62,056 bases of DNA, taken from IMG/VR virus record IMGVR_UViG_3300012920_000038, positions 1-62,056 of that record. One strand, written 5' to 3'. The translations under genes and the position numbers were made by a program. This DNA is from a virus. The stretch's first letter is position 1; the number at the start of each line of letters is the position of its first letter. Positions 1 to 62,056 of this stretch are shown here, piece by piece. The notes below the pieces were generated by a model. The model was not told the origin of the DNA, made no database searches, and saw only the letters and a program-made list of their open reading frames with translations.

Positions 1-1
1 G

Positions 2-439
2 AAGTCGAAGAACGCACACTATGTGAGCGGCAAAGATTTGTTGCAGCAAATAACCGACTATTACAACATGGATGTTGAAGATACAATTCCAGATATTTTA
101 GGTGAGAATATTTACAAGATTGCACGCGGATTGTCTTTTGCACCCAACTTCATCAATTATTCATACAAGGATGACATGATTGGTGATGCTATTGTGAAGA
201 TGTTTTCCGCGCTGCAGCAACGAAAATTCAAGATAGATTCTGGATACAATCCATTTTCATATTTCACAACAATAGCATATCATGCGTTCATAAACAGGAT
301 CAAAAAGGAAAAGAAGCATCGTGAAGCTTTGTCTGAATATCAAGAGACAGTGTATGACGAGTTGCTAGGTTCTGATTATAACGAAGCAAGCGAGCAACCA
401 AACTACACGAATCAGTACGCGAACGAGGCGGATGAGTAA
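2..439 (+). CDS. 55: Late-transcription sigma factor, T4 gp55-like (5' partial)
   Basis: This is the phage sigma factor that directs host RNA polymerase to late promoters together with the sliding clamp gp45. The segment NPFSYFTTIAYHAFINRIKK matches the conserved T4 gp55 stretch ([20 protein letters not shown]), and the preceding DDMIGDAIVKMFSAL fits T4 QEMIADGIEASIKGL. The reading frame stays open to the first base of the window, and residues KSKNAHYVSGKDLLQ align with T4 KPKYNYVNNKELLQ, so the GTG at 23 is an internal valine and the true start lies upstream. The end overlaps gp47 by 8 nt. The protein should recognise the ATAAATA/ATAAGTA motifs found before structural genes in this window. 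The T4 order 55-47-46 is conserved. Confidence 0.88.
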   Translation, partial: KSKNAHYVSGKDLLQQITDYYNMDVEDTIPDILGENIYKIARGLSFAPNFINYSYKDDMIGDAIVKMFSALQQRKFKIDSGYNPFSYFTTIAYHAFINRIKKEKKHREALSEYQETVYDELLGSDYNEASEQPNYTNQYANEADE

Positions 440-1487
440 AAGTTTTCAATTCACACAATCGCGTGTGTGTTGTGTATCTGATATACATGTGGGTGTGCAT
501 CAAAATGGGGCGATGTGGCATGAGATAACCATGCAGTGGGCCAGGTGGTTACGTGAAGAGCTTGTGAAGGCTGATATACATGACATTATAATTTGCGGTG
601 ATCTGTTTCATTATAGAGATGAAATAGCTGTAAACACCATACAAGTGGTGACAGAGATGCTAGACATGTGGAGAGAATTCAATATTATAGTACTAGTCGG
701 TAACCATGACGCATATTATAAAGATCGTTCAGATGTTAATTCTTTGTCGATATTGAGAGGTTGGGAAAACATAACTGTGATTGACAAATTGACTCAGATT
801 AACAATTTTGATCGTGATTTTTTGTTCTGCCCTTGGGGTACCAGAAGTCATGAGCTGACCAAGAACGATATCATTTTCGGTCATTTTGAAATTGAATCAT
901 TCAAGATGAATCATTTCAAAGTGTGTACGGAAGGTATAAAAACAAAGGACCTGTTGTCTAAAACCGACCTAGTTATAACCGGTCATTTTCATCATATGGA
1001 TGAACGCGTGTATAAAAATGGTACAATATTGTATCTAGGCAATCCATTTCAGATGGATTTTGGTGACACAGAAACCAAGAAAGGATATTATATTTTAGAT
1101 TTAGAGACCAACAAATATGATTTTCATGAGAATAAACTCTCACCAAAACATAACAAGGTCAAGCTGTCTGATCTGACACGTGCTGGTACCATCAACAAGC
1201 CGATGGTAAGAAAGATTAAAAACAACATTGTGAAATTTATCATAGATAAAAACATCATGCCAGACGAGGCTGACTATGTTGTGAGACAGTTGATCAAACA
1301 TGAACCTAAAACCTTCAATGTTGACTATGCGATCAACTTTAACAAATTCAATGAAGCTGGTGAAGATTATGATCTCTCAGGATTTGATATATCAACAGCC
1401 ATTGAGGAATTCGTAACATTATTAGAGATTGAGAATAGAGAAGATGTGATCAATCATACAATTGATCTATACAAAAGATGTAAATGA
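432..1487 (+). CDS. 47: Recombination nuclease subunit gp47 (Mre11/SbcD type)
   Basis: Nuclease subunit of the gp46/gp47 complex, which resects DNA ends for recombination-dependent replication and helps degrade host DNA. The metallophosphoesterase motifs are in order: DIH at residues 17-19, GDLF at 56-59, GNHD at 90-93 and GHFHH at 174-178. Length 351 aa, close to T4 gp47 (339). The start overlaps the end of gene 55, and the stop overlaps the gp46 start as ATGA, so translation of 55, 47 and 46 is probably coupled. Confidence 0.95.
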   Translation: MSKSFQFTQSRVCCVSDIHVGVHQNGAMWHEITMQWARWLREELVKADIHDIIICGDLFHYRDEIAVNTIQVVTEMLDMWREFNIIVLVGNHDAYYKDRSDVNSLSILRGWENITVIDKLTQINNFDRDFLFCPWGTRSHELTKNDIIFGHFEIESFKMNHFKVCTEGIKTKDLLSKTDLVITGHFHHMDERVYKNGTILYLGNPFQMDFGDTETKKGYYILDLETNKYDFHENKLSPKHNKVKLSDLTRAGTINKPMVRKIKNNIVKFIIDKNIMPDEADYVVRQLIKHEPKTFNVDYAINFNKFNEAGEDYDLSGFDISTAIEEFVTLLEIENREDVINHTIDLYKRCK

Positions 1488-3298
1488 AATTTATAAAATT
1501 TGATAAACTAACAATAAAGAACTTTTTGTCGGTAGGTGAAGAGCCTGTCAATGTGACTTTTGATACTGGTATCAATGTGATCACTGGCATCAATCGTGAT
1601 AAGGATGATCGTAGAAATGGTGTCGGGAAAAGCACAGTTGCAGATGCTATTTACTTCACGGTGTTTGGTACAACATTACGAGAGATCAAGAAAGAGAATA
1701 TCTCAAACAACGCGTCAACAGGTCAAACAGAAACATGTGTTGAGTTGACCGTGATCGAGAATCAACGCGAGACAAAATACAGCATAACACGATTGCTCAA
1801 TCCGTCAAAATGTTACATCTACAAAGACGGTGTTGACAAAACGAGAGACTCGATAGCCAACACAAGCAAATACATTTCTGATATAATATGTAGTAGCCCG
1901 GAAGTTTTTCAAAATTGTATCATAATGACCTTGAACAACACGATACCGTTCATGGCTCAAAAGAAAACAGAAAAGAGAAAATTTATCGAGGGTATTTTGA
2001 ACTTGCAGGTGTTCGGTGACATGTTACAACATGCCAAAAGCGAGTATAATGAAGTCGCGAAACAACTTGATGTTGAATGTGCTAAATACGAGACAACATC
2101 GAATCAAATTGAATCACTGAACAAGCAGAAACAACAACAAGAACAAGCTGCGCGTGAGCAAACCGCTAAATTGGAATCTCGGAAAAAACAAAACGTTGAC
2201 GAGATACAAAAACTCAAAGACCGGTCGAAAATCACAATAACAAAAAGCGTGTCAGAATATCGGAAAAATATTGAAAACGCTCAAAAGAATATCGCGCTAT
2301 GTGACGAGAAGCACACCAACCTAATAACAAAAATTTCGAGAACCAAAACAAAAAATGAACACTTGAGCAACACGATATCAAAAATCATAACAGGTGAGAC
2401 AACCTGCCCGGCATGTTTTCGACCACTTGCGGAACATGACAAGCAAATGATCGAGAATGAAAAAAAGGAATTATCAAAACAAATTGACGACAATAAGATT
2501 CAATTGAACGAGATGGCTGACAAGCTGAAGACCGTGTCTGGAATACGCAGCGAGTTACAAAAATCGATCAACGAGAATGAAAAGACGATCAATCGACAAA
2601 AGATAGAAATAAAAGAAAAAGACAATCTATTGAAACGCATCAATCAACTCGAACAACTCAACACAGAAATTGAACATGATATGAAGGATGTGTCAACCAA
2701 CAAGACATCATTTGACAATATCATAAACGAGATGACCGATAGATTGAAAGCTATACAAGTTGTTATAGATGAACATAAGAAGATTATTAACAAGTTAGAT
2801 ATTGTTAAATTTGTTGTATCAGAGGAAGGAGTCCGGTCTTATATAGTAAAGAAAATACTACAATTGCTGAACGGGAAGTTGGCCTATTATTTGAAAAAGA
2901 TGGATGCAAACTGTATGTGTGTGTTCAATGAATATTTTGAGGAACAGATAATCGATGAAAAAGGTAAAATATGCTCATATCATAATTTCAGTGGAGCCGA
3001 GAGAAAAAATATAGACCTGGCATGCTTGTTTGCTTTCATGGATATCAGACGATTGCAAGGTGACGTAGCATTTAATTTTAGTGTGTATGATGAGCTGTTG
3101 GATTCTAGTCTTGATGAACGCGGTATTGATCTTGTTTTAGATATCCTGAGAGAGCGAGTAGAAAAGTATAATGAATGTGTGATGGTAATATCACATAGAA
3201 AAGAGAGTGTCAAATTTGCAACAAATGAAATTATATTTCTAGAGAAAGTTAATGGTATCACGAGACGAGTCGCACCTGATGCAGGTATAGATAAGTAG
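1484..3298 (+). CDS. 46: Recombination nuclease ATPase subunit gp46 (Rad50/SbcC type)
   Basis: SMC-like ATPase partner of gp47. Walker A is NGVGKST at residues 45-51. A long coiled coil of Lys, Glu and Gln residues runs from about 185 to 470 and is interrupted by a zinc hook CPAC at 308-311. An ABC signature (FSGAE) follows near residue 505, and a Walker B/D-loop region (VYDELLDSSLDERG) near 535-550. At 604 aa it is slightly longer than T4 gp46 (560). It starts in an ATGA overlap with gp47. Its last codons (GAT AAG TAG) contain the late-type heptamer that precedes the next gene. Confidence 0.95.
   Translation: MKFIKFDKLTIKNFLSVGEEPVNVTFDTGINVITGINRDKDDRRNGVGKSTVADAIYFTVFGTTLREIKKENISNNASTGQTETCVELTVIENQRETKYSITRLLNPSKCYIYKDGVDKTRDSIANTSKYISDIICSSPEVFQNCIIMTLNNTIPFMAQKKTEKRKFIEGILNLQVFGDMLQHAKSEYNEVAKQLDVECAKYETTSNQIESLNKQKQQQEQAAREQTAKLESRKKQNVDEIQKLKDRSKITITKSVSEYRKNIENAQKNIALCDEKHTNLITKISRTKTKNEHLSNTISKIITGETTCPACFRPLAEHDKQMIENEKKELSKQIDDNKIQLNEMADKLKTVSGIRSELQKSINENEKTINRQKIEIKEKDNLLKRINQLEQLNTEIEHDMKDVSTNKTSFDNIINEMTDRLKAIQVVIDEHKKIINKLDIVKFVVSEEGVRSYIVKKILQLLNGKLAYYLKKMDANCMCVFNEYFEEQIIDEKGKICSYHNFSGAERKNIDLACLFAFMDIRRLQGDVAFNFSVYDELLDSSLDERGIDLVLDILRERVEKYNECVMVISHRKESVKFATNEIIFLEKVNGITRRVAPDAGIDK
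3291..3297 (+). promoter_or_regulatory. Late promoter motif, glycosyltransferase gene
   Basis: ATAAGTA, formed by the last codons of gp46, 6 nt before ATG 3304. Confidence 0.5.
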
Positions 3299-3303
3299 AT
3301 ATT

Positions 3304-4518
3304 ATGCTGATCAACAAAATAGGTACCGTGCCAGGTGGTAATGTTCCGCAATCGTTCACTCAATCTTTCATCTCGAGCAAGTCAACCCAACAAAAACAAC
3401 CAGTCAAACCGAAAGCAGATCAGAAGCGCGGATTGAATTATTATGCGGATTTTAGCGGGTGTGGCCATTGGAGAATGATCTGGCCGGAAACAGTACTAAA
3501 TGCATATCAACAATGCGTAGTGCACGGTTCAACATCCATGTTATTAGATCCAAGCATATATGAGCATGTTGATACGGTCCGGATACAGAGACAAGCCAGT
3601 CCGACACAATTAACATTTGTTAAACATCTGAAAAGCATACAGAAAAAACATCCGTTCAATTTGATATATGAGATTGATGACGTGCTGTTTCATGAGGATA
3701 TCCCCGATTATAATAAGTTTAAGAAAGCATTTGTACCAGACGATATACGAGTGAGTGCACAAGAGATAATCGAGCTATGCGATGAAGTCACAGTCACATG
3801 CGATTACATGAAAGAATATTTCAAGTCAAAAACAAACAACAAAAATGTGACCGTGATACCTAATTATATTCCTAGATTCTGGATGGATAGGTATTATGAT
3901 GAGAAGCAAAAGACGATTGAATATGACAAAAATGTTAAGAAGAAGCGTCGTCCAAGAGTGCTATGGAGCGGTTCCGGTGCACACTTTGACACAACGGGTG
4001 CAGGTTATGACGACTTCTCACATGTTGTTGATGTTGTCAAAAAAACACTCAAGAAATATCAATGGGTGTTCATGGGTGCAGTACCAAGAGCATTAGCTCA
4101 GCATGTCAAGTCCGGTGAAATTGAATTTCATAACTGGGTTCCTATACTCGACTATCCTCGTGCGGTGCATAAATTGAACGCTACTGTCGCTGTCGCTCCG
4201 TTACATGACAACCCGTTCAACAATTCCAAAAGCGACTTGAAATATATTGAAGCTGGTGCATTGGGTACCCCGGTCGTTTGTCAAGACATGCACACATACA
4301 AGAATACACCATTGGTGTTTCGGACAGGTGATGAGCTTGTAGATCAAATTGATAATGTTGTCCGGTCAAAAAATGATTATATGAAATGGGTTCGAAGATT
4401 TCGTTCCGGTGTGGAGTCAAGATGGCTAGAGGATAATGTAGATGTGTATAGTGAGCTGTACAGCTTACCACATGGTGATCCTCGAAGACAAAAAATTTCA
4501 AATTTGAATTGCATTTAA
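3304..4518 (+). CDS. Glycosyltransferase, GT-B fold (GT4-like)
   Basis: A 404-aa protein with the layout of retaining GT-B enzymes of the GT4 type. The N-terminal half has YEIDDVLFHEDIP near residue 120. The C-terminal half has VLWSGSGAHFD near 219, VAVAPLHDNPFNNSKS near 295 and KYIEAGALGTPVV near 315, the usual nucleotide-sugar site with its acidic Glu. The substrate cannot be read from sequence; virion proteins, DNA bases or host surface sugars are possible. The late-type heptamer ATAAGTA lies 6 nt before the ATG, which suggests late expression and favours a virion or host-envelope target. It sits between gp46 and gp43. Confidence 0.8.
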   Translation: MLINKIGTVPGGNVPQSFTQSFISSKSTQQKQPVKPKADQKRGLNYYADFSGCGHWRMIWPETVLNAYQQCVVHGSTSMLLDPSIYEHVDTVRIQRQASPTQLTFVKHLKSIQKKHPFNLIYEIDDVLFHEDIPDYNKFKKAFVPDDIRVSAQEIIELCDEVTVTCDYMKEYFKSKTNNKNVTVIPNYIPRFWMDRYYDEKQKTIEYDKNVKKKRRPRVLWSGSGAHFDTTGAGYDDFSHVVDVVKKTLKKYQWVFMGAVPRALAQHVKSGEIEFHNWVPILDYPRAVHKLNATVAVAPLHDNPFNNSKSDLKYIEAGALGTPVVCQDMHTYKNTPLVFRTGDELVDQIDNVVRSKNDYMKWVRRFRSGVESRWLEDNVDVYSELYSLPHGDPRRQKISNLNCI

Positions 4519-4542
4519 CTGATCATATACTATAATGAGTGT
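4509..4542 (+). promoter_or_regulatory. Early promoter for DoxX-like gene and gp43
   Basis: TTGCAT at 4509-4514, 16 nt spacer, TATAAT at 4531-4536, then 6 nt to ATG 4543. Predicted +1 is the A of the start codon. Confidence 0.75.
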
Positions 4543-4920
4543 ATGAGTTTTGAGTTGTCTGATATATTACAATTAGTTGTGGGTGTATCTATCATGTACA
4601 TATGGATTTTACGCACCACAAAAACAACAGCATTTCGGGTCGGTGATGCTACAACATTACAGCAGGAGTTTACAGAAGCCGGTTTTCCAGATTGGTTGTA
4701 TGATATCATGCGTATAATTAAACCTATATTTGCATTCTTGTTGGTCATAGGTATAACATACAAGCCGTTCTTTTTACCTTGCATGATATTTACAACAGCG
4801 TTTATGGTTGGTGCAGTGTATGCACATGTTAAAGTAAGAGACAGTTTGTTCAAGATGATACCAGCGGTGTCATTGTTGATGTTTTGCTTTATTATCTTCA
4901 CATGCCCGAGCAAATGGTAA
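4543..4920 (+). CDS. DoxX-like small membrane protein
   Basis: A 125-aa polytopic membrane protein. Hydrophobic segments lie at about residues 8-24, 63-80, 82-97 and 105-121. The pattern of an N-terminal helix, a charged stretch with EFTEAGFPDWLYD, then three closely packed helices with GAVYAHVKVRD resembles the DoxX/DoxX-like family; this family call rests on pattern only. The function of phage DoxX-like proteins is unknown to me; host members are linked to redox or membrane stress. It has its own promoter with TATAAT 6 nt before ATG, so it is probably expressed early and leaderless. It ends 6 nt before gp43. Confidence 0.6.
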   Translation: MSFELSDILQLVVGVSIMYIWILRTTKTTAFRVGDATTLQQEFTEAGFPDWLYDIMRIIKPIFAFLLVIGITYKPFFLPCMIFTTAFMVGAVYAHVKVRDSLFKMIPAVSLLMFCFIIFTCPSKW

Positions 4921-4926
4921 GCGGTA

Positions 4927-7500
4927 ATGTATAGAAATCTAACATACGATTCTAGAGAACAGACTGTACAAATAGGTACATGGGATGATGATGGTAATCC
5001 CATTGATGTAACATGCAGTTACGAGCCGTATTTATATGTCGAAACGAAACAAAAAACACCATACAAATCGCTACATGGTACATATCTAGAGAAAAAGGTG
5101 TTTCGTAGCACATCACATCGTAATCGCTTTGTTAACGAAACCGGTATAACACGATTGTTTGAGAACCTCAAATGGGATCAACAATTTTTAATCGATAGAT
5201 ATGCAGGTATAAATGATGATTTCAAATTTTCGAAACATCCATTGCGTGTTTATTTTTTCGATATTGAGACATACAGCCCGGACGGATTTCCGGTGCCAGA
5301 TCAAGCGAGTGACACAGTTAATGTGATCACAATATATGACACGTTGCTCAAAAAATTTATCACCTGGGGATTAACACCACTAGACAATCAAATAGACAAT
5401 TGTGACTATGTGCACTGTGAGAGTGAAATTGATTTGCTAGATAGGTTCACTATGTACATGAAAGTTAATCCTCCTGATATATTGTCTGGATGGAACAGTG
5501 AGTTTTTCGACATACCTTATATAATAAATAGAATCGCTCGAGTGCTAGATGAAGATCATGTGAGGCGATTGAGTCCAGTAGGTAATGTATACTCAAGATT
5601 AATACAAGCGAAATTTGGCAAGGAGCAAAACAAGTGGTACATCGAAGGATTAGCTTGTATCGACTTTTTAGACATCTACAAAAAATTCTCTGTAGGTTTG
5701 CGTGAATCTTACAAACTTGACGCGATTGGTGAGCATGAACTGGAAGAGAGAAAGATTGATTACGGTAACATGGATCTGAGCGAGCTGGCAGACAATGATT
5801 GGCAGACATTTGTGGAATACAATGTTCAAGACGTAAATCTACTTGTGCGTTTAGAAGACAAGTTGAGATATTTGGAACTGTTACGCATGTTAGCATATAC
5901 TGGGTTAACAACTCTTGAAGGAGCGATGGGTACACTGCAAGTGATCACTGGTGCTTCTGTGATCAAAGCTAGAGAGAAAAAACGTATCATTCCAACCTTC
6001 AGAAAAGACAGTATCATCAACTCAAAATATGAGGGTGCATATGTAGGAGAACCGGTCCGAGGTTTTCAAGACGATATATTGTCATTTGATGCTAATAGTC
6101 TATACCCAAACACCATGATATCACTCAATTTGTCGCCAGAAACAAAGGTCGGTAAGATTGTTGATACAGATGACACACATGTCACATTGAAGCTCATCAA
6201 TGACGAGGTGCTACAAATCACACATCAAAAATTTGCTGAATTTATTGACAAACACAAAATAGCAGTTTCAAAAGCCAAAGTGCTGTTTAGTCAACTTGAA
6301 AAAGGCATCATGCCAGAGATTGTTGATCGAGTGTATCAACAGCGTGTCGAGATCAAGAAAGAACACAAGGCGATCAAGACTAAAATGCAAGGCATGAAAA
6401 AGACAGACCCGGAGTATGCAGGATTGAGCAAAAAGCTAGCACAGCTAGACATCAAGCAATTCACGTTGAAAATTCTGATCAACACTGTGTATGGGTATTT
6501 TGGTAACAAGCATGCTCCCATGGGAGACCCTGATATCGCACGTAGTATAACACTGACCGGTCAGGCTGTTATCAAACAATCAAACAAGATACTGTCTGAG
6601 TATGTAAGAGACGTATGCAATATCGATGATGAGAAATACACACCTGTTGTGTACAATGATACAGATTCAAGCTACATAACCATCTCAAAATTGATGGAGC
6701 ATTACAACGAACCATTCAGTGTCGATAACAAAGTGACCGATCGCGCACATAAAGTAGCACAAGACATTGAGAATCACTTGAATGTTGAGATCACTAAATG
6801 GGGCAAACGTGTGCTGAACAGCAACGACTGTCGATTCGTGTTTAAAAGAGAAGCGATGGCAGATGTTGGTATTTTCATTGCGAAAAAAAGATATGTGTTA
6901 CATGTGTTGGATGATGAGGGTTTTGCTTGTGACAAATACAAATATACCGGTGTTGAAATTGTACGTACCACGTTACCCAAAGCGCTCAAACCGTATATTA
7001 TGAAAATTGTCGAGACCATGCTCTCAACGAAGAATCGACAATTGACTAATGACACATTCATCGAAACCTATGACAAGTTCAAATCACTACCTGTTGAGGA
7101 TATAGCGTTTGTGATGGGTGCCAAAGAGTATGAAAAGTATGCTGATCGTTGTTCAGGTTTCACATTTGTCAAAGGCATGCCAATCCATATCAAATCATCA
7201 TACGTGTACAATCAAATGCTTGATAAATACAACTTGACTGACAAATATGAATCAATTGGTAGCGGTGACAAGATTAGATATTTTTATGTGATGCAACCAA
7301 ACAAATATGGGATCAACACCATGGGATACAAATACTATTACCCTGAAGAATTCAACAAAGATTTCAAGCCTGATGTAGAGAAAATGTTTGATAAGATTGT
7401 GTATAGTATAATTGAGCGTTTTTATGAAGCTGTCAATTGGAAGTTGAGAAGACCAGGCATGCAGGTACAAACCGACTTATTTGAGCTACTAGCAGTATGA
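4927..7500 (+). CDS. 43: DNA polymerase gp43 (family B)
   Basis: Replicative DNA polymerase with proofreading exonuclease. Exo I is FFDIET with D112 and E114. Polymerase motif A is DANSLYP with D388, motif B is KILINTVYGYFGN, and motif C is NDTDSS with D578 and D580. Length 857 aa against 898 for T4, full length without intein or split. It follows the DoxX-like gene by 6 nt and probably shares its early promoter. The C-terminus (FELLAV) lies in the first copy of a 41-bp tandem duplication that continues into the next gene start. Confidence 0.97.
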   Translation: MYRNLTYDSREQTVQIGTWDDDGNPIDVTCSYEPYLYVETKQKTPYKSLHGTYLEKKVFRSTSHRNRFVNETGITRLFENLKWDQQFLIDRYAGINDDFKFSKHPLRVYFFDIETYSPDGFPVPDQASDTVNVITIYDTLLKKFITWGLTPLDNQIDNCDYVHCESEIDLLDRFTMYMKVNPPDILSGWNSEFFDIPYIINRIARVLDEDHVRRLSPVGNVYSRLIQAKFGKEQNKWYIEGLACIDFLDIYKKFSVGLRESYKLDAIGEHELEERKIDYGNMDLSELADNDWQTFVEYNVQDVNLLVRLEDKLRYLELLRMLAYTGLTTLEGAMGTLQVITGASVIKAREKKRIIPTFRKDSIINSKYEGAYVGEPVRGFQDDILSFDANSLYPNTMISLNLSPETKVGKIVDTDDTHVTLKLINDEVLQITHQKFAEFIDKHKIAVSKAKVLFSQLEKGIMPEIVDRVYQQRVEIKKEHKAIKTKMQGMKKTDPEYAGLSKKLAQLDIKQFTLKILINTVYGYFGNKHAPMGDPDIARSITLTGQAVIKQSNKILSEYVRDVCNIDDEKYTPVVYNDTDSSYITISKLMEHYNEPFSVDNKVTDRAHKVAQDIENHLNVEITKWGKRVLNSNDCRFVFKREAMADVGIFIAKKRYVLHVLDDEGFACDKYKYTGVEIVRTTLPKALKPYIMKIVETMLSTKNRQLTNDTFIETYDKFKSLPVEDIAFVMGAKEYEKYADRCSGFTFVKGMPIHIKSSYVYNQMLDKYNLTDKYESIGSGDKIRYFYVMQPNKYGINTMGYKYYYPEEFNKDFKPDVEKMFDKIVYSIIERFYEAVNWKLRRPGMQVQTDLFELLAV

Positions 7501-7558
7501 AAAACTACATGAGACGGCTTATTTGAGCTACTAGCAGCATAAATAACTACATGAGACG
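7476..7558 (+). repeat. Tandem duplication across the gp43 stop and next start
   Basis: Two 41-bp copies, 7476-7516 and 7518-7558, match at 38 of 41 positions. Copy 1 holds the last gp43 codons and stop; copy 2 holds the late promoter and start of the next gene. The three mismatches lie in or beside the promoter heptamer. Confidence 0.92.
7539..7545 (+). promoter_or_regulatory. Late promoter motif, 228-aa protein gene
   Basis: ATAAATA exactly 5 nt before ATG 7551. The upstream copy of the tandem duplication has ATGAAAA at this place. Confidence 0.65.
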
Positions 7559-8237
7559 CTTTGACGAAAAGATACAACAAATTGAGACACAACTGAATGA
7601 AAACCCAAGAGGTATACAAGATGTTAAAAGAAGACGTAGAGTAGCAAATGACTCTGGCAACAAAATAAAAATACAGGATGTACCTAAACGTTTTGGTGGT
7701 TATCTAAAAAACCAAATGGATGGTGCTGTAGATTTAGTGCAACACGGACCGAAAAAACTTTTGAACAAAGGTAAAGAAATAGGTAAGGATGTTATAGGCA
7801 CTGTCACGGGACTACCGGGTGCAGTAACAAGTGTAGCAAAGGATTTATCACAAATGAAACTAGGTAAACCGAGCCTAAATATAAATCCAAAAAATATTGC
7901 TTCTGGCATGTCAAATACCATCGCAAAATATGCTGATGCAGGTGTCAATAAACTCAAAGGCGCAACAGATAGTCTGGCAGGTACATTAGACTCAATTGGC
8001 TCCGGAGAACAAATGGTTAACAGTGGTATAATTGACGGGAAGAAAACTTCAGTTTTAAATAAAGCACAAGACACAGTATCAAAATCACTAGCTGCAGCTG
8101 ATCATTTCAATCCAAAGAGCTTACCTAAAAATTTAGCTGTACAAGCCATGACAGACACCGCTGTGAATAGTCTGGTGCCAAAACAAAAGACACGGCCTGC
8201 AACCAAAGACATGAGATCAACCAAACCTTCGTTATAA
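7551..8237 (+). CDS. Unknown 228-aa protein with late promoter
   Basis: I do not recognise this protein. It starts with a charged helix (MRRFDEKIQQIETQL), a basic stretch (DVKRRRR), then glycine- and alanine-containing amphipathic segments (GKDVIGTVTGLPGAVTSVAK, GMSNTIAKYADAGVNKLKGA) and a basic tail. There is no clear membrane helix. The late heptamer ATAAATA lies exactly 5 nt before its ATG, so I infer a structural or virion-packaged protein despite its place between gp43 and uvsX. The start is chosen for that spacing. The preceding 41-bp repeat copy contains a decoy start reading MRRLI-stop that mimics the MRRF start. Confidence 0.7.
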   Translation: MRRFDEKIQQIETQLNENPRGIQDVKRRRRVANDSGNKIKIQDVPKRFGGYLKNQMDGAVDLVQHGPKKLLNKGKEIGKDVIGTVTGLPGAVTSVAKDLSQMKLGKPSLNINPKNIASGMSNTIAKYADAGVNKLKGATDSLAGTLDSIGSGEQMVNSGIIDGKKTSVLNKAQDTVSKSLAAADHFNPKSLPKNLAVQAMTDTAVNSLVPKQKTRPATKDMRSTKPSL

Positions 8238-8245
8238 AAATATAG

Positions 8246-8279
8246 TTGACTTCTGAGAAACATACTATAATATATTAGT
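8246..8279 (+). promoter_or_regulatory. Early promoter for the 126-aa protein gene
   Basis: TTGACT at 8246-8251. TATAAT at 8266-8271 gives a 14-nt spacer; the overlapping TAATAT at 8268-8273 gives 16 nt and then 6 nt to ATG 8280, matching the other early promoters. Confidence 0.65.
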
Positions 8280-8660
8280 ATGAGCAACAAAGTTACTTCA
8301 TTTGTAGATAGTGTTGGGCGCGTCATTGTAGCACGTGCAGTTGATGACAAAACTACCGACGACAAGCTCGCGGTGACCAACCCGTCTGTCGTTAATGTCA
8401 ATGTAAATCAGGAATCCGGACAAATTTCCGTGCAATTGTTACCTTACATCTTCCGAGAGTTTATCGCGGCAGAATCCCGGTATGACAAGCACGTCTGGTT
8501 TTTCAACACGAGTCAAATCACCACGTGTGAAGATTTCAAGATCGACTCAGCAGTTGAGAATCAGTACATCGGAATTTTTGAGACCGAACCAGCACCACCT
8601 GCTGAGGAGGCTTCGGAACCTGTTGAAGCTTTTGACGACAAATCTGAAGCTTCAGAATAA
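8280..8660 (+). CDS. Unknown 126-aa protein, monocistronic early gene
   Basis: A soluble protein with an acidic, Pro/Glu-rich C-terminal tail (EPAPPAEEASEPVEAFDD). The core (SVGRVIVARAVDD, SGQISVQLLPYIFREFI) looks beta-rich, with no motif I can name. It has its own sigma70-type promoter with a TTGACT -35 and a perfect hairpin terminator 25 nt after its stop, so it forms a single-gene transcription unit next to uvsX. That arrangement suggests high or separately controlled early expression. The acidic tail recalls those of ssDNA-binding and scaffold proteins, but this is only a resemblance. Confidence 0.75.
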   Translation: MSNKVTSFVDSVGRVIVARAVDDKTTDDKLAVTNPSVVNVNVNQESGQISVQLLPYIFREFIAAESRYDKHVWFFNTSQITTCEDFKIDSAVENQYIGIFETEPAPPAEEASEPVEAFDDKSEASE

Positions 8661-8685
8661 TCAACACATCAAACACTATAACAAG

Positions 8686-8710
8686 CCTGCTAGCAATAGC
8701 AGGTTTTTTT
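8686..8710 (+). terminator. Rho-independent terminator
   Basis: CCTGCTA-GCAA-TAGCAGG forms a perfect 7-bp stem with a GCAA tetraloop, followed by seven T (8704-8710). It ends the 126-aa gene transcript just before the uvsX promoter. Confidence 0.9.
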
Positions 8711-8712
8711 AT

Positions 8713-8748
8713 TTGCATATCTCCAGACATACTCTATAATATACGCAT
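8713..8748 (+). promoter_or_regulatory. Early promoter of uvsX
   Basis: TTGCAT at 8713-8718, 16 nt spacer, TATAAT at 8735-8740, then 8 nt to ATG 8749. Starts 3 nt after the upstream terminator T-run; leader predicted 0-2 nt. Confidence 0.75.
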
Positions 8749-9813
8749 ATGACGACTATAGAAAAAGATGTATTGAAAATATTTGACAAGCTTGACAAAC
8801 TGAATCCAGAAGCAAAATTTCTATCTGAATCTGCACTGTCAAGTGTGACAGAGTGGCATGACACCGGTTGCATGGTGCTCAATGCTGTTGTGTCTGGTAG
8901 TTTGTATGGTGGTTTACCCAAAGGTCGTATTGTAGGATTTGCAGGGCCTTCCCAAGCCGGTAAGACATACATCACAAACAAAATTCTAGCCAAGGCGCAA
9001 CAACAAGGAATGATTCCAGTGATCTTTGACACTGAGATGGCTGTTGATGAAGCTGCATGTGCAAGCGTGGGATTGGACTCGTCAAAAGTCAAGTATGTAC
9101 CTGTACAGACAGTTGAAGATTGCCGTAACCAGCTAGTCGCATTCCTTGACAGTATTGTCGAAGCCGGTGCACAAGGAAAATTTATCATATGCATAGACTC
9201 TCTGGGTAATCTAGCATCTCAAAAAGAAATCGATGATGTAGAAAAAGGCAAAACAGCAATGGACATGGGCACACGAGCCAAAGGATTGAAGAGCATGATG
9301 AGAACATTGACGTTCAAAGCAGCACATGCTAACACGACAATAATGTTCGTGAACCACACTTATGATGACCCGGCTGCAATGTTTCCTACATTGGTCAAAC
9401 AACAATCAGGTGGCAAAGGTCCGATTTACTTAGCAAGTGTGTTGGTGCAATTAGCGAAACGAGATGAAAAGCAAGACAAGAACAACGAAGAAGATGAAAT
9501 GTTACCGGATGCAAACAAGTACAGTGGTGTGACATTACGAGCACTTACTGTCAAGAACAGATTCATTCCTCCGTTTCTTGAGACTGAGATGTACCTGAAT
9601 TTCAAAACCGGATTGGACAAGTACTCTGGTTTGAGAGAGATGGCCATTAATCACGGTGCACTCATACAAAATGGTAGCACATACAGTTTACCCGGTGACG
9701 GTGGTAAGCTAGGCTACTTTAAAAATTGGTGTAAGAACACAGAAATTTGGGATGAAAAAATTCTCCCGGTGCTTGAAGAGAAGTTACAACAAGCTTTTAG
9801 ATACGGTAGTTAA
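8749..9813 (+). CDS. uvsX: RecA-like recombinase UvsX
   Basis: Strand-exchange ATPase for recombination-dependent replication. The RecA core shows LPKGRIVGFAGPSQAGKT with Walker A at residues 66-73, the Walker B strand FIICIDSLGNL near 145-155, and TIMFVNHTYDD near 201. Length 354 aa, somewhat shorter than T4 UvsX. It has its own early promoter (TTGCAT-16-TATAAT) with the ATG 8 nt after the -10 box. Its stop is the tetramer TTAA shared with the convergent gene on the other strand. Confidence 0.96.
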   Translation: MTTIEKDVLKIFDKLDKLNPEAKFLSESALSSVTEWHDTGCMVLNAVVSGSLYGGLPKGRIVGFAGPSQAGKTYITNKILAKAQQQGMIPVIFDTEMAVDEAACASVGLDSSKVKYVPVQTVEDCRNQLVAFLDSIVEAGAQGKFIICIDSLGNLASQKEIDDVEKGKTAMDMGTRAKGLKSMMRTLTFKAAHANTTIMFVNHTYDDPAAMFPTLVKQQSGGKGPIYLASVLVQLAKRDEKQDKNNEEDEMLPDANKYSGVTLRALTVKNRFIPPFLETEMYLNFKTGLDKYSGLREMAINHGALIQNGSTYSLPGDGGKLGYFKNWCKNTEIWDEKILPVLEEKLQQAFRYGS

Positions 9814-10001
9814 TTCTCCGCGCCTGGTTTTTTTACATCTTCAACTTTGACTAAACCTTTGCGAACAAACTGTCCGGAGCTAGGGCAAATCCAATGTGCC
9901 TCAGTGTACAATTTACCGAGATACTCACGTGTTCTAAGTCTGGGTCTGATTAAATCACCTGTGTATGGTGATCGTATAGGTTGTGGGTTAACAAAGTCCA
10001 T
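9810..10001 (-). CDS. Small unknown protein (63 aa), leftward late gene
   Basis: Starts MDFVNPQPIRSPYTG and has a compact core (REYLGKLYTEAHWICPSSGQF) with one cysteine. I do not recognise the family. It is real by context: a late heptamer CTAAATA stands exactly 5 nt before its ATG, it fills the space between uvsX and queC, and its stop overlaps the uvsX stop in TTAA. Late timing suggests a virion or assembly role. Its transcript would be antisense to the end of uvsX if it read through. Confidence 0.72.
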   Translation of the reverse strand: MDFVNPQPIRSPYTGDLIRPRLRTREYLGKLYTEAHWICPSSGQFVRKGLVKVEDVKKPGAEN

Positions 10002-10006
10002 ACAAG

Positions 10007-10013
10007 TATTTAG
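10007..10013 (-). promoter_or_regulatory. Late promoter motif, leftward 63-aa gene
   Basis: CTAAATA on the minus strand, exactly 5 nt before ATG 10001. Confidence 0.6.
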
Positions 10014-10035
10014 TCGATTTTGAGAAAAAATAAAC

Positions 10036-10050
10036 TATAATATAATTGTT
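10036..10050 (+). promoter_or_regulatory. Probable early promoter of the queC operon
   Basis: ACTATAATATAAT contains TATAAT at 10036-10041 and again at 10041-10046, 4-9 nt before ATG 10051. No clear -35 at good spacing (TTGAGA at 10020-10025 is 15 nt from the second box). Confidence 0.5.
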
Positions 10051-10749
10051 ATGAGTAAGAAATGTGTTATTCCAGTCAGTGGAGGTATAGATTCTACAGT
10101 AATATTGCATTGGGTTGCATCTGAAGGTATAGAGGTACATGCTGTGAGTTACAATTATGGTCAAAGACATTTCGATAAAGAGATGGAATGTGCTGTAGCG
10201 AATTGCGAAAAGATCGCAAAGACGCACAAAGTTTTGAATTTAGATTTTTTTAAAGACATAGTGAGTACTAGCTCGTTGATCAACAAAGATATTGACGTTG
10301 CGAAAACAAAAGATGTACTAGGTGATCCACAAACTGTAAATTATGTACCCAACAGAAACATGATGATGTTGTCAATATGCACAGCATATGCAGAATCCAT
10401 AGGAGCCACACAAGTATACCATGGTGCTGCGTTAGTCGATAGTCAAGCTGGTTATTGGGACGGTTCCAGAGAATTTTTACATGCTATCAACAAAGTGAAT
10501 GAACTGAATCGCAGAGATCGTATTGAAATACTTGCACCGTTAATTACCAAGAGTAAAAAAGACATTATTGAACTAGGAGTGTCATCTGGTGTAGATTTTG
10601 CATCAACATGGACGTGTTACGAGGGTAGAGACAAAGCATGCGGCCTTTGCCCAGCATGCAGCTCAAGAATAAAAGGCTTTATCGATGCCGGTGTTAGAGA
10701 TCCATTACAATATGAGATTGACATTCCGTGGGAAAAATATAACTGTTAA
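10051..10749 (+). CDS. queC: 7-cyano-7-deazaguanine (preQ0) synthase QueC
   Basis: ATP-dependent enzyme that converts 7-carboxy-7-deazaguanine to preQ0, a precursor of queuosine and archaeosine. It has the PP-loop SGGIDS at residues 10-15, YNYGQRH at 34-40 and YVPNRN near 98, and the four zinc cysteines C189, C197, C200 and C203 in CGLCPACSSR. It looks full length (232 aa). No queD, queE, folE or dpdA is visible in this window. It leads an operon that continues with a glutamine amidotransferase; the TATAAT-containing promoter lies about 9 nt before the ATG. Confidence 0.95.
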   Translation: MSKKCVIPVSGGIDSTVILHWVASEGIEVHAVSYNYGQRHFDKEMECAVANCEKIAKTHKVLNLDFFKDIVSTSSLINKDIDVAKTKDVLGDPQTVNYVPNRNMMMLSICTAYAESIGATQVYHGAALVDSQAGYWDGSREFLHAINKVNELNRRDRIEILAPLITKSKKDIIELGVSSGVDFASTWTCYEGRDKACGLCPACSSRIKGFIDAGVRDPLQYEIDIPWEKYNC

Positions 10750-10753
10750 CAAT

Positions 10754-11461
10754 ATGTGTGGTATTTTCGGATCATTTAATTTTACAACCTACGAAACACT
10801 ATACAAGAAAAATTGTACACGTGGAAACTTCGCTGGTGGTTCAATATATGTCGAGCAGCGTACCGGTGACATGTATGCTAAAAAATGGTCTGGTACACAA
10901 ACAGAACAAGAATTAACTGGTGAATATAGCTTAGTACATCCCGGTATGATCTTCGCTGGTCACACTCAAGCTCCAACATCAGCAAACCGTGATTATAATT
11001 TCGATACAACACATCCATTTGAGCACGGTAGATGGATAGTGGCGCATAACGGTGTGCTAGAAAATGACCAAGAGCTAAGAAACGAATACTTGAAACAAGC
11101 CACCGGAAAATATAAAGGTGCAACTTTTAATGCATTGACCAGCACGGTAGACAGCGCCGTTATACCAGCTTTACTAGATGAATTATATATGGATGATGAT
11201 GTGGATGTACTGTCCGATATTTTCAATTTATTGAGAGGTACTTTTGCGGTTTGGGCATACAATAAACAAACAAGACAAATGTATATAGCCCGATCTGGTA
11301 GTACATTATTTGCTAACATTCCAGAGAGTGTATTTTCATCAGTGTTAATAGACGGAGTAGCTGATCAAGAATTACACCCCGGGGTGATTTACTGTATGAC
11401 AGTTGAAGGGTTAACCCAGGTTGGTAGCTTCGAATATGATAACCCATTTTTTATGTTTTAA
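10754..11461 (+). CDS. Class II glutamine amidotransferase (Ntn hydrolase), next to queC
   Basis: Glutaminase domain that would release ammonia from glutamine. The start is placed at the ATG giving MCGIFGSF, so that after Met removal Cys2 is the N-terminal nucleophile, as required in this family. GHTQAPTS near residue 60 holds the region equivalent to the conserved Arg-x-Pro loop (here without the usual Arg), HPFEHGRWIVAHNGVLEN near 77-94 holds the HNG and N motifs, and STVDSAVI near 126 fits the usual TDSE site. The protein (235 aa) is a stand-alone domain with no synthetase. Gat domains are fused to QueC in archaeosine-making GAT-QueC proteins; here the two are adjacent genes 4 nt apart. 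A role in making a formamidine such as archaeosine is an inference. Confidence 0.85.
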   Translation: MCGIFGSFNFTTYETLYKKNCTRGNFAGGSIYVEQRTGDMYAKKWSGTQTEQELTGEYSLVHPGMIFAGHTQAPTSANRDYNFDTTHPFEHGRWIVAHNGVLENDQELRNEYLKQATGKYKGATFNALTSTVDSAVIPALLDELYMDDDVDVLSDIFNLLRGTFAVWAYNKQTRQMYIARSGSTLFANIPESVFSSVLIDGVADQELHPGVIYCMTVEGLTQVGSFEYDNPFFMF

Positions 11462-11462
11462 T

Positions 11463-11660
11463 ATGAACTATAGAATCGAATACAGAATAGACAATTACAT
11501 GAGTACACATTATAAATTTGTACAAGCACGCGACCCGGAGCAAGCAGAGCAACAATTTCAACAGGTAATTGACGAGCAAATACCAGAAGCAAATGTCAAT
11601 ATAGTTGAGATGTCATTAGTTGTTGAAAAAAACGACGCGATTGTGACAATCCCAGCATGA
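11463..11660 (+). CDS. Small unknown protein (65 aa)
   Basis: Starts MNYRIEYRIDN directly after the amidotransferase stop (1 nt gap). A longer reading from a GTG at 11421 would overlap that gene and is not needed. The predicted fold alternates strand and helix (YRIEYRI, EQAEQQFQQVIDEQI, NVNIVEMSLVVE), like small ferredoxin-type alpha/beta domains. No catalytic motif is visible. It ends in an ATGA overlap with the glycosyltransferase, so it is translationally coupled within the queC operon. Confidence 0.65.
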   Translation: MNYRIEYRIDNYMSTHYKFVQARDPEQAEQQFQQVIDEQIPEANVNIVEMSLVVEKNDAIVTIPA

Positions 11661-12331
11661 AGCCCATACTTGTTGTTTGTTGCACCAAAGGTAAAAAGGC
11701 TGATACAAAACTGTATCAGAGTCTCAGTATTATGTCTGGATCTGAAACGAAGCTTGTGTTTCACGAAAATAACACAACCGGGTTACCTGAGATATACAAC
11801 AAATATATTAACAAAAAAAGCTTGAAAAAACATGACATCGCGTTGTTTGTGCATGATGATGTTTATATAGATGATCTCAAGTTACGTGGCAAATTATACA
11901 GCTATGCAAATTCGTTCGATATAACAGGTGTAGCGGGCTGTATCAAACCGGTTATTCGTGAACCAGCGTTATGGCATTTAATGTCAGATAGAAAAAATCA
12001 TCGCGGTTATGTATCTCATGCATTGACAACACCACATGGTGAACCGGGGGTGATGTGTTCATCATTTGGTTATACACCGAGCCGAGTTGTAATGATTGAC
12101 GGTCTGTTCATGGCTGTGAACCTTAAAAAGGCTATACAGAAAGACTGGATGTTTAACACCAATTTTAAATTTCATCATTACGATCTATCGAGTTGTCTGG
12201 ACGCTAATAAAAAACAGTTGCGTATTGGAGTGGCTCCTATTAATATCATACATGATTCTCCTGGTTTGAATTCACTAAATGATAAGGGTTTTCAGGAATC
12301 ACAAGACACATTTTTAAATTTATATAAATGA
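11657..12331 (+). CDS. Glycosyltransferase, GT-A fold (GT2-like)
   Basis: A 224-aa protein that looks like a small GT-A glycosyltransferase. It opens with a strand PILVVCCTKG, and FVHDDVYID near residue 64 supplies the DxD-like metal and nucleotide-sugar motif. DGLFMAVN near 149 and HHYDLSSCLD near 174 match the usual acceptor-side region, and IIHDSPG near 203 supplies a late histidine. The acceptor is unknown. It lies between the 65-aa gene and helicase gp41 with ATGA overlaps on both sides, so it is expressed early with queC. An early glycosyltransferase could modify DNA bases, but sequence alone does not show this. Confidence 0.7.
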   Translation: MKPILVVCCTKGKKADTKLYQSLSIMSGSETKLVFHENNTTGLPEIYNKYINKKSLKKHDIALFVHDDVYIDDLKLRGKLYSYANSFDITGVAGCIKPVIREPALWHLMSDRKNHRGYVSHALTTPHGEPGVMCSSFGYTPSRVVMIDGLFMAVNLKKAIQKDWMFNTNFKFHHYDLSSCLDANKKQLRIGVAPINIIHDSPGLNSLNDKGFQESQDTFLNLYK

Positions 12332-13689
12332 CTAACACGCGATTAGATTTAGATTTTTACGAGAAGGTAATCATGTACCATTGCCTGACTGATGAATCTT
12401 ATCTAGGGTCAATTGCCGAGCATATCAAAACAGAATATTTTGATAACGTAAACATAAAACGTATTATGGGTGTTGTTACAGACTTTTTTGAAAAACGTGA
12501 TGCCAGCCCGACACTAACTGAAATAAAATCACATCTATCAACACCGGAACTTGTTGATAGCTTCAAATCTGTTGTACAATTGATACAAAATTTTGACAAG
12601 CGGTTCAATAAAGACGAGCTTTACGAAAACACAGAACAATTTTTCAAACAAAAAGCCGTGTACACGACAATGATGTCAGTGGCTGACAAATGTAGTAATG
12701 GAGATATGGACACCGGTGAAATTCTCGAAAAATTCGAAACAGCATGCAACATCTCTTTGAATGTCGATCGCGGTTTAGACTATTTCAATGAAGTGGATCG
12801 ACACATAAAGGATTTGTTACATGAAGATAGCACGGTGCCTTCTGGATGGGGTTGGCTAGATGAAAAATTAGACGGTGGATTTTTAGAGCACGGTCGCGCA
12901 ATATACGTATTCGCTGGGGAAACAAACATAGGTAAGTCTATATTTCTAGGCAATATTGCTGTAAATCTTGCCAGCAAAGGCAAGACTGTGCTGCTAGTGA
13001 CTTTGGAGATGTCTGAATTAGTGTATGCTAAAAGACTCAGTACCAAAATAACACAAATACCTATTAATGAGTTATCGTCACAAACTGACTGTCTCAAAGA
13101 GGTGTTGACGGAGTATAAAAATAACAATGACAAATCGAGAATACTCATAAAAGAATTTCCTCCGAGCACAATCACGTGCTCCAACTTACAAACATACATA
13201 AAGAAATTACAAAATACAGGTGTACAAATAGATGCCATAGTTTTGGATTATGTCAATTTGCTAACAACAAGAGATGGTGTAAATTCTTACGAGCGTGTGA
13301 AATATATAACCGAGAGATTACGTGCACTTAGTTATGTATTCGCATGCCCGATCATAACAGCGACACAGCTCAATAGATCTGGTTACAATGAAATAAATCC
13401 CGGTCTAGATACCGTCGGTGAAAGTTATGGTTTAGCCGCTACAGCAGATTGTATGATAAGCATATGGCAAGAAGAAGAAGATGCAGAGCTCGGTATAATC
13501 AAAATAGGCATGATGAAAAATCGATTTGGTCCTAACTTTGGTAGCTGTACATTGGCAATTGATTACCCGACATTAACATTGAGAGAAGATGCAAGTTTAC
13601 AAGACGCATTACCGGAACAACAAGAAGAAGACAACAGTTATTCAACATCGATGATATCAAGTACATTAGATTTTTTGAATAACGATTAA
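12328..13689 (+). CDS. 41: Replicative DNA helicase gp41 (DnaB type)
   Basis: Hexameric 5'-3' helicase that forms the primosome with gp61. The N-terminal helical domain covers about residues 1-150. The RecA-like core has GWGWLDEKLDGGF near 173-185, Walker A GETNIGKS at 197-204, TLEMSE near 220, the Walker B strand IVLDYVNLL near 307 and ATQLNR near 345. Length 453 aa, near T4 gp41 (475). It starts in an ATGA overlap with the GT-A gene and ends the queC operon. The acidic C-terminus (EQQEEDN) is typical of the family. Confidence 0.95.
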   Translation: MTNTRLDLDFYEKVIMYHCLTDESYLGSIAEHIKTEYFDNVNIKRIMGVVTDFFEKRDASPTLTEIKSHLSTPELVDSFKSVVQLIQNFDKRFNKDELYENTEQFFKQKAVYTTMMSVADKCSNGDMDTGEILEKFETACNISLNVDRGLDYFNEVDRHIKDLLHEDSTVPSGWGWLDEKLDGGFLEHGRAIYVFAGETNIGKSIFLGNIAVNLASKGKTVLLVTLEMSELVYAKRLSTKITQIPINELSSQTDCLKEVLTEYKNNNDKSRILIKEFPPSTITCSNLQTYIKKLQNTGVQIDAIVLDYVNLLTTRDGVNSYERVKYITERLRALSYVFACPIITATQLNRSGYNEINPGLDTVGESYGLAATADCMISIWQEEEDAELGIIKIGMMKNRFGPNFGSCTLAIDYPTLTLREDASLQDALPEQQEEDNSYSTSMISSTLDFLNND

Positions 13690-13717
13690 CGGTAGTTGAT
13701 TATCTGTTGTACAACAA

Positions 13718-13724
13718 GTAAATA
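13718..13724 (+). promoter_or_regulatory. Possible late promoter motif, DHH gene
   Basis: GTAAATA 8 nt before ATG 13733. Less perfect in sequence and spacing than the structural-gene motifs. Confidence 0.35.
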
Positions 13725-13732
13725 CATAGTAT

Positions 13733-14650
13733 ATGTCGAACAGGGTGCATGTTTTTACAGATTGTGATCTAGACGGTGCGGGAGCATATTTAGTTTTATC
13801 AACATTGCTTGATCAAAAGATGTCGTATACAGTGACAAGAGTTGTTGATGTGCAAGAGAAAATGTTAGGGTGGTTAACAAAAAACAAACTATCATCATAC
13901 GATCATGTGTATGTTTTGGATTTAGATTTGAGCCAATATCCGGATGTAATGTCGGCATTTGATCAATCGAATGTTACAATTGTTGATCACCATAAAACAC
14001 ACATCGACAACAAACAAGAATACAAAAGAGCCAATATATACATTGACACAGAAGGTTCAACAACTAAACTTATATACAAACACTTCTCCGGTAAACAAAA
14101 ATTAACACCTCAACAAAAACTATTAGTGTTGATGATTGATGACTATGACAGTTACCTGTTCAATGTACCGAACTCATATGAATTGAATATAGTTTTTTGG
14201 TCCTATCAAGGCGACCGGGTTGAAAAATTTGTTAATGAGTTTTGCGCCGGTTTTGTTGAATTTAGCCAACAACATCAAAACATAATAAAATTTTACCTGA
14301 AAAAACTCTCCAATATAAAAAGCAATCTCAATATACACTTTGCACAAATTGAACTTAAAAACAAACGCCGGAGGTTGATGGCTGTGTTTGCTGATTCATG
14401 TATCAACGACATTGCCGAACATGTTCTTAAAAACTACAAGAGCGATATCGTTTTTGTTGTGAATTTGAAAAGCAACAAAGTGAGCATTCGAAGATCAAAA
14501 ACATGTGATATTGATTTGAGCAATTTAGCGAAAAAATTGTTTGATGAAGGTGGAGGCCATGTAGACGCAGCCGGTGGTATGATATGTGATAAATTTCTAA
14601 CATTCTCGAAAATATTTCAACCCATGAAAATACACAACTTCGATGGGTAG
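13733..14650 (+). CDS. DHH/DHHA1 family phosphoesterase (NrnA/RecJ-like)
   Basis: The first motif is DCDLDGAGA at residues 10-18, the family-defining DHH is VDHHKTH with D85-H86-H87, and the C-terminal DHHA1 substrate domain shows GGGHVDAAGG near 273-282. At 305 aa it matches nanoRNase/oligophosphatase proteins (NrnA) better than full RecJ, which is longer. Likely role: metal-dependent degradation of short RNA or DNA or of a nucleotide second messenger, which could recycle nucleotides or counter host signalling; the substrate is not determinable. A late-like GTAAATA lies 8 nt before the ATG. Its stop overlaps the next start by 8 nt. Confidence 0.82.
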   Translation: MSNRVHVFTDCDLDGAGAYLVLSTLLDQKMSYTVTRVVDVQEKMLGWLTKNKLSSYDHVYVLDLDLSQYPDVMSAFDQSNVTIVDHHKTHIDNKQEYKRANIYIDTEGSTTKLIYKHFSGKQKLTPQQKLLVLMIDDYDSYLFNVPNSYELNIVFWSYQGDRVEKFVNEFCAGFVEFSQQHQNIIKFYLKKLSNIKSNLNIHFAQIELKNKRRRLMAVFADSCINDIAEHVLKNYKSDIVFVVNLKSNKVSIRRSKTCDIDLSNLAKKLFDEGGGHVDAAGGMICDKFLTFSKIFQPMKIHNFDG

Positions 14651-14951
14651 ATTGACTCAGAGTATATTGAGCAGTGACCCGATGTATCAAGCGTACAAGA
14701 AGGAATATGAGCACCTGTTCCTTTCCTTTTGCACCTTGATATGTCATCTACATAATAAGAAGATGAATCTACCCAATATATTTATCGTGTTATTAAAAGA
14801 GAAAAAACTCAGAGAGTTATTTAAAAAAATAATGAGTATCGAGAGCGATTATGATGCTTGTAAAAAGTTTTTAGAATACGACCCGACCCTACACAAGTCA
14901 AAATATATTAAAAATTTTATCAATTCAAACAACCTCGAGACATTATTATGA
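14643..14951 (+). CDS. Small helical protein in the T4 gene 33 position
   Basis: A 102-aa helical, basic protein. I do not see enough similarity to name it from sequence. Position: in T4 the order is 33-59-32, and here this gene and the next lie directly before gp32. The C-terminus ends in NNLETLL, which resembles the hydrophobic C-terminal clamp-binding end of T4 gp33 (LDFLL). On that basis it could be the late-transcription coactivator gp33, the partner that links gp55 to clamp gp45. It overlaps both neighbours (8 nt upstream, ATGA downstream). Confidence 0.55.
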   Translation: MGRLTQSILSSDPMYQAYKKEYEHLFLSFCTLICHLHNKKMNLPNIFIVLLKEKKLRELFKKIMSIESDYDACKKFLEYDPTLHKSKYIKNFINSNNLETLL

Positions 14952-15613
14952 GTGTAAGTCAACAAGAGAAACACATCTACAATAAATTTTTAGCTGTCAC
15001 AAGATCAGCTCAAAACAAGCCGTTCAAATTGAGAAAGAAATTTGACAATCTTGACGACACGACAATACTTTGTCTCAAAAAATTATCGCTATTTTTCAAT
15101 CGTTTCCGTCATGTTGATGTTGATACATTCTTTAAAGCTCCATGGGAAATATATCTCGACAAAGGTATATTTGATTTGAAGTTCTACACAACTCAACGCG
15201 CACTAAAAGTATACACACTATACATGCAAAGACAGGCGCATAAAAAACCCGACCATGAAGAACAATTATATGACATCAAGCGATCGCTACAATACATATA
15301 CAGGTTTTGTAACAACACTGACATATCGATCGACGAGTATACATCACACACAACAGACGGTCTGAACACATTTGTGTTGCACTTGAAAGAGCATAATGTT
15401 AATATATACACATTATTCGGTTTTCATGATTTCGAGGACAAGTTACAGCAATTGGATAGAGAACAATTAAAATTTATACTTGGCGATTTAATCACCAACC
15501 TGGCAGAATTCAGAACAAATTACATGTCATCACAACACGCGAAAAATTTTATAAAATTAGGAATTAACAAAATCAAACAAAATCAAAAAACAGTTGAACT
15601 TCAAAACAAATAA
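14948..15613 (+). CDS. Unknown helical protein in the T4 gene 59 position
   Basis: A 221-aa mostly helical, basic protein, with aromatic-rich stretches (CLKKLSLFFNRFRHVD, FDLKFYTTQRALKVYTLYM). T4 gp59, the helicase loader (217 aa, helical, basic), is encoded directly before gene 32, as here, and the lengths agree. Sequence resemblance is weak, so the gp59 assignment is an inference from position, size and fold. It starts in an ATGA overlap with the preceding small gene. The -35 element of the gp32 promoter lies within its last codons. Confidence 0.6.
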   Translation: MSVSQQEKHIYNKFLAVTRSAQNKPFKLRKKFDNLDDTTILCLKKLSLFFNRFRHVDVDTFFKAPWEIYLDKGIFDLKFYTTQRALKVYTLYMQRQAHKKPDHEEQLYDIKRSLQYIYRFCNNTDISIDEYTSHTTDGLNTFVLHLKEHNVNIYTLFGFHDFEDKLQQLDREQLKFILGDLITNLAEFRTNYMSSQHAKNFIKLGINKIKQNQKTVELQNK

Positions 15614-15627
15614 TCTATAATAACAAT
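15594..15627 (+). promoter_or_regulatory. Early promoter of gp32
   Basis: TTGAAC at 15594-15599, 16 nt spacer, TATAAT at 15616-15621, then 6 nt to ATG 15628. Predicted +1 is the A of ATG. Confidence 0.75.
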
Positions 15628-16530
15628 ATGAGTACATTCACAACATCCATGTTCGCAAGCATCAAAGATGCTTTACAAAAAGACAACAAACCGGCAAACG
15701 CAGCATCCGATATCATTCGGTTCACAAAAGGTAACAGTTACGTGGTACGATTAGTACCAAACGTCACTAATCCTGAAAAAACATTTTTTCATTTTTATAG
15801 CCATGGCTGGGAAAGCTTCGCTACTGGTCAATACATCAGCGCGGTGAGTCCGCAAACGTTTGGTGAGCGTGATCCTATCGCAGAGTTCAGATACAAAATC
15901 AACCGTCAAGGTTCAGAGGCTGAGCGTGATAAAGCGAAAGCGATCATTCGATCTGAAAAATGGTTAGTCAATGCATATGTTGTTGATGATCCAGTCAATC
16001 CGGAAAATAACGGCAAGGTCAAGATCATGCGTTATGGTAAACAATTGCATAATATCATCATGGAAGCGATCGAAGGTGAGGATTCAGAGCAATTCGGTGC
16101 TAAAATTTTTGATCTAGGACCAGAAGGTTGTAGCTTGCGAGTCAAGGTTGAAGATCAGGGTGGTTATCCAACATATGTTTCGAGTAAATTTTTAATGCCA
16201 GGAGGCATTCCAGGAGTCGATGCATCAAGCACCGATGAAATCACGTCAAGTATTACTGAATTGGATCAGGTTTTCAAGATCAAGAACACGCAAGAGCTTC
16301 AAGAATTACTCAATGAACATTATCATTGTGTAGATACTGAAGACAATGTACCGGTTCAAGCTGCTGCACCTGCACCAGCTCCAGCACCTGCTGTAGCAAC
16401 CACAACCGATCCGGATCTTCTAGAAGAAGTGCCGCACTTGGATCCAGCACCAGCCGCGGAGCAAAGTAGCAACGATGTGTCATTAGATGATGACAAGATC
16501 AAGGAATTGCTCCAAGGGCTCGATGACTGA
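15628..16530 (+). CDS. 32: Single-stranded DNA-binding protein gp32
   Basis: Cooperative ssDNA-binding protein of the replisome. The N-terminal basic region is followed by the OB-fold core (IIRFTKGNSYVVRLVPN, FHFYSHGW, WLVNAYVVDDPVNPENNGKV) matching T4 gp32 (WANILVVKDPAAPENEGKV). It ends in an Ala/Pro-rich linker and an acidic tail (DVSLDDDKIKELLQGLDD) like the T4 protein-interaction tail. Length 300 aa (T4 301). The T4 zinc cysteines (CPVC region) are absent; SPQTFGERDPIAEF stands there and only two cysteines occur in the protein. It has its own early promoter with TATAAT exactly 6 nt before ATG. Confidence 0.95.
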   Translation: MSTFTTSMFASIKDALQKDNKPANAASDIIRFTKGNSYVVRLVPNVTNPEKTFFHFYSHGWESFATGQYISAVSPQTFGERDPIAEFRYKINRQGSEAERDKAKAIIRSEKWLVNAYVVDDPVNPENNGKVKIMRYGKQLHNIIMEAIEGEDSEQFGAKIFDLGPEGCSLRVKVEDQGGYPTYVSSKFLMPGGIPGVDASSTDEITSSITELDQVFKIKNTQELQELLNEHYHCVDTEDNVPVQAAAPAPAPAPAVATTTDPDLLEEVPHLDPAPAAEQSSNDVSLDDDKIKELLQGLDD

Positions 16531-17089
16531 TCAACAGCAAGTAGCACCTCCAGACACCGCTAAATACGAAGACGAGTCTGGAATATCTCCGGATGATATT
16601 GGTTTATTAACAGCGTTCACCAGAAGAGTTAGCGGTGAATTGCACAAAGTAGATAGTCAAAATGTCGGTAGTAACAGCAATATACGAGCGCATCATCTCG
16701 ATCAAAAAAAAATTTTAGCGGGTCTGAATAGACCGGCGAAAAGCGAACAAACTCAGGAAACCACCGTTGACAAACAATCGAATCCGGGTACTCAACAACC
16801 CGCTCCACAGCCTAAACCAAAGGCTGTGGAGCAACCCCGGGTTGCAACTCAGGTTGTAGCTGTCGATTCAGATGTTGAGAAACGTATCACAAGATTAGAA
16901 TCTGCTACAAATGCTCTAAGAAAAGCTAAAAAGATCAAGCGTGGTACAAGATACACAGTGAGTTCAAATGGCTTCAAAGGTGAAATTAGAGATGCGGAGC
17001 TATTAGCTGAATTTGTAATTAACGAAGTTGCAAAAGGGGTAAAAACCATTACAATAAGATCAATAAATGATACTAAAGATAAAGAATAA
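16523..17089 (+). CDS. Unknown protein between gp32 and gp45
   Basis: A 188-aa protein. The start is the ATG overlapping the gp32 stop (ATGACTGA); an earlier ATG at 16487 would lie deep in gp32. It has an N-terminal domain (GISPDDIGLLTAFTRRVSGE), a long Pro/Gln linker (QQPAPQPKPKAVEQP) and a C-terminal basic domain with SATNALRKAKKIKRGTRY. The linker DNA carries a 12-bp perfect hairpin (separate entry). The 3' end overlaps gp45 by 23 nt. The function is unknown; position suggests a replication or clamp accessory role. Confidence 0.7.
   Translation: MTDQQQVAPPDTAKYEDESGISPDDIGLLTAFTRRVSGELHKVDSQNVGSNSNIRAHHLDQKKILAGLNRPAKSEQTQETTVDKQSNPGTQQPAPQPKPKAVEQPRVATQVVAVDSDVEKRITRLESATNALRKAKKIKRGTRYTVSSNGFKGEIRDAELLAEFVINEVAKGVKTITIRSINDTKDKE
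16802..16857 (+). repeat. Strong hairpin cluster inside a coding linker
   Basis: GCTCCACAGCCT (16802-16813) pairs perfectly with AGGCTGTGGAGC (16821-16832), a 12-bp stem with a 7-nt loop. It is followed by GCAACCC-C-GGGTTGC (16831-16845) and CAAC-TCAG-GTTG. There is no T-run. It lies in the Pro/Gln linker of the gene between gp32 and gp45. Confidence 0.8.
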
Positions 17090-17801
17090 AAATGATTTTG
17101 TTGATAGGTTTCTTTCACCTATAAGTAAGATCAATGAGAATGCAGTAATCAAAGTTAACACTGACAAGATCACATCATTAATAACAACAAATGATGAGAC
17201 CCTGATTTTGTACGTTGTGTACGCAAATTCAGATGTTGAAACATTACAGTGCAATTTGAACATACCTGATATTAATCGTCTGATAAAAGTGTTTAGTTGC
17301 ATAGACAATGATAATATTGATATCGAGCTGGATAACAACAGACTCAGATACACATCAGATAATATAAACTTCAAGTATCATTTACTTGAGGATGGTATAA
17401 TAACAACACCAAGCGTGAGTTTTGACAAGATCAAAAAACTCGATTTTACAACGACATTCGAAATTAAATCACATGACATGTCAAGTCTGATCAAGGCGTC
17501 AACATTCACTGTAGATACTGACAAGCTGTATGTATACACAAAAGCAGGTAAGATATATTGTGAATTGACCGACAAACAAAAACATAACATCGATAGTTTT
17601 TCTCGTGTACTAGCAGAATCATATAATGGTGATGAGATACTGACATCAATACCTTTAAACTTCGAAACGTTTCGTTTGATGAGCAGTTTGCGATTTGATA
17701 CATGTTCAGTATGTTTAGACCAAGAAAAGAAAGTGTTTTTACTCACCATCAATTCCGGTGATTACACTTTGAACTTTGTAACTGTAGGGCTAGTAGGTTA
17801 A
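17067..17801 (+). CDS. 45: Sliding clamp gp45
   Basis: Trimeric DNA polymerase processivity clamp and late-transcription mobile enhancer. The protein (244 aa; T4 228) shows two repeated alpha/beta clamp domains: IKVNTDKITSLITTNDETL near 28-46, and KASTFTVDTDKLYVYTKAG near 137-155 with FRVLAESYNGDEIL and INSGDYTLNFV. The start lies inside the preceding gene, with an overlap of 23 nt that implies coupling. The clamp loader gp44 is not adjacent as in T4 but lies near 44.7 kb, and no gp62 is visible in the window. Confidence 0.88.
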   Translation: MILKIKNKNDFVDRFLSPISKINENAVIKVNTDKITSLITTNDETLILYVVYANSDVETLQCNLNIPDINRLIKVFSCIDNDNIDIELDNNRLRYTSDNINFKYHLLEDGIITTPSVSFDKIKKLDFTTTFEIKSHDMSSLIKASTFTVDTDKLYVYTKAGKIYCELTDKQKHNIDSFSRVLAESYNGDEILTSIPLNFETFRLMSSLRFDTCSVCLDQEKKVFLLTINSGDYTLNFVTVGLVG

Positions 17802-17804
17802 TTT

Positions 17805-18146
17805 ATGAAAAATAAAATATCAACTCTAAGCTATTTCATGAAGCGATTACGTGATAATAAGTATGTCGTTTGGAAGGTGTTTGATGGGTACTATATTGGT
17901 GATCGTAGAAAATGGACCGTGTTGGTCAATCCTGGTTACCATTCGGTGTATATAACATGTTATATAGACAATGAAAGTTTGAAAAACGAACCGGTGTTTT
18001 CATTTGATGATGGTGGTTCATGGGACATAAAAACAAACGAGAAACTACAAACAAAATCAATACAAATAGTTATAAACAAATTGATTGAGTGTGGTATCAC
18101 GCCAGATTCAACAGAATATCTCAAAGGAGCCAATGACGATGGATGA
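17805..18146 (+). CDS. Unknown protein (113 aa) after gp45
   Basis: A small protein, probably of mixed alpha/beta fold, rich in aromatic residues (YVVWKVFDGYYIGD, WTVLVNPGYHSVYITCYID, FSFDDGGSWD). No motif or family is recognised. It begins 3 nt after the gp45 stop and overlaps the next gene by 8 nt. It belongs to the gp32-gp45 early operon by position, which points to a DNA-metabolism accessory role without proof. Confidence 0.65.
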   Translation: MKNKISTLSYFMKRLRDNKYVVWKVFDGYYIGDRRKWTVLVNPGYHSVYITCYIDNESLKNEPVFSFDDGGSWDIKTNEKLQTKSIQIVINKLIECGITPDSTEYLKGANDDG

Positions 18147-18486
18147 AGATGACCCGGAATTTGAATCACTAAGCGGGTTTGAAGACGAGAAAAAGCCATC
18201 CAGAACAAGAAGATCAAAAGATAAAAAGTATGACATGATCAAGTCTGCGCTTGAGACACATCTTGTCGAATACGCTAGAAAAAAACACACACAGAAAAGA
18301 GATACCGAACTGTTAAAAGGTACAATTGAAGAGTATTTGAGTTCGTTTGTTTTGTTGGGATATAATTATGACGGAGATCCGGTGCAACTTGTTAGTGCAT
18401 CAACACAGCAACAATCAGATTCATTAGGAACACTGCTGCAAAAGTTTATAATATCTCAGAGCCCACACACACCACCAGGATACTAG
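18139..18486 (+). CDS. Unknown acidic/helical protein (115 aa)
   Basis: The start at 18139 (MDEDDPEF) is preferred over ATG 18133 because AAAGGAG at 18123-18129 gives 9 nt spacing; this is one of the clear Shine-Dalgarno sites in the window and fits an operon-internal gene. The protein has an acidic N-terminus, a basic patch (KKPSRTRRSKDKK), a helix (DMIKSALETHLVEYARKKH) and an ordered end (DSLGTLLQKFIIS). I do not recognise the family. It ends directly against the next start codon. Confidence 0.65.
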   Translation: MDEDDPEFESLSGFEDEKKPSRTRRSKDKKYDMIKSALETHLVEYARKKHTQKRDTELLKGTIEEYLSSFVLLGYNYDGDPVQLVSASTQQQSDSLGTLLQKFIISQSPHTPPGY

Positions 18487-19395
18487 ATGAATGTATTGAT
18501 ACTCGGCAACGGCTACATTGGTAATCATTTGTACAAGCATCTCATGTTTGATAACACGTGTGTTATTTTTTCAAGAAAGAATTTAGATTACACTGTTGAG
18601 CAAAAACTAGTCGACTACATCACAGAGAATCAAATCGACTGTGTCATTAATGCAAGTGGTTATACTGGTAAACCAAACGTGGATGCATGTGAAGATGATA
18701 AACAAGCATGCTGGTACAACAATGTTGTCGTGCCAAAAATAATTGAACAAGCATGCAAGCGTGTTGATTTATATACTGATTATATCGGATCTGATAAACG
18801 TAGACATATACTGTATTTGCATGTATCGAGTGGGTGTATATACACCGGGTACAATAAACCTTACACAGAGGAAGACGAACCTAACTTTGGTTTGTATAAT
18901 AAGAGTAGCTGGTACAGCAAAACCAAGCACGCAGGTGAGACTGTCCTGGACAAAAACTACACAACAATATTGCGAATTCGAATGCCTTTTTCTTCATGCA
19001 TGAGCGATCGAAACTTTATCATGAAAATGTTAACATATGACAATCTTGTGAGTCATATGAACAGCATGACATGTGTTGAAGATCTATGTTATTTTGTCGC
19101 AACAGTGATCGACATGTCATTAATGTATACTGAATCGCTGGCTGGTATTTACAATGTTGTACATTCAACACCTACATGTGCTCACAACATCGTGCACTTG
19201 TTACAATCCAAAGGAATTGATAAAAATTTTAAATTCGACGATACAAAAATAGTCATGAAAGCGCCAAGAAGTAATTGCATTCTATCTGATGATAAGATAC
19301 AATCATATAATATGCCGTTACCAGATATTAACAAATCATTAGAAAACGCAATATCAAATGTCGCTGAAAAATACAATAAAGAAAGCATTTGGTAG
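18487..19395 (+). CDS. NAD(P)-dependent sugar-nucleotide reductase/epimerase (RmlD-like SDR)
   Basis: Extended short-chain dehydrogenase. The Rossmann glycine motif is GNGYIGNH at residues 7-14. VINASGYTGKPNVDACEDD near 55-73 resembles the RmlD motif with a conserved VD, HVSSGCIYTG carries the catalytic Ser, and YSKTKHAGE carries the catalytic Tyr-x3-Lys. The closest functional type is dTDP-4-dehydrorhamnose reductase, though the exact nucleotide sugar is not determinable. With the two glycosyltransferases in this window it suggests that the phage makes or diverts an activated deoxysugar. It is inserted in the replication operon just before RNase H. Confidence 0.8.
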   Translation: MNVLILGNGYIGNHLYKHLMFDNTCVIFSRKNLDYTVEQKLVDYITENQIDCVINASGYTGKPNVDACEDDKQACWYNNVVVPKIIEQACKRVDLYTDYIGSDKRRHILYLHVSSGCIYTGYNKPYTEEDEPNFGLYNKSSWYSKTKHAGETVLDKNYTTILRIRMPFSSCMSDRNFIMKMLTYDNLVSHMNSMTCVEDLCYFVATVIDMSLMYTESLAGIYNVVHSTPTCAHNIVHLLQSKGIDKNFKFDDTKIVMKAPRSNCILSDDKIQSYNMPLPDINKSLENAISNVAEKYNKESIW

Positions 19396-19666
19396 TAAGG
19401 ACAAGACACACGATACTGACAGCTTGACAGTCGGTGATATTTTTGGTGTGTCGGTTGGTACGTTTGTAGGTAAATTTTTTGTGTATATCAAAACTGTAGA
19501 TGAGGAAATGCATTTTTTGTTATTACCAGATGTACAAATAGAAAAGCTCACAAAAGATAAATTTACAACAGGTATACAAAACAACGTCTTAGAATATCAA
19601 GAAACACTACCAGATGAAATAACAACCTATTGCAAAGAACAATATGAAAAGAAACTTAATAATTGA
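19358..19666 (+). CDS. Unknown small protein (102 aa)
   Basis: Starts MSLKNTIKKAFGSKDK inside the end of the reductase gene (38 nt overlap) and ends inside RNase H (23 nt overlap), so it is tightly coupled. The middle is beta-rich and hydrophobic (VGDIFGVSVGTFVGKFFVYI), and the C-terminus is charged. It has no recognised motif. The double overlap and absence of stop codons support a real gene; an upstream alternative start is not visible. Confidence 0.6.
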   Translation: MSLKNTIKKAFGSKDKTHDTDSLTVGDIFGVSVGTFVGKFFVYIKTVDEEMHFLLLPDVQIEKLTKDKFTTGIQNNVLEYQETLPDEITTYCKEQYEKKLNN

Positions 19667-20513
19667 TTCCAATAATTTATTACACCGCTCGTTTTGGATA
19701 TCAAACAAATACAAGAGTGTGTCCGTACCTAAAAATTTCTTCACGTGTATCAGGAGTTACATGAAAGATCATTCCATCGAACCTACAAATGTATATATGG
19801 TGTGGGATGACAAGCTGGTGAGAGGCAGTACAAATCATCGTAAGCAGCTTGTCGAGGATGGTTATAAATCCACACGCGATGGCGAAAGAAATGCACAGGT
19901 GTATGAACTGTATAGAAACATACGCAAACTATGCAAATTGATTGGATATCATAACATGCATCCCGGTGTTTTAGAAGGTGACGATGTAATGGCATACCTG
20001 TCCAAAAAGCTACCCGGTCATAATGTTATTGTTAGTGTGGATCAAGATCTTGTACAGCTCATATCACCAACAGTTGATGTGTATGAGCCTATGAGAAAGA
20101 GAGTTATCACAACGCACAATTTCGAGCAATTTTTTCCGGTTCCGTTGAATAGATTTGTTGAGTTTAAAAGCGCTATGGGAGACAAATCAGACAATATCGC
20201 CGGCATTCCAAAAGTTGGACCCAAGCGTGCAGCGGCTCTCGTGAATGAGAATTTTGAAAGTCTGACTGACGAGCATCGTAAAATCCTAGAGAAGAACAAA
20301 CTGGTAATCGATTTGAATTACAGCTTGCAAGCGTATCCAAACGAGATAAAATTATATCAGAAACAACTAGACATGATTGACACGAATCAACAACCAGACA
20401 TCCCTGGTTTCATACAAGAATGTAAATCGATAGAATGTTATGATGTCACACAAGATTTTGCGAACACGCTTGTCCCGGAACCCAAACCTAGCTTGATTGA
20501 CACATTAACATGA
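19644..20513 (+). CDS. rnh: RNase H (T4 Rnh, FEN1-like 5' nuclease)
   Basis: 5'-3' exo/flap nuclease that removes Okazaki primers. It opens with LIIDSNNLLHRSFW, carrying the first metal-binding Asp. EGDDVMAYL near residue 111 and VSVDQDLVQLI near 131 give the acidic cluster. AMGDKSDNIAGIPKVGPKRAA near 176-196 is the helix-hairpin-helix metal site. Length 289 aa (T4 305). It sits directly before primase gp61 with an ATGA overlap, so both lagging-strand enzymes are coupled. Confidence 0.93.
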   Translation: MKRNLIIDSNNLLHRSFWISNKYKSVSVPKNFFTCIRSYMKDHSIEPTNVYMVWDDKLVRGSTNHRKQLVEDGYKSTRDGERNAQVYELYRNIRKLCKLIGYHNMHPGVLEGDDVMAYLSKKLPGHNVIVSVDQDLVQLISPTVDVYEPMRKRVITTHNFEQFFPVPLNRFVEFKSAMGDKSDNIAGIPKVGPKRAAALVNENFESLTDEHRKILEKNKLVIDLNYSLQAYPNEIKLYQKQLDMIDTNQQPDIPGFIQECKSIECYDVTQDFANTLVPEPKPSLIDTLT

Positions 20514-21550
20514 TAATGACTGATCTTCCAGAAGAGTATGTGCTTCAAAAGTTTTACGAACATGCCGGTTATCCTAAACATAAAAAGATAACCAACGTAC
20601 ATGAGGCTGGTTGTCCTATGTGTCATGAAGGTCATAGCTGGGGAAGAAAAAGAAGGTTGTATTATATACCCAAGGAAAATAAAATATGTTGTCATAATTG
20701 TGGATGGTATGGTTCCCCAGTCAAATGGATACAGGAAGTCGCGAGAATGTCAAGAGAAGAGATTGAATATGAAATTCAAACAGGTGAGTATCGATACATT
20801 GATTTGTCAGTTGATAAGTCGACGGATGTTGTAAAAACAGTCAACATCGAGAAGTTACCAAAAGACAGTATAAACATGTCTGACACACAGCAATTGCTCT
20901 TCTATAAAAACAATCAAATGGTCAAGACATGTCTGGACACAATAGCTAAGCGAAGATTAGACACAGCCGTCAACAGACCTAAATCACTCTACATGAGCCT
21001 GTCCGATGTTGTGCACAAAAACCGTTTATGTATACCATTTTATGATAGCAACAACAACATTGTACATTATCAAACACGCGGTATTTTGAGCAAGGACCTC
21101 AAAGAACGTCCAAAATATCTATCAAAAATAAACAGCCAAAAAACACTATTCAACTTCAACAATGTTAGTTCACTCGGTGATAATCTATACATCTTCGAGG
21201 GGCCAATCGATTCATTCTTCGTGAAAGACTCTGTGGCAGTTGCTGGTATACAAGAAAATTCAATGAACGTGTTTACCAATTTACAGCAAAAGATGCTCAA
21301 TTCTAGACCATTGATGAACAAAATATGGGTGCTGGATAATCAATGGAATGATCAAGCCAGTCGAATAAAAACTAGTCGATTAATTGATGAAGGTGCACAT
21401 GTATTCATTTGGCCAAAGCAATTGTGTCAATTCAAAGACTTCAATGACATGGCTATAAAGTATGCATTAGACGAGATACAACACAAGTTTATCAATCAAA
21501 ATGTGTTTCATGGCCTATCGGCCAAATTAGCGTTCAACGCTATTAAATAG
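20510..21550 (+). CDS. 61: DNA primase gp61
   Basis: Primase that works with helicase gp41. The N-terminal zinc-binding domain has C35-x2-C38 and CCHNC with C61 and C64. The TOPRIM-type core has NLYIFEGPIDSFF with the catalytic Glu near residue 227, and KIWVLDNQWND near 273 as the second acidic motif. Length 346 aa (T4 342). Start ATG at 20510 (ATGA overlap with rnh); ATG 20516 is an alternative. The 3' end overlaps the convergent leftward gene by 8 nt with no terminator. Confidence 0.93.
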   Translation: MIMTDLPEEYVLQKFYEHAGYPKHKKITNVHEAGCPMCHEGHSWGRKRRLYYIPKENKICCHNCGWYGSPVKWIQEVARMSREEIEYEIQTGEYRYIDLSVDKSTDVVKTVNIEKLPKDSINMSDTQQLLFYKNNQMVKTCLDTIAKRRLDTAVNRPKSLYMSLSDVVHKNRLCIPFYDSNNNIVHYQTRGILSKDLKERPKYLSKINSQKTLFNFNNVSSLGDNLYIFEGPIDSFFVKDSVAVAGIQENSMNVFTNLQQKMLNSRPLMNKIWVLDNQWNDQASRIKTSRLIDEGAHVFIWPKQLCQFKDFNDMAIKYALDEIQHKFINQNVFHGLSAKLAFNAIK

Positions 21551-21968
21551 TATCGGCACCAGATTGCTTGTTTTTAGCAGCAAGCAAATATTGCTTCAAA
21601 GCTTCACCAAGAGCGGAAAGATCCTGAGCCAATCTTGAAATCTTTTTTGACTCACTTCTACCGACATCTGCCAAAATGCTATCACAGTCTGTCGCATTCA
21701 ATTGAGAGTTGATGGATCCCTCATGGAGACCATTGAGATACTCGATGAAACCTTCAACCTCATTGATCCATGTCTCAAGAGTAGAAACAGTGTTTGCCTG
21801 TTGCTCTGCTTGGAATTGCGCTACCGGGTTGTCAGGAACATCATTGAAAGTTTCTGGGTCAGTACCGTCGTCTAGACCGGCCTCAAATGCTTGTTCGTCG
21901 CTCATTTGAGCGGGTTCTACCTCTTCTTGTTCTAATAGATTGATCAATTTGTTTTGAAAAACTTTCAT
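21543..21968 (-). CDS. Unknown acidic protein, leftward late gene
   Basis: A 141-aa acidic protein. The N-terminus MKVFQNKLINLLEQEE is followed by a disordered acidic stretch (SDEQAFEAGLDDGTDPETF) and two probable helices (TWINEVEGFIEYLNGL; SKKISRLAQDLSALGEALKQYL). This charge and helix pattern resembles small prohead-core or scaffold proteins, which is an inference. A late motif ATAAATA lies 8 nt before the ATG, divergent from another late motif serving the next gene. Confidence 0.7.
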   Translation of the reverse strand: MKVFQNKLINLLEQEEVEPAQMSDEQAFEAGLDDGTDPETFNDVPDNPVAQFQAEQQANTVSTLETWINEVEGFIEYLNGLHEGSINSQLNATDCDSILADVGRSESKKISRLAQDLSALGEALKQYLLAAKNKQSGADTI

Positions 21969-21976
21969 ATTAAAAA

Positions 21977-21983
21977 TATTTAT
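21977..21983 (-). promoter_or_regulatory. Late promoter motif, leftward acidic gene
   Basis: ATAAATA on the minus strand, 8 nt before ATG 21968; divergent from the motif at 21993-22000. Confidence 0.55.
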
Positions 21984-21992
21984 TGCGTTAGA

Positions 21993-22000
21993 TATAAATA
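21993..22000 (+). promoter_or_regulatory. Late promoter motif, 131-aa gene
   Basis: Full T4 octamer TATAAATA, 6 nt before ATG 22007. Confidence 0.65.
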
Positions 22001-22006
22001 ATTAGG

Positions 22007-22402
22007 ATGATCGAAAAGAAAAAGCTACTATTTGAAGATCTAACACAACCTGGGGGTCAGTATAATCAGGCGAATAACAATCCGTCCGGTACAAGTCAGC
22101 GTCCTAATAAGGTCAATTTGACCGATTTGATTGACTATCAAAAACGGACAGCTAATCAGATCACCCGAGCACCAAATGTCATGCCTTTCCCGTTGACAAA
22201 AAATGTGATCGAGCAAATAGGCGATATTTATGTACAAGCTGTAAAGGTACAATCTGAACTCGGACAATCATATCAAAGCCCATTAATTTCTGATAATAAA
22301 GAATCGACTGATGCTCTCAAAGGCATGTACAAAAAACTCGAGAAAATCAAACTCATCGTGAAGTCTGTTGCAGACGAGATGAAAAAGCTTGATATTGAAT
22401 AA
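22007..22402 (+). CDS. Unknown 131-aa protein with late promoter
   Basis: Starts MIEKKKLLFEDLTQPGGQY. The first half is disordered and Asn/Gln-rich, and the second half has two helices (VIEQIGDIYVQAVKVQSEL; MYKKLEKIKLIVKSVADEM). The full T4 late octamer TATAAATA ends 6 nt before the ATG, so this is probably a virion or head-assembly protein. It is divergently paired with the leftward acidic gene. No family is recognised. Confidence 0.7.
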   Translation: MIEKKKLLFEDLTQPGGQYNQANNNPSGTSQRPNKVNLTDLIDYQKRTANQITRAPNVMPFPLTKNVIEQIGDIYVQAVKVQSELGQSYQSPLISDNKESTDALKGMYKKLEKIKLIVKSVADEMKKLDIE

Positions 22403-22422
22403 AGTTACACTATAATAATAGT
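22389..22422 (+). promoter_or_regulatory. Early promoter of membrane zinc-ribbon operon
   Basis: TTGATA at 22389-22394, 16 nt spacer, TATAAT at 22411-22416, then 6 nt to GTG 22423. This spacing decides the GTG start. Confidence 0.72.
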
Positions 22423-22881
22423 GTGTTAGTAAACATATTGAAATCTGTTGCATTGATGTGTGCTGTCAGCATGCTTGGTGCCGGTGCATGTTATGCTATT
22501 GGTGTGTCACCAATCGCTGGTTTTGTCGGAGTGTTCACTTTGCAGATAATTTTATACAACTGTGTGCGATACATACGTGAAAGTTACATGGCAGTACGTA
22601 TACAAGAGCTACAAACACAAGAGATTGAAAGCATGGAAAAACAAGGTATGGATCTAGCATGTGCACACTGCAAAGCAGAATCTTTTGTACCTATTAGATT
22701 TGACGAGCAAAATGATTTTAAATGTGAACACTGCGGAGAAACAAACACGATATATGTTAATGTCACTGTCGCGCGCGAGACGACATCTCTCAACATGGAT
22801 TCAATAACCAGGAGATTGTTGATAGATGACGAAGAACGCGCGAAGGATTCAATTTTAATCACGAGCGGTAAAGATGAATGA
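22423..22881 (+). CDS. Membrane protein with zinc ribbon (152 aa), GTG start
   Basis: Two hydrophobic helices at about residues 5-25 and 28-47 are followed by a cytoplasmic helix (MAVRIQELQTQEIESMEKQ) and a C4 zinc ribbon with C80-x2-C83 and C101-x2-C104. A charged tail follows. The GTG start is chosen because it is the exact +1 predicted from TTGATA-16-TATAAT-6-GTG; it implies a leaderless early transcript. The function is unknown; a membrane-anchored zinc ribbon could bind nucleic acid or RNA polymerase at the membrane. It overlaps the next gene by 8 nt. Confidence 0.72.
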   Translation: MLVNILKSVALMCAVSMLGAGACYAIGVSPIAGFVGVFTLQIILYNCVRYIRESYMAVRIQELQTQEIESMEKQGMDLACAHCKAESFVPIRFDEQNDFKCEHCGETNTIYVNVTVARETTSLNMDSITRRLLIDDEERAKDSILITSGKDE

Positions 22882-23287
22882 TGAACTAAAACAAACCACC
22901 GACAGAGCCGGCTCCGCGTCTTCAATCATGGCTCCAGTACCAGGTGAAAAGACCACAGTCGAAGACATGTTATCATGTGTGCAAAAATATTTTAAAGATT
23001 GTTCATATGACTGTGGTAAAAATTATATGGACGGTTACAATGTTGAGCTACTAAAAGACAAGATTGACATGTCTACACTATTGACCAGTCTGACTCGCAT
23101 GGTGTTTGACGAAGTGAGAAGACAAGATCATCTGACTGACGAGAACAAGATCGAACTTTCATTGATATTTCAATCAATTGAAAAATTGTTACAAGTAGTG
23201 AAACATTCAAATAAAACTGTTGCAAGTAATGATATATTATGTAAAATTATTGGATATTGTATAAAGAATCACCAAACATACAAATGA
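22874..23287 (+). CDS. Unknown helical protein (137 aa)
   Basis: After a flexible N-terminus it is helical with several cysteines (MLSCVQKYFKDCSYDCGKNY) and helices LTSLTRMVFDEVRR and LSLIFQSIEKLLQVVKH. There is no recognised motif. It starts inside the end of the membrane zinc-ribbon gene (8 nt overlap) and is followed after 7 nt by another small gene, so it belongs to the same early operon. Confidence 0.65.
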   Translation: MNDELKQTTDRAGSASSIMAPVPGEKTTVEDMLSCVQKYFKDCSYDCGKNYMDGYNVELLKDKIDMSTLLTSLTRMVFDEVRRQDHLTDENKIELSLIFQSIEKLLQVVKHSNKTVASNDILCKIIGYCIKNHQTYK

Positions 23288-23294
23288 ACATTTT

Positions 23295-23555
23295 ATGATA
23301 GACTGCAACAAATATAAAGAAGTAGATGTAACGCTGACAAAGACTAAGGACAAGACTGAAAACATGTCATATTACGAGTTGTCTCGATGGATGTCATTGA
23401 TCGAAGGAGTTGAATTTGTGAGCAAGAAGTGCAAACAATTGGGCATTTCAGATCGAAGCAATTGCTGGATCAAGCCAAACGCGCTACAAAAGTATATTGA
23501 TGAGAGAACACCAAGCATGCTGTTCGAAATCACGGATAACGACACTGTGGCTTGA
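23295..23555 (+). CDS. Unknown small protein (86 aa)
   Basis: Starts MIDCNKYKEVDV. It is a mixed-charge protein with YYELSRWMSLIEGVEFVSKK and a short acidic C-terminus. I do not recognise it. Support comes from placement: 7 nt after the previous stop and 3 nt before the next start, in the same strand and operon. Confidence 0.55.
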   Translation: MIDCNKYKEVDVTLTKTKDKTENMSYYELSRWMSLIEGVEFVSKKCKQLGISDRSNCWIKPNALQKYIDERTPSMLFEITDNDTVA

Positions 23556-23558
23556 GCC

Positions 23559-23852
23559 ATGCATTACATCATCGGTACACAGATAGTATTTAGTAAAATG
23601 AGGCCTAGACCGGGCATGACAATGGAATCGGTCAAAAGCACCAAGCCGTCTGAGTTTGAGTATGGTAAGATATACACACTATACAACATATCCAAGAAAG
23701 ATGATCAATATACATATGTGTTCAGAGACTCTCAGCGCAAGTTGACAGAAAAAAATTTTGATACACTATCCGCTGGTGATCAATGGATTGCTAAATGTAG
23801 AAACGAAACGTTGCCAAACTATAATGAATTTTATAGCCGTAACACAAGTTGA
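23559..23852 (+). CDS. Unknown small protein (97 aa)
   Basis: Starts MHYIIGTQIVFSK. It looks beta-rich (GKIYTLYNISKKDDQYTYVF) and may be a small SH3-like or RNA-binding barrel, which is a guess from pattern. It is the last rightward gene before the leftward late group, and its TGA stop directly abuts the stop of the convergent neck-like gene with no terminator between. Confidence 0.6.
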   Translation: MHYIIGTQIVFSKMRPRPGMTMESVKSTKPSEFEYGKIYTLYNISKKDDQYTYVFRDSQRKLTEKNFDTLSAGDQWIAKCRNETLPNYNEFYSRNTS

Positions 23853-24509
23853 TTATTGATAGTCACCATACACATCATCGTTAACATTGTAATTGGTATA
23901 ATCAAATGTGTCTTTTGATAACTGATCAATCAATGGATCATCATCAACTTGATCACTAACATTTTCTGGTTGTAACCCAGGTTCAAAACTGAAGTCATGT
24001 CGTTTCGCTTTGAGTAGCCACACATAATGACCCAGCAACGGATTTATTTGATTGACATCTTGATCCATTCTTTCAGTTATCTCAAAATGCTTTCCACCTC
24101 TACCACCTGGTCTATCTGTACCGAGCTCCACAAGATCAAACACGTCACCCGACTTTGGTTCTTGTCCTTCACCCATCTGTTCATAAAATGTTTCAATGTG
24201 TATGAACGCTGTTATCTCATCATCCGCAACCAATCCAAATTGCTTCATCGCCACGGCGTTCTCATTTAAGTTTAATGCCATGATTAGTTTTTTAGGTTTT
24301 GCAAATTCAGCCGCTGGTTGTTCACCGTAGACTTGATCCATACCAGACAATGATAATGTTGAACTAAAAAAATTAACTTGTGTGCCATACAGATGCAGCT
24401 GCTCTTTCCACCACATGTTGTAGTTACCACGCTCATTATCGTTGATCGATTTGTCTAGGAATCTCAATCCACGATTGTTCTTGAAAATGTTTCTTGTCAG
24501 TTCACTCAT
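23853..24509 (-). CDS. 14: Neck / head-closure protein, gp14-like
   Basis: A 218-aa protein that probably connects the head portal and tail. The central part (KQFGLVADDEITAFIHIETF, PKSGDVFDLVEL, FEITERMDQDVNQINPLLGHYVWLLKAKR) follows the order of T4 gp14 ([45 protein letters not shown]). The assignment is by pattern. The start is ATG 24509, though GTG 24512 directly before it is possible; both overlap the end of the upstream gene (GTGATGAGTGA). It lies in a leftward late group next to terminase. Confidence 0.62.
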   Translation of the reverse strand: MSELTRNIFKNNRGLRFLDKSINDNERGNYNMWWKEQLHLYGTQVNFFSSTLSLSGMDQVYGEQPAAEFAKPKKLIMALNLNENAVAMKQFGLVADDEITAFIHIETFYEQMGEGQEPKSGDVFDLVELGTDRPGGRGGKHFEITERMDQDVNQINPLLGHYVWLLKAKRHDFSFEPGLQPENVSDQVDDDPLIDQLSKDTFDYTNYNVNDDVYGDYQ

Positions 24510-24813
24510 CACGCACCAAAATGTAATTGCTCGTGACAGGGCATTGTTTGATTGTTATGCCTGTTGAGCCAAGTTTCTTGCCAGATGTACCGATGTCATG
24601 TATGTTGTATCGATTGCGTACGTAAGATATGTCACTCGGTGTCAACATGCACTGCTTCATTTTACCCTTTCTCATCATCTCAACTTTAGGATTCAGATCA
24701 CCTCTGCCTCTAGCATAGTCTGGCACTTGATTGAGCTTTTTACGATTCAATCCTCTTGACCCTAACCGTTGGTAGGGTTTGAGCTTGGCCATGAATACAT
24801 TCTCGTACAGCAT
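24502..24813 (-). CDS. Small basic protein, first gene of leftward late pair
   Basis: A 103-aa basic protein (LKPYQRLGSRGLNRKKLNQ, KVEMMRKGKMKQCM) with a beta-like C-terminus (GITIKQCPVTSNYILVRDE). I do not recognise the family; position beside gp14 suggests a neck or head-completion component. The start at 24813 (MLYENVFMAKLK) is preferred over an internal ATG at 24789 because the late octamer TATAAATA stands exactly 5 nt before it. It overlaps the gp14-like gene. Confidence 0.68.
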   Translation of the reverse strand: MLYENVFMAKLKPYQRLGSRGLNRKKLNQVPDYARGRGDLNPKVEMMRKGKMKQCMLTPSDISYVRNRYNIHDIGTSGKKLGSTGITIKQCPVTSNYILVRDE

Positions 24814-24818
24814 ATTTA

Positions 24819-24826
24819 TATTTATA
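24819..24826 (-). promoter_or_regulatory. Late promoter motif, small basic gene and gp14-like
   Basis: TATAAATA on the minus strand, exactly 5 nt before ATG 24813. It lies just after the terminator of the upstream leftward gene. Confidence 0.68.
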
Positions 24827-24856
24827 AAAAAACCTCAGGCTTTACAACCTGAGGTT
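24826..24856 (-). terminator. Rho-independent terminator of leftward scaffold-like gene
   Basis: AACCTCAGG and CCTGAGGTT (24831-24856) form a 9-bp stem with an 8-nt loop; on the minus strand it is followed by a T-run (seven A at 24826-24832 on the plus strand, partly in the stem). It separates two leftward units. Confidence 0.8.
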
Positions 24857-24883
24857 TTAAAAAGATTTGAGCGTTATTATGCT

Positions 24884-25405
24884 TTAAGCAATTAATCCTT
24901 GATTACCGCCCTTGACAGTACCGTCAACTTTTTGGTTAGATGGACTCATCATTTTAGATGATACATCAGCCAATGGTTTAGGTTTTCCGCCGTCTTCTTG
25001 TCCAGCTGCATCTCCGGAAGCTCCTCCGGATGTTACTTTGCTGGCAGTACCGGGCACTTTGTTGTTTTTGTCAGTCAATCCTGAAGGGTCATGACCAGGA
25101 TGAGCTCCGTCGTTGGTGTGTTCAGCTTCAACAGCTTCTGGGAATGGATTCTCTTCTTCGAATCCTCCGTCTTCCATGTCCTCAAGCTCTTCTTCTCCGC
25201 CGTCGTCGAGCTGAGCCATCAGCACTTCATGTAGCTTTTCAGCTATGTCGCGTGGCAATGTGAATGTAACCTCATCACCAGCTTCATCGTTCATATCACC
25301 CATGTCTTCTTCACCGCCAAATGGCATGTCGAGAGCATCTCCTAGCTCGTCGTCAGCTTCCATGATGGTGGAGTACAATTTGTCAAATATATTTTTGTCG
25401 CTCAT
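24884..25405 (-). CDS. Nested short form of the scaffold-like protein (173 aa)
   Basis: An in-frame ATG at 25405 (MSDKNIFDKLYSTI) is preceded by ATAAATA at 25411-25417 with exactly 5 nt between, the same geometry as the independent late genes. This predicts a separate leaderless transcript making the C-terminal 173 residues of the 263-aa protein. Paired long and short scaffold products from in-frame internal starts are known in other phages (for example lambda C/Nu3), usually by internal translation rather than a promoter. This entry is an inference from promoter geometry. Confidence 0.5.
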   Translation of the reverse strand: MSDKNIFDKLYSTIMEADDELGDALDMPFGGEEDMGDMNDEAGDEVTFTLPRDIAEKLHEVLMAQLDDGGEEELEDMEDGGFEEENPFPEAVEAEHTNDGAHPGHDPSGLTDKNNKVPGTASKVTSGGASGDAAGQEDGGKPKPLADVSSKMMSPSNQKVDGTVKGGNQGLIA

Positions 25406-25675
25406 ATTAGTATTTATATCAGTATCACTTGAATTCTCTATTTTCTGCACATTTTCTGCTTGTGGGGATTCTTTCAAATTTTTCTTGTCGTTTTTCTTTT
25501 CAACAGGCTCTTCAACACCATCAACGTTTTCAGGACCACTGTCCTTAGGCTGTACACTATCATTAACGCCTTTTTCTTTATCGAATCCACGTGGTGTGGA
25601 GCTTTCATATAAAATATCTTCATATATATTTTCAAGATCTTTCATATGCCGTGTTAGATTTCTGGATTGTTTCAC
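24884..25675 (-). CDS. Acidic scaffold-like protein (263 aa) with nested in-frame start
   Basis: The long form starts at GTG 25675, placed exactly 5 nt after ATAAGTA. It has a basic N-terminus, a disordered charged stretch (EEPVEKKNDKKNLKES), an acidic helical middle (MEADDELGDALDMPFGGEED), a short conserved-looking helix (TLPRDIAEKLHEVLMAQL) and a Gly/Ser/Lys-rich end. Low complexity, acidity and late promoters next to gp17 fit a prohead core or scaffold protein; this is an inference. Inside it, another ATAAATA-5-ATG gives a second product from 25405 (separate entry). A hairpin terminator follows the stop. Confidence 0.68.
   Translation of the reverse strand: MKQSRNLTRHMKDLENIYEDILYESSTPRGFDKEKGVNDSVQPKDSGPENVDGVEEPVEKKNDKKNLKESPQAENVQKIENSSDTDINTNMSDKNIFDKLYSTIMEADDELGDALDMPFGGEEDMGDMNDEAGDEVTFTLPRDIAEKLHEVLMAQLDDGGEEELEDMEDGGFEEENPFPEAVEAEHTNDGAHPGHDPSGLTDKNNKVPGTASKVTSGGASGDAAGQEDGGKPKPLADVSSKMMSPSNQKVDGTVKGGNQGLIA
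25411..25417 (-). promoter_or_regulatory. Internal late promoter motif inside the scaffold-like gene
   Basis: ATAAATA on the minus strand within the coding sequence, exactly 5 nt before an in-frame ATG at 25405. Confidence 0.55.
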
Positions 25676-25687
25676 GTAAGTACTTAT
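25676..25687. promoter_or_regulatory. Bidirectional late promoter motif between scaffold-like gene and gp17
   Basis: GTAAGTACTTAT is nearly palindromic. Minus strand: ATAAGTA (25681-25687) exactly 5 nt before GTG 25675. Plus strand: GTAAGTA (25676-25682), +1 expected near 25688, ahead of gp17. Confidence 0.6.
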
Positions 25688-25714
25688 GCCCGTCTAGCAC
25701 AAAAACCATCAAAT

Positions 25715-27394
25715 ATGAAATCCAACAACAGAGATTACTATCTCGGAAACAAAAATCTACCAACCTCATCCGCGAAATTCGAGTACACACCGGAGATGAT
25801 CCGGCACTTGAAAAAAGCCAGTTCCAATTTATTATATTTTGCTGAAAACTTTTTTTATATTGTCAATCTAGACACTGGACGACAGACCATTTCACTGCAC
25901 AAGTGTCAAAAAAGAGCGTTGAGAAAGATGCGTGACAACAGGTTTGTCATATTACTAGCGAGCAGACAGTGTGGTAAAACAACAATGATGACAATATACG
26001 CGTTGTGGAACGCGTGTTTCAATGACGATCAGCGTATATTGATTGTAGCCAATAAGGAGGGTACTGCGATTGAAATTTTTCAACGAATCCGATTGGCTTA
26101 TGAGGAGCTACCCAACTGGTTGAAGCCAGGTGTTAAAGAGTATGGAAAGACAAGCATGACGCTGGTCAACGGCACACGTATTGGAATCAGCACCACCACC
26201 GGAACTGCTGCCAGAGGTCAGTCTGTCAATTGTTTGGTGCTAGACGAGCTTGCGTTCATTGACGCGCATTTGGTTGATCCATTCTGGAAATCGGTTTATC
26301 CGATCATCTCGAGCTCGAAAAAATCTAAAATTTTTATCGCTAGCACTCCTAACGGTACAGAAAATCTTTTCTACAAATTATATACAGGCGCAGATGCCGG
26401 TGAGAATGGATGGACACCAGAACGAATAGACTGGTGGGAAATACCGGGTCGTGATGACAAGTGGAAAACACAAACTGTCAAAACATTAGGCAGTGTTGAC
26501 ACGTTTGATCAAGAGTTTGGGAACGTGTTTTTACAATCTGGTGAGAGTGTTGTTGATGAAGAGTTGATGGACATGCTCACATTATCAACAAAAGCACCTG
26601 CACATGTACTAGAAGAAGGTGCATACAAAATATGGAACCCACCTGAAGAAGAGCACATATATACAGTTGGTGTTGACATCAGCGAGGGTGTCGGAAAAGC
26701 TGCAAGTGTGGTACAAGTGTTTGATATAACAGACCTAACATGTATAACACAGGTAGCATCATACACGAGCAACAGCATCAGTCCTTTCAATTTCACAACC
26801 AAATTATACGAGATCTTACAACAATGGGGATCGCCATTAGCGTTGATCGAGAGAAACAACTGTGGTGCACAAGTTGTAGACACACTAAAAAACAAGTATG
26901 ATTATGAAGGTATCGTGACATACATGCCCAATCAAAAGAAAGTTGATCCAAATCGCCTAGGTGTTCTGGCACATACAAATACAAAATACAAAGGTGTTGT
27001 GAACATGAGATACTGGATGAACGAGCTCAAATGTGTGGTGTTACAAGACGCGAGAACAGTACACGAGCTGAAAAACTTTGTACGATATCCAAACGGAACA
27101 TGGAAAGCTCGTGAAGGTGTCGACATGTATGACGATCACGTGATGGCCATGATCTGGGCGTTGATGATTCTTGAAACAGCGATAACACAACAATATCTTG
27201 AGATCGTGAAAATGGATGACAATGACCGCCCGTTGATCGTGAAACCTCTGGATTTTGGCATTCAAGCTTTTCAACCAAAAGAAGGACCCATCACACAGTT
27301 CATGAACGAGCAGATGATGCCAGTGATGTTCAGTGATTTCACCAGCAACGACGACATTATGGATCTAGAGTCTCAAGGATGGAAGATGATGTGA
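25715..27394 (+). CDS. 17: Terminase large subunit gp17
   Basis: DNA-packaging motor and nuclease. The ATPase domain has LYFAENFFYIVNLDTG near 40-55, Walker A SRQCGKTT at 83-90 and Walker B CLVLDELAFID near 175. The C-terminal nuclease domain opens with YTVGVDISEGVGK carrying the first catalytic Asp; YDDHVMAMIWAL near 475 carries a later Asp. Length 559 aa (T4 610). The frame is open back to TTG 25667, but that lies upstream of the plus-strand late motif GTAAGTA (25676-25682), so ATG 25715 is preferred with a leader of about 27 nt and no clear Shine-Dalgarno. Confidence 0.93.
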   Translation: MKSNNRDYYLGNKNLPTSSAKFEYTPEMIRHLKKASSNLLYFAENFFYIVNLDTGRQTISLHKCQKRALRKMRDNRFVILLASRQCGKTTMMTIYALWNACFNDDQRILIVANKEGTAIEIFQRIRLAYEELPNWLKPGVKEYGKTSMTLVNGTRIGISTTTGTAARGQSVNCLVLDELAFIDAHLVDPFWKSVYPIISSSKKSKIFIASTPNGTENLFYKLYTGADAGENGWTPERIDWWEIPGRDDKWKTQTVKTLGSVDTFDQEFGNVFLQSGESVVDEELMDMLTLSTKAPAHVLEEGAYKIWNPPEEEHIYTVGVDISEGVGKAASVVQVFDITDLTCITQVASYTSNSISPFNFTTKLYEILQQWGSPLALIERNNCGAQVVDTLKNKYDYEGIVTYMPNQKKVDPNRLGVLAHTNTKYKGVVNMRYWMNELKCVVLQDARTVHELKNFVRYPNGTWKAREGVDMYDDHVMAMIWALMILETAITQQYLEIVKMDDNDRPLIVKPLDFGIQAFQPKEGPITQFMNEQMMPVMFSDFTSNDDIMDLESQGWKMM

Positions 27395-27402
27395 TATAAA
27401 TA
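27395..27402 (+). promoter_or_regulatory. Late promoter motif, tube-like gene
   Basis: TATAAATA overlapping the gp17 stop region, 8 nt before ATG 27411. Confidence 0.6.
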
Positions 27403-27410
27403 ATGTAAGC

Positions 27411-27983
27411 ATGAACAACGATATACCACAATCCATATTGAACAAGTCGAGAACCGACAAATTCATCATGGTGTTGTCTTTGCCCAAAGCTTTACGAGAA
27501 GTCAACACAAAGAACGATCGTCAAAACACCAACGTGATTCAAGACTCGTTACAATTCAGCATTTATGGAGTGGTGATACCACGTGTTGTCGTAACAGATG
27601 TTGAAGGTAGATACAGCGGACAAACATTTCATTTCACGAGTCACAAAAGACCAGCTTATGACAATGTCAAGGTGAAATTCACAATTGACAACAGATTCAA
27701 CAACTACTGGGTCATATACAAATGGATCAATCTGCTCAACAACAACCAGGAAGGCTTTTTCCATGCTGAAGACATTCCCATTGTGGATCAACCATACGAT
27801 TTATACTCGACAAACATAACAGTGTTTGGTCTAGATGAATATGATAACAGGACAATACAGTTTGATTTCGTGGGAGTCATACCTGTGTCGTTAGGAGAAA
27901 TCGATTACAATTACAGGGATGCAAACGAGATTGAAACAGATTTCGAGTTCTCTTTTTCTCAGTTAATAGCTAAATTGTTGTAA
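27411..27983 (+). CDS. Tail-tube-like virion protein between terminase and sheath
   Basis: A 190-aa beta-rich protein. The end (FVGVIPVSLGEIDYNYRDANEIETDFEFSF) carries the signature of tail-tube-fold proteins, where a loop PxSLGxI is followed by the final strands. It is not the main tube gene, which lies after the sheath. It could be a tail terminator or tube-like adaptor; T4 has gp3 and gp15 for tail completion, but I cannot match either by sequence. The late octamer TATAAATA lies 8 nt before ATG. Confidence 0.62.
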   Translation: MNNDIPQSILNKSRTDKFIMVLSLPKALREVNTKNDRQNTNVIQDSLQFSIYGVVIPRVVVTDVEGRYSGQTFHFTSHKRPAYDNVKVKFTIDNRFNNYWVIYKWINLLNNNQEGFFHAEDIPIVDQPYDLYSTNITVFGLDEYDNRTIQFDFVGVIPVSLGEIDYNYRDANEIETDFEFSFSQLIAKLL

Positions 27984-28000
27984 AATGCAACTGAGATCAA

Positions 28001-28017
28001 ATAAATACTTTTAAGGA
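28001..28017 (+). promoter_or_regulatory. Late promoter motif and ribosome binding site of sheath gene
   Basis: ATAAATA at 28001-28007, followed by AAGGA at 28013-28017, 9 nt before ATG 28027. The only late first gene here with a clear leader and Shine-Dalgarno. Confidence 0.65.
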
Positions 28018-28026
28018 TTTTAAATT

Positions 28027-30444
28027 ATGGCACGTACAATACAATCACCAGGTGTAGAGATTAACGAAATAGATCTTTCTTTGAGACCAGACCTTCCGGT
28101 CGGTACCAACATTTTAATACCAGGATTCAGTCCTGCAGGACCAGTAGACGAGGTGCTACAGGTAGCAAGTTTGTCTGAATTCGAACAAGTGTATGGGTTA
28201 CCGACCAACGCCACAGAAAGATATTTCTATCATACAGTTAGAGCAGCTTTCCAAAGCCCGGGTAACATTTATGTTACACGTTTACCGTACGGTGCAGATC
28301 GTGGTGACACAATAGCTTCAAAACACTATTCAGCAACTCTGTATCCTGTTGTGATCAGTAAGGTAAACAGTGACGGTTCATCCGGTGATAATGTACCATT
28401 AGACGGATTGTACGATTTGATGACCAACCCATTATCGGCTGATACAGATGTAGTAGTGAACATAAATGAACCGACATACGTTGAGCTCACGCAAGATGAG
28501 TATCAGAGTGTTATTGATGGTGATATCGAATGGGGTGCGACAAATGGCATAACCGGCGATACCGTTTTAAAGCAAATAGCTTCTGCGGGTGTTGTAATTT
28601 TGAACGATAGGTCATTGACAATAAATGAAAAATTCGAAGGTTACTACGTAGGGTTAGTTGATAACAATGAATTCTACCCGAACTCACCATATGAGAGTAT
28701 CGAGAGTGTTGGTACTATTAATAAAAATAGTAAAAATGCACCAGGAGATGCATATCGTACAGTCAGCCCAACACGACTTTCTTTTCCATTAAAATCAGCC
28801 AAAGACGGTGATTTAGCATATGTTGAAGGTTCCATTTCAGAAGTATTTGAAAACATGCCTCCGAACGACATATCAACAAGTGAATTTAAAGACATTTTAG
28901 TACTCGGTGTTTTCAAACTGAGAAAATCAACGCTTGACCCAGACACAGAGAAATTAAGCTACACTTTATCTGAATATCATATCGGTTCATTGAACGCAAA
29001 TCGTGAGCAGTTCGATCCGAATGGAGGAACACCTGTATCATACGCGCTTGCTGATGTCACGACAAATTCACCAAATTTCACATTGATGGTGAATAAACAT
29101 CTAGCAGATTCCGGTGACTGGATCAACAGAGACGCCACAACAAACACAGCAACATATGCAACCGGGATTGAAGACACTACACAATCAGGTGTGAAATCAA
29201 GAGTGCAGATGAAAGTATCAAATGAAGCAAAGAAACTTTATGCACATGGTGTATATAAACAAGTTTCGGAAGTCAAAAGCACAGTAGGTGCTATACCATC
29301 AAAACTGGATCGTGTGTTTGAATTAATAGACAATCACGAATTGTTTCCATTGGATATCACTTTAGAAGCTGGATTGGGTACGATTTTCGCAGCGACATAC
29401 GGTGGTAGATCAGAAGCAAATTACGATGATGAAAAATTTTACGACTTAAACAAAGGTGTTGGTCCTGATACACTGGCTAGCAATCCGGATTTTGATATAG
29501 CTAATTGGAATGCCCAAGATGGTCCAGCAGATTGTTGGGATTACACTGGAAATAATCCGGATGATTACGGAATCTACGGTACTGGTCAAAAGCAATTTTT
29601 AGGAGGCCCGGTCATGTGGTATCGTAATGTCGCGAACCGGTTTGTTGAATTTGCAGAGAAGAAACGCAAAGACCACATGTGCATACTTGACCCGCTCCGC
29701 CATATATTCGTACAGGGAATCAATGGAACTGTACTGAGTGACAAAAGCAAAAATTTTAGCCAGCACGTATACTGGCCTCTGAGACATATTTATCAAAGCA
29801 TCAACACGAGTTACGGTGCTGTATATGGTAATTGGGCCAAGACATTTGATGGTCAGTTAGGTCGTAATGTGTGGGTTCCGATGAGCGGGTACTTATCAGC
29901 AACATATGCCAACACTGATGCTAATTTCCAACCATGGTTCGCACCAGCTGGTTTCACACGAGGAGTGTTGAACGGTATTGCTGATATCGCAATATACCCG
30001 AAACAAAAACATCGTGACCAACTTTACAAAATCAATATCAATCCGATAGCAAATTTTCCGAATGATGGCTTCACAGTATTCGGCCAGAAAACATTACAGG
30101 CCAAGCCCAGCGCGTTTGATCGAGTCAATGTGCGTAGATTGTTCTTGTTTCTCGAGAAAGCCACTCGCGCAACAGCCAAATACTTCATTTTTGAACCCAA
30201 CACACTATTCACCAGAACGCAAGTCTCAAATGTACTTGCACCGATTTTCGATCGAGCCAAAAACACACAAGGTTTGTTCGATTACTTGTTGATCTGCGAC
30301 GAGAGAAACAACACACCTGATGTGATCGATCAGAACGAGATGGTGATTGATATATACATCAAGCCGGTACGAGCCGCAGAATTCATCTTGGTGAACTTCT
30401 ACGCAACAAGAACCGGTCAAGACTTCAGCGAGTTAGTGTCGTAA
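28027..30444 (+). CDS. 18: Tail sheath protein gp18
   Basis: Contractile sheath subunit. The N-terminus MARTIQSPGVEINEIDLS and GTNILIPGFSPAGPVDEV is typical of the family. The C-terminal polymerising core has FDRVNVRRLFLFLEKATRATAKYFIFEPN and ends with FILVNFYATRTGQDFSELV. At 805 aa it is longer than T4 gp18 (659); the extra length lies in the middle, probably surface-exposed domains. Uniquely among late first genes here it has a true leader: ATAAATA lies 19 nt upstream and AAGGA (28013-28017) 9 nt before ATG, which fits very high expression. Confidence 0.95.
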   Translation: MARTIQSPGVEINEIDLSLRPDLPVGTNILIPGFSPAGPVDEVLQVASLSEFEQVYGLPTNATERYFYHTVRAAFQSPGNIYVTRLPYGADRGDTIASKHYSATLYPVVISKVNSDGSSGDNVPLDGLYDLMTNPLSADTDVVVNINEPTYVELTQDEYQSVIDGDIEWGATNGITGDTVLKQIASAGVVILNDRSLTINEKFEGYYVGLVDNNEFYPNSPYESIESVGTINKNSKNAPGDAYRTVSPTRLSFPLKSAKDGDLAYVEGSISEVFENMPPNDISTSEFKDILVLGVFKLRKSTLDPDTEKLSYTLSEYHIGSLNANREQFDPNGGTPVSYALADVTTNSPNFTLMVNKHLADSGDWINRDATTNTATYATGIEDTTQSGVKSRVQMKVSNEAKKLYAHGVYKQVSEVKSTVGAIPSKLDRVFELIDNHELFPLDITLEAGLGTIFAATYGGRSEANYDDEKFYDLNKGVGPDTLASNPDFDIANWNAQDGPADCWDYTGNNPDDYGIYGTGQKQFLGGPVMWYRNVANRFVEFAEKKRKDHMCILDPLRHIFVQGINGTVLSDKSKNFSQHVYWPLRHIYQSINTSYGAVYGNWAKTFDGQLGRNVWVPMSGYLSATYANTDANFQPWFAPAGFTRGVLNGIADIAIYPKQKHRDQLYKININPIANFPNDGFTVFGQKTLQAKPSAFDRVNVRRLFLFLEKATRATAKYFIFEPNTLFTRTQVSNVLAPIFDRAKNTQGLFDYLLICDERNNTPDVIDQNEMVIDIYIKPVRAAEFILVNFYATRTGQDFSELVS

Positions 30445-30446
30445 CC

Positions 30447-30453
30447 ATAAATA
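30447..30453 (+). promoter_or_regulatory. Late promoter motif, tail tube gene
   Basis: ATAAATA 9 nt before ATG 30463. Confidence 0.55.
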
Positions 30454-30462
30454 TTAATAACC

Positions 30463-31014
30463 ATGCCAGACGTAAATCAAACAATAACGGACTTTTACAG
30501 AGTATCACAAGAGAAAGACTTTCAACGCGATTTTCAGTTTCGTGTGTTGAACATCCAAGGAGGAGACGGCACGTCCGTTACATTTACTGAAGATGATCTG
30601 GTGTACATTCGCACCGCTACATTACCTGGAAAGAGCATTCAAAACAAAGTTGTACCTTACATGGGATTGCAATTCAACATTCCCGGTAGTGTACAATATG
30701 ATGGTTCAGCCAATTGGTCGGTACAGTTCTATTGTGATCAAGCAAGTGCCATCAGACAAACTTTTGAAAACTATTTAACAGATGTGTTTGACGACAGCAC
30801 CAGCACCGGAAATTATTTCATGCCACGAGCCAATGCTATCGTGGACATGGTGCAGCTGGACACGCAACTTGAAGCAGTTGCAACATATCAGCTAGTAGGA
30901 GTGTATGCCCAGTCAGTAGGAGCTTTGAACTACAGCCCAGCAGACGGTACAGGTGACACCATGAAGTTTGATGCCACGCTAGCATACCAATACTGGCGCC
31001 GAACCACACCATAA
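30463..31014 (+). CDS. 19: Tail tube protein gp19
   Basis: Major tube subunit, 183 aa (T4 163). Conserved features are NFQFRV-type start (DFQFRVLNIQG), RTATLPGKSIQNKVVPYMGLQFNIPG near 45-70, WSVQFYCDQ and the final VYAQSVGALNYS. It follows the sheath by 18 nt, with ATAAATA 9 nt before its ATG, so it can be transcribed from its own late promoter as well as with the sheath. Confidence 0.93.
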   Translation: MPDVNQTITDFYRVSQEKDFQRDFQFRVLNIQGGDGTSVTFTEDDLVYIRTATLPGKSIQNKVVPYMGLQFNIPGSVQYDGSANWSVQFYCDQASAIRQTFENYLTDVFDDSTSTGNYFMPRANAIVDMVQLDTQLEAVATYQLVGVYAQSVGALNYSPADGTGDTMKFDATLAYQYWRRTTP

Positions 31015-31023
31015 AGTAGCGTT

Positions 31024-31045
31024 CCCATATAAGTAGTTATATGGG
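31024..31045 (+). repeat. Inverted repeat over promoter and start codon of gp54-like gene
   Basis: CCCATATA (31024-31031) and TATATGGG (31038-31045) are perfect 8-bp complements with a 6-nt spacer. The right arm contains the ATG. Confidence 0.75.
31029..31035 (+). promoter_or_regulatory. Late promoter motif, gp54-like gene
   Basis: ATAAGTA exactly 5 nt before ATG 31041, inside an inverted repeat. Confidence 0.6.
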
Positions 31046-32006
31046 GTTTTTAGACAAGCTCGACCGGGCGGCAGCCAAGGTCAACAATTTCGCTAGCAAA
31101 GTAACTGATACTCTCGGTTTCTTCGGTGCTGATGTTGTCGGTCTAGTAGAAGGCAGAATGTTTCCATATCGTGACCATTTTCATCAGATGCTCGATCAAT
31201 GGGACTTCGCGATTCCCAGCAGAAATCTATGGGTTGTGTATATCGAGCGCTTTCCAGTAGGTTTGTTTCATGAAACGAACAATCGCTCGCTTGTGAACAT
31301 ACTCGATTTGAACGGTGTGGGCTTGGATCCTAGTGACAAGAAATGGAAAATTTTGAAAAACGTTAAATCGTTGACACGTTATGAATATCAAGAGACACCT
31401 GGCGGGTGTGTGTTTGCTCAAGGTGTTGCCATACCAGGTGAAAATTTCAGTGTGTCACACGTGAAGCCAAACAACAATCGTGGGTTGATTCCAGGTCGTG
31501 TGGCTGGTGAGCGAAGCACACCGCAAGAGTTGATACTCGATTTCCGGGAGACTAACACGTCTTTTGTGGACAACATAGTGAGACCCTGGATTATCATGGG
31601 GAGCCATTATGGGTTCGTTGCACGTGACCCAAGTGATATAAAAAATGTTCAAACAAATGTCCACGTGTATCAACTGGGTAAAACAATGTCTGACATTCCG
31701 AATGTGCATCGTAAACACTGGACATATTACAATTGCGTGCCCACCAGAATCAATCAAGCACAGCTCACGTATGATTATGACACGGTGAACACAATAAACC
31801 AAACCATATGGTCATACACACATCATTCTGTTGAGCAATTGCCCGGGCTGCCCATGTCATTGGTGATGGATCAGATCATGGGTGGTGGTGTGATGAACAT
31901 CATAGACAAAAACACTGACAATAAATTTTCAAAAACTATACGTAAATTCACAAAACCTATTGACTCGGTCAAAAACGCTGGCAAGGTTTTGAAAAATCTA
32001 TTTTGA
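31041..32006 (+). CDS. 54: Baseplate-tail tube initiator gp54-like
   Basis: A 321-aa protein with a tube-like fold that would sit between baseplate and tube. The centre shows the tube-type pattern GVAIPGENFSVSHVKPN, then TPQELILDFRETN and YYNCVPTRINQAQLTYDYD, which matches the gp19/gp54 order of a strand, a loop and a final sheet. Length equals T4 gp54 (320). The N- and C-termini are basic amphipathic helices. ATAAGTA lies exactly 5 nt before ATG, inside an 8-bp inverted repeat that also covers the start codon. Confidence 0.66.
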   Translation: MGFLDKLDRAAAKVNNFASKVTDTLGFFGADVVGLVEGRMFPYRDHFHQMLDQWDFAIPSRNLWVVYIERFPVGLFHETNNRSLVNILDLNGVGLDPSDKKWKILKNVKSLTRYEYQETPGGCVFAQGVAIPGENFSVSHVKPNNNRGLIPGRVAGERSTPQELILDFRETNTSFVDNIVRPWIIMGSHYGFVARDPSDIKNVQTNVHVYQLGKTMSDIPNVHRKHWTYYNCVPTRINQAQLTYDYDTVNTINQTIWSYTHHSVEQLPGLPMSLVMDQIMGGGVMNIIDKNTDNKFSKTIRKFTKPIDSVKNAGKVLKNLF

Positions 32007-32009
32007 TAG

Positions 32010-32016
32010 ATAAGTG
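32010..32016 (+). promoter_or_regulatory. Late promoter motif, first hub-chaperone gene
   Basis: ATAAGTG exactly 5 nt before GTG 32022; the spacing supports the GTG start. Confidence 0.5.
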
Positions 32017-32021
32017 TTTAA

Positions 32022-32930
32022 GTGATAAACGGGTTTAGTTACAACGTGTACATTCCTAGTCTGCGTAGATCTGTCAGATATTCAGAGCTGAACAGCATGA
32101 CATACATGGTCATATTGAAATACATACAAAATGACGATGATGATGGACTGGAACACATGCTTGAACATTTGATCGAGCAGCTATGTGTTGAAGAGATCAA
32201 CATGAAAAAACTGACAAGACTTGACAAATATTGTATTGTGATGACCATCATCATGGTTTGTGTAGGTAACACGTTGCAATACAACATTTTATGTCCAGAG
32301 ACTGACAAAGAGTATATGATAGACATCGTGCTTGGTAACATCATCTCACAGATCAACGAGATTGATGTGACCGACATGCGTGTAGATCTTGACGAACACA
32401 ACTATATAACCATGACCACTCCTGGTTCCATCAGAGGATCCATAACGAACACGCTGTCTCAAGTGTGTATCAACGGTAAAACGTACGACGTGACCGGACT
32501 GACCGGCGATCAACTCAATGGATTGTTCGACAAGTTGCCGTACAACATATTCAGCGAGCTGCAACAAACATACAAAAACATAAACAAACAGTGTGACGAC
32601 ATAGTGTACATGCAGTACAAATCACCATACGTGAAGGATTCTCGTGAGGTGAAGTATCGATTCAACTTGTACAATGATGAGTTTTTCAAGTTCATCAAAC
32701 TGTTGTTGCGTGAGGATTTGCTCAACTATTACAAGATGTACTACTCGTTGACCACCAAATTCAAGTTCGACATGACGTACATACAATCGATCACCCCGAC
32801 CGAGATCAAGATGTACCTGGGCATGGTGCGTGACGATATCAAGAAAAAACAAGAACAACTCGAGCAAGCCTCAGGCAAACAAAAACAGAATCTGCCTGTC
32901 AGTGCACCTCGCAACGACATGGACAGTTGA
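32022..32930 (+). CDS. Baseplate hub / tail assembly chaperone, gp26/gp51-like (copy 1)
   Basis: A 302-aa protein starting at GTG, 5 nt after ATAAGTG. The N-terminus YNVYIPSLRRSVRYSEL has the pattern IPS-x-V-x-L found at the start of T4 gp26/gp51-type proteins. DKYCIVMTIIMVCVGNTLQYN near residue 67 is the core helix. The next gene has the same two motifs in the same order, so the two are probably paralogues. Placement between tube genes and large hydrophobic proteins is where tail assembly chaperones usually lie. The C-terminus is a charged coil. Confidence 0.6.
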   Translation: MINGFSYNVYIPSLRRSVRYSELNSMTYMVILKYIQNDDDDGLEHMLEHLIEQLCVEEINMKKLTRLDKYCIVMTIIMVCVGNTLQYNILCPETDKEYMIDIVLGNIISQINEIDVTDMRVDLDEHNYITMTTPGSIRGSITNTLSQVCINGKTYDVTGLTGDQLNGLFDKLPYNIFSELQQTYKNINKQCDDIVYMQYKSPYVKDSREVKYRFNLYNDEFFKFIKLLLREDLLNYYKMYYSLTTKFKFDMTYIQSITPTEIKMYLGMVRDDIKKKQEQLEQASGKQKQNLPVSAPRNDMDS

Positions 32931-32950
32931 TTATCACGTGTTTGACACTA

Positions 32951-32958
32951 TATAAATA
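32951..32958 (+). promoter_or_regulatory. T4-type late octamer overlapping a start codon
   Basis: TATAAATA whose last A is the A of ATG 32958. A transcript from it would begin about 6 nt inside the gene, so it is either non-functional or serves a shorter product. Confidence 0.4.
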
Positions 32959-33725
32959 TGATGACACACACCGAAATTAGCTACGACGATCTGCTCAAGG
33001 AGTTACAAGAATATAACAACAATTCCTACATCATGATACACGTGCCATCCGTTGGACAAGCTGTCAAATTCAAACCGTTGAGTGTCAAACAACAGACCAG
33101 CATAATCACTGGCGTGTTGACATCTGATCAATCCAACAACATCTATTCGTATCAAAACGTGATCGATCGCTTGATACAAGAGAACTGTGATCCGGACGTT
33201 GTTGATCAGCTGATGATATTTGACCGTGCTTGCATCTTGATACAGCTACGATTGCACACCATAGGAGACACTATCACGGTTGGCGATCAAACATACGACT
33301 TGCAACAACACGTGGACACTTTTGCTGAACATCAATTGACTGAACAAATTTTACAGGGTGACATGTCTTACGAAGGCATCGAGGTGACATGTCAAGCACC
33401 CACGTTGAGAGTGGATCATCGAATCAACGAGATGGTGCCAGAGATATTCTCCAACACTGCAGACAAAGATTCTGTAGGAAACATATTTCTTGTGGAGCTG
33501 GCCAAGTTCATAACACACGTGAACTTCTCTGGTAACAATATTGACTTTTCCGATTTGACCCTCAAACAGCGCGTGCAAATATGCGAGATGTTGCCCATGA
33601 CATTGAGTCAACAGGTGGTGCAATACATCGAGTCTGTACGTGAATTCGAACAACCGTACGTGAACATCGACACACAAGATGGCACAATAGAGATTCCTGT
33701 AGACTCACAGCTATTCAACAGATGA
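32958..33725 (+). CDS. Baseplate hub / tail assembly chaperone, gp26/gp51-like (copy 2)
   Basis: A 255-aa paralogue of the preceding protein. The N-terminus IMIHVPSVGQAVKFKPLSVKQQ matches the copy 1 pattern, and FDRACILIQLRLHTIGDTI matches its core helix. The C-terminal half (VNFSGNNIDFSDLTLKQRVQICEMLPM) is typical of hub assembly chaperones with a final helical bundle. Two ATGs stand in tandem (32958, 32961). A perfect TATAAATA ends at 32958 and overlaps the first ATG, so a transcript from it would start too late for this start codon; expression probably comes from upstream. Confidence 0.6.
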   Translation: MMTHTEISYDDLLKELQEYNNNSYIMIHVPSVGQAVKFKPLSVKQQTSIITGVLTSDQSNNIYSYQNVIDRLIQENCDPDVVDQLMIFDRACILIQLRLHTIGDTITVGDQTYDLQQHVDTFAEHQLTEQILQGDMSYEGIEVTCQAPTLRVDHRINEMVPEIFSNTADKDSVGNIFLVELAKFITHVNFSGNNIDFSDLTLKQRVQICEMLPMTLSQQVVQYIESVREFEQPYVNIDTQDGTIEIPVDSQLFNR

Positions 33726-33732
33726 ATAAGTA
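33726..33732 (+). promoter_or_regulatory. Late promoter motif, tape-like protein 1
   Basis: ATAAGTA 19 nt before GTG 33752. A 13-bp tandem duplication lies between and creates AGGA 10 nt before the GTG. Confidence 0.5.
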
Positions 33733-33752
33733 CTTGTAGGAAGTACTTGTAG
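33728..33752 (+). repeat. 13-bp tandem duplication at a late promoter
   Basis: AAGTACTTGTAGG at 33728-33740 is repeated as AAGTACTTGTAG at 33741-33752. It separates the ATAAGTA motif from the GTG start. Confidence 0.85.
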
Positions 33753-35182
33753 TGGATTCACAAACATTCAATCAGTTGCTTGATCGTTTGATCATGTATA
33801 TAGACACGTTGGACGCGGAACCGACTGATGCTAAACTGGTGGTTGATTCAGTCACACAATCTCTGATGAACGTGATACCACAACCAGAGCAGATAGATTA
33901 TCCAAGCATCTCACCAGAACAACCAACACAAGGTGCTGGACATGATCTGAAATACTTCAGAGGAGAACTCAAGGTGCCCACGATCGATCGAGAGCATGAT
34001 GTGGAGGTGCCCATGAGCACCACGCCAAACATACCACTCCCCATGTTCGCGTTACCGTTGTTGATACCGGCGGGTGCGGGGATGGTGAGGCCCCCAGTAC
34101 GGATCAAGAATCGGCGACCCAAGAGACCACGCCCGGGCACCCGACGGAACCAGAACCGGCGCACCAGGCGACCGGCGGCTCGCGCTCGACGCAAAGCGTC
34201 TCGAGCTCGCCGGCGACAAACACTGAGAGACAAGAGACGTAAAGCGAGAGTTGAAAAAGAGCAGACCCGCAAGAACGCTAAAAAGATCAATAGAAAAACA
34301 GAACGTGCTCAAAAACAACAGCAAAGAAAGAAACTCCAGGAATCTAACAAACCACCTAAACCAGAGCCAGACGGTCTACCAGACAAACTCAAACAGCAGC
34401 TTGTCGAAAAAAATCCGAAACGATTCAAGCTTGACGACTATGGTAATCTACGTGAGATAAACCCGGATGGCACCAGCAGACGCCCTGATGAAAAAGATCT
34501 AGTCAAGATACTAGACGAACTGGATTACCCTAATTTTCCCAAGGGTCTGAAAGCGCTGATCAGAGCCTGTGCAATTGCCGGAATCGCATTCACAATTTAT
34601 GACATGTACCGGTTGTATGATATTTATAATAATGATGAGTTGACCAAAGATCAAAAGATCACTCGCTCTGGACCGATAATTGGAGCACTGCTAGGTGCAA
34701 CTGGTGGTGCAGTGGTCGGTGGTGTGGTTGGTAGTTTCATAGGTCCATGGGGAACATTTTTAGGAGCTTTAGTCGGTGGCATTGGTGGTTCTCTAGCCGG
34801 GGATGAGTTAGGAGCACTAGTAGCTGAATACATTGTCGGTAATGAACCTCCAAAACATCCCTCCGGTAAGGATTGGGATGAACTAACACCCATGGAACTC
34901 GAGTCATGGTGGACATATCAAGCCAACAAACAACAGGAAACATTCATAGACTCGACATCAACACAACAGATGGATCCACAACCATTTCCAGATCTCAATC
35001 CACCGGAGCCACAATTCGAGTTGCTACCCATACCAGATGACACAAACGATGTTGATGTGCCGCAAACAGACTCCACAAACACACAACAACTTGACGATCT
35101 GATCTCTGTACACATACAACAGAGAAAACAACATGGACAAGAAAGACAGCAACTGATCGAGAAGATACAACAGCTAGCATGA
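33752..35182 (+). CDS. Tail hub or tape-measure-like protein 1: Arg-rich and glycine-zipper
   Basis: A 476-aa protein with GTG start. Regions: N-terminal helix (1-45; FNQLLDRLIMYIDTL), a hydrophobic Pro-rich segment (PLPMFALPLLIPAGAG, near 92-108), an arginine-rich stretch (112-200), a hydrophobic helix (ALIRACAIAGIAFTIYDMY near 267) and a glycine-zipper membrane segment (GALLGATGGAVVGGVVG and LGALVGGIGGSLAG, 310-352). It ends in Gln-rich helices. The first of three adjacent proteins with similar layout. Membrane-active zipper plus DNA-binding-like Arg stretch suggest an ejected or tube-lumen protein; this is inference. The Arg stretch is encoded by unusually GC-rich DNA. Its promoter region carries a 13-bp tandem duplication. 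Confidence 0.6.
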   Translation: MDSQTFNQLLDRLIMYIDTLDAEPTDAKLVVDSVTQSLMNVIPQPEQIDYPSISPEQPTQGAGHDLKYFRGELKVPTIDREHDVEVPMSTTPNIPLPMFALPLLIPAGAGMVRPPVRIKNRRPKRPRPGTRRNQNRRTRRPAARARRKASRARRRQTLRDKRRKARVEKEQTRKNAKKINRKTERAQKQQQRKKLQESNKPPKPEPDGLPDKLKQQLVEKNPKRFKLDDYGNLREINPDGTSRRPDEKDLVKILDELDYPNFPKGLKALIRACAIAGIAFTIYDMYRLYDIYNNDELTKDQKITRSGPIIGALLGATGGAVVGGVVGSFIGPWGTFLGALVGGIGGSLAGDELGALVAEYIVGNEPPKHPSGKDWDELTPMELESWWTYQANKQQETFIDSTSTQQMDPQPFPDLNPPEPQFELLPIPDDTNDVDVPQTDSTNTQQLDDLISVHIQQRKQHGQERQQLIEKIQQLA

Positions 35183-37215
35183 ACCAACAAAAATTCATAA
35201 ACCTTCTCGGATCATTACAAAGACACATCGACAATCGATTGTCTAAACGTGATGTGCAAAACGATCAGCTGGCTGATCAATTGTCGAACAGAGTGGTTTC
35301 TGCTGTCAAATCAACAACCGAATTAGCAGAGGACAAAATAAGCAGAATCAATGTTGTACCAGACAAACCACGTGATGTGTACATGATAAAACCTGGTCAC
35401 TTGAACTCGATAAACATTCAGTTCCCAGAAAAGAAACCATTTGTCATACCTCTGGATATTAAATCTGCAACTCCAACTGGTGGCTTTGGATTGCCTCTGC
35501 TTGCTGGTTTACCATTTTTACCTGGAGGTTCACTACCTCCGTCAGGACCAAGTCAGGTACAACAGCCGCTGATACGACCTCCTGCTCCATCACCTAGACC
35601 TACACCTAATCAGAGACAAACTAGACCGATAGCAGTTGATACTAAAAAACCTACCGTACAAGACGAAAAACAAAAGACAAAACCTATACAACAAAAACAA
35701 GAAAAACCTCAAAGACGCACAATACTACCAGAACCAAAGAAGTTACCGGTTGAGAAACCAAAGGAGACACCAAAGAAGGTACCAGTGGAAGAACCAGAAA
35801 AGGTACCAAAGAAGGTGCCAGTGGAAGAACCAAAGAAGGTACCAGTAGAAGAACCAAAGAAGGTACCAGTAGAAGAACCAGAAAAGGTACCAAAGAAGGT
35901 GCCAGTAGAAGAACCAAAGAAGACACCTAAGAAAACACCGGTTGTGGACCCGAAGAAAAAACCCGGACCAAAAGCTGATCCTCCCAAACCAATTGAAATT
36001 AAAAAATTTCCGGGTGGACCAAAAATAATCGAGGTCAAGCCAAGCGATGCACCTGATATAACAGGGCCTAGAGTGACACCAAAAAAACCATCTGCTGTAC
36101 CCGATCTTGAGGATTTTATACGTGATACACCATCTAGGACACCATCTCCATGGGATGCGCGTTCATCACCGGAGATGAGCTCGTTCATGAGAAGAATTTC
36201 TGATCAGAGTGTTTCAACGCATAGCCGTTTATCAAAGCCTGGTGCACCAAAAAAGCTGAAGCCATTGAAACTGTCACAACCTCCAAAGATGGTGATGTTC
36301 AACGCAGTCACTGGCGCTGGTGTTGAACTGTATTTTTTCACGCTGAGCTGGTTAGTCACCACAATTGAACATAAACAAATACATGATGAGCAAAAGAAAC
36401 AGATACGATTGTCACATGAATATCAAATATATTTTCTTGAGACATTATCGAACAAACCCATCATGCTGAGTCAAATTGATCGACGAGTAGCTAAATTGAC
36501 CGGGGCAAACAAACCTGGTGCGATCAAACAGCCTACTGAGCAAATGTACTCATCAGCAAGAGAACAAGTTATTGCCAGTGAACACCGCGCGCGTTTTGAT
36601 GAATACTATGATAAAATTTTTATGCCGGTTGCTGGTAAAAATTACATGTTGGAGCTCATGACAGACCCATTTCGTAATTTTCAGCAAAATGCAGCTCTCG
36701 AAACACTGATCGACCAGCACCCAGACACATGGTATCAGGTACATGAATATTGGGTGCCACCTGAAGCATTACCCGGTGTCGAAAAACCTTGGACACCAGA
36801 TAAAAAACCGATCAACACGATTGATGATGCAGAGTTTTATTTTCAACAACAAGTGATACCCATGCTCAAACAGCTAGGAGATAGAGATTTCATAACAGAT
36901 ACAGAACAAGCAGTCAAAGACAGAAGAGCTCGTCGAATCAAATCCGGGTTGCGAGTAGATGTTGAAGCTGCTGGTGAGGTGCTGGTACCTGGAAAAGACA
37001 ACAAAGATCTACCGACAATACGAGAGTACAATCGAAACAAAGGCATGTCAAATTTACAGGCAGCAACACATCAATCGATACTGGATCAAATAGACATGAT
37101 CGCTGCCACGTCATCTTCAGATGAAACTAACACACAATACAACAAAATAAAACCACCAAAATCCACGTTTGACAGTTATGATCAATATGACATGCCAAAT
37201 GTGGATGTGGCTTAA
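35179..37215 (+). CDS. Tail hub or tape-measure-like protein 2 with KVPVEEPK repeats
   Basis: A 678-aa protein. N-terminal helix (FINLLGSLQRHIDNRL), then KPFVIPLDIKSATPTGG near 90-106, which closely parallels QPVIPIDIVSVSPGA in the third protein, a hydrophobic Pro segment (GLPLLAGLPFLPGG), a Pro/Lys/Glu repeat region of KVPVEEPK units (about 195-255), and a helical C-terminal half with one hydrophobic helix (GVELYFFTLSWLVTTIE near 382). The start overlaps the previous stop as ATGA. The repeat region is likely an extended flexible rod. Function is inferred only from neighbours: tail interior or baseplate hub. Confidence 0.58.
   Translation: MNQQKFINLLGSLQRHIDNRLSKRDVQNDQLADQLSNRVVSAVKSTTELAEDKISRINVVPDKPRDVYMIKPGHLNSINIQFPEKKPFVIPLDIKSATPTGGFGLPLLAGLPFLPGGSLPPSGPSQVQQPLIRPPAPSPRPTPNQRQTRPIAVDTKKPTVQDEKQKTKPIQQKQEKPQRRTILPEPKKLPVEKPKETPKKVPVEEPEKVPKKVPVEEPKKVPVEEPKKVPVEEPEKVPKKVPVEEPKKTPKKTPVVDPKKKPGPKADPPKPIEIKKFPGGPKIIEVKPSDAPDITGPRVTPKKPSAVPDLEDFIRDTPSRTPSPWDARSSPEMSSFMRRISDQSVSTHSRLSKPGAPKKLKPLKLSQPPKMVMFNAVTGAGVELYFFTLSWLVTTIEHKQIHDEQKKQIRLSHEYQIYFLETLSNKPIMLSQIDRRVAKLTGANKPGAIKQPTEQMYSSAREQVIASEHRARFDEYYDKIFMPVAGKNYMLELMTDPFRNFQQNAALETLIDQHPDTWYQVHEYWVPPEALPGVEKPWTPDKKPINTIDDAEFYFQQQVIPMLKQLGDRDFITDTEQAVKDRRARRIKSGLRVDVEAAGEVLVPGKDNKDLPTIREYNRNKGMSNLQAATHQSILDQIDMIAATSSSDETNTQYNKIKPPKSTFDSYDQYDMPNVDVA
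35760..35940 (+). repeat. Coding repeats (KVPVEEPK) in tape-like protein 2
   Basis: Units of about 24 bp encoding KVPVEEPK or close variants, with a larger 60-bp block at 35776-35835 repeated at 35860-35919. Small differences (GGTACC/GGTGCC) show copies diverging. Confidence 0.85.
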
Positions 37216-37218
37216 ATA
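37212..37218 (+). promoter_or_regulatory. Late promoter motif, tape-like protein 3
   Basis: TTAAATA (overlapping the previous TAA stop) 8 nt before ATG 37227. Confidence 0.42.
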
Positions 37219-37226
37219 ATTATAAT

Positions 37227-38678
37227 ATGGACGAGACCACAAATTATGATCAGATACAGCAATTGATATCCAGACTGGATCAAAAAGTCGCGGAAATAAA
37301 TGCTACCCGAACTGATCCTTCTGTCATAGCCAGTCAAATCACATCCAATTTGCAAGGTTTCGTCGGTGTGGTGATAAGCAATTTCCTGTCTAAAAAGAAA
37401 GAGGAAGAAGAAGAGCTCAAACGTCCTCGTGAGATGATCCAACCGGTTATTCCAATTGACATCGTGAGCGTGTCACCAGGTGCTGCTGGTCAGATAGCAG
37501 CAGCGTTAGAAGCAGCTGGCATTGGAAAATACAACATCAAGATCAATCAAATCAACCAACAATCCGAAGGTGATTCAGGTGGCATGTTCTCTTCGATTAT
37601 TGGAATGGTGATGAAAGTTGTCGGTTGGGTCGCAACAAATCTAGCAGCGTTGCTCATGAGACTAGGTCCATTGTTGTTACCGCTGGCAGCCGGCGCCACA
37701 GCAATTGGTGTGGGCATGTTGTTTGCAGATGAAATTTCTGAGCTAATGGGATGGGCAGAGAACCCTGAACAGGCGTTACAGGGTGACAAAGCAATTTCAA
37801 CACAATCAAACATCGATTTTAAATCGATCAGTGAAACAGATGACTTTGAAAGATCGATGGAGGATTCTGCACCTGGTACACCACTGGAAAGATTCTTCGA
37901 GACAGAAACTGGTGATGAGTATATACAACAGATAGAATCACGAGTCGAGGGAGCAGAAGAAAGTCGAGCTCGTATGGAAACAACCATGCAAATGGCCGGT
38001 GAGCAATTTGATCAGTTGTACGATGTAGACACGATTGAAGAAAAATCCGGTGGTAAAGTAACGGGTCAACAGTTACGGCAAGAGTATATCAAAGCAGCAG
38101 TTGCAGGTGATCTGAACGTAGAGAAGCTACAGAACACTGCCATGTATTTGTCAGGTGAAGGGTCAACACAGGACAAAGTATCTGGCGCGATTGACCGGAT
38201 CAATCAAGATCGTGAGAAAATGTCACTGACTCAAGCTGAGCAACAGATCGTGGTTCAACAAGCCAATTCTGGTGCACAGTCGATGGACCAATATTTCAAG
38301 AGCGAGCAATACGTTAACAACCTGGTGCAAAACAGCGATGAAATCACCAAGATGCAATACAACATGTTACAACAAAAGTCACAGACTTTCGCAGTACCAG
38401 ACACATCACCGCCGGCACCTGCGAGTGACACTCTGGAACTACCGGATGCACCTATCATATCATCACCACAAGCTGATACCGACAAAGTGTCACACCTAGC
38501 TGAATTGATAGACTTGAGCAATCAAGAGCTACAACAAGGCAATCAACAACTAGCATCTATTTACGAAGCATTGCAAACATTACCAGACCAATCATCATCA
38601 CAAACAAACAACATTTCAACACAATCTGAAACTGATGATCCATTCAATGTTGAATTGGTGCGTTCCATGGTGTCGTGA
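37227..38678 (+). CDS. Tail hub or tape-measure-like protein 3 with membrane segment
   Basis: A 483-aa protein. N-terminal helix (IQQLISRLDQKVAEI), a basic/acidic hinge (SKKKEEEEELKRP), QPVIPIDIVSVSPGA near 71, a long hydrophobic region with two predicted membrane helices (SIIGMVMKVVGWVATNLAALL and LGPLLLPLAAGATAIGVGML, 118-168), then a mainly helical, Gln-rich domain (200-380) and a final helix (LAELIDLSNQELQQGN) that resembles the end of protein 1. This helix-plus-membrane layout is the closest of the three to a tape measure protein. TTAAATA lies 8 nt before ATG. Confidence 0.6.
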   Translation: MDETTNYDQIQQLISRLDQKVAEINATRTDPSVIASQITSNLQGFVGVVISNFLSKKKEEEEELKRPREMIQPVIPIDIVSVSPGAAGQIAAALEAAGIGKYNIKINQINQQSEGDSGGMFSSIIGMVMKVVGWVATNLAALLMRLGPLLLPLAAGATAIGVGMLFADEISELMGWAENPEQALQGDKAISTQSNIDFKSISETDDFERSMEDSAPGTPLERFFETETGDEYIQQIESRVEGAEESRARMETTMQMAGEQFDQLYDVDTIEEKSGGKVTGQQLRQEYIKAAVAGDLNVEKLQNTAMYLSGEGSTQDKVSGAIDRINQDREKMSLTQAEQQIVVQQANSGAQSMDQYFKSEQYVNNLVQNSDEITKMQYNMLQQKSQTFAVPDTSPPAPASDTLELPDAPIISSPQADTDKVSHLAELIDLSNQELQQGNQQLASIYEALQTLPDQSSSQTNNISTQSETDDPFNVELVRSMVS

Positions 38679-38705
38679 ACGTCAGTGTAAAACGAGTATC
38701 CACTC

Positions 38706-38712
38706 ATAAATA
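38706..38712 (+). promoter_or_regulatory. Late promoter motif, gp48 operon
   Basis: ATAAATA exactly 5 nt before ATG 38718. Confidence 0.65.
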
Positions 38713-38717
38713 TACAT

Positions 38718-40370
38718 ATGAACCCACTGTTTAAACTTGTTGAGATTACCGCAGCTAACCAGCTTGGATCATTTTTCAACATGCCAAACGATCAAACCTT
38801 TGGCCCAGCACCAAAAATTGTACCGTATGGTAGCAGAGGTGATGGAGAAGACCAGGCAATAGAAAACAAAAATCTTTCGAAATACCTGACAACCGTCAAT
38901 GTGACAAACGAGTATCCATGGACAAACGCCCCTAGACTTGTATCAACCACACCAGACAGTCATTTGAACGCTCGATACGATGTGCCTAGTTTGGAACTCA
39001 GAGAAGAATCAATTCAATTGAATCCAGCGTTCAACAACCTCGCACGGAATTTATACATCGCCGCTGATAACGCACAGCAGCTCTCAGACGTTTACAGTAG
39101 TATCAATAAAAATTATGGTACAGCAGTCCAAACCGGTGTGAATGCTTTCCTGGCCAGTCGAGCTGCATCATTACTCGGAGCCGGAACTACCGGTACCGCT
39201 TTAGCAGCAATCGCGGGTGGGGCTGTAGGTTACACCAACGCTGATGAGATCATATCTGATCAGTTAAATAAGGTTACAGGTTTTGTGAAAGACTTCAAGG
39301 ATGATTATCTTGGTGATCCATCAGCAGCATCTAACCGTTATGGTCCACGCACGCGTTTTCAGCCATATCATTACTCGACAACAACTCAAGGAAATGATCG
39401 CTACTTGGCACCATATCAAGACATATATTCGACTAAATTGACCGGTTGGAGATACAAGTTTCCATATCTTGAGGATCAGCAGCGCAGCAACGCATCAGCT
39501 TTTGGTGCTCAAGGATTGGCGATTGGTGGTCTTGTTGAAAAGGCGCGAAAATTGACAACAGCATTTGGTGAGCTGTTCTCACCTGGTGTGTATATAGACA
39601 CCGCGCAAAATTTTCAATTCACTGGACTGGAAAAAAGCTATTCATGCAGCTTTCCGTTGTTGAACACAGTTGATCAGTACGACATCATACGAAACTGGCA
39701 GCTGTTGTTCTTGTTGACATATCAAAACAGGCCAAATCGAATCGATCGTGTGCAAATCGCACCGCCGAAAATATATGAAGCCATGATACCAGGTGTGTGG
39801 TACTGTCGACATGCTTACATAAGCAATTTGTCTGTTGATTTTGTGGGTAACAGAAGAAAAATGACATTGCATGTACCTATAGATAAGTTCACCACTAATA
39901 ACTCTGCTGGTCAATCCAGAGGCAGTCTGCTCGATCGAGCCGTTGATGCTGTCGGAGATTTTATAAAAGACAAATTCACAAGTGCATTTGAAGAAGTGAC
40001 CGGAATTGACATCACCCCGGACAGTCGAGTTGCCAGTCGAAACGGATTGGAAATAAACGGTGACACGATAGCTGTCACAACAATCATACCTGATGCATAT
40101 CAAGTGAACATGACATTACGAGAGCTGGTACCGGAATCTCAAAACACCATGTTTGCAGCGATTCGGAAACCTAACACCATCACTGTTACAACAGGTGACA
40201 CGGAACCTTTTAGTCCAACACTACCTATGAATGGTCAAAAATTCCCAAAAGGTAAAAAACCGAAGAACTCAAATCCATCATCACCTTTTAATTTTCCATC
40301 TCAAGAAGCTGACTTTTATTTCCAAGATTCGACTAGTACAGCTCCACCACAATTTAAGCCACCGAGTTAA
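38718..40370 (+). CDS. 48: Baseplate tail-tube cap gp48-like
   Basis: A 550-aa baseplate protein. The conserved block runs from GWRYKFPYLED near residue 240 through SPGVYIDTAQNFQFTGLEKSYSCSFPLLNT to RNWQLLFLLTYQNRPNRIDRVQIAPPKIYEAMIPGV and TIIPDAYQVNMTLRELVPES, which is the pattern of T4-type gp48 in marine relatives. It is longer than T4 gp48 (364) through an N-terminal extension with a Gly/Ala helix (LASRAASLLGAGTTGTALAA) and a Pro-rich tail. ATAAATA stands exactly 5 nt before ATG. It leads the group gp48-gp53-hub. Confidence 0.8.
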   Translation: MNPLFKLVEITAANQLGSFFNMPNDQTFGPAPKIVPYGSRGDGEDQAIENKNLSKYLTTVNVTNEYPWTNAPRLVSTTPDSHLNARYDVPSLELREESIQLNPAFNNLARNLYIAADNAQQLSDVYSSINKNYGTAVQTGVNAFLASRAASLLGAGTTGTALAAIAGGAVGYTNADEIISDQLNKVTGFVKDFKDDYLGDPSAASNRYGPRTRFQPYHYSTTTQGNDRYLAPYQDIYSTKLTGWRYKFPYLEDQQRSNASAFGAQGLAIGGLVEKARKLTTAFGELFSPGVYIDTAQNFQFTGLEKSYSCSFPLLNTVDQYDIIRNWQLLFLLTYQNRPNRIDRVQIAPPKIYEAMIPGVWYCRHAYISNLSVDFVGNRRKMTLHVPIDKFTTNNSAGQSRGSLLDRAVDAVGDFIKDKFTSAFEEVTGIDITPDSRVASRNGLEINGDTIAVTTIIPDAYQVNMTLRELVPESQNTMFAAIRKPNTITVTTGDTEPFSPTLPMNGQKFPKGKKPKNSNPSSPFNFPSQEADFYFQDSTSTAPPQFKPPS

Positions 40371-40373
40371 GAC

Positions 40374-40757
40374 ATGACAGACATAACAACCAGAGGTGAA
40401 TATCAGCAAAAAATTCGAGAATTACCAGATCTTGAGTCGTATGATTTTGAGAACATTTTCAAATTGTGTTTCGATCCGGACAAATCAGCATATTTTTACA
40501 ACATAATCAAAACTGTAAACATGCCTAACACCATAGACCGGTCGTTGTTCATGATACACACTGCACACGCACAACAATCCATGACAGCTTTGAGTTATTC
40601 TATTTATGGTACACCGAAACTCTGGTGGTTGATATGCGTGGTGAACAATATATCTAATCCTGTACAATTCATCCCTGCAGGTGCAGCTGTCAAAGTGATC
40701 AAACCACGGCATGTGTCATATGTTGTCGATTTGATCAAGCAGAATCTAGTCGATTGA
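40374..40757 (+). CDS. 53: Baseplate wedge gp53
   Basis: A 127-aa wedge protein. The pattern ALSYSIYGTPKLWWLICVVNNISNP near residue 70-94 matches the T4 gp53 block ANAIYGNPQLYWVLLMCNDNYDP, the part related to LysM domains. Shorter than T4 gp53 (196), so only the core is kept. It begins 3 nt after gp48 and ends 1 nt before the hub-like gene, forming one operon. Confidence 0.82.
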   Translation: MTDITTRGEYQQKIRELPDLESYDFENIFKLCFDPDKSAYFYNIIKTVNMPNTIDRSLFMIHTAHAQQSMTALSYSIYGTPKLWWLICVVNNISNPVQFIPAGAAVKVIKPRHVSYVVDLIKQNLVD

Positions 40758-40758
40758 C

Positions 40759-42330
40759 ATGTCTACCGGTAGTATTAACAACACGGCAACGTTTTCAGAC
40801 ACGCGCACGTTTGATTTCACATGCTCGTTACAGAATGGAGAAACTGCTGTTGAGATAAGAAAAGATGCCATCATGGACCTCGTGATAGAAGACACAACCA
40901 TGAACTGGTACGTGAGAGGTTATATAGACATCATGAACCCACGCGGAGCGCTTGAGGCCAGTATAGCTAATATTCAAGATTACACGCGTGAGACATATAT
41001 TTTCCGAAACGATTCAACCGATTTTTTAGACTTAAGAATGTGTCCCAATCTTGCTTCACTGGATGACACGACCACCACCATACATGATGATTTTTACGTG
41101 ATGCATTATCGTTTGTCAGTATATTCTGTCAAGGACATAACATCTACATCAGGTGGCGACAAAAAGATAAAAAGGCTGTTTTTTGTGGATTACAGATACT
41201 TGCTGTTTTCAAAACTCAACAGCACGTTCACAACATCTGCGTATCTTACAGGAGCAGTGGCGCAACTTGACGATCGTGATCGAGAGATACCATCTGGTGA
41301 TGCGATCAAAAATTTAATCACCGAGTCATTACCAGATGAACAAATTTTCAGCCCGTCATGGGAGTCTGGTTCGAGCCGTATCGAGTTCACTTCACCAGCA
41401 AACAACAGATGTATTGACGATCTAGACGAGCTTGTGAACATGCATGTGAGTGACGATGTATCAGGCAATCAACCTTGTATTTTACATTTGGATCGCGCCA
41501 CATCTACGTGGAGCATGGTACCACTTAGCACGTTATTTGATTATGCGGTACAAAAAACAACCAAAGGAATTGCCACACAATATGTACCAGGCATCTGGCA
41601 GACAGAACAATTCGTCATTGGCCGTGATGTTGGATTTGAAGAACGTGACTCTGTCAATCTGAACGAAAAAATTCGTACACCACAGACAAATAGCCTGTAT
41701 ATAAATTACAATTTCGGTACATCGAGCAACATAGAAAATTATAGATTTGTCGAGATGCATGGTGACATGAATCAAACATTGTTCACCACCCACCCGGTGC
41801 ATCAAAACAACATTCGTACCAAACAGTTCATGATCAACATGTCGACAGCCAACACATCAGCATTGACATCCATGCTCAAAAAACAAGTTGTTGACAACAT
41901 GATAGTGGATCAAAGCACCATTGATGATGTTCCGTTGAGTGTCAACGTTGATCCCACACGATATCAAAACAGAACATTGGAGCATGTGTACGTGAACAGC
42001 GATTTATACTCGTCAATGTTGTCGTCTGGTCGTAACAATTTGCTCAAGAAAATTTTGTTTCAAAGCAACGCTATAGAATTCACAGTACCTGGTGAAACAA
42101 CACGACGTGCAACTCGGTTCATCTCTGTGCAGTCCAATAAAACCTCTGGTACACACGAGAACAAATACAATGATAAGGTTGAAGGCCAGTATCTTGTGAT
42201 TGGAGTCACGCACAGAATCAAGAACAACACATACACCAACAAAATTGTAGGGGTCAAGCCATACAATTTTGCACATAATTTTGCATCAGACAAGGCAATC
42301 ATGGAGACATACACAAATGAACAAGGTTAA
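40759..42330 (+). CDS. Baseplate hub protein, gp27-like
   Basis: A 523-aa protein of central-hub type. The N-terminal half contains DLVIEDTTMNWYVRGYIDIMNP and FFVDYRYLL, like hub domain I. The C-terminal block FQSNAIEFTVPGETTRRATRF, GQYLVIGVTHRIKNNTYTNKIVGVKPYNF matches the final barrel of gp27/VgrG/gpD-type hubs (order: strand, small motif, ylI-x-V-x-H, K). The assignment rests on this pattern. T4 gp27 is 391 aa. No lysozyme domain (T4 gp5) is visible in it. Confidence 0.62.
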   Translation: MSTGSINNTATFSDTRTFDFTCSLQNGETAVEIRKDAIMDLVIEDTTMNWYVRGYIDIMNPRGALEASIANIQDYTRETYIFRNDSTDFLDLRMCPNLASLDDTTTTIHDDFYVMHYRLSVYSVKDITSTSGGDKKIKRLFFVDYRYLLFSKLNSTFTTSAYLTGAVAQLDDRDREIPSGDAIKNLITESLPDEQIFSPSWESGSSRIEFTSPANNRCIDDLDELVNMHVSDDVSGNQPCILHLDRATSTWSMVPLSTLFDYAVQKTTKGIATQYVPGIWQTEQFVIGRDVGFEERDSVNLNEKIRTPQTNSLYINYNFGTSSNIENYRFVEMHGDMNQTLFTTHPVHQNNIRTKQFMINMSTANTSALTSMLKKQVVDNMIVDQSTIDDVPLSVNVDPTRYQNRTLEHVYVNSDLYSSMLSSGRNNLLKKILFQSNAIEFTVPGETTRRATRFISVQSNKTSGTHENKYNDKVEGQYLVIGVTHRIKNNTYTNKIVGVKPYNFAHNFASDKAIMETYTNEQG

Positions 42331-43402
42331 AAAGACACATTTACCAGCACTCGTTGACACACAACTGGTCAATAGCACACGTTTTCTAGGCACATTGGAG
42401 ACATTGCAGCAAAATATTCTTGAATTTGCTGATTTTATCAATTATTATTGTGTAGGTTCAATCAATCGTACAAATAAGCAGTTACATGAACCCGTGAGCC
42501 ATCAAGTTCAGTTCTTCAAGGATCTGAATGACAAGGCATTACAAATAAAGGACAACAAAAAAGGTGTGTTCAATGAAACATACTTAAAAGATCAGCAAAC
42601 TGAGTATGACGATCTGCCAGAACAATTTGGATTAGACGATATTCCATACAACAACACCGAGTTTATAGTGTATTGGGTTGAGAAGTACCGTACATCACAT
42701 GATTTAATCAAAAAATTGTTGCATGATGCTGACATGTTACCCAAAGAAAACGAGAATGGTGAGTACAATACTGAAAATGTATACTTCAACGACTTCAGCG
42801 AGAGCATGTACTCGTTGAAATCAACAACACTGTATAACGCCCCACGTGAATCTTTACCGATTTGGGATGTGAAATGCACTTTGGTCAAAGAGATGGGCGG
42901 AAAACACACCATTCCTAATCAATACACAAGCACATCTGTGTACAACATACATAAAGATGTGCAATATCTTGCCAACATGTCGAGTAGAACCACAACAACC
43001 ATGTTTAGAAACAACATGAAGAACATTTTAGACTGTGTGTCAGTAGATCAACGCATCGAAAACGAAGAAACCGGTGAATTGACCCTCAAATCTGTAAAAA
43101 TAACAGATTCGAAGCAGTCTCATGGCGGTAATCTAGTGGCAGATTCATTTCACACCAGTAGAATGTGGCAAAACGCCGAGCCACTGGCACGTATCGTTGT
43201 TGAGACACTGTCCAACATGTCGTATGTGCTCAATTATATGGATAAAAATTTAAGAGACAACATGCAAACATGGGGACAATTCAAAACCAAATCGATTATT
43301 GAAAACACAACCGAGTATGTCGATCTGTTACACGACACAATTGAAATAACTCTTGAGGAACTACCAGGTACTAGTCGGACAATTGAGGAGGTTCTTGGTT
43401 GA
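42317..43402 (+). CDS. Unknown baseplate-operon protein (361 aa)
   Basis: Start at ATG 42317 (MNKVKKTHLPALVDTQL), overlapping the hub stop by 14 nt; a longer frame from 42269 is less likely. N-terminal half helical (LGTLETLQQNILEFADFINYY), then charged helices with EFIVYWVEKYRTSHDLIKKLLHDADML; the C-terminal half has TLVKEMGGKHTIPNQY and a final acidic helix. No recognised family. Position directly after the hub protein suggests a baseplate or tail assembly role. Its last 32 nt overlap the convergent small-terminase-like gene. Confidence 0.65.
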   Translation: MNKVKKTHLPALVDTQLVNSTRFLGTLETLQQNILEFADFINYYCVGSINRTNKQLHEPVSHQVQFFKDLNDKALQIKDNKKGVFNETYLKDQQTEYDDLPEQFGLDDIPYNNTEFIVYWVEKYRTSHDLIKKLLHDADMLPKENENGEYNTENVYFNDFSESMYSLKSTTLYNAPRESLPIWDVKCTLVKEMGGKHTIPNQYTSTSVYNIHKDVQYLANMSSRTTTTMFRNNMKNILDCVSVDQRIENEETGELTLKSVKITDSKQSHGGNLVADSFHTSRMWQNAEPLARIVVETLSNMSYVLNYMDKNLRDNMQTWGQFKTKSIIENTTEYVDLLHDTIEITLEELPGTSRTIEEVLG

Positions 43403-43892
43403 CGTCATCGTCTTGTGTGACATCAACAATTTTTGCATCCTCGATCAGTTTGTCAAGCATCTCTTCTCTTGTCAAAGACAGTTGATTGTTGTGTTCTGCT
43501 TCCAATAATTGATGTTTTGCAGCAATATCAAGCTGTTTTAGCTTGGTCGATGTGTCACTTTTCTTGTCTTGTACAAGAATCTTGCTCAAAGTGTCAATAC
43601 TTGATGTGGTTGCTTTCAATAGCTCTGCTAAAGAGCTGACACCATCAGCATCTGGGGCACATTGCACGTATTGCTTGACGGTACCTACCATGTCTATACT
43701 GTCTTGAATCAATTTTCCGGTGCTATTCAGTATAAAATCTTCTAATTCCTCTGGTTTGAGCTTAAAATCTTCATTTTTATTAGCAGCTTTTACATCTGCA
43801 TGATTATCCTTCAATTGACTTATCAAATCATCAACACTCTCAGAGATATCTTCATCTTCTGGTAAAAAATCATCATTTGAATCTTCATCCAT
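43371..43892 (-). CDS. 16: Terminase small subunit, gp16-like
   Basis: A 173-aa acidic, helical protein. The layout resembles T4 gp16 (164 aa): acidic N-terminus, central coiled coil (SIDMVGTVKQYVQCAPDADGVSSLAELLKATTSSIDTLSKIL) that parallels T4 [24 protein letters not shown], and a C-terminal helix near MLDKLIEDAKIVD. Resemblance is by pattern. Late motif ATAAGTA stands exactly 5 nt before ATG. The gene is on the opposite strand and about 16 kb from gp17. Confidence 0.5.
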   Translation of the reverse strand: MDEDSNDDFLPEDEDISESVDDLISQLKDNHADVKAANKNEDFKLKPEELEDFILNSTGKLIQDSIDMVGTVKQYVQCAPDADGVSSLAELLKATTSSIDTLSKILVQDKKSDTSTKLKQLDIAAKHQLLEAEHNNQLSLTREEMLDKLIEDAKIVDVTQDDDVNQEPPQLSD

Positions 43893-43897
43893 GCAAA

Positions 43898-43904
43898 TAC
43901 TTAT
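43898..43904 (-). promoter_or_regulatory. Late promoter motif, gp16-like gene
   Basis: ATAAGTA on the minus strand, exactly 5 nt before ATG 43892. Confidence 0.65.
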
Positions 43905-43913
43905 CTAGAAACG

Positions 43914-43947
43914 TTGAATATCAAGAGACATACTATATAATAGCGTT
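43914..43947 (+). promoter_or_regulatory. Early promoter of the 49-aa ORF, dut and gp44
   Basis: TTGAAT at 43914-43919, 16 nt spacer, TATAAT at 43936-43941, then 6 nt to ATG 43948. Lies back to back with the leftward late promoter of the gp16-like gene. Confidence 0.75.
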
Positions 43948-44097
43948 ATGATAACAGTAAATGTGACAGGACATGGGTCGTTTGTTATTGATAGTGGCAA
44001 ACTTAATGAGCTTTTGAAGTGGTTGAACAATAACTCGATGCAAGTTGAGGTAAACAAGAGACCATTACACTCAAATGATACATTATTGAATGAATGA
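43948..44097 (+). CDS. Small ORF (49 aa) behind a perfect early promoter
   Basis: MITVNVTGHGSFVIDSGKLN continues to a helix (LLKWLNNNS) and a short beta-like end; the stop TGA is at 44095-44097. It starts at the exact +1 predicted from TTGAAT-16-TATAAT-6-ATG, so translation of a leaderless early transcript is expected. It ends 3 nt before dUTPase and may also serve to couple that gene. The function is unknown. It is short, but the promoter geometry makes chance unlikely. Confidence 0.7.
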   Translation: MITVNVTGHGSFVIDSGKLNELLKWLNNNSMQVEVNKRPLHSNDTLLNE

Positions 44098-44100
44098 GGC

Positions 44101-44763
44101 ATGATTGAGATAAAATTAAAGAAAACTCACCCGGATGCGGTGTTACCACAAGCGAATAATCCTGATACCGGTACAGGTGACACGGGCTTCGATCTAGTCG
44201 CTGTGGAAAACACTGTGATACCCGCTGGTAAAAGCAACGTTGTACCTGTAGGTTTAACATTAGCAGATATAACACCAGGATATTGGATACGTATCGAGCC
44301 TCGAAGCGGTCTGGGCTTCAAGCACAGTATACAACCACATTTAGGTGTTATAGACAACGGATATAGAGGTGACTTAGCTGTGAAATTGTATAATTTTGGT
44401 AACACGAGTGAACATAGAGTGAAAAAAGGTGACAAAATAGCACAACTTGTCGTGTATGAATTGTTACAACCCGTATTTTCGTTCACAGACACGGTTACAG
44501 AGTCTACTAGAGGTGACAAAGGCTTCGGCTCATCAGATCAAGAGTATAATACTGTGCCATTCAAGCATAAAAAAGATGTATCGCCATATAAAATCAAACA
44601 AACAGACGATAATTGGAATTATGAAAATGTATATTATAATGGCATTGAGTATATACCTAATCCTATGAAAGTAGACCAGTCAGATCCAGATTTCATACCA
44701 GATACACCAGATAGTGTATCAACTTCAGACGGATCAACAACGTACACAGCAGAAAATGTTTGA
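44101..44763 (+). CDS. dut: dUTPase (trimeric type) with C-terminal extension
   Basis: Hydrolyses dUTP to dUMP and PPi, keeping uracil out of DNA and feeding dTMP synthesis. All five motifs are present: TGDTGFDLVA (motif 1), RIEPRSGLGFK (motif 2), GVIDNGYRGDLAVKLYN (motif 3), KGDKIAQLVV (motif 4) and RGDKGFGSSD (motif 5). After motif 5, which normally ends the protein, about 70 further residues follow (acidic, Tyr-rich, ending in DGSTTYTAENV). The gene is followed by gp44 with an 8-nt overlap, linking nucleotide supply and replication. Confidence 0.94.
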   Translation: MIEIKLKKTHPDAVLPQANNPDTGTGDTGFDLVAVENTVIPAGKSNVVPVGLTLADITPGYWIRIEPRSGLGFKHSIQPHLGVIDNGYRGDLAVKLYNFGNTSEHRVKKGDKIAQLVVYELLQPVFSFTDTVTESTRGDKGFGSSDQEYNTVPFKHKKDVSPYKIKQTDDNWNYENVYYNGIEYIPNPMKVDQSDPDFIPDTPDSVSTSDGSTTYTAENV

Positions 44764-45664
44764 GGATCTATGGATCGAGAAGTACCGCCCGGGTACTTTT
44801 GATGATATTGTGTTATCTGACAGAAATCGTGAACTTTTAACCAGTATAACAGCACAAAAGAGCATACCAAACTTGTTGTTCGCTGGTAAACCAGGCATAG
44901 GTAAAACGTCATTGGCTAAGATACTTGTGAATGACGTGTTGAAGTGTCAGTACCTGTATATAAACGCGAGTGATGAGAATGGTATTGATACTATCCGGAC
45001 CAAGGTGACCAATTTCAGCAAGATACGCAGCATCGATGGAGCTATAAAGGTGATAATCCTTGACGAGGTTGATGGTCTCACAATAGATGCACAACGAGCA
45101 TTGAGAAACACAATGGAAGAGTACAGTCAATACGTGCGATTCATACTAACAGCCAATTTTAATCACAAAGTTATACCTCCATTGCAGAGTAGATGTCAAA
45201 GTTTCGATTTGACACCTGATATAACCAGTTATACAAACAGGGTCGAGCAGATACTAGCTAGTGAATCAGTCAAACATGAGGAAATAAACACGTTGGTCAA
45301 GAGATTCTATCCAGATTTACGTAAATGTGTTAATGAATTACAGAAGCTAAGTGTTGATGGTGTGTTAAAACCAATTGATAGTAAAAATTTACATGAATTG
45401 ACGCAGAATATACTGCTACTAATTAGAAACAAGAAGACGTTTCAGGCACGAAAGTTTGTTATAAACAAAGAATCTGAGTTTGGTAGTGACTATCAAGTGC
45501 TACTCAAGAATCTTTTCGAGGATATCGATAAAGAGACAATAGATACCGGAAAAAAGAGAGAGTGTCTGCTCACCGTAAGTGAGTATATGTACAGATCTGC
45601 TTTTGTACTAGATCAAGAAATAAACTTTTATAGCTGTATACTGGCTATAAGTCGAATAATTTAA
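44756..45664 (+). CDS. 44: Clamp loader ATPase gp44
   Basis: AAA+ subunit that loads the gp45 clamp. From start ATG 44756 (MFEDLWIEKYRP) the Walker A is GKPGIGKT at residues 44-51, Walker B is VIILDEVDGL near 101, and SRC (LQSRCQSFDL) with the arginine finger lies near 142. Length 302 aa (T4 319). A longer frame to 44714 would only re-read dUTPase. It overlaps the dUTPase stop. The small subunit gp62 is not next to it. The stop shares TTAA with the convergent leftward gene. Confidence 0.94.
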   Translation: MFEDLWIEKYRPGTFDDIVLSDRNRELLTSITAQKSIPNLLFAGKPGIGKTSLAKILVNDVLKCQYLYINASDENGIDTIRTKVTNFSKIRSIDGAIKVIILDEVDGLTIDAQRALRNTMEEYSQYVRFILTANFNHKVIPPLQSRCQSFDLTPDITSYTNRVEQILASESVKHEEINTLVKRFYPDLRKCVNELQKLSVDGVLKPIDSKNLHELTQNILLLIRNKKTFQARKFVINKESEFGSDYQVLLKNLFEDIDKETIDTGKKRECLLTVSEYMYRSAFVLDQEINFYSCILAISRII

Positions 45665-46227
45665 AATCCTTGCATGTACACCTTGGTGCTGAAGTTGTCA
45701 ACAGGTGCAGGTGTGTGATCTTGTTTGGTATCAGAGGTGGGTAATGATTTATTACCGTCGTTCACACCTGTTTGATCGTACGGATTCATGGGATCAGCCG
45801 AGTTCTCTTGTTTGATCTCTTGTGGTTCAGCTTGTGTTGGGTCATCACCACGTTGACTGTCCGGAATATCTGGTAGATTGATACCTTGTTCACTGTATTC
45901 GAGTATTTCAGATGGTACTGTAATGAAATCCATGAACATCCCCGGAGCTTTCTCGCGTACGATGTCACAATAGAAGTCATCCGCCATGTGCCCTATCTGT
46001 TGAGCACCTCCACTGACCGCAGGTCGTAATGGTTTGATGCAACTCACGCGAATATTTTCATCACACTCTGTAAACTCCTTGAGTTTGGCAAGCACAATCT
46101 CGGGTTGCTTCTTCGCCCAGTCACAACTCATCGCGTTTGATTTGAATTTGACTATATCTCCAGTTAAAAATCCACCACTTTGAAATCTCGTGATGTTGCT
46201 TTCTAGTAATGTGTCGAACTTATTCAT
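45661..46227 (-). CDS. Unknown leftward late protein (188 aa), virion-like
   Basis: The N-terminus MNKFDTLLESNITRFQSGGF continues as LTGDIVKFKSNAMSCDW, a beta barrel-like start with a possible SH3-type core; then a Cys-containing region (CIKPLRP) and a disordered Pro/Asp/Gln-rich C-terminus. I have a sense of similar proteins in marine T4-like phages as virion proteins of unknown role, but cannot name it. TATAAATA lies 6 nt before ATG, back to back with the gp25 late promoter. Confidence 0.68.
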   Translation of the reverse strand: MNKFDTLLESNITRFQSGGFLTGDIVKFKSNAMSCDWAKKQPEIVLAKLKEFTECDENIRVSCIKPLRPAVSGGAQQIGHMADDFYCDIVREKAPGMFMDFITVPSEILEYSEQGINLPDIPDSQRGDDPTQAEPQEIKQENSADPMNPYDQTGVNDGNKSLPTSDTKQDHTPAPVDNFSTKVYMQGF

Positions 46228-46233
46228 TTTTAT

Positions 46234-46241
46234 TATTTATA
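46234..46241 (-). promoter_or_regulatory. Late promoter motif, leftward virion-like gene
   Basis: TATAAATA on the minus strand, 6 nt before ATG 46227; divergent from the gp25 promoter. Confidence 0.6.
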
Positions 46242-46254
46242 AAAAAACCTTTCG

Positions 46255-46261
46255 ATAAGTA
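46255..46261 (+). promoter_or_regulatory. Late promoter motif, gp25-gp6 operon
   Basis: ATAAGTA exactly 5 nt before ATG 46267. Confidence 0.65.
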
Positions 46262-46266
46262 TTTAT

Positions 46267-46755
46267 ATGTCGAATATTAATTTAACAACGTTGAATACAG
46301 GTGATGGTCAAAATACAACATATCGGGATTTGGCTCTAGATATGGCAGTTGAAGTCAATACATTGTCTAGGAATTTGTATCGCTCTGAAAATGTAACAGA
46401 TATAAAGATGAGTAGAGATGAGGCTGCAATTCAAAATTCATTAATCAACATTTTCAACACTGTACCAGGACAAAAATTACTGACACCTGAGTTTGGTTTA
46501 GACTTGAGACAGTATTTGTTTGAGCCATTGTCGGAAGATATAGCTCAAAACATTGGTGAAACAATAGTTTCCGGGCTGAAAAGCTGGGAACCCCGGGTTA
46601 TCCTGCAGCGAGTCAACATAACACCCGATTTTGATCAAAATCAATACATTATATCTTTGTATATCGCGATTCCTACACTAAATATTTCAGAAGCACAATA
46701 CACAGGTGTGTTGAACACTGAAGGTTTTGTTTTCAGAATAACAGATGAGCAGTAA
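46267..46755 (+). CDS. 25: Baseplate wedge gp25
   Basis: Wedge component of the gp25 (lysozyme-like GPW) family: AIQNSLINIFNTVPGQKLLTPEFGLDLRQYLFEPL carries the conserved EFG-x3-x2-LFE pattern. The family shares a fold with lysozyme-like wedge proteins but is not an active enzyme. Length 162 aa (T4 132). ATAAGTA stands exactly 5 nt before ATG. It heads the operon 25-6-7-like and overlaps gp6 by 11 nt. Confidence 0.93.
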   Translation: MSNINLTTLNTGDGQNTTYRDLALDMAVEVNTLSRNLYRSENVTDIKMSRDEAAIQNSLINIFNTVPGQKLLTPEFGLDLRQYLFEPLSEDIAQNIGETIVSGLKSWEPRVILQRVNITPDFDQNQYIISLYIAIPTLNISEAQYTGVLNTEGFVFRITDEQ

Positions 46756-48529
46756 ATTTACAGATTTTAATTTAGACACTAACGCGTACGCGGCTTTTGA
46801 TGCTACAAGCCTGAGAGACTTGATAATTGACCGGTTGAACAAAGACAACATATTTACAGATCAGATTTTTCAAGGCAGCAATCTATCATCGGTCATAGAT
46901 ATTGTAGCATATTCATATCATGTTTTGTTATTCTATTTGAACAAGACATCAAGCGAAGCAATGTTCACCGATTCTGTGATATATGAAAATATGAACCGCA
47001 TTGTGAAGCTTTTGAATTACAAACCGGTTGGATATAGATCATCAACATGTACTTTTGAATGCACAACAACCATTTCCTCCGGTACATATACAATACCACG
47101 GTACTCATTTGTAGATGCTGATGGTGTTATCTTTTCAACACGCGAGGACATACCTTTTGATGCATCATCAACGACAGATATTGCAACAAGCACTAGCAAA
47201 TACATTTTATATCAAGGTAAATATCAAGAATACCCTGTACAGACCGCAGCTGGTGAGAAATTCGAAGTTATTACCATGGCTCTAGACAGATCAGTACTGG
47301 TAGACCATCATAGTATAGATGTATATGTACGTTCAGCTGCAACTGGTAGGATAACACAATGGACCGAGACGGATTCATTATTTTTAAACAGTAAGGACGA
47401 TCAAAACTACGAGCTTCGATTGAATGAAAATTATAGATACGAAATAAAGTTTGGTGATGACGTGAATGGTAAAAAGTTACAGTCTGAAGACCAAGTTTTT
47501 GTGTATTATGTCAAGAGTGATGGAGCCACCGGAATAATCGGTCCGGGAAAACTGAAAAACAAAAATTTTGCATTATTCTCAACCAATCAATTTTCGATAA
47601 TCAAGAACAACATCGAGCAAGAGAAAACAAATTATCTTACATTGAATGATGTTACTAAAATATCACTTGATAATCAAGTCACATCAACAGATCCGCAGCA
47701 ATATGAGTCAGTTGATGAGATAAGACAATCAGCTCCCGGGTTTTTATCACATCAAAACCGATTGATCACAAGCAATGATTTTGAAAACTATGTCAGTACC
47801 ACATATGGTAATATCATCGTTGATGTTAAAGCCATGAACAACAAGACATACATTGACCAATACATAAAATACCTTGCTGATGATCTAAACTTGCAAAAAC
47901 CGGTTTTGGAATCTAGATTATTGGTGAATCATATCGATTTTGCCAGCTCGTCAACATTTAACAACATTTATATGTTTGTTGTACCCAGGCTAGAGGTCAA
48001 AAAATCACTAGTCAAGCAATCTAACTTTTTATCAGTTGCGCAAAAGGAGAATATACGCAACGGTATTGAAAGTGTCAAGAGTTTAGGTTTGGAGCCTGTG
48101 TTTGTAGATCCGGTCTATGTGGCATTTGATATTTGCGCCGGTTCAACACAGGTAGAGCCTTCTTCTGAACTAGTTGGTAAATCAAAAATACATGTTGTTA
48201 GAAATCCATCAGTTCCACGTGATGTTGCTCAGTTAAAGTTAGAGGTGATGAGTAAATTGACAACGTACTTCAAGCATTCACAGTTGTCTCTCGGTCAGCT
48301 GGTAAATATATCAGAATTACATAATAATATTTTGTCTATACCAGGTGTTGAGAGTGTTTATACAGCATCAGAAGATACAAAAACAAACGGCTTGAGTTTT
48401 GCTGTGTGGAACCCAGTATATGAACAGGATTTTAACATATATAATCAAAATTTTACATTACCAAACTTTAAATTTCCGTATTTATATGATCTAGATCAGC
48501 TGAGCTCACGTGTTGTGATCGAAACATGA
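46745..48529 (+). CDS. 6: Baseplate wedge gp6
   Basis: Wedge ring protein of the gp6/J family. The N-terminus has LRDLIIDRLNKDNIFTDQIFQGSNLSSVIDIVAYSYHVLLFYLNKTSSEAMF near residues 24-76, and AREQSV-type repeats of the family are represented by NMNRIVKLLNYKPVGYRSS. C-terminal half has SAPGFLSHQNRLITSNDFENYV near 330-350, a hallmark region. Length 594 aa (T4 660). Start overlaps gp25, stop overlaps the next gene as ATGA. Confidence 0.92.
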   Translation: MSSKFTDFNLDTNAYAAFDATSLRDLIIDRLNKDNIFTDQIFQGSNLSSVIDIVAYSYHVLLFYLNKTSSEAMFTDSVIYENMNRIVKLLNYKPVGYRSSTCTFECTTTISSGTYTIPRYSFVDADGVIFSTREDIPFDASSTTDIATSTSKYILYQGKYQEYPVQTAAGEKFEVITMALDRSVLVDHHSIDVYVRSAATGRITQWTETDSLFLNSKDDQNYELRLNENYRYEIKFGDDVNGKKLQSEDQVFVYYVKSDGATGIIGPGKLKNKNFALFSTNQFSIIKNNIEQEKTNYLTLNDVTKISLDNQVTSTDPQQYESVDEIRQSAPGFLSHQNRLITSNDFENYVSTTYGNIIVDVKAMNNKTYIDQYIKYLADDLNLQKPVLESRLLVNHIDFASSSTFNNIYMFVVPRLEVKKSLVKQSNFLSVAQKENIRNGIESVKSLGLEPVFVDPVYVAFDICAGSTQVEPSSELVGKSKIHVVRNPSVPRDVAQLKLEVMSKLTTYFKHSQLSLGQLVNISELHNNILSIPGVESVYTASEDTKTNGLSFAVWNPVYEQDFNIYNQNFTLPNFKFPYLYDLDQLSSRVVIET

Positions 48530-51500
48530 GCTTACCCACACTAACACCAACATATTTCGACATCGAAATTGTAAAAGACGGTGTACCGACTGGTCGATAT
48601 ATAAACAGGGGTACAGCATTACCAGATAAGGATAGTGATTACAAGGTTTCAAACTCACCTAAATATGATTCTCGCTTGACAGAGGATCAGTTCTTGTATT
48701 GTGTACCTGGTATACAATATAAATTTTCAGCAAACCGGAGTATAGATAAAAATTTAGAAGAATATAAAACAGACGATCGGGCGGATAACTTTACATATAG
48801 AATATCTAAAAATAATATTGTATGGGAATTTGGAGACGGTACAACCTCAACAGAGTATGAACCAACACACACGTTTGACACAGCCGGTGAATTTACAATA
48901 CGGGTGATATTGTATGATATGAATGGTATTCCACGTAGAAATGTTTATACATACACTCTGGTGATGAGAAACTATTTAAATGACGAGGTTATTTGGGATT
49001 CACCGCGACTGAGAGACATAGGTATAGAGTATGCAATAGTATCCATACCATTCAAAACCAAATTGAGGAAAACAGTCAGTTGGCAAAATTTAAAAACTCT
49101 CGATACAATAACCATGTATGCTAGCGGTTCCAATTCAATTCCCGGTGTACAAAAAAACTTTATGAAAAACAAATACGCACATCTACAAAAGACATGGCGA
49201 TTTGTTGAAGATCTCGAAGATCCTGTACCTTTAGACCAAATAAATGTTGATGACAAGGATGTGTACGTTCGATCATCTGTTGATCAAATGCTGTACCCTC
49301 GGAACACATTAGAAGCAGCTGCTCATCCCACATACATGCAACTACTCATTGACAATTCATTAGATGATGTGAGTGAAACAACAATGATAGGCACCTCTGG
49401 GCACAAAGATGTCTATTATATAGACGACACTGCAAAAAATTATCTGTCACGTGATCTTGAACCAGTGTTTTTATTCGCAGCACTCTCTTCAACTGGTGAT
49501 TATGGCGAGGGTATTGAAACACCAACCGATGTCATGCCGGTGAAAGTGACATACCAACCGGCTACTAGCATGAGAATTAGTACCAACGGTATGCGAACAT
49601 TCGCATTTAGTGAAACTCTTTTTGTAGATAGTGAATATACTCTAAATATCGCGGCACTGAGTGAATATAACGTGATACTCAAGAGTGATTACGAACAATT
49701 TCGGATGCAGACATCATACGGTCAGTTACAACCATACGAAATGTCAATACAAATTGTAGATGATAACACATATCAACCTATTGATGTTGATATTGTGGAG
49801 AGAGATTTAGGTCTCACAACACACGGTTCCGGTAATGTAATAATCAATCCGAAACAAACAACGGATTCCGCGAAATTAAAAGCTAGTGTCAAGTTGATTG
49901 ACCCACCATACAGTCCAATCGATACAAATGTGTATGTATTGACTGATATGCATGATGTTAAAGCAAGATTTTTAGTTCCAGGCTTTGCGGACCCGAAAAA
50001 TCCGTTAGGAGCCAAGTATGGTACATTAGCAGACAACACATATGTGGCTGCTGTTGATAGCCCCACGTTGACAAGTCGATTGAATGACACAGACTTGCCG
50101 CATAGCTGTTTCGCAGTCGCGGTTGACCCAGGAAGGAATGTGGTTTATATCGCCAACGAATCAAATGATACAATATCCAAGTACAGCCGTTCCGGTGAAT
50201 TGTTGAATGATGAATTGCCGCTGTACATACCTAAATTGATCTGTCAATCTGGTGTTTTGAATCAACAGAAATTTCGATATGATGAGCGTGATGGTGACAG
50301 TATTCTAGATTACATATATGGTGCAATGATTCAGCTCCCGAGACGTTTTGAAGCCACGGCTGGTGAGTCATGCGATCGTTTCGATTTGAATATTGACACG
50401 CTCAAAGCAATGTCACCATCGTCGCTTGCTATAGATCATGACGGTAACATCTGGGTAACATTGATAGACGGAGGCATGACCGTCAAAATAACATCAGGTA
50501 CTGATGGTGAACACCGAGTAACAGCCATCGCACTACCACAAGATGCATCCGCAAATGTTGAGTCAAGCATTGATAACGGAGTTGCTAAACGAACCGCTAG
50601 CGGTGAAATGTTTTGGATGCCTTCCAAGGTTGTGACAGACATGAAAAATGATATATGGGTCAGTTACACTAACACCGAGAACATAAAATTGATAAAATAT
50701 GATGGTCGTCCATCACTTGATCAAAATGGCGAAATTGTATATAACATGAACCAGCTAGCATGTATTGATTCATTCCCTGTCGGTACCCATCTTGATGACA
50801 TGATAATTGACCCATACAACAATCTGTGGGTGTCAAACGCAACAAGTGAATCGAAACGACTAGATCCTGACACTGGTGACGTAATAAAGACCGGAGGTGG
50901 TGTATATCATATCGAGAACACCCAAAATCCAACAATTGCGAGATACATTGAAACATTTAACGAACATCCAAATTCAACAAATCAAGAATTGTTTGACAAG
51001 CCAACAGCCATGGCCATCGATTTGACAGACACGCTGTATGTCGCCACAAATGGAAGTAGTGTTGTGAGAATAGACATTAACACGTACAAAACAGACAGAA
51101 TATTTTACGGTGGAAAGAGCTGGTCTCAGAATGATGCATCAGCATTACGTGTACCGTATAACGATATCAGAGGAAGAGTATCTGCAATTGATGCTATAGG
51201 TGTCAATTCGGACAACAGATTGCTCATCATGAACAATGTGGAAAAGAAATTATATTCATATGTTTGTCCTTCAGAAAGAGAAAAAACATCCGATGTACTA
51301 GACCTAGATGATTATGCACTTGAAGGTGTTGTTTGTGATTTTTCAAATGACGAAACAGCAACTGTATTACAAGGCGCTGGTGACTGGACCGGGATGAGGT
51401 GGATTCAGAAATATATGAAACTTTTTCCAGCTAACCGTGTGTTGACTGGTGAGGTTGATCTGAGAGTATCAGATCCAGGCTCAAACGATATCGTCGTACA

Positions 51501-52368
51501 GAACGAAAACCACGACGCATCTCAATCCATTATAGATTACACGTTGCAAGACACAATAAATAGTAAAGATAATTTATTATACTGGTTTTTCAAGCAGATT
51601 GTGGGGGATATTGATAGCGATGTTGAAACATTGGGTAAAGTTGTTTACAGCAAGATAGCGAATTTCGTGCCAAATACAACAGATATAGACACATGTAATG
51701 CTGCTCAGTTGAGATCTATAGCGACACAGATAGGATGTGACATTAAGGGGTTCAATTACACGTATCCAGGTTCTATACAAAGACTAGTTGACATTTTATC
51801 AATAAAATATTCAACATTATTTGGATCACGTGACCAAACAGGTTTTCAATTAACAAAAAACGGTTACGCAAACAGTTTCAATCATGGACGAAACGTAAAA
51901 CCTGACCCTATTGCTGATTATGATAATTATACAATTAGAGTTGGTAATAGAATTGTCGCTCGTGAACTCTACAATAATAACAACACCATAATCGAACCAA
52001 TGGCAATAGCTGGTGACGTGACAGATCCAAATTACAGCACATTACACGGGGGTTTGTCCGCATATGATCTAAATTTATATAATGTTATTGATACTACCAC
52101 GGGTAAACCTACAGGTAGAAACTGGAACTGGGGCTTATCACACCCGAATGATGAAAGTGTATTCTTGTATTATGATTTTTATGAATATGTTAGTGATTCA
52201 AACTACAGTAATGAAAACTTCACGCAGCTTGCTGGTGTTATAGATTGGAATAACAATCAAACGACAGTAAATGAAGACTCGACATTATCAGACTGGCAAA
52301 ACGATGGAGGTTTGGTTGAGATGATAATTGATAAAAAGCTAAGAAAAGGACTGAACCTAATGTCATGA
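48526..52368 (+). CDS. Giant baseplate wedge protein, gp7-like, with PKD and NHL domains
   Basis: A 1280-aa protein directly after gp6, the place of gp7 in T4 (1032 aa). A PKD domain lies near residues 60-135 (WEFGDGTTSTEYEPTHTFDTAG). A beta-propeller of NHL type spans about 520-930 with repeated blocks such as VDPGRNVVYIANESND, IDHDGNIWVTLIDGG, IDPYNNLWVSNA and IDLTDTLYVATNGSS. The end (LRSIATQIGCDIKGFNYTYPGSIQRLVDILSIKYS) is helical. PKD and NHL domains suggest surface-exposed interaction modules added to a wedge scaffold. The gp7 name is by position, not by motif. Confidence 0.65.
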   Translation: MSLPTLTPTYFDIEIVKDGVPTGRYINRGTALPDKDSDYKVSNSPKYDSRLTEDQFLYCVPGIQYKFSANRSIDKNLEEYKTDDRADNFTYRISKNNIVWEFGDGTTSTEYEPTHTFDTAGEFTIRVILYDMNGIPRRNVYTYTLVMRNYLNDEVIWDSPRLRDIGIEYAIVSIPFKTKLRKTVSWQNLKTLDTITMYASGSNSIPGVQKNFMKNKYAHLQKTWRFVEDLEDPVPLDQINVDDKDVYVRSSVDQMLYPRNTLEAAAHPTYMQLLIDNSLDDVSETTMIGTSGHKDVYYIDDTAKNYLSRDLEPVFLFAALSSTGDYGEGIETPTDVMPVKVTYQPATSMRISTNGMRTFAFSETLFVDSEYTLNIAALSEYNVILKSDYEQFRMQTSYGQLQPYEMSIQIVDDNTYQPIDVDIVERDLGLTTHGSGNVIINPKQTTDSAKLKASVKLIDPPYSPIDTNVYVLTDMHDVKARFLVPGFADPKNPLGAKYGTLADNTYVAAVDSPTLTSRLNDTDLPHSCFAVAVDPGRNVVYIANESNDTISKYSRSGELLNDELPLYIPKLICQSGVLNQQKFRYDERDGDSILDYIYGAMIQLPRRFEATAGESCDRFDLNIDTLKAMSPSSLAIDHDGNIWVTLIDGGMTVKITSGTDGEHRVTAIALPQDASANVESSIDNGVAKRTASGEMFWMPSKVVTDMKNDIWVSYTNTENIKLIKYDGRPSLDQNGEIVYNMNQLACIDSFPVGTHLDDMIIDPYNNLWVSNATSESKRLDPDTGDVIKTGGGVYHIENTQNPTIARYIETFNEHPNSTNQELFDKPTAMAIDLTDTLYVATNGSSVVRIDINTYKTDRIFYGGKSWSQNDASALRVPYNDIRGRVSAIDAIGVNSDNRLLIMNNVEKKLYSYVCPSEREKTSDVLDLDDYALEGVVCDFSNDETATVLQGAGDWTGMRWIQKYMKLFPANRVLTGEVDLRVSDPGSNDIVVQNENHDASQSIIDYTLQDTINSKDNLLYWFFKQIVGDIDSDVETLGKVVYSKIANFVPNTTDIDTCNAAQLRSIATQIGCDIKGFNYTYPGSIQRLVDILSIKYSTLFGSRDQTGFQLTKNGYANSFNHGRNVKPDPIADYDNYTIRVGNRIVARELYNNNNTIIEPMAIAGDVTDPNYSTLHGGLSAYDLNLYNVIDTTTGKPTGRNWNWGLSHPNDESVFLYYDFYEYVSDSNYSNENFTQLAGVIDWNNNQTTVNEDSTLSDWQNDGGLVEMIIDKKLRKGLNLMS

Positions 52369-55300
52369 CAAGTATCAACTACAAAAATTACAACACATCA
52401 CAAAGCATAGTAAATCAACAAGATGCTGTTGAGATAACTGGAGCTCAAGACAAAAACGAACCATTCACATTCTTACAATGGGCAAATTTATCAAGTATAT
52501 CTGATAAAAATTCTGATGTAGCCAAGCAACTGTATAACAAATATTTAACAGAATGGTCAGCAATCAAATCTGGTGATCTGAACAAATCTACCCAATCAGT
52601 CACAGAAATGTTTTCAAATTTCTTGAAACAACTACCCGCTGACACAACTGAAGACGAGTCAAGATACATAAACAACATCGACTATAGTGACAAATATGAA
52701 GTTGAATCGGCGATCAAATTTTTTGTGTCAAAATTGAAAAAAGTTTCCAATGAAATTGGCAACAACCGGCAGTCAGTTGCATTTCAAACAACACGTAACA
52801 GTATTCGAGGAACAAAATCCGGTTCGGCGTTACTTATAAAGGATATGTTGATACGAGTGTTGCGAGATGAGGATTTTATCTCTGACAAAATCATATCACC
52901 TGCTGACAAACAGAAAATTATCGATCAGATACAAGTGACTGTTACGGAATTGTATGATAGCAAAACGACCGGTACTGACAATACAGAAAATGATACAAAC
53001 ATTGTCAATCAAAAGGTTGAACAAAAAATTGAGTATGATCCTTACATTTTTATAGACACGGAAATCGCCACAGTAAATTTACTTGACAGTTATGGTACTA
53101 TTTTGTCTGATACAGTCAGTACGGTAACAACAAACAATCAAAATGAAATTGCTTTAAATTTTACACCAGATCTAAACACTGTACAAAATTTACCCAGCAG
53201 TGAATTTGTTGATTATAACAAAACAACATTGAATATTGATTCAATGATAAAAATTGTACCGCAGTTGATGTCGTCGAGAGTGGATTACGTCAACACATCA
53301 ACCTTATCCGCTGTTGAGACAGGTGAGCTGTTCGATTCGAGAAAAAATCTCAATAGATTGAGTTCGACATTGCATCCATCTATAGATATATTTGAAAACA
53401 CAAGTGTGAATCGTGTAACAACGGTTGGTAACTTCTACACACCAGCCAAGCTAGGTTTGTTGAAATATTACAGTTTTGATTTCACGCCAGAAATATTAAA
53501 CGAGCATCTTGAGAAAGATAAAATTTATACACATACTAATCTATCTGATAGTGGTTCTAATTTTAATAAAATACCGGTTGATTATTATGAAGATTTCACC
53601 ATGGTCAAAAACAGTACAGTTGAATCTGGTCGTCCGGGTGAAATTTCACATGATCTATTGAAAATACCTAGATTCCACAATTATCAATCTCGCGAACAAA
53701 CTAATGTTTTTTCACAAGAAGGTGTATCACGTAAAGATGATAGCTTCGATTTCTGGACCGGGGATGTTGATGATGTGTGGGCCAATCAAGACGTATTTGA
53801 ACTCGAAGCTGAAAATATATTTAATATAGACGATCGACAACAAACAATGTTTGCTAATGTCGGTCATATGTACAAATGGAAAACTGATGCACATGGAAAT
53901 GAATTTGGTGTGCTGAAGAAAATCGCACCTTTCCCTGGTTTGACGCTTGAAGACCTAAAGGACCCGGATCCAACTTCTGGTTGTTACATAATGGATGGTG
54001 ATCTGTTTAAAGACGGATCAACACGTGAAATAACAACATATGAATATACTGTCAACGAATCTTCTGGTAATTTGTTTACCAATCTACCATTTTCAAGAGT
54101 CGCAAATGGTATGTTTTTCTCCCGTGTTGATTGTGTATTTGAAGAACCAGAACCAGAAACACTTGTAATAGACATACCAAAATTGAGAGGTGGTCAGCTG
54201 TATTGTATCTGGCTTGATGGTTTTGTTATGCGGTTCAATGGGTTGTATGAACTTACAAGCACAAATAATGATAACAATTTTGCAGCCGATCCTAGCATAT
54301 CTAAGATATGGGATGGTCTTGATTTCAATCAAGTGTGTATAGCAGCACCCAGGACAGATGAATTTTACAAGCTTGAAACCACCCGGGTTCACATAGATGG
54401 ATCAGATCAATACGTACACACACAAGTTGAAAACTTGGATGATTTTGAATCATTAAATCTAGAAGATCAACAAATAACACCAGGTAATTTAGTTGTAAGA
54501 ACAGCGGATAGCGGCAAAATCGGCAATTTCAACACCATATGCGATAAAATTATCAACAAATATAGTTCGAACGCGCAACATGAAATAAACAACGAGCTTC
54601 TAGATATTGATATTATATCCGGTGACATAATAATATTTGAGACAACAAATTATTATATTATAGATCGGATAACTTACGACTACACAAACAACGAAATTAT
54701 TTCTGAAGAAACACCCGCTGAAATACATAAACATAGTGATGAATATGAGGAGTATGTTATTTCAGACTGGTTTTTTAATGAGAGTAAAAACCAAATTTTG
54801 TTTAGTGTGTTAAGAACTGTAAGAGATTCAATAACTAGAGACTCTAGAATTGAAACTGTGCTTTATTGGATTAACACAACAAACTTCACTCTACAAAAAT
54901 CGTCCCCGGTCATCGATTGGTACAATACACAAGAAATCGTTTCAAAATCCATACACAATTTACAAAAACCAAAGATAACATACAATTCCGAACTTGACAA
55001 ATATTATATAATTTGCACATGCAATTACTCGCAAATTGTTGATGGTCCAAAATCATTTGCGATTTTTGTATGTGGTATAAAGTCAAAAGGTGCAACCAAC
55101 GTAACGACAGCAACAACATATACAGCAACTCGACTAGCAATTGAAACTGGCGCGAACAGAACAGAGCAGGAACAACAGGTAAATGATTCTGAATCGTTGA
55201 TATTGACCGAAACATCAAGTAGAACGATAGATGGTTCCAAATATTACGGGGTTGTTGAATATAAAAATTCGTTGTATAATACGTTGGAATTGGATATATC

Positions 55301-56030
55301 AAGACTTGCTCCTAGTGAATTTGCTACTAGAGTTGAAGTCATGTTTGACGAGGAAGATGATAAAACAACGCAAACAAATACACATCGCCCTATCATAACA
55401 TATGATAATTTTGATAACTTAGTCGGTAACAACACACGTGATCCTCGCAATTACAAATTGCAACATGTATATACCAATAATAAACCACGAATTGTATGCA
55501 AGGTACAGCTCTACACATTGACAGAACCTTCTAGACCACGCGTGTACAAAGTGCTTGTTGAACAAAAGCCGACCGACATAACATCATCGTTTGGTAAAAT
55601 AGTCGGGGCTGGTGATGTAAGATTGAGATCACCACAAGGAGTACAAATCTCACATGTCACAGTGATTAATGAGCGTACCGGTGGAGAGAATCTCTTGCTA
55701 GTTTTAAAAACAACATCTCCAGATTACACAACAACAGTTTTATTAAAATTAGCGGAACCAATCCGGCAAACAATTACATACACGGCAACAGACAAAACGA
55801 TAATGACAGGTAAGTCTATAGATGATGTTAGATTGCGTATAAAATATGATAGCTTTGAAACAAACGAAAGTGTTATTGAATCAACTGAATCTGAATCTAC
55901 TGAAATTGTAGTTGATGAGACATACCAGCCGACACAGCAACCACAAACATCAAATCCGGTGACACCAACTGAGCCAGTATATCAACCAGACCCGGTATCT
56001 CAACCGGTATATTATCCATACAGTAAATAA
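52365..56030 (+). CDS. Giant tail/baseplate structural protein (1221 aa)
   Basis: Unrecognised by name. N-terminal region helical (FLQWANLSSISDKNSDVAKQ, FFVSKLKKVSNEIG, SALLIKDMLIRVLRDEDFISD), then a long beta-rich body (300-1100), and a Pro/Gln-rich tail (VYQPDPVSQPVYYPYSK). Overlaps the preceding wedge gene as ATGA, so it belongs to the 25-6-7-like operon. In T4 gp8 follows gp7 but is much smaller; a fused or replaced wedge/fibre anchor is possible. Domains could not be assigned further. Confidence 0.6.
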   Translation: MTSINYKNYNTSQSIVNQQDAVEITGAQDKNEPFTFLQWANLSSISDKNSDVAKQLYNKYLTEWSAIKSGDLNKSTQSVTEMFSNFLKQLPADTTEDESRYINNIDYSDKYEVESAIKFFVSKLKKVSNEIGNNRQSVAFQTTRNSIRGTKSGSALLIKDMLIRVLRDEDFISDKIISPADKQKIIDQIQVTVTELYDSKTTGTDNTENDTNIVNQKVEQKIEYDPYIFIDTEIATVNLLDSYGTILSDTVSTVTTNNQNEIALNFTPDLNTVQNLPSSEFVDYNKTTLNIDSMIKIVPQLMSSRVDYVNTSTLSAVETGELFDSRKNLNRLSSTLHPSIDIFENTSVNRVTTVGNFYTPAKLGLLKYYSFDFTPEILNEHLEKDKIYTHTNLSDSGSNFNKIPVDYYEDFTMVKNSTVESGRPGEISHDLLKIPRFHNYQSREQTNVFSQEGVSRKDDSFDFWTGDVDDVWANQDVFELEAENIFNIDDRQQTMFANVGHMYKWKTDAHGNEFGVLKKIAPFPGLTLEDLKDPDPTSGCYIMDGDLFKDGSTREITTYEYTVNESSGNLFTNLPFSRVANGMFFSRVDCVFEEPEPETLVIDIPKLRGGQLYCIWLDGFVMRFNGLYELTSTNNDNNFAADPSISKIWDGLDFNQVCIAAPRTDEFYKLETTRVHIDGSDQYVHTQVENLDDFESLNLEDQQITPGNLVVRTADSGKIGNFNTICDKIINKYSSNAQHEINNELLDIDIISGDIIIFETTNYYIIDRITYDYTNNEIISEETPAEIHKHSDEYEEYVISDWFFNESKNQILFSVLRTVRDSITRDSRIETVLYWINTTNFTLQKSSPVIDWYNTQEIVSKSIHNLQKPKITYNSELDKYYIICTCNYSQIVDGPKSFAIFVCGIKSKGATNVTTATTYTATRLAIETGANRTEQEQQVNDSESLILTETSSRTIDGSKYYGVVEYKNSLYNTLELDISRLAPSEFATRVEVMFDEEDDKTTQTNTHRPIITYDNFDNLVGNNTRDPRNYKLQHVYTNNKPRIVCKVQLYTLTEPSRPRVYKVLVEQKPTDITSSFGKIVGAGDVRLRSPQGVQISHVTVINERTGGENLLLVLKTTSPDYTTTVLLKLAEPIRQTITYTATDKTIMTGKSIDDVRLRIKYDSFETNESVIESTESESTEIVVDETYQPTQQPQTSNPVTPTEPVYQPDPVSQPVYYPYSK

Positions 56031-56075
56031 CCCTATCAAACACGGTTATAGTTATGGAGAGTTAGTACTCTGGTC

Positions 56076-56082
56076 ATAAGTA
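56076..56082 (+). promoter_or_regulatory. Late promoter motif, coiled-coil and fibre genes
   Basis: ATAAGTA exactly 5 nt before ATG 56088, in the 57-nt gap after the giant 1221-aa gene. Confidence 0.65.
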
Positions 56083-56087
56083 TTTCT

Positions 56088-56588
56088 ATGACAATATCAC
56101 ATCAATCGATCAATCGTGTAAGCGTTAATGATCTACCGGAAGCGATAACAATAAAGGATGATGATTTTATGTTGCTACAAAGCGACGGTGTTTCATCAAA
56201 AATACAAATATCAAACATTGTATTAGATCGAGAAAACATTACTTTTTATAATGAGATTGCAGATCTGAACCGTGTAACAACCGAGAACACACAATCAATC
56301 GAGCAGCTCAAACGCCAGGTCAACGGATCAGATTCTTCTGATGTTACAAGCGTTAGCCGTGTTGAAAATTTATTAGAGGTAACAGAAAATTTAACAACAA
56401 AAACAAATAATCTAGACGCGACAGTCAAGTCTAATAAACAACGTACCGAGTCTGTGAACACGACACTTTCAACAAAGATTGACAATGTGAATGCAGAACT
56501 GGCGAATGTGAATGCAGAACTGGTGAATGTGAAGAACGAAATTGCAAAAATATCATCCATTGTAGAGGAACTACAGGGGAACAAATAA
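56088..56588 (+). CDS. Short coiled-coil tail protein (166 aa)
   Basis: The N-terminal domain (SINRVSVNDLPEAITIKDDD, FMLLQSDGVSSKIQISNI) resembles the short beta domain found at the start of fibre or whisker proteins. The rest is a coiled coil of about 100 residues (IEQLKRQVNGS onward) with exact heptad repeats NVNAELA/NVNAELV encoded by a 21-bp tandem duplication. Likely a trimeric stalk or connector. ATAAGTA stands exactly 5 nt before ATG, so it starts a new late unit ahead of the giant fibre gene. Confidence 0.65.
   Translation: MTISHQSINRVSVNDLPEAITIKDDDFMLLQSDGVSSKIQISNIVLDRENITFYNEIADLNRVTTENTQSIEQLKRQVNGSDSSDVTSVSRVENLLEVTENLTTKTNNLDATVKSNKQRTESVNTTLSTKIDNVNAELANVNAELVNVKNEIAKISSIVEELQGNK
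56484..56535 (+). repeat. 21-bp coding repeat (heptad) in coiled-coil protein
   Basis: AATGTGAATGCAGAACTGGCG is repeated at 56505 with one or two changes and partly again at 56526, each encoding a seven-residue coiled-coil heptad (NVNAELA). Confidence 0.8.
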
Positions 56589-56595
56589 TACATAA

Positions 56596-59500
56596 ATGAA
56601 TGTAGTGCCTATCAGTGAAACAGGAATTGATGCCAATTGGTTCCCTGTACAGGCAGTTTATCCTAAAGACGGATCTGTTAATTTTCCCGGTGTTAAAGTA
56701 ACAGGTTCAGATAATATATCATTAAATTTATATGAATGTTTCAGCAATCTAAATGATAGTGATATAAACAATTATAGTCTGCTGTTGCTTACTGATAAAA
56801 GGACCATGCCGGAGATGATGGATGTAAAAACACCATCGAATCGTGTCAGTACGCAGGTTTTTACATCGACAATAATTGCAGATGATTTGGATCCATATTA
56901 TTTGTCGCTCCCGGCCGATTTTGTTGATACCGATACAACATCATATACACCCGGGTCTGTATTATTGAAATCCCCAAAACGTTACCGACAAGACAGTATA
57001 TCGATTAGAGCACATGACAGCTTATTCGAAGTCCGGGTTGATGTTGTAAAAGGCCAGACATTTGTTCAATTGTATCATGAAGCTTCTCGAAATGTTGCTA
57101 GCGTGACATATACATTAGGGTACAAAAACAATAAAATAGGATTTTATGAAGTGACAGGTAGTAAAAACAAGATGCAAACCGACTTCAAAAAAACCGCAAA
57201 CGCATGGAATAAATTTCCAGCATTTGTTGACTTTGATGACAATAGTTTCGTGATATTGACTCCGGACAAAAAAAGTGTTATTCGTCCAGATGTTATAACA
57301 TCAGAGTTACGGGCAGTACCACATGATGCAGGTAATATAGATGTTAACAAGACGCAGATGCATGACATGAAAAATGTATTTCGTTTTTCAAACAGGGTTG
57401 TGTCAAAAGATCAATTTGCAAATAATATCATGTCTAACAATTGGGTTGTGTATGAAGATAAACCATACATCAATCATGTAAACATATCTGCTAAAAACAC
57501 GCACATCAACAACAAAAACAATTTTTTAATCAACAGCGAGTACAACAACGTTAAATTTAACAACAAGACTGGTAAATACGATCTCCCGCTTGATATCACA
57601 CCATTAAAAAACCAGCTGTCAGTAAGTAACAATAATGTTGTAAACAACATATACAGGCGCAAACAAGGCAGTGTTAGAGATTATAACAAGATCTTCTCCG
57701 GCTCCAATCAAACACTAGGTTATGAAAATATTAGTTTAGGATTTGATACATATTTGAACCAACTGCATTTACCTGCTGGTAAAATAACTTATTTTCACAC
57801 CCCGAACAACATACACCCATTCAAAATAATCAACATAAATGACAGTGGATTGATCGAGTGCGGCTCTGTTGCCGGTGACACGCCGTTGCGGGCAGATAAA
57901 ATATTCAAAAAACGTGCTGGTTATCCAAACAACACAAACCACGGTACAGTATCAGATGAACAGAGTGGTAAATGGTTATGCGCTTGGCTGTATAAAGATC
58001 CAAAGACTTCAACAACAGTGTGGGTAGATAGATATTATTATCCAGATTTATTATCAAGTGCCGAGGCTTTAAAATTTACAGTTGATGATCCGCTTATTGA
58101 ATATGACACACAATATTCAGACAGAATTTCGAAAATCGGTCCATCAACACTTGTATTTGATAAAAAGAGTGACTTATGTTTCGAGCCCGGTAGTTTGTAT
58201 GCATATTATCATCTTGGGATGCACGATTTGGAGCAAATAAAACGAATCACAGATGAAAATTTTATTCGTTTGTCTGCAAATAAAATAAACGACATCACAA
58301 ACCCTTTCAATAACACAGAGTTGATTGAATCAGAATCAACTTTGTTCAATAGTGACACTAAAGACTATTCATTCATTAAAATACCAGAGAATCGTGAGAC
58401 AAAGAATAACATGACGATATCTTGTACGTTGCATAGTGAAGATTGGACTAAACGTTTCGGTAGCGTGGTCCTAGGAAACTACATGGAAACCGGCATGAGC
58501 TTGGTTAATAAGCGAATAATGTCACCAATACAGTTGCTGAGACATAACGAGTTTATTTATGTATACAACAACGATTTTAAAAAGATAAACACAATAAATG
58601 TAGGTAGAACCGATTTTAAAATAGTCGAGTCTGAGTATTTTCAGTCACTATCTGTTCTATATGAAGAAGACGGTAAATTGTTATTAAACAGATACAGCAC
58701 CATGTCACCATACCTCGTGAACAAACATGTTGTTGATGATGAATGGGCAGATAAAAAAGTATCTCTGGCGGATACACCTTTGAAATCATTTGATGATCGC
58801 GCTTATCTATTGTATGATAAAGCAACAGCACAATGCATTGAGATCGATACTGTGTCACTCATGACACAAACTTTCTCTGCAGAATACATGGCTGATATTG
58901 ATGAATTGCAGGGACAATTAAGCTTTTCAACCGAAAACATAATACCAACAGACGATCATATATATGTGTTTGACGATGTGATGCATCGTGTTGACGGTAA
59001 CGGTCATGTGTGGATTGTTGGATCGGACAATCGTACGATATATCGCTTCGATCCCGAGATCAGTCAATTCACTGGCGAGGTCAAACTTGTGGATAATACA
59101 AAAAAATCTGGTGCTCCATTTTCTGTATATTTTCCTGGCGGTGAGATTGTTGATATAAAATTTGATCAACACAACAATCTGTGGATACTACACACATTAG
59201 AGGGATTGCTTGTATGTAAAAAAATTGCCCCGGATAGAATCAACTCTGAAACAAAAGAGATTCTCGCGGATTTATCACTACAAACATCCGGATCAGCTAC
59301 ACTGCCAGACAGTTGGTTCCGGGATGAATATCTGGGTGTATCATATAATGTAGCACTTGCGAAAAATGAATCAACCTCGTCGCTTGCTGGGGGATGGGTG
59401 TATTCAATTGATCTCAAAACATTCGTATATGCACAAGAACGAGAAAAAGACAAACCAGCACCCAGGTGGTACTGGATTGACAAACTTGGATGGTTATACT

Positions 59501-61245
59501 TCTCACGAATCATACCGAAAGACAGTGTGTATATGGATTTCATTGCAGACACACAACAGGACAGCATTTATTTCTTGTTTGATAGCGGTTTTGATGAATC
59601 AAGAGCAATAGCCAACACGTTGATATACAGTCAAGATACTAAAGGTTGGGTACTAGGTTCTGATTTACTAGAGATTGTAGACGCTGGAAAACCACTTGAC
59701 ACGGTCGAATGGAAATCAACACAAGAGCAAATCTCAGATGCTCAATCGCAACTTGGCATGCAGAGCAGCACACTAGATGGTTTATTGAATTTGTCTAACA
59801 CAACTATATCTAAACCTGGTAGTGTGGTGAAAAAATATACATTAGATGGTGAGTATGTTGATACATACACGATCGATGACGAACTTGTTATTGCCAATTT
59901 GTACAAACAAGATGTGTCTGGCATGCAATATCTTGTGCAATCATATTACAAATATGATAAAAGCAACTGGTTGTTCACCAAAATGCGTGTGGTGAATCCG
60001 GCGGATTCTGATGATCAATTAGAAATTGCTTTGCGCGCTAATGTTTCAGAATTTGTGAAAGGTGCACATGACGTGGTGATTGTTGGTGATAGTGAAAATG
60101 GTGCGTTGAGCATGTACATCGATGGAGTTTTGAGATCACAAGTGAGATTTGATGACATGAGATACAGATTTGACGAGCTGCTAGACAAAACCATATATGT
60201 TGGTACTAGCCCTGGTGCACATGGTCTACCCATGTATGACAATCTTAACAAGTATGAAGGTCTTGACATTGACAATCTGACAGTTTCAAACATCCGCGTG
60301 TACAATGACGCGTTGTACCATTATGAGATTGAGAATCTACATCGTTTACGCACTGGAATCAAGGATATAACATGGGATCACCCGGCAGGAGTACGTAACT
60401 ATATAGACACTGTATCAAAGACATTCAAACAACGCTCTCCCGGTAGAAAAAGCAATTACTATGATATTGATATCAGTATCAAGGATCCTATTGATGAAGC
60501 GTTGGCGCAGAAACTAGCTGACCACTTGTTATCAAAATTACCCGGCATGACACCGGCGAATATGATACCTAGACACATCAATTGGTCCAGCGACACACCG
60601 AACAGCACGATAAACGCGCTGATTGGCGGTTATGACGAGTATCATTATTACAGTGATTGCGTTGATTACCCGACACCAACACCTACACCGGTGCAAATCA
60701 CGCCAACACCGACCCCTACAGCCACCGTCGCACCCACACCTACACCTTTACCAGTTCAAGAGCCATTACCAGTTGAAACACCACCTCCGGTGCCAACAGA
60801 AACACCGGAACCGACACCTACACCCGCACCTACATCATCACCTACACCAACTTTACCTCCAACACCTGAGCCTACACCTGAACCGACTCCTGAACCCACA
60901 CCGGTACCAACTCCGGTACCTGTTGCAGATCCGTGTCTTGGATATGCACACACTGTTGAGATTACACAGAGCGACATGAAAGATGCATCTACTGGCTTCA
61001 CACAAAAAACAGACAATCAAATAAGTTTTGAGTTTTTCCCTGTCGGTTCTAAAATATGTCATTTTGGAGCCAGTGGTGGTACAGCTAACGCCACAACAGT
61101 GTATCTGGATACACAAGCAATAGCAGTAATTTACTGGAATGGAAGTGTTATTAATTCCAATATACGATACATAACACCAGCTGGAATAATATATGAAGGC
61201 ACAATAAATGTTTCTGGAGGCACAACAGTGCTGTCACAAGTATGA
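56596..61245 (+). CDS. Giant tail fibre/adhesin-like protein (1549 aa) with propeller, LamG and Pro-Thr linker
   Basis: Regions: beta-rich N-terminal body (1-760); NHL/propeller-like blocks ([20 protein letters not shown] near 796, [15 protein letters not shown] near 855); a laminin-G/concanavalin-type domain ([45 protein letters not shown], about 1075-1245); an assembly helix ([19 protein letters not shown]); a Pro-Thr linker (about 1358-1445); and a beta C-terminal domain. The layout is that of a host-binding fibre. The propeller blocks are like those in the gp7-like protein. It overlaps the next gene as ATGA. Confidence 0.68.
60669..60930 (+). repeat. Pro-Thr linker repeat in giant fibre protein
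   Basis: Repeated ACACC/CCAACACC-type codons encode [13 protein letters not shown] and similar units between the assembly helix and the C-terminal domain. Confidence 0.8.
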
Positions 61246-62056
61246 AACTAACAGAAGAGTATAACTATGGATGGTACGGACAATGTGGTTCTGATCCTTG
61301 TGAGCCTCTGGATCTAAACTCATACACAAACACAATTGCAGCTGTCTTTCAAATAAACGAAGATGGTAATAGTTATGTTAATTGGGACCCAAACAGACCA
61401 GCGCTTCTGAATCGGTTCACCACACTAGAGTGTGGACGAGCATACAACATCCGGCTCACACAACAAGCCCTGGATTCAGGTGGTGTTGACATACCTAATT
61501 TTATCAGAACTGACGAAGGAACCACAGGTGCGATCAAGCTGTTGGCTGACGGTTGTGCTGCAGCAAGTCAACCAACACCTACACCAGCTGCCACACAAAA
61601 ACCGGTGCGACCGCCAAACCGACCTGACCCGACACCGGTACCAACACCCACTTTACGTCGTGCACCTACACCGTTTCCTACACCAACCCTACGACCCACA
61701 CCAACATTACGACCCACACCGACATTACGAGCGATTCCACCAGATGGTGTACCACTACCAACGCCAACTGCGTTTCCTCCCCCGACACCATACCCGTCCC
61801 CGACACTCCGTCCAGATCCAACACCGTACCCGACATTAACGTTACGTCCAACACCCACACCATACCCCACACCAACAGCGTATGAACCGTACCGACCTAT
61901 AAGACCTCCTAACCGACCGGACCCCACACCGTATCCTACACCAACACCATATCCAACACCAACAGCGTATCCTCGTCCAACAAACCGTCCGGATCCAACG
62001 CCGTATACAATCACCTCGACACCATTACCGACATTGACGTTGTATCCAACGCTAAC
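61242..62056 (+). CDS. Fibre-like protein with long Pro-Thr repeats (3' partial)
   Basis: The start ATG overlaps the previous stop (ATGA). No stop occurs before the window ends, so at least 271 codons belong to it. N-terminal globular domain of about 105 residues ([19 protein letters not shown] to LLADGCAAA) with five cysteines, then continuous Pro-Thr-rich repeats ([40 protein letters not shown]) to the end. The N-terminal domain resembles small fibre-tip carbohydrate modules only in outline. The repeat tract is likely an extended linker to a further distal domain outside the window. Confidence 0.7.
61568..62056 (+). repeat. Long Pro-Thr repeat tract at the window end
   Basis: Imperfect repeats such as CGACCCACACCAACATTA (RPTPTL) and CCGTATCCTACACCAACA (PYPTPT) continue to the end of the window. 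The tract is at least 160 codons long. Confidence 0.85.

Follow-up and report, generated by a model that had tools for sequence, protein, structure and literature searches.

The 62,056-nt stretch of viral DNA analysed here (the window) carries T4-type late-promoter heptamers, ATAAATA or ATAAGTA (together ATAARTA), directly before the start codons of its virion genes, and these very probably serve as late promoters that depend on gp55 and abut the start codon, giving leaderless or near-leaderless mRNAs. To our knowledge all described T4-type late systems, including the textbook case of T4 itself, put a Shine-Dalgarno (SD) leader between promoter and gene; the start-codon-fused layout is thus best read as a novel variation on the T4 scheme of late transcription. 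Promoters this close to the start codon, with no ribosome-binding leader, imply that virus genes are translated in another way. If true, this would mean that a large virus can rely on leaderless expression as its standard mode. It would also account for possible failures of standard late-promoter and start-site prediction in such genomes, and the two sigma classes would act as a clean ruler for leaderless initiation.

The window is a fragment of the genome of a divergent myovirus belonging to the T4 superfamily, as its phage has the core genes gp17, gp18, gp19, gp32, gp41, gp43, gp44, gp45, gp46/47 and UvsX. In the terminase tree its clade forms a branch of its own with full support, and the T4-like phages that share start-codon-fused late promoters are a large uncultured group. 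Gene starts in the window and the clade were taken from a simple ORF picker together with orthology.

Late-promoter heptamers and their spacing

The pattern ATAARTA-N5-RTG occurs nine times in the window, against 1.01 expected and a maximum of 4 in 100 dinucleotide shuffles, and its reversed form is absent, which upholds the density and spacing claimed in an earlier reading made from the sequence only. Of the 62 called gene starts, 11 have the heptamer 5 or 6 nt upstream; among the remaining 4,649 RTG codons just 2 do (Fisher p = 6e-20), one of these being the in-frame internal start 25405. A spacing count independent of gene calls gave 9 heptamers at 5 nt, 4 at 6 nt and 0-4 elsewhere.

That sequence-only reading had listed 14 sites, 12 of which are exactly as described, while two have the correct spacing but an imperfect heptamer. 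Exactly 5 nt separate ATAAATA from the start codon at 7539..7545 (+, ATG 7551), 24819..24825 (-, ATG 24813), 25411..25417 (-, in-frame internal ATG 25405) and 38706..38712 (+, ATG 38718), and ATAAGTA at 25681..25687 (-, GTG 25675), 31029..31035 (+, ATG 31041), 43898..43904 (-, ATG 43892), 46255..46261 (+, ATG 46267 of a baseplate wedge gp25-like gene) and 56076..56082 (+, ATG 56088). The distance is 6 nt for ATAAGTA at 3291..3297 (+, ATG 3304 of a glycosyltransferase-like gene) and for ATAAATA at 21994..22000 (+, ATG 22007) and 46234..46240 (-, ATG 46227, the divergent partner of 46267). The first imperfect site reads CTAAATA, with one mismatch (10007..10013, -, 5 nt before ATG 10001), and is nevertheless supported as a real site by its orthologs: in 17 of 19 distinct relatives the heptamer lies 4-7 nt before the start. 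The second, ATAAGTG at 32010..32016 (+), also with one mismatch and 5 nt before GTG 32022 of a baseplate hub-like gene, is doubtful, as it shows no conservation among the relatives compared and its ortholog does not support that GTG start.

The distance of 5 nt, which had been called fixed, is indeed the peak, but spacings spread over about 4-9 nt, so that 1-4 nt of leader would precede the start codon in some transcripts. Additional ATAAATA sites are found at 8 nt (21977..21983, -, ATG 21968, the divergent partner of 22007; 27396..27402, +, ATG 27411 of a tail tube-like gene) and at 9 nt (30447..30453, +, ATG 30463 of the tail tube). Orthologs have the heptamer at 3-8 nt in 14/20 cases for 21968(-), 29/45 for 27411 and 21/26 for 30463. 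Heptamers at other sites are shared too: the ortholog of 3304 in G001 likewise has ATAAATA upstream, at 5 nt, and orthologs of 46227(-) have the heptamer in five of six cases. The heptamer of 24813(-) is conserved in L009, L010 and L011. The gene at 24884-25675 has two forms, each with a heptamer: for the short form, starting at ATG 25405(-), 19 of 20 orthologs carry it, the spacing being exactly 5 nt in 17, and for the long form, starting at GTG 25675(-), both heptamer and GTG are conserved in L009, L010, L011 and L012.

Across nine clade contigs the heptamer-to-start distance was 5 nt in 94 cases, 6 nt in 42 and 4 nt in 26, with counts of 0-13 at most other distances. In eight clade contigs ATAARTA stands 5 or 6 nt before 125 of 1,234 gene starts versus 60 of 58,506 other RTG codons, and ATAAATA ranks first of the 21 A5T2 heptamers at 4-7 nt (168 versus a median of 11). 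The 5-nt peak extends to relatives within the clade but not to T4, Syn9 and C48C1, which have no heptamer at 3-7 nt and carry their sites about 12-40 nt upstream instead. Ortholog alignments show the heptamer footprint and its spacing conserved while the flanking bases drift, in agreement with the late-promoter reading. The G at position 5, noted earlier as a recurrent variant, is real and specific to the window's phage, where it is present in 6 of 14 promoter-position heptamers compared with 10 of 201 in the eight related contigs (p = 1e-4).

Leaders, gene classes and a second promoter class

An SD sequence is found at none of the heptamer-fused genes in the window (0/11), in G003 (0/32) or in G018 (0/39), in contrast to 21 of 26 motif-bearing genes in T4, and among clade genes overall its frequency is at or near that of internal ATGs. 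The SD-bearing late-mRNA leader, a T4-type trait, thus appears to be absent from nearly all heptamer-fused genes. The T4 orthologs of virion genes such as gp15, gp19, gp20 and gp21 are leadered, with SD, which agrees with the leaderless layout proposed earlier. That all late mRNAs would be leaderless was too broad, however: it probably applies to most heptamer-fused genes, but the major capsid gene, and the sheath gene in many members, keep SD leaders, and these exceptions appear rule-like. In the window, the heptamer of the tail sheath gene gp18 (ATAAATA, 28001..28007, +) is 19 nt before ATG 28027 with an SD-like AAGGA in between, and a second leadered exception has ATAAGTA at 33726..33732 (+), 19 nt before GTG 33752 (a start that is uncertain), with TAGGAAG in between. 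Some tube genes carry GGAG just upstream of the heptamer.

Most virion-gene orthologs have the heptamer, whereas none of 59 gp32, gp45, gp43, UvsX and gp41 orthologs does. Replication genes use instead a sigma70-type promoter, TTGA-N16/17-TATAAT, which is also present across the clade genomes and is likewise fused to start codons, and which serves as a comparison class. Examples in the window are TTGAAC-N16-TATAAT at 15594..15621 (+), 6 nt before ATG 15628 of the gp32 SSB gene, and TTGATA-N16-TATAAT at 22389..22416 (+), 6 nt before GTG 22423. The TATAAT class has TTGA at a spacer of 16-17 nt in 34 of 87 cases, while the late heptamer class showed no enrichment of TTGA 16-17 nt upstream; virion genes are thus preceded by a TATAAATA-like box and no -35 element. 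The distance from TATAAT to the start codon peaks at 6 nt and not at 5 (50 at 6 nt, 21 at 7 nt), and this one-base shift is what would follow from initiation on the start codon by both forms of RNA polymerase. The T4 late promoter TATAAATA spans -13 to -6, and the +1 of T4 late promoters is known only to about one base. In both classes the -10 box appears to be placed so that +1 would fall on the start codon; the earlier suggestion to this effect is supported by the two geometries.

Proposed mechanism and competing explanations

In this uncultured clade of the T4 superfamily, the heptamer would be a late promoter that requires gp55 and has been shifted against the start codon, and host core RNA polymerase with gp55 would initiate on, or a few bases from, the A of the ATG. 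Virion genes would then yield leaderless or near-leaderless mRNAs, with translation starting by 5'-terminal AUG recognition and not via an SD leader. Early and replication genes have the same layout behind host sigma70-type promoters, and a small number of virion genes with very high expression (the major capsid, and the sheath in many members) keep their SD leader.

It is very improbable that the heptamers are promoters but that most late protein is translated from read-through mRNA, either leadered or polycistronic and coupled, leaderless ends being minor. About one third of the genes sit -20..+8 nt relative to an upstream stop codon, and the leaders retained by capsid and sheath would also fit; however, many heptamer genes are the first on their strand, including the divergent pairs 21968(-)/22007, with only 38 bp between the starts, and 46227(-)/46267, with 39 bp, where a read-through leader is impossible. 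Read-through from upstream promoters could nonetheless give internal genes a leadered mRNA, which counts against the main reading.

We give even less credence to the heptamer acting in translation initiation, as an A/U-rich, S1-binding or Bacteroidota-like element, and not as a promoter. Clade genes largely without SD need another initiation signal, and an A/T-rich region precedes the starts, but the heptamer agrees with the gp55 consensus and is found at virion-type genes only; in leadered genes, sheath among them, it stands at 19 nt and is accompanied by an SD, while replication genes have TATAAT with a properly spaced -35 instead, at a distance shifted by 1 nt. The least credible explanation is that the promoters are of the ordinary T4 late kind and their transcripts begin inside genes with wrongly called starts, the true ones lying downstream: start codons were rule-called and additional in-frame ATGs occur in a few genes, but the proteins of distant relatives line up at their N-termini from the called ATG (sheath MARTIQSPGVEINE, tube MPDVNQ/MADV, 10001(-) MDF/MDT) and annotated HTVC008M starts agree.

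In regards to the host and its translation factors, several candidates were rejected. An actinobacterial host is disfavoured by the lack of WhiB in 20 clade records, and a Bacteroidota host or phage analogy by the clade early promoters, which are TTGA-N16/17-TATAAT and not of the Bacteroidota type, as well as by Tenacibaculum phage PTm1 (14 sites versus 11 reversed) and Rhodothermus RM378, both without N5 enrichment. One phage contig sits in a Verrucomicrobia MAG bin, phage-contig binning being weak evidence, and that bin shows little TATAAT-N6-ATG (10 versus 3). Phage-encoded IF3 was sought as an explanation and none was found; bS21 is limited to G007, G013 and pelagiphages and is therefore not a general explanation.

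The late sigma factor and known systems

A gp55 homolog, truncated at its 5' end where the contig stops, is encoded at the left edge of the window (2..439, +). It matches the annotated late sigma factors of Mosig, S-H38 and P-TIM40 by tblastn with 36-38% identity, was also compared with gp55 of T4, HTVC008M and Syn9 (phmmer/alignment), and is found in six of eight related contigs, with E values down to 1e-36 within the clade. Together with the lack of heptamers at replication genes, this bears out the proposal of gp55-type late promoters, and the heptamer is probably read by gp55. The clamp-binding epitope at the T4 gp55 C-terminus (SLDFLYE) was absent in seven of seven clade gp55 proteins, so regulation may differ from T4; by inspection Syn9 gp55 lacks it too, and clade gp43 keeps a C-terminal clamp-like motif. 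No sequence match to Syn9 or T4 gp33, the coactivator, was found, and a conserved ORF of 88-115 aa occupies gp33's syntenic place before a gp59-like gene. We tentatively suggest, at somewhat less than even chances, that the clade dropped leaders for both sigma70 and gp55 promoters while keeping SD for the most abundant virion proteins, that the mode and strength of translation are set by where the promoter lies, and that gp55 does not tether late transcription to the sliding clamp.

The clade shares with T4, whose late transcription depends on gp55, gp33 and gp45 (PMC2988020), the TATAAATA-like box without -35, the gp55 homolog, late promoters on both strands and control of virion genes, but in T4 the box is about 12-35 nt from the start, with SD leaders, as against about 5 nt and probably no leader in the clade. 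Cyanophage late promoters, NATAAATA (S-PM2, Syn9; PMC2984593), have the heptamer core and a related gp55, but in Syn9 the heptamers lie at 17-39 nt. Leaderless genes of Actinobacteria and Deinococcus-Thermus have a -10 box about 10-12 nt before the start codon (PMC3160421, PMC12340547); a -10 box adjoining the ORF implies a leaderless mRNA there as well, but these are host sigma70-type promoters, whereas the clade would also use the promoter of a phage late sigma factor. The phiKZ late promoters, T(-3)ATG(+1) (PMC7598289), similarly overlap the ATG and start site, but belong to an unrelated system with a phage multisubunit RNA polymerase and no TATAAATA box. AR9 was discarded as a leaderless precedent, since its paper reports UTRs of 26-491 nt. 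No description of leaderless T4-type late transcripts was found in the open-access literature, and Xanthomonas X1, phiM12, S-SM1 and AG-345-F15 showed no N5 excess.

A late-promoter search in pelagimyophages was published as unsuccessful (PMC7029224). The cultured pelagiphages HTVC008M and Mosig have N5-fused late heptamers before gp2, gp48, gp25, the tape measure and other genes (9 versus 3 reversed-pattern matches in HTVC008M, 9 versus 1 in Mosig). The layout in HTVC008M, whose terminase clusters with cyanophages outside the window's clade, is a partial version, in which most genes keep SD and early promoters are not fused. All seven N5 sites checked in HTVC008M end exactly on database-annotated starts, and this partial version in cultured phages makes the proposed layout, if true, directly testable now by mapping 5' ends.

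The virus and its relatives

The window, a virus record of 62,056 bases, covers part of the genome of a T4-superfamily myovirus. Recognisable genes are gp47/gp46, gp43, UvsX, gp41, gp32, gp45 and gp44, together with those for terminase, sheath, tube and baseplate; at the left edge lies a gp55 homolog of which the C-terminal portion is present. Known phages are distant, their DNA polymerases and terminases sharing ~31-35% identity with those of the window. Related terminases occur in 80 IMG/VR loci (46-84% identity), and in a tree of a sample of these they form one fully supported clade, separate from T4, X1, C48C1, cyanophages and HTVC008M, the deeper joins being unsure due to long branches. 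The contigs used are incomplete, and gene starts are rule-based calls with orthology as a check.

At 10051-11461 a glutamine amidotransferase-like gene comes after a QueC-like one, which hints at a deazaguanine DNA modification pathway. Two related contigs have tmRNA genes with long predicted tags (L090 12277-12660, 27 aa; L114 2843-3222, 25 aa), and L114 also holds a large tRNA cluster.

Late heptamers at start codons

A search of the window for ATAARTA-N5-RTG gave 9 matches against 1.01 expected and none for the reversed pattern, in agreement with the sequence-only reading of a late promoter set 5 nt before the start codon. At 5 or 6 nt the heptamer precedes 11 of the 62 gene starts, versus 2 of 4,649 other RTG codons. 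The distance had been described as fixed; it does peak at 5 nt, but a tail reaches 9 nt. Two of the sites listed in that reading, 10001(-) and 32022, have one mismatch each, and orthologs back the former but not the latter. ATAAGTA, found at 6/14 promoter-position sites versus 10/201 in related contigs (p = 1e-4), is a preference particular to the window phage.

Among the 1,297 genes called in nine clade contigs, the heptamer stands 5 nt before 94 starts, 6 nt before 42 and 4 nt before 26; past 13 nt the background stays low and flat. A gene-call-free count in eight contigs gave 135 sites at 5 nt versus roughly 10-35 at other spacings, and the 80 terminase loci, some of which overlap the nine contigs, likewise peak at 5 nt (111 sites). 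Of all A5T2 heptamers, ATAAATA shows the strongest enrichment at 4-7 nt, and the heptamers that overlap it come next. Unlike the clade, T4, Syn9 and C48C1 have no heptamer at 3-7 nt, theirs lying at 12-39 nt.

For five typical late-set genes of the window, 17/19, 14/20, 19/20, 29/45 and 21/26 distinct orthologs have a heptamer 3-8 nt before the start. None of 59 orthologs of gp32, gp45, gp43, UvsX and gp41 has one; in 17 of these a TATAAT box adjoins the start codon (fused) instead. The genes gp15, gp19, gp20 and gp21, leadered in T4, have fused orthologs in several clade members. Among window genes of at least 100 aa, 27% are late-fused, 7% early-fused and 2% preceded by a strong Shine-Dalgarno (SD) sequence, whereas T4 has 32% strong SD and ~1% fused; 35% of these window genes begin within -20 to +8 nt of the upstream stop.

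Among cultured pelagiphages, HTVC008M has 9 N5 sites versus 3 reversed (7/7 checked end on annotated starts) and Mosig 9 versus 1 (6/7 checked agree). Since the HTVC008M terminase groups with those of cyanophages, its partial version may be independent or ancestral. No N5 excess was found in PTm1, RM378, X1, phiM12, S-SM1 or AG-345-F15. Ribosomal protein bS21 is phage-encoded in two clade contigs (L197, L198), HTVC008M (91237-91392) and Mosig (9983-10132).

The start codon as the probable +1

Since the last base of a sigma70 -10 box is at -7 and that of a T4 late box at -6, a +1 on the start codon predicts spacings of 6 and 5 nt, respectively. Before starts, TATAAT is most frequent at 6 nt (50) and 7 nt (21), a peak not caused by the heptamer because heptamer-bearing genes were excluded; in 34 of 87 such sites, TTGA precedes the box by 16 or 17 nt. 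The observed peaks, 6 nt for TATAAT and 5 nt for the heptamer, match the prediction for both classes, and we consider this the strongest single argument for placing +1 at the start codon.

Most likely, gp55 with the host core RNA polymerase would open the heptamer and initiate on the start codon, ribosomes then starting on the 5'-terminal AUG. The T4 clamp-binding epitope is absent from the gp55 C-terminus in all seven clade members compared (window 2-439 and six related contigs, G001, G003, G007, G013, G017 and G018), and therefore clamp coupling through gp55 may be absent in the clade; gp43 of the same genomes carries a C-terminal QTDLFELL-like clamp motif. A sequence search for gp33 in the clade gave no identification. 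Start-codon-fused T4-type late transcription was not found in the open-access literature, and is new in that sense only.

Leadered exceptions, nested and paired promoters

The major capsid gene has an AGGAGA/GGAGAA-type SD in G003, G006 and G013 but is of the fused type in G018. Both SD-led and fused forms occur among sheath genes, that of the window having a heptamer at 19 nt and AAGGA. From these exceptions, SD sequences are probably read by the host ribosome, and the genes that retain leaders seem to be those needing the highest output, a functional role that we infer. Upstream of the tube gene in L035, L036, L050 and L066, GGAG or AAGGAG touches or directly precedes the late heptamer. This arrangement would suit an SD-led read-through mRNA alongside a leaderless transcript from the gene's own promoter.

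One minus-strand ORF (24884-25687) has nested late promoters, a heptamer-GTG at 25675 and a heptamer-ATG at 25405, in frame and 270 nt apart, from which long and short isoforms are predicted. Both are kept in the related loci L009, L010 and L011, GTG included, and the GTG also in L012. Divergent late promoters at 21968/22007 and 46227/46267 leave only 38-39 bp between start codons, a spacing that would work only if neither a leader nor a -35 element is needed; comparable close pairs occur in G001, G003 and G013.

Follow-up and report, generated by a model that had tools for sequence, protein, structure and literature searches.

The window, that is, the whole stretch of 62,056 nucleotides analysed here, is a 62-kb linear IMG/VR fragment with T4-like replication and tail genes, whose gp43 is only ~33% identical to that of cultured phages. 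It carries two intact, adjacent ORFs (Table 1): the first encodes QueC and ends with a stop codon at 10747-10749; the second begins MCGIFG at 10754, after a gap of 4 nt, and encodes a stand-alone class II glutamine amidotransferase (GAT). The first-pass annotation had described a full QueC with zinc cysteines, followed after 4 nt by an amidotransferase beginning MCGIFG, and the coordinates, the PF06508 match and the zinc-binding Cys4 set (Cys 189/197/200/203) all agree with that description.

Table 1. Genes of the QueC-GAT locus and their positions in the window
Feature	Position	Strand	Evidence
QueC (7-cyano-7-deazaguanine synthase), 232 aa	10051..10749	+	PF06508 E 1e-56; PDB queC 3bl5; motif tally
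Stand-alone class II GAT, 235 aa	10754..11461	+	GATase_6; alignment; AlphaFold + Foldseek
Small ORF, 65 aa, between GAT and glycosyltransferase	11463..11660	+	found in some close relatives only
GT-A-like glycosyltransferase	11657..12331	+	PF13712 E 3e-8

The small ORF downstream of the GAT is given no pathway assignment. The PF13712 glycosyltransferase usually adjoins the GAT, and several sister contigs without QueC and GAT keep it in the same synteny. We considered it as a pathway member that glycosylates the base and rejected this role, because sister phages retain it without QueC, GAT, FolE, QueD or QueE; we judge it to be a neighbour outside the pathway. Upstream, between uvsX and queC, a 63-aa ORF on the minus strand (9810-10001) is conserved in many relatives, in some cases at a different genomic position. 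Among the replication genes, 18487-19395 and 3304-4518 encode an RmlD-like sugar-nucleotide reductase and a group 1 glycosyltransferase-like protein, and a repetitive low-complexity stretch (minus-strand reading) lies near the contig end at 61568-62014. Rfam and tRNA scans of the whole window returned no matches.

The window QueC matches PF06508 with 192 bits (E 1e-56; cut-off 22) and the PDB queC entry 3bl5 with an E value of 3e-24, and it carries SGGIDS (starting at residue 10), YGQRHFDKE (36), VPNRN (99) and CYEGRDKACGLCPAC (189). The motifs of canonical QueC (PF06508 cluster 1), SGGxDS, YxQxHxxE, VPxRN and CY...CxxCxxC, are present in the window and in 79-80 of 80 related QueC sequences; the phage motifs deviate by an extra residue before the E and by a first Cys spacing of x7, where the canonical spacing is x8. 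The substrate motif reads [YF]WD[GS] in 80/80 related sequences (YWDG in the window) and YPDC in none of the 80, with the aromatic residue and the Asp retained. Mutants of E. coli QueC have defined its important motifs, in which Y131 of YPDC is essential and F is partly active (PMC13329287); the window QueC keeps all of them, YPDC excepted. We considered and rejected a QueC for protein deazaguanylation (Cap9/QatC-like): the PDB search matches Cap9 weakly, and the canonical full-length motifs and the pathway context oppose this role.

The GAT matches GATase_6 (E 9e-11) and GATase_7 (E 1e-8), and its AlphaFold model (pLDDT 89.5) has the glutaminase domain of GlmS as best Foldseek match (E 4e-11, TM 0.73), with EgtC, an Ntn hydrolase of ergothioneine synthesis, among the other structural neighbours. 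The marks of class II GATs are conserved across the phage family (MC in 79/80, HNG in 80/80), and the model of the window protein shows the Ntn fold of GlmS glutaminase. By alignment, the window protein keeps the Cys2 nucleophile, HNG and D133, the Asp of the amino-group site; it has Gln72 where GlmS has Arg73. The exchange is general: all 80 phage GATs and the homologues of nt-1, KVP40, D484 and 6E35.1a read HxQxPT in place of the usual HxRxxT, whereas HxR is found in 17/17 cellular class II GATs from the same profile search, none of which lies near QueC. In GlmS, the substrate-loop Arg binds the glutamine carboxylate; with Gln in its place, glutamine use by the phage GAT is therefore not certain.

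Cultured relatives of the window GAT are distant, with ~25% identity in the best tblastn matches. Members of the Gln-type family lie directly after QueC in Vibrio phages nt-1, KVP40, D484 and 6E35.1a (HMM E 3e-20 to 5e-20). The post-QueC "hypothetical protein" of these phages is thus a Gln-type class II GAT in nt-1 (L117:25099-25707, YP_008125324), KVP40 (KVP40.0125) and 6E35.1a (p0048); the KVP40 record for KVP40.0125 gives a PF00310 match only.

In the IMG/VR QueC search, each of the 80 loci of the closest QueC relatives has a GAT downstream, so the pairing is not due to chance; in many of them the two genes are -1 to 4 nt apart. In others of the 80 they are separated by a GMP-reductase-like gene (~930 nt) or by one resembling dCMP deaminase. 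The dCMP deaminase-like and GMP reductase-like inserts, at L013, L015 and L016 and at L033, L041, L072 and L077, belong to different subclades. Searches centred on GAT, glycosyltransferase and UvsX added 120 loci with both genes, whose gap has a median of 905 nt (range 9 to 2470), and 21 GAT loci without visible QueC; in each of the 21 the contig ends within 1358 nt upstream of the GAT, so that no locus clearly has the GAT while lacking QueC. QueC and GAT are separate ORFs in the window and at the related loci, not an archaeosine-type GAT-QueC fusion. Pairwise identities of QueC, GAT and glycosyltransferase all correlate with one another (0.84-0.93), which does not discriminate among them.

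Because the window is a fragment, genes absent from it mean little. The first-pass annotation saw no DpdA transglycosylase in the window, which is correct and reflects the fragment, and proposed looking for dpdA, queD, queE and folE in the rest of the genome; the relatives carry FolE, QueD, QueE and a putative DpdA3-type transglycosylase. A QueD homologue is present in 15 of 20 QueC-GAT records. On large contigs with both QueC and GAT, QueD and QueE are near neighbours, in most cases with FolE not far away, at a distance of roughly 15-25 kb from QueC; one such QueD/QueE-bearing contig, G014, has a QueC 72% identical to that of the window. The sister record G023 (236 kb) carries the glycosyltransferase and a kinase, and lacks FolE, QueD, QueE, QueC and GAT.

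Phyletic profiling of QueC-positive contigs against G023 revealed a second operon, present in the former and absent from the latter, that contains QueF, an AAA_28 kinase, a Formyl_trans_N protein, a 276-aa protein and sometimes an IMPDH/GMP-reductase protein. The QueF is recognized by QueF_N (E 2e-33) and QueF (E 4e-23) and carries the NADPH-site motif (ESKS-K) and the Cys/Asp motifs; the PurN-like formyltransferase (FT) matches Formyl_trans_N with an E value of 3e-16. The 276-aa protein matches no Pfam family; it shares 43% identity with a Flavobacterium phage immuto protein that is annotated as DNA guanine transglycosylase, and 41-43% with proteins from the CP220 group of Campylobacter phages. 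The model of its family (pLDDT 91.4) has tRNA-guanine transglycosylases (TGT) as all of its listed Foldseek matches (best E 3e-8). On the strength of homology and predicted fold, we call it a putative DpdA3-type DNA-guanine transglycosylase. The label follows Cui et al. 2023, where DpdA3, a formyltransferase DpdN and the base fdPreQ1 are reportedly described and the DpdA3 subfamily is said to permit complete guanine replacement.

Phyletic profiling was the only approach that found this enzyme. A Pfam TGT scan of 20 relatives gave no match, a negative that we set aside because 9g DpdA and nt-1 DpdA2 likewise escape Pfam, and searches with PHROG DpdA families 887, 7068 and 10773 and, by tblastn, with nt-1 DpdA2 yielded no credible DpdA. 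A nucleotide-pool route, with phosphoribosyltransferase, kinase and polymerase in place of a transglycosylase, was dropped once DpdA3 was found.

Across 80 loci from a DpdA3 search, the operon order is DpdA3-(FT)-(GMPR)-AAA-(QueF), and the 69 loci with room contain AAA (69/69), QueF (63/69), FT (60/69) and GMPR (32/69). The AAA_28 gene (thymidylate-kinase-like) also accompanies DpdA3 in immuto (L364) and CP220 (L365), and thus in three phage lineages. Among L427, L434, L437, L438, L442 and L443 and L444, L446, L447 and L450, some loci have no match to the formyltransferase query and others match neither the QueF nor the formyltransferase query. As some DpdA3 loci lack the formyltransferase or QueF, the DNA base may vary within the clade. 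The purine phosphoribosyltransferase (PRT) of the relatives is closest to Gpt-type enzymes, and their GMP-reductase-like protein matches GMP reductase best in the PDB (E 8e-73, vs. 5e-47 for IMPDH); the two proteins occur in most large QueC-positive contigs, and G023 has neither.

Eight contigs (G001, G013, G021, G022, G024, G025, G026 and G045) carry QueC and GAT together with DpdA3, and seven of these (G013, G021, G022, G024, G025, G026 and G045) carry FolE, QueD, QueE, QueC and DpdA on the single contig; of this set of five the window itself contains QueC only, and besides QueC and GAT no gene in the window belongs to the pathway. G005 holds QueC, GAT and glycosyltransferase and the end of FolE, its QueC being 67% identical to that of the window, and G041 holds DpdA3, FT, AAA, QueF and PRT; the two come from one metagenome, have GC contents of 0.398 and 0.392 and a tetranucleotide r of 0.984, and match exactly over 127 bp at their ends. 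These features suggest two adjoining pieces of one genome. From relatives at 67-72% QueC identity, the nearest informative ones, FolE, QueD, QueE, DpdA3, QueF and formyltransferase are predicted to lie in the unsequenced remainder of the window phage.

The presence of FolE, QueD, QueE, QueC and DpdA3 in relatives makes 7-deazaguanine DNA modification, by which the phage would probably mask its genome, the likely purpose of these genes. The QueC-GAT pair is real, and its place in such a pathway is well supported by the relatives. Starting from gene identities, conservation, co-occurrence and folds, which are direct observations, we propose, with a probability of about two in three, that QueC-GAT makes preQ0 within a 7-deazaguanine DNA-modification pathway encoded by the phage, in which the GAT feeds ammonia to QueC and the base is preQ1 or formyl-preQ1. 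FolE, QueD and QueE, whose genes would lie in other parts of the genome, would make 7-carboxy-7-deazaguanine (CDG); the GAT would split glutamine and pass the ammonia to QueC; QueC would activate CDG with ATP and convert it by way of the amide to the nitrile (preQ0); QueF would reduce preQ0 to preQ1; and the DpdA3-type transglycosylase would exchange DNA guanine for the deaza base. The PurN-like formyltransferase probably adds a formyl group to the aminomethyl moiety, either before the base is inserted or afterwards, and the purine phosphoribosyltransferase and/or GMP reductase may recycle the displaced guanine. It is also possible, as a tentative extension, that the clade runs a self-contained 7-deazaguanine economy, with a glutamine-driven QueC, a DpdA3 that places N-formyl-preQ1 for much of the genomic guanine, recycling by phosphoribosyltransferase/GMP reductase, and a new Gln-type GAT family specialised for QueC.

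The assignment of the GAT as ammonia supplier draws on the variety of final steps with which it is found: QueF accompanies QueC-GAT in KVP40, D484 and 6E35.1a, an ArcS-core protein (DUF5591) in nt-1, and QueF plus formyltransferase in the clade. That the same GAT is combined with differing last steps is most simply explained if it supplies ammonia to QueC; its presence in all downstream branches argues against a formamidine-forming role. The Gln-type GAT family was searched for in immuto and CP220 and was not found; these DpdA3 phages have QueC without it, and the GAT is thus not essential to QueC chemistry. An improbable alternative is that the GAT no longer hydrolyses free glutamine and has become another Ntn hydrolase, whose substrate might be a 7-substituted deazaguanine or a glutamyl adduct, so that it trims or tailors the base. 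The invariant Gln of the 80 phage GATs and four Vibrio phage homologues, set against the Arg of the 17 cellular enzymes, and the kinship in fold with EgtC would fit such a change of substrate; however, Cys2, HNG and D133 are all retained, and ammonia supply is the simplest cause of the tight linkage to QueC, an ammonia-using enzyme.

We consider it distinctly improbable that the pair acts as a GAT-QueC in two pieces, turning preQ0 into a formamidine and leaving deoxyarchaeosine (dG+) in the phage DNA as in 9g. Excerpts of PMC6884629 report that the formamidine-forming role was shown for the fused GAT-QueC of 9g, which with DpdA yields dG+, and that in DNA of nt-1, a phage with the same stand-alone GAT beside QueC, dPreQ0 predominates and dADG and dG+ are present in traces (the latter 0.02% of G). 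The same excerpts attribute the nt-1 dG+ to ArcS and do not mention the post-QueC GAT gene, and the ArcS-core protein can indeed explain this trace. Moreover, DpdA3 is accompanied in the clade by a formyltransferase and by a QueF that has the ESKS-K and Cys/Asp motifs; 6E35.1a, which has QueC-GAT and QueF, has a DNA base reported as consistent with dPreQ1 at 15% of dG (PMC12028318); and the stand-alone GAT differs from the 9g GAT domain in having Gln for the substrate-loop Arg. The first-pass annotation had proposed that the pair could convert preQ0 to a formamidine, protecting phage DNA: its 7-deazaguanine DNA modification is borne out by the FolE-QueD-QueE-QueC-DpdA3 set of the relatives, and its formamidine is disfavoured by the evidence just given. 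In the clade of the window phage, preQ1 or formyl-preQ1 thus appears more likely than archaeosine. That the phage supplies preQ0 to host tRNA queuosine synthesis and leaves its DNA unmodified, a role already proposed for phages with preQ0 genes and no DpdA and compatible with the canonical catalytic motifs that QueC shares with the tRNA pathway, is very improbable, since the QueC-GAT relatives encode a DNA-type transglycosylase and a formyltransferase, both foreign to queuosine synthesis.

If true, the proposed role in ammonia supply would define a two-component, glutamine-dependent QueC and explain what is done by a GAT family that KVP40-type phage records list as hypothetical; in some of these phages DNA modifications have been measured. 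With this work, putative DpdA3-type DNA modification reaches into a large clade of uncultured T4-like phages, and the cost to a phage of exchanging many guanines becomes testable in terms of the nitrogen donor for QueC and the recycling of released guanine.

Four known systems can be set beside the clade. The Campylobacter phage CP220 group shares a DpdA homologue, at 43-45% identity, with a neighbouring AAA kinase, and dADG has been reported for Campylobacter phages. Enterobacteria phage 9g likewise couples a class II GAT to QueC in a DNA-modification pathway, but does so in one fused chain with an Arg-type GAT, a different DpdA type and dG+ as product. Flavobacterium phage vB_FspM_immuto has QueD-QueE-PRT-FolE and DpdA-formyltransferase-kinase-QueF, with the same order around DpdA, a thymidylate-kinase-like AAA protein and identities to the clade of 43-51% (DpdA), 44% (formyltransferase) and 45-46% (QueF); it differs in coming from another lineage, whose DNA polymerase is of family A, and its genes form one cluster. 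The KVP40/nt-1-type Vibrio phages (KVP40.0124/0125, nt-1 exsB/ORF392, 6E35.1a p0049/p0048) differ from the clade in using DpdA2 rather than DpdA3, in clustering their genes in one place and in showing no formyltransferase in the stretch examined, and their GAT, at ~202 aa, is only ~24-28% identical; they share with the clade the QueC-GAT order, the Gln-type GAT (HMM E ~3e-20) and a FolE/QueD/transglycosylase pathway, for which DNA modification has been measured in nt-1 and 6E35.1a.
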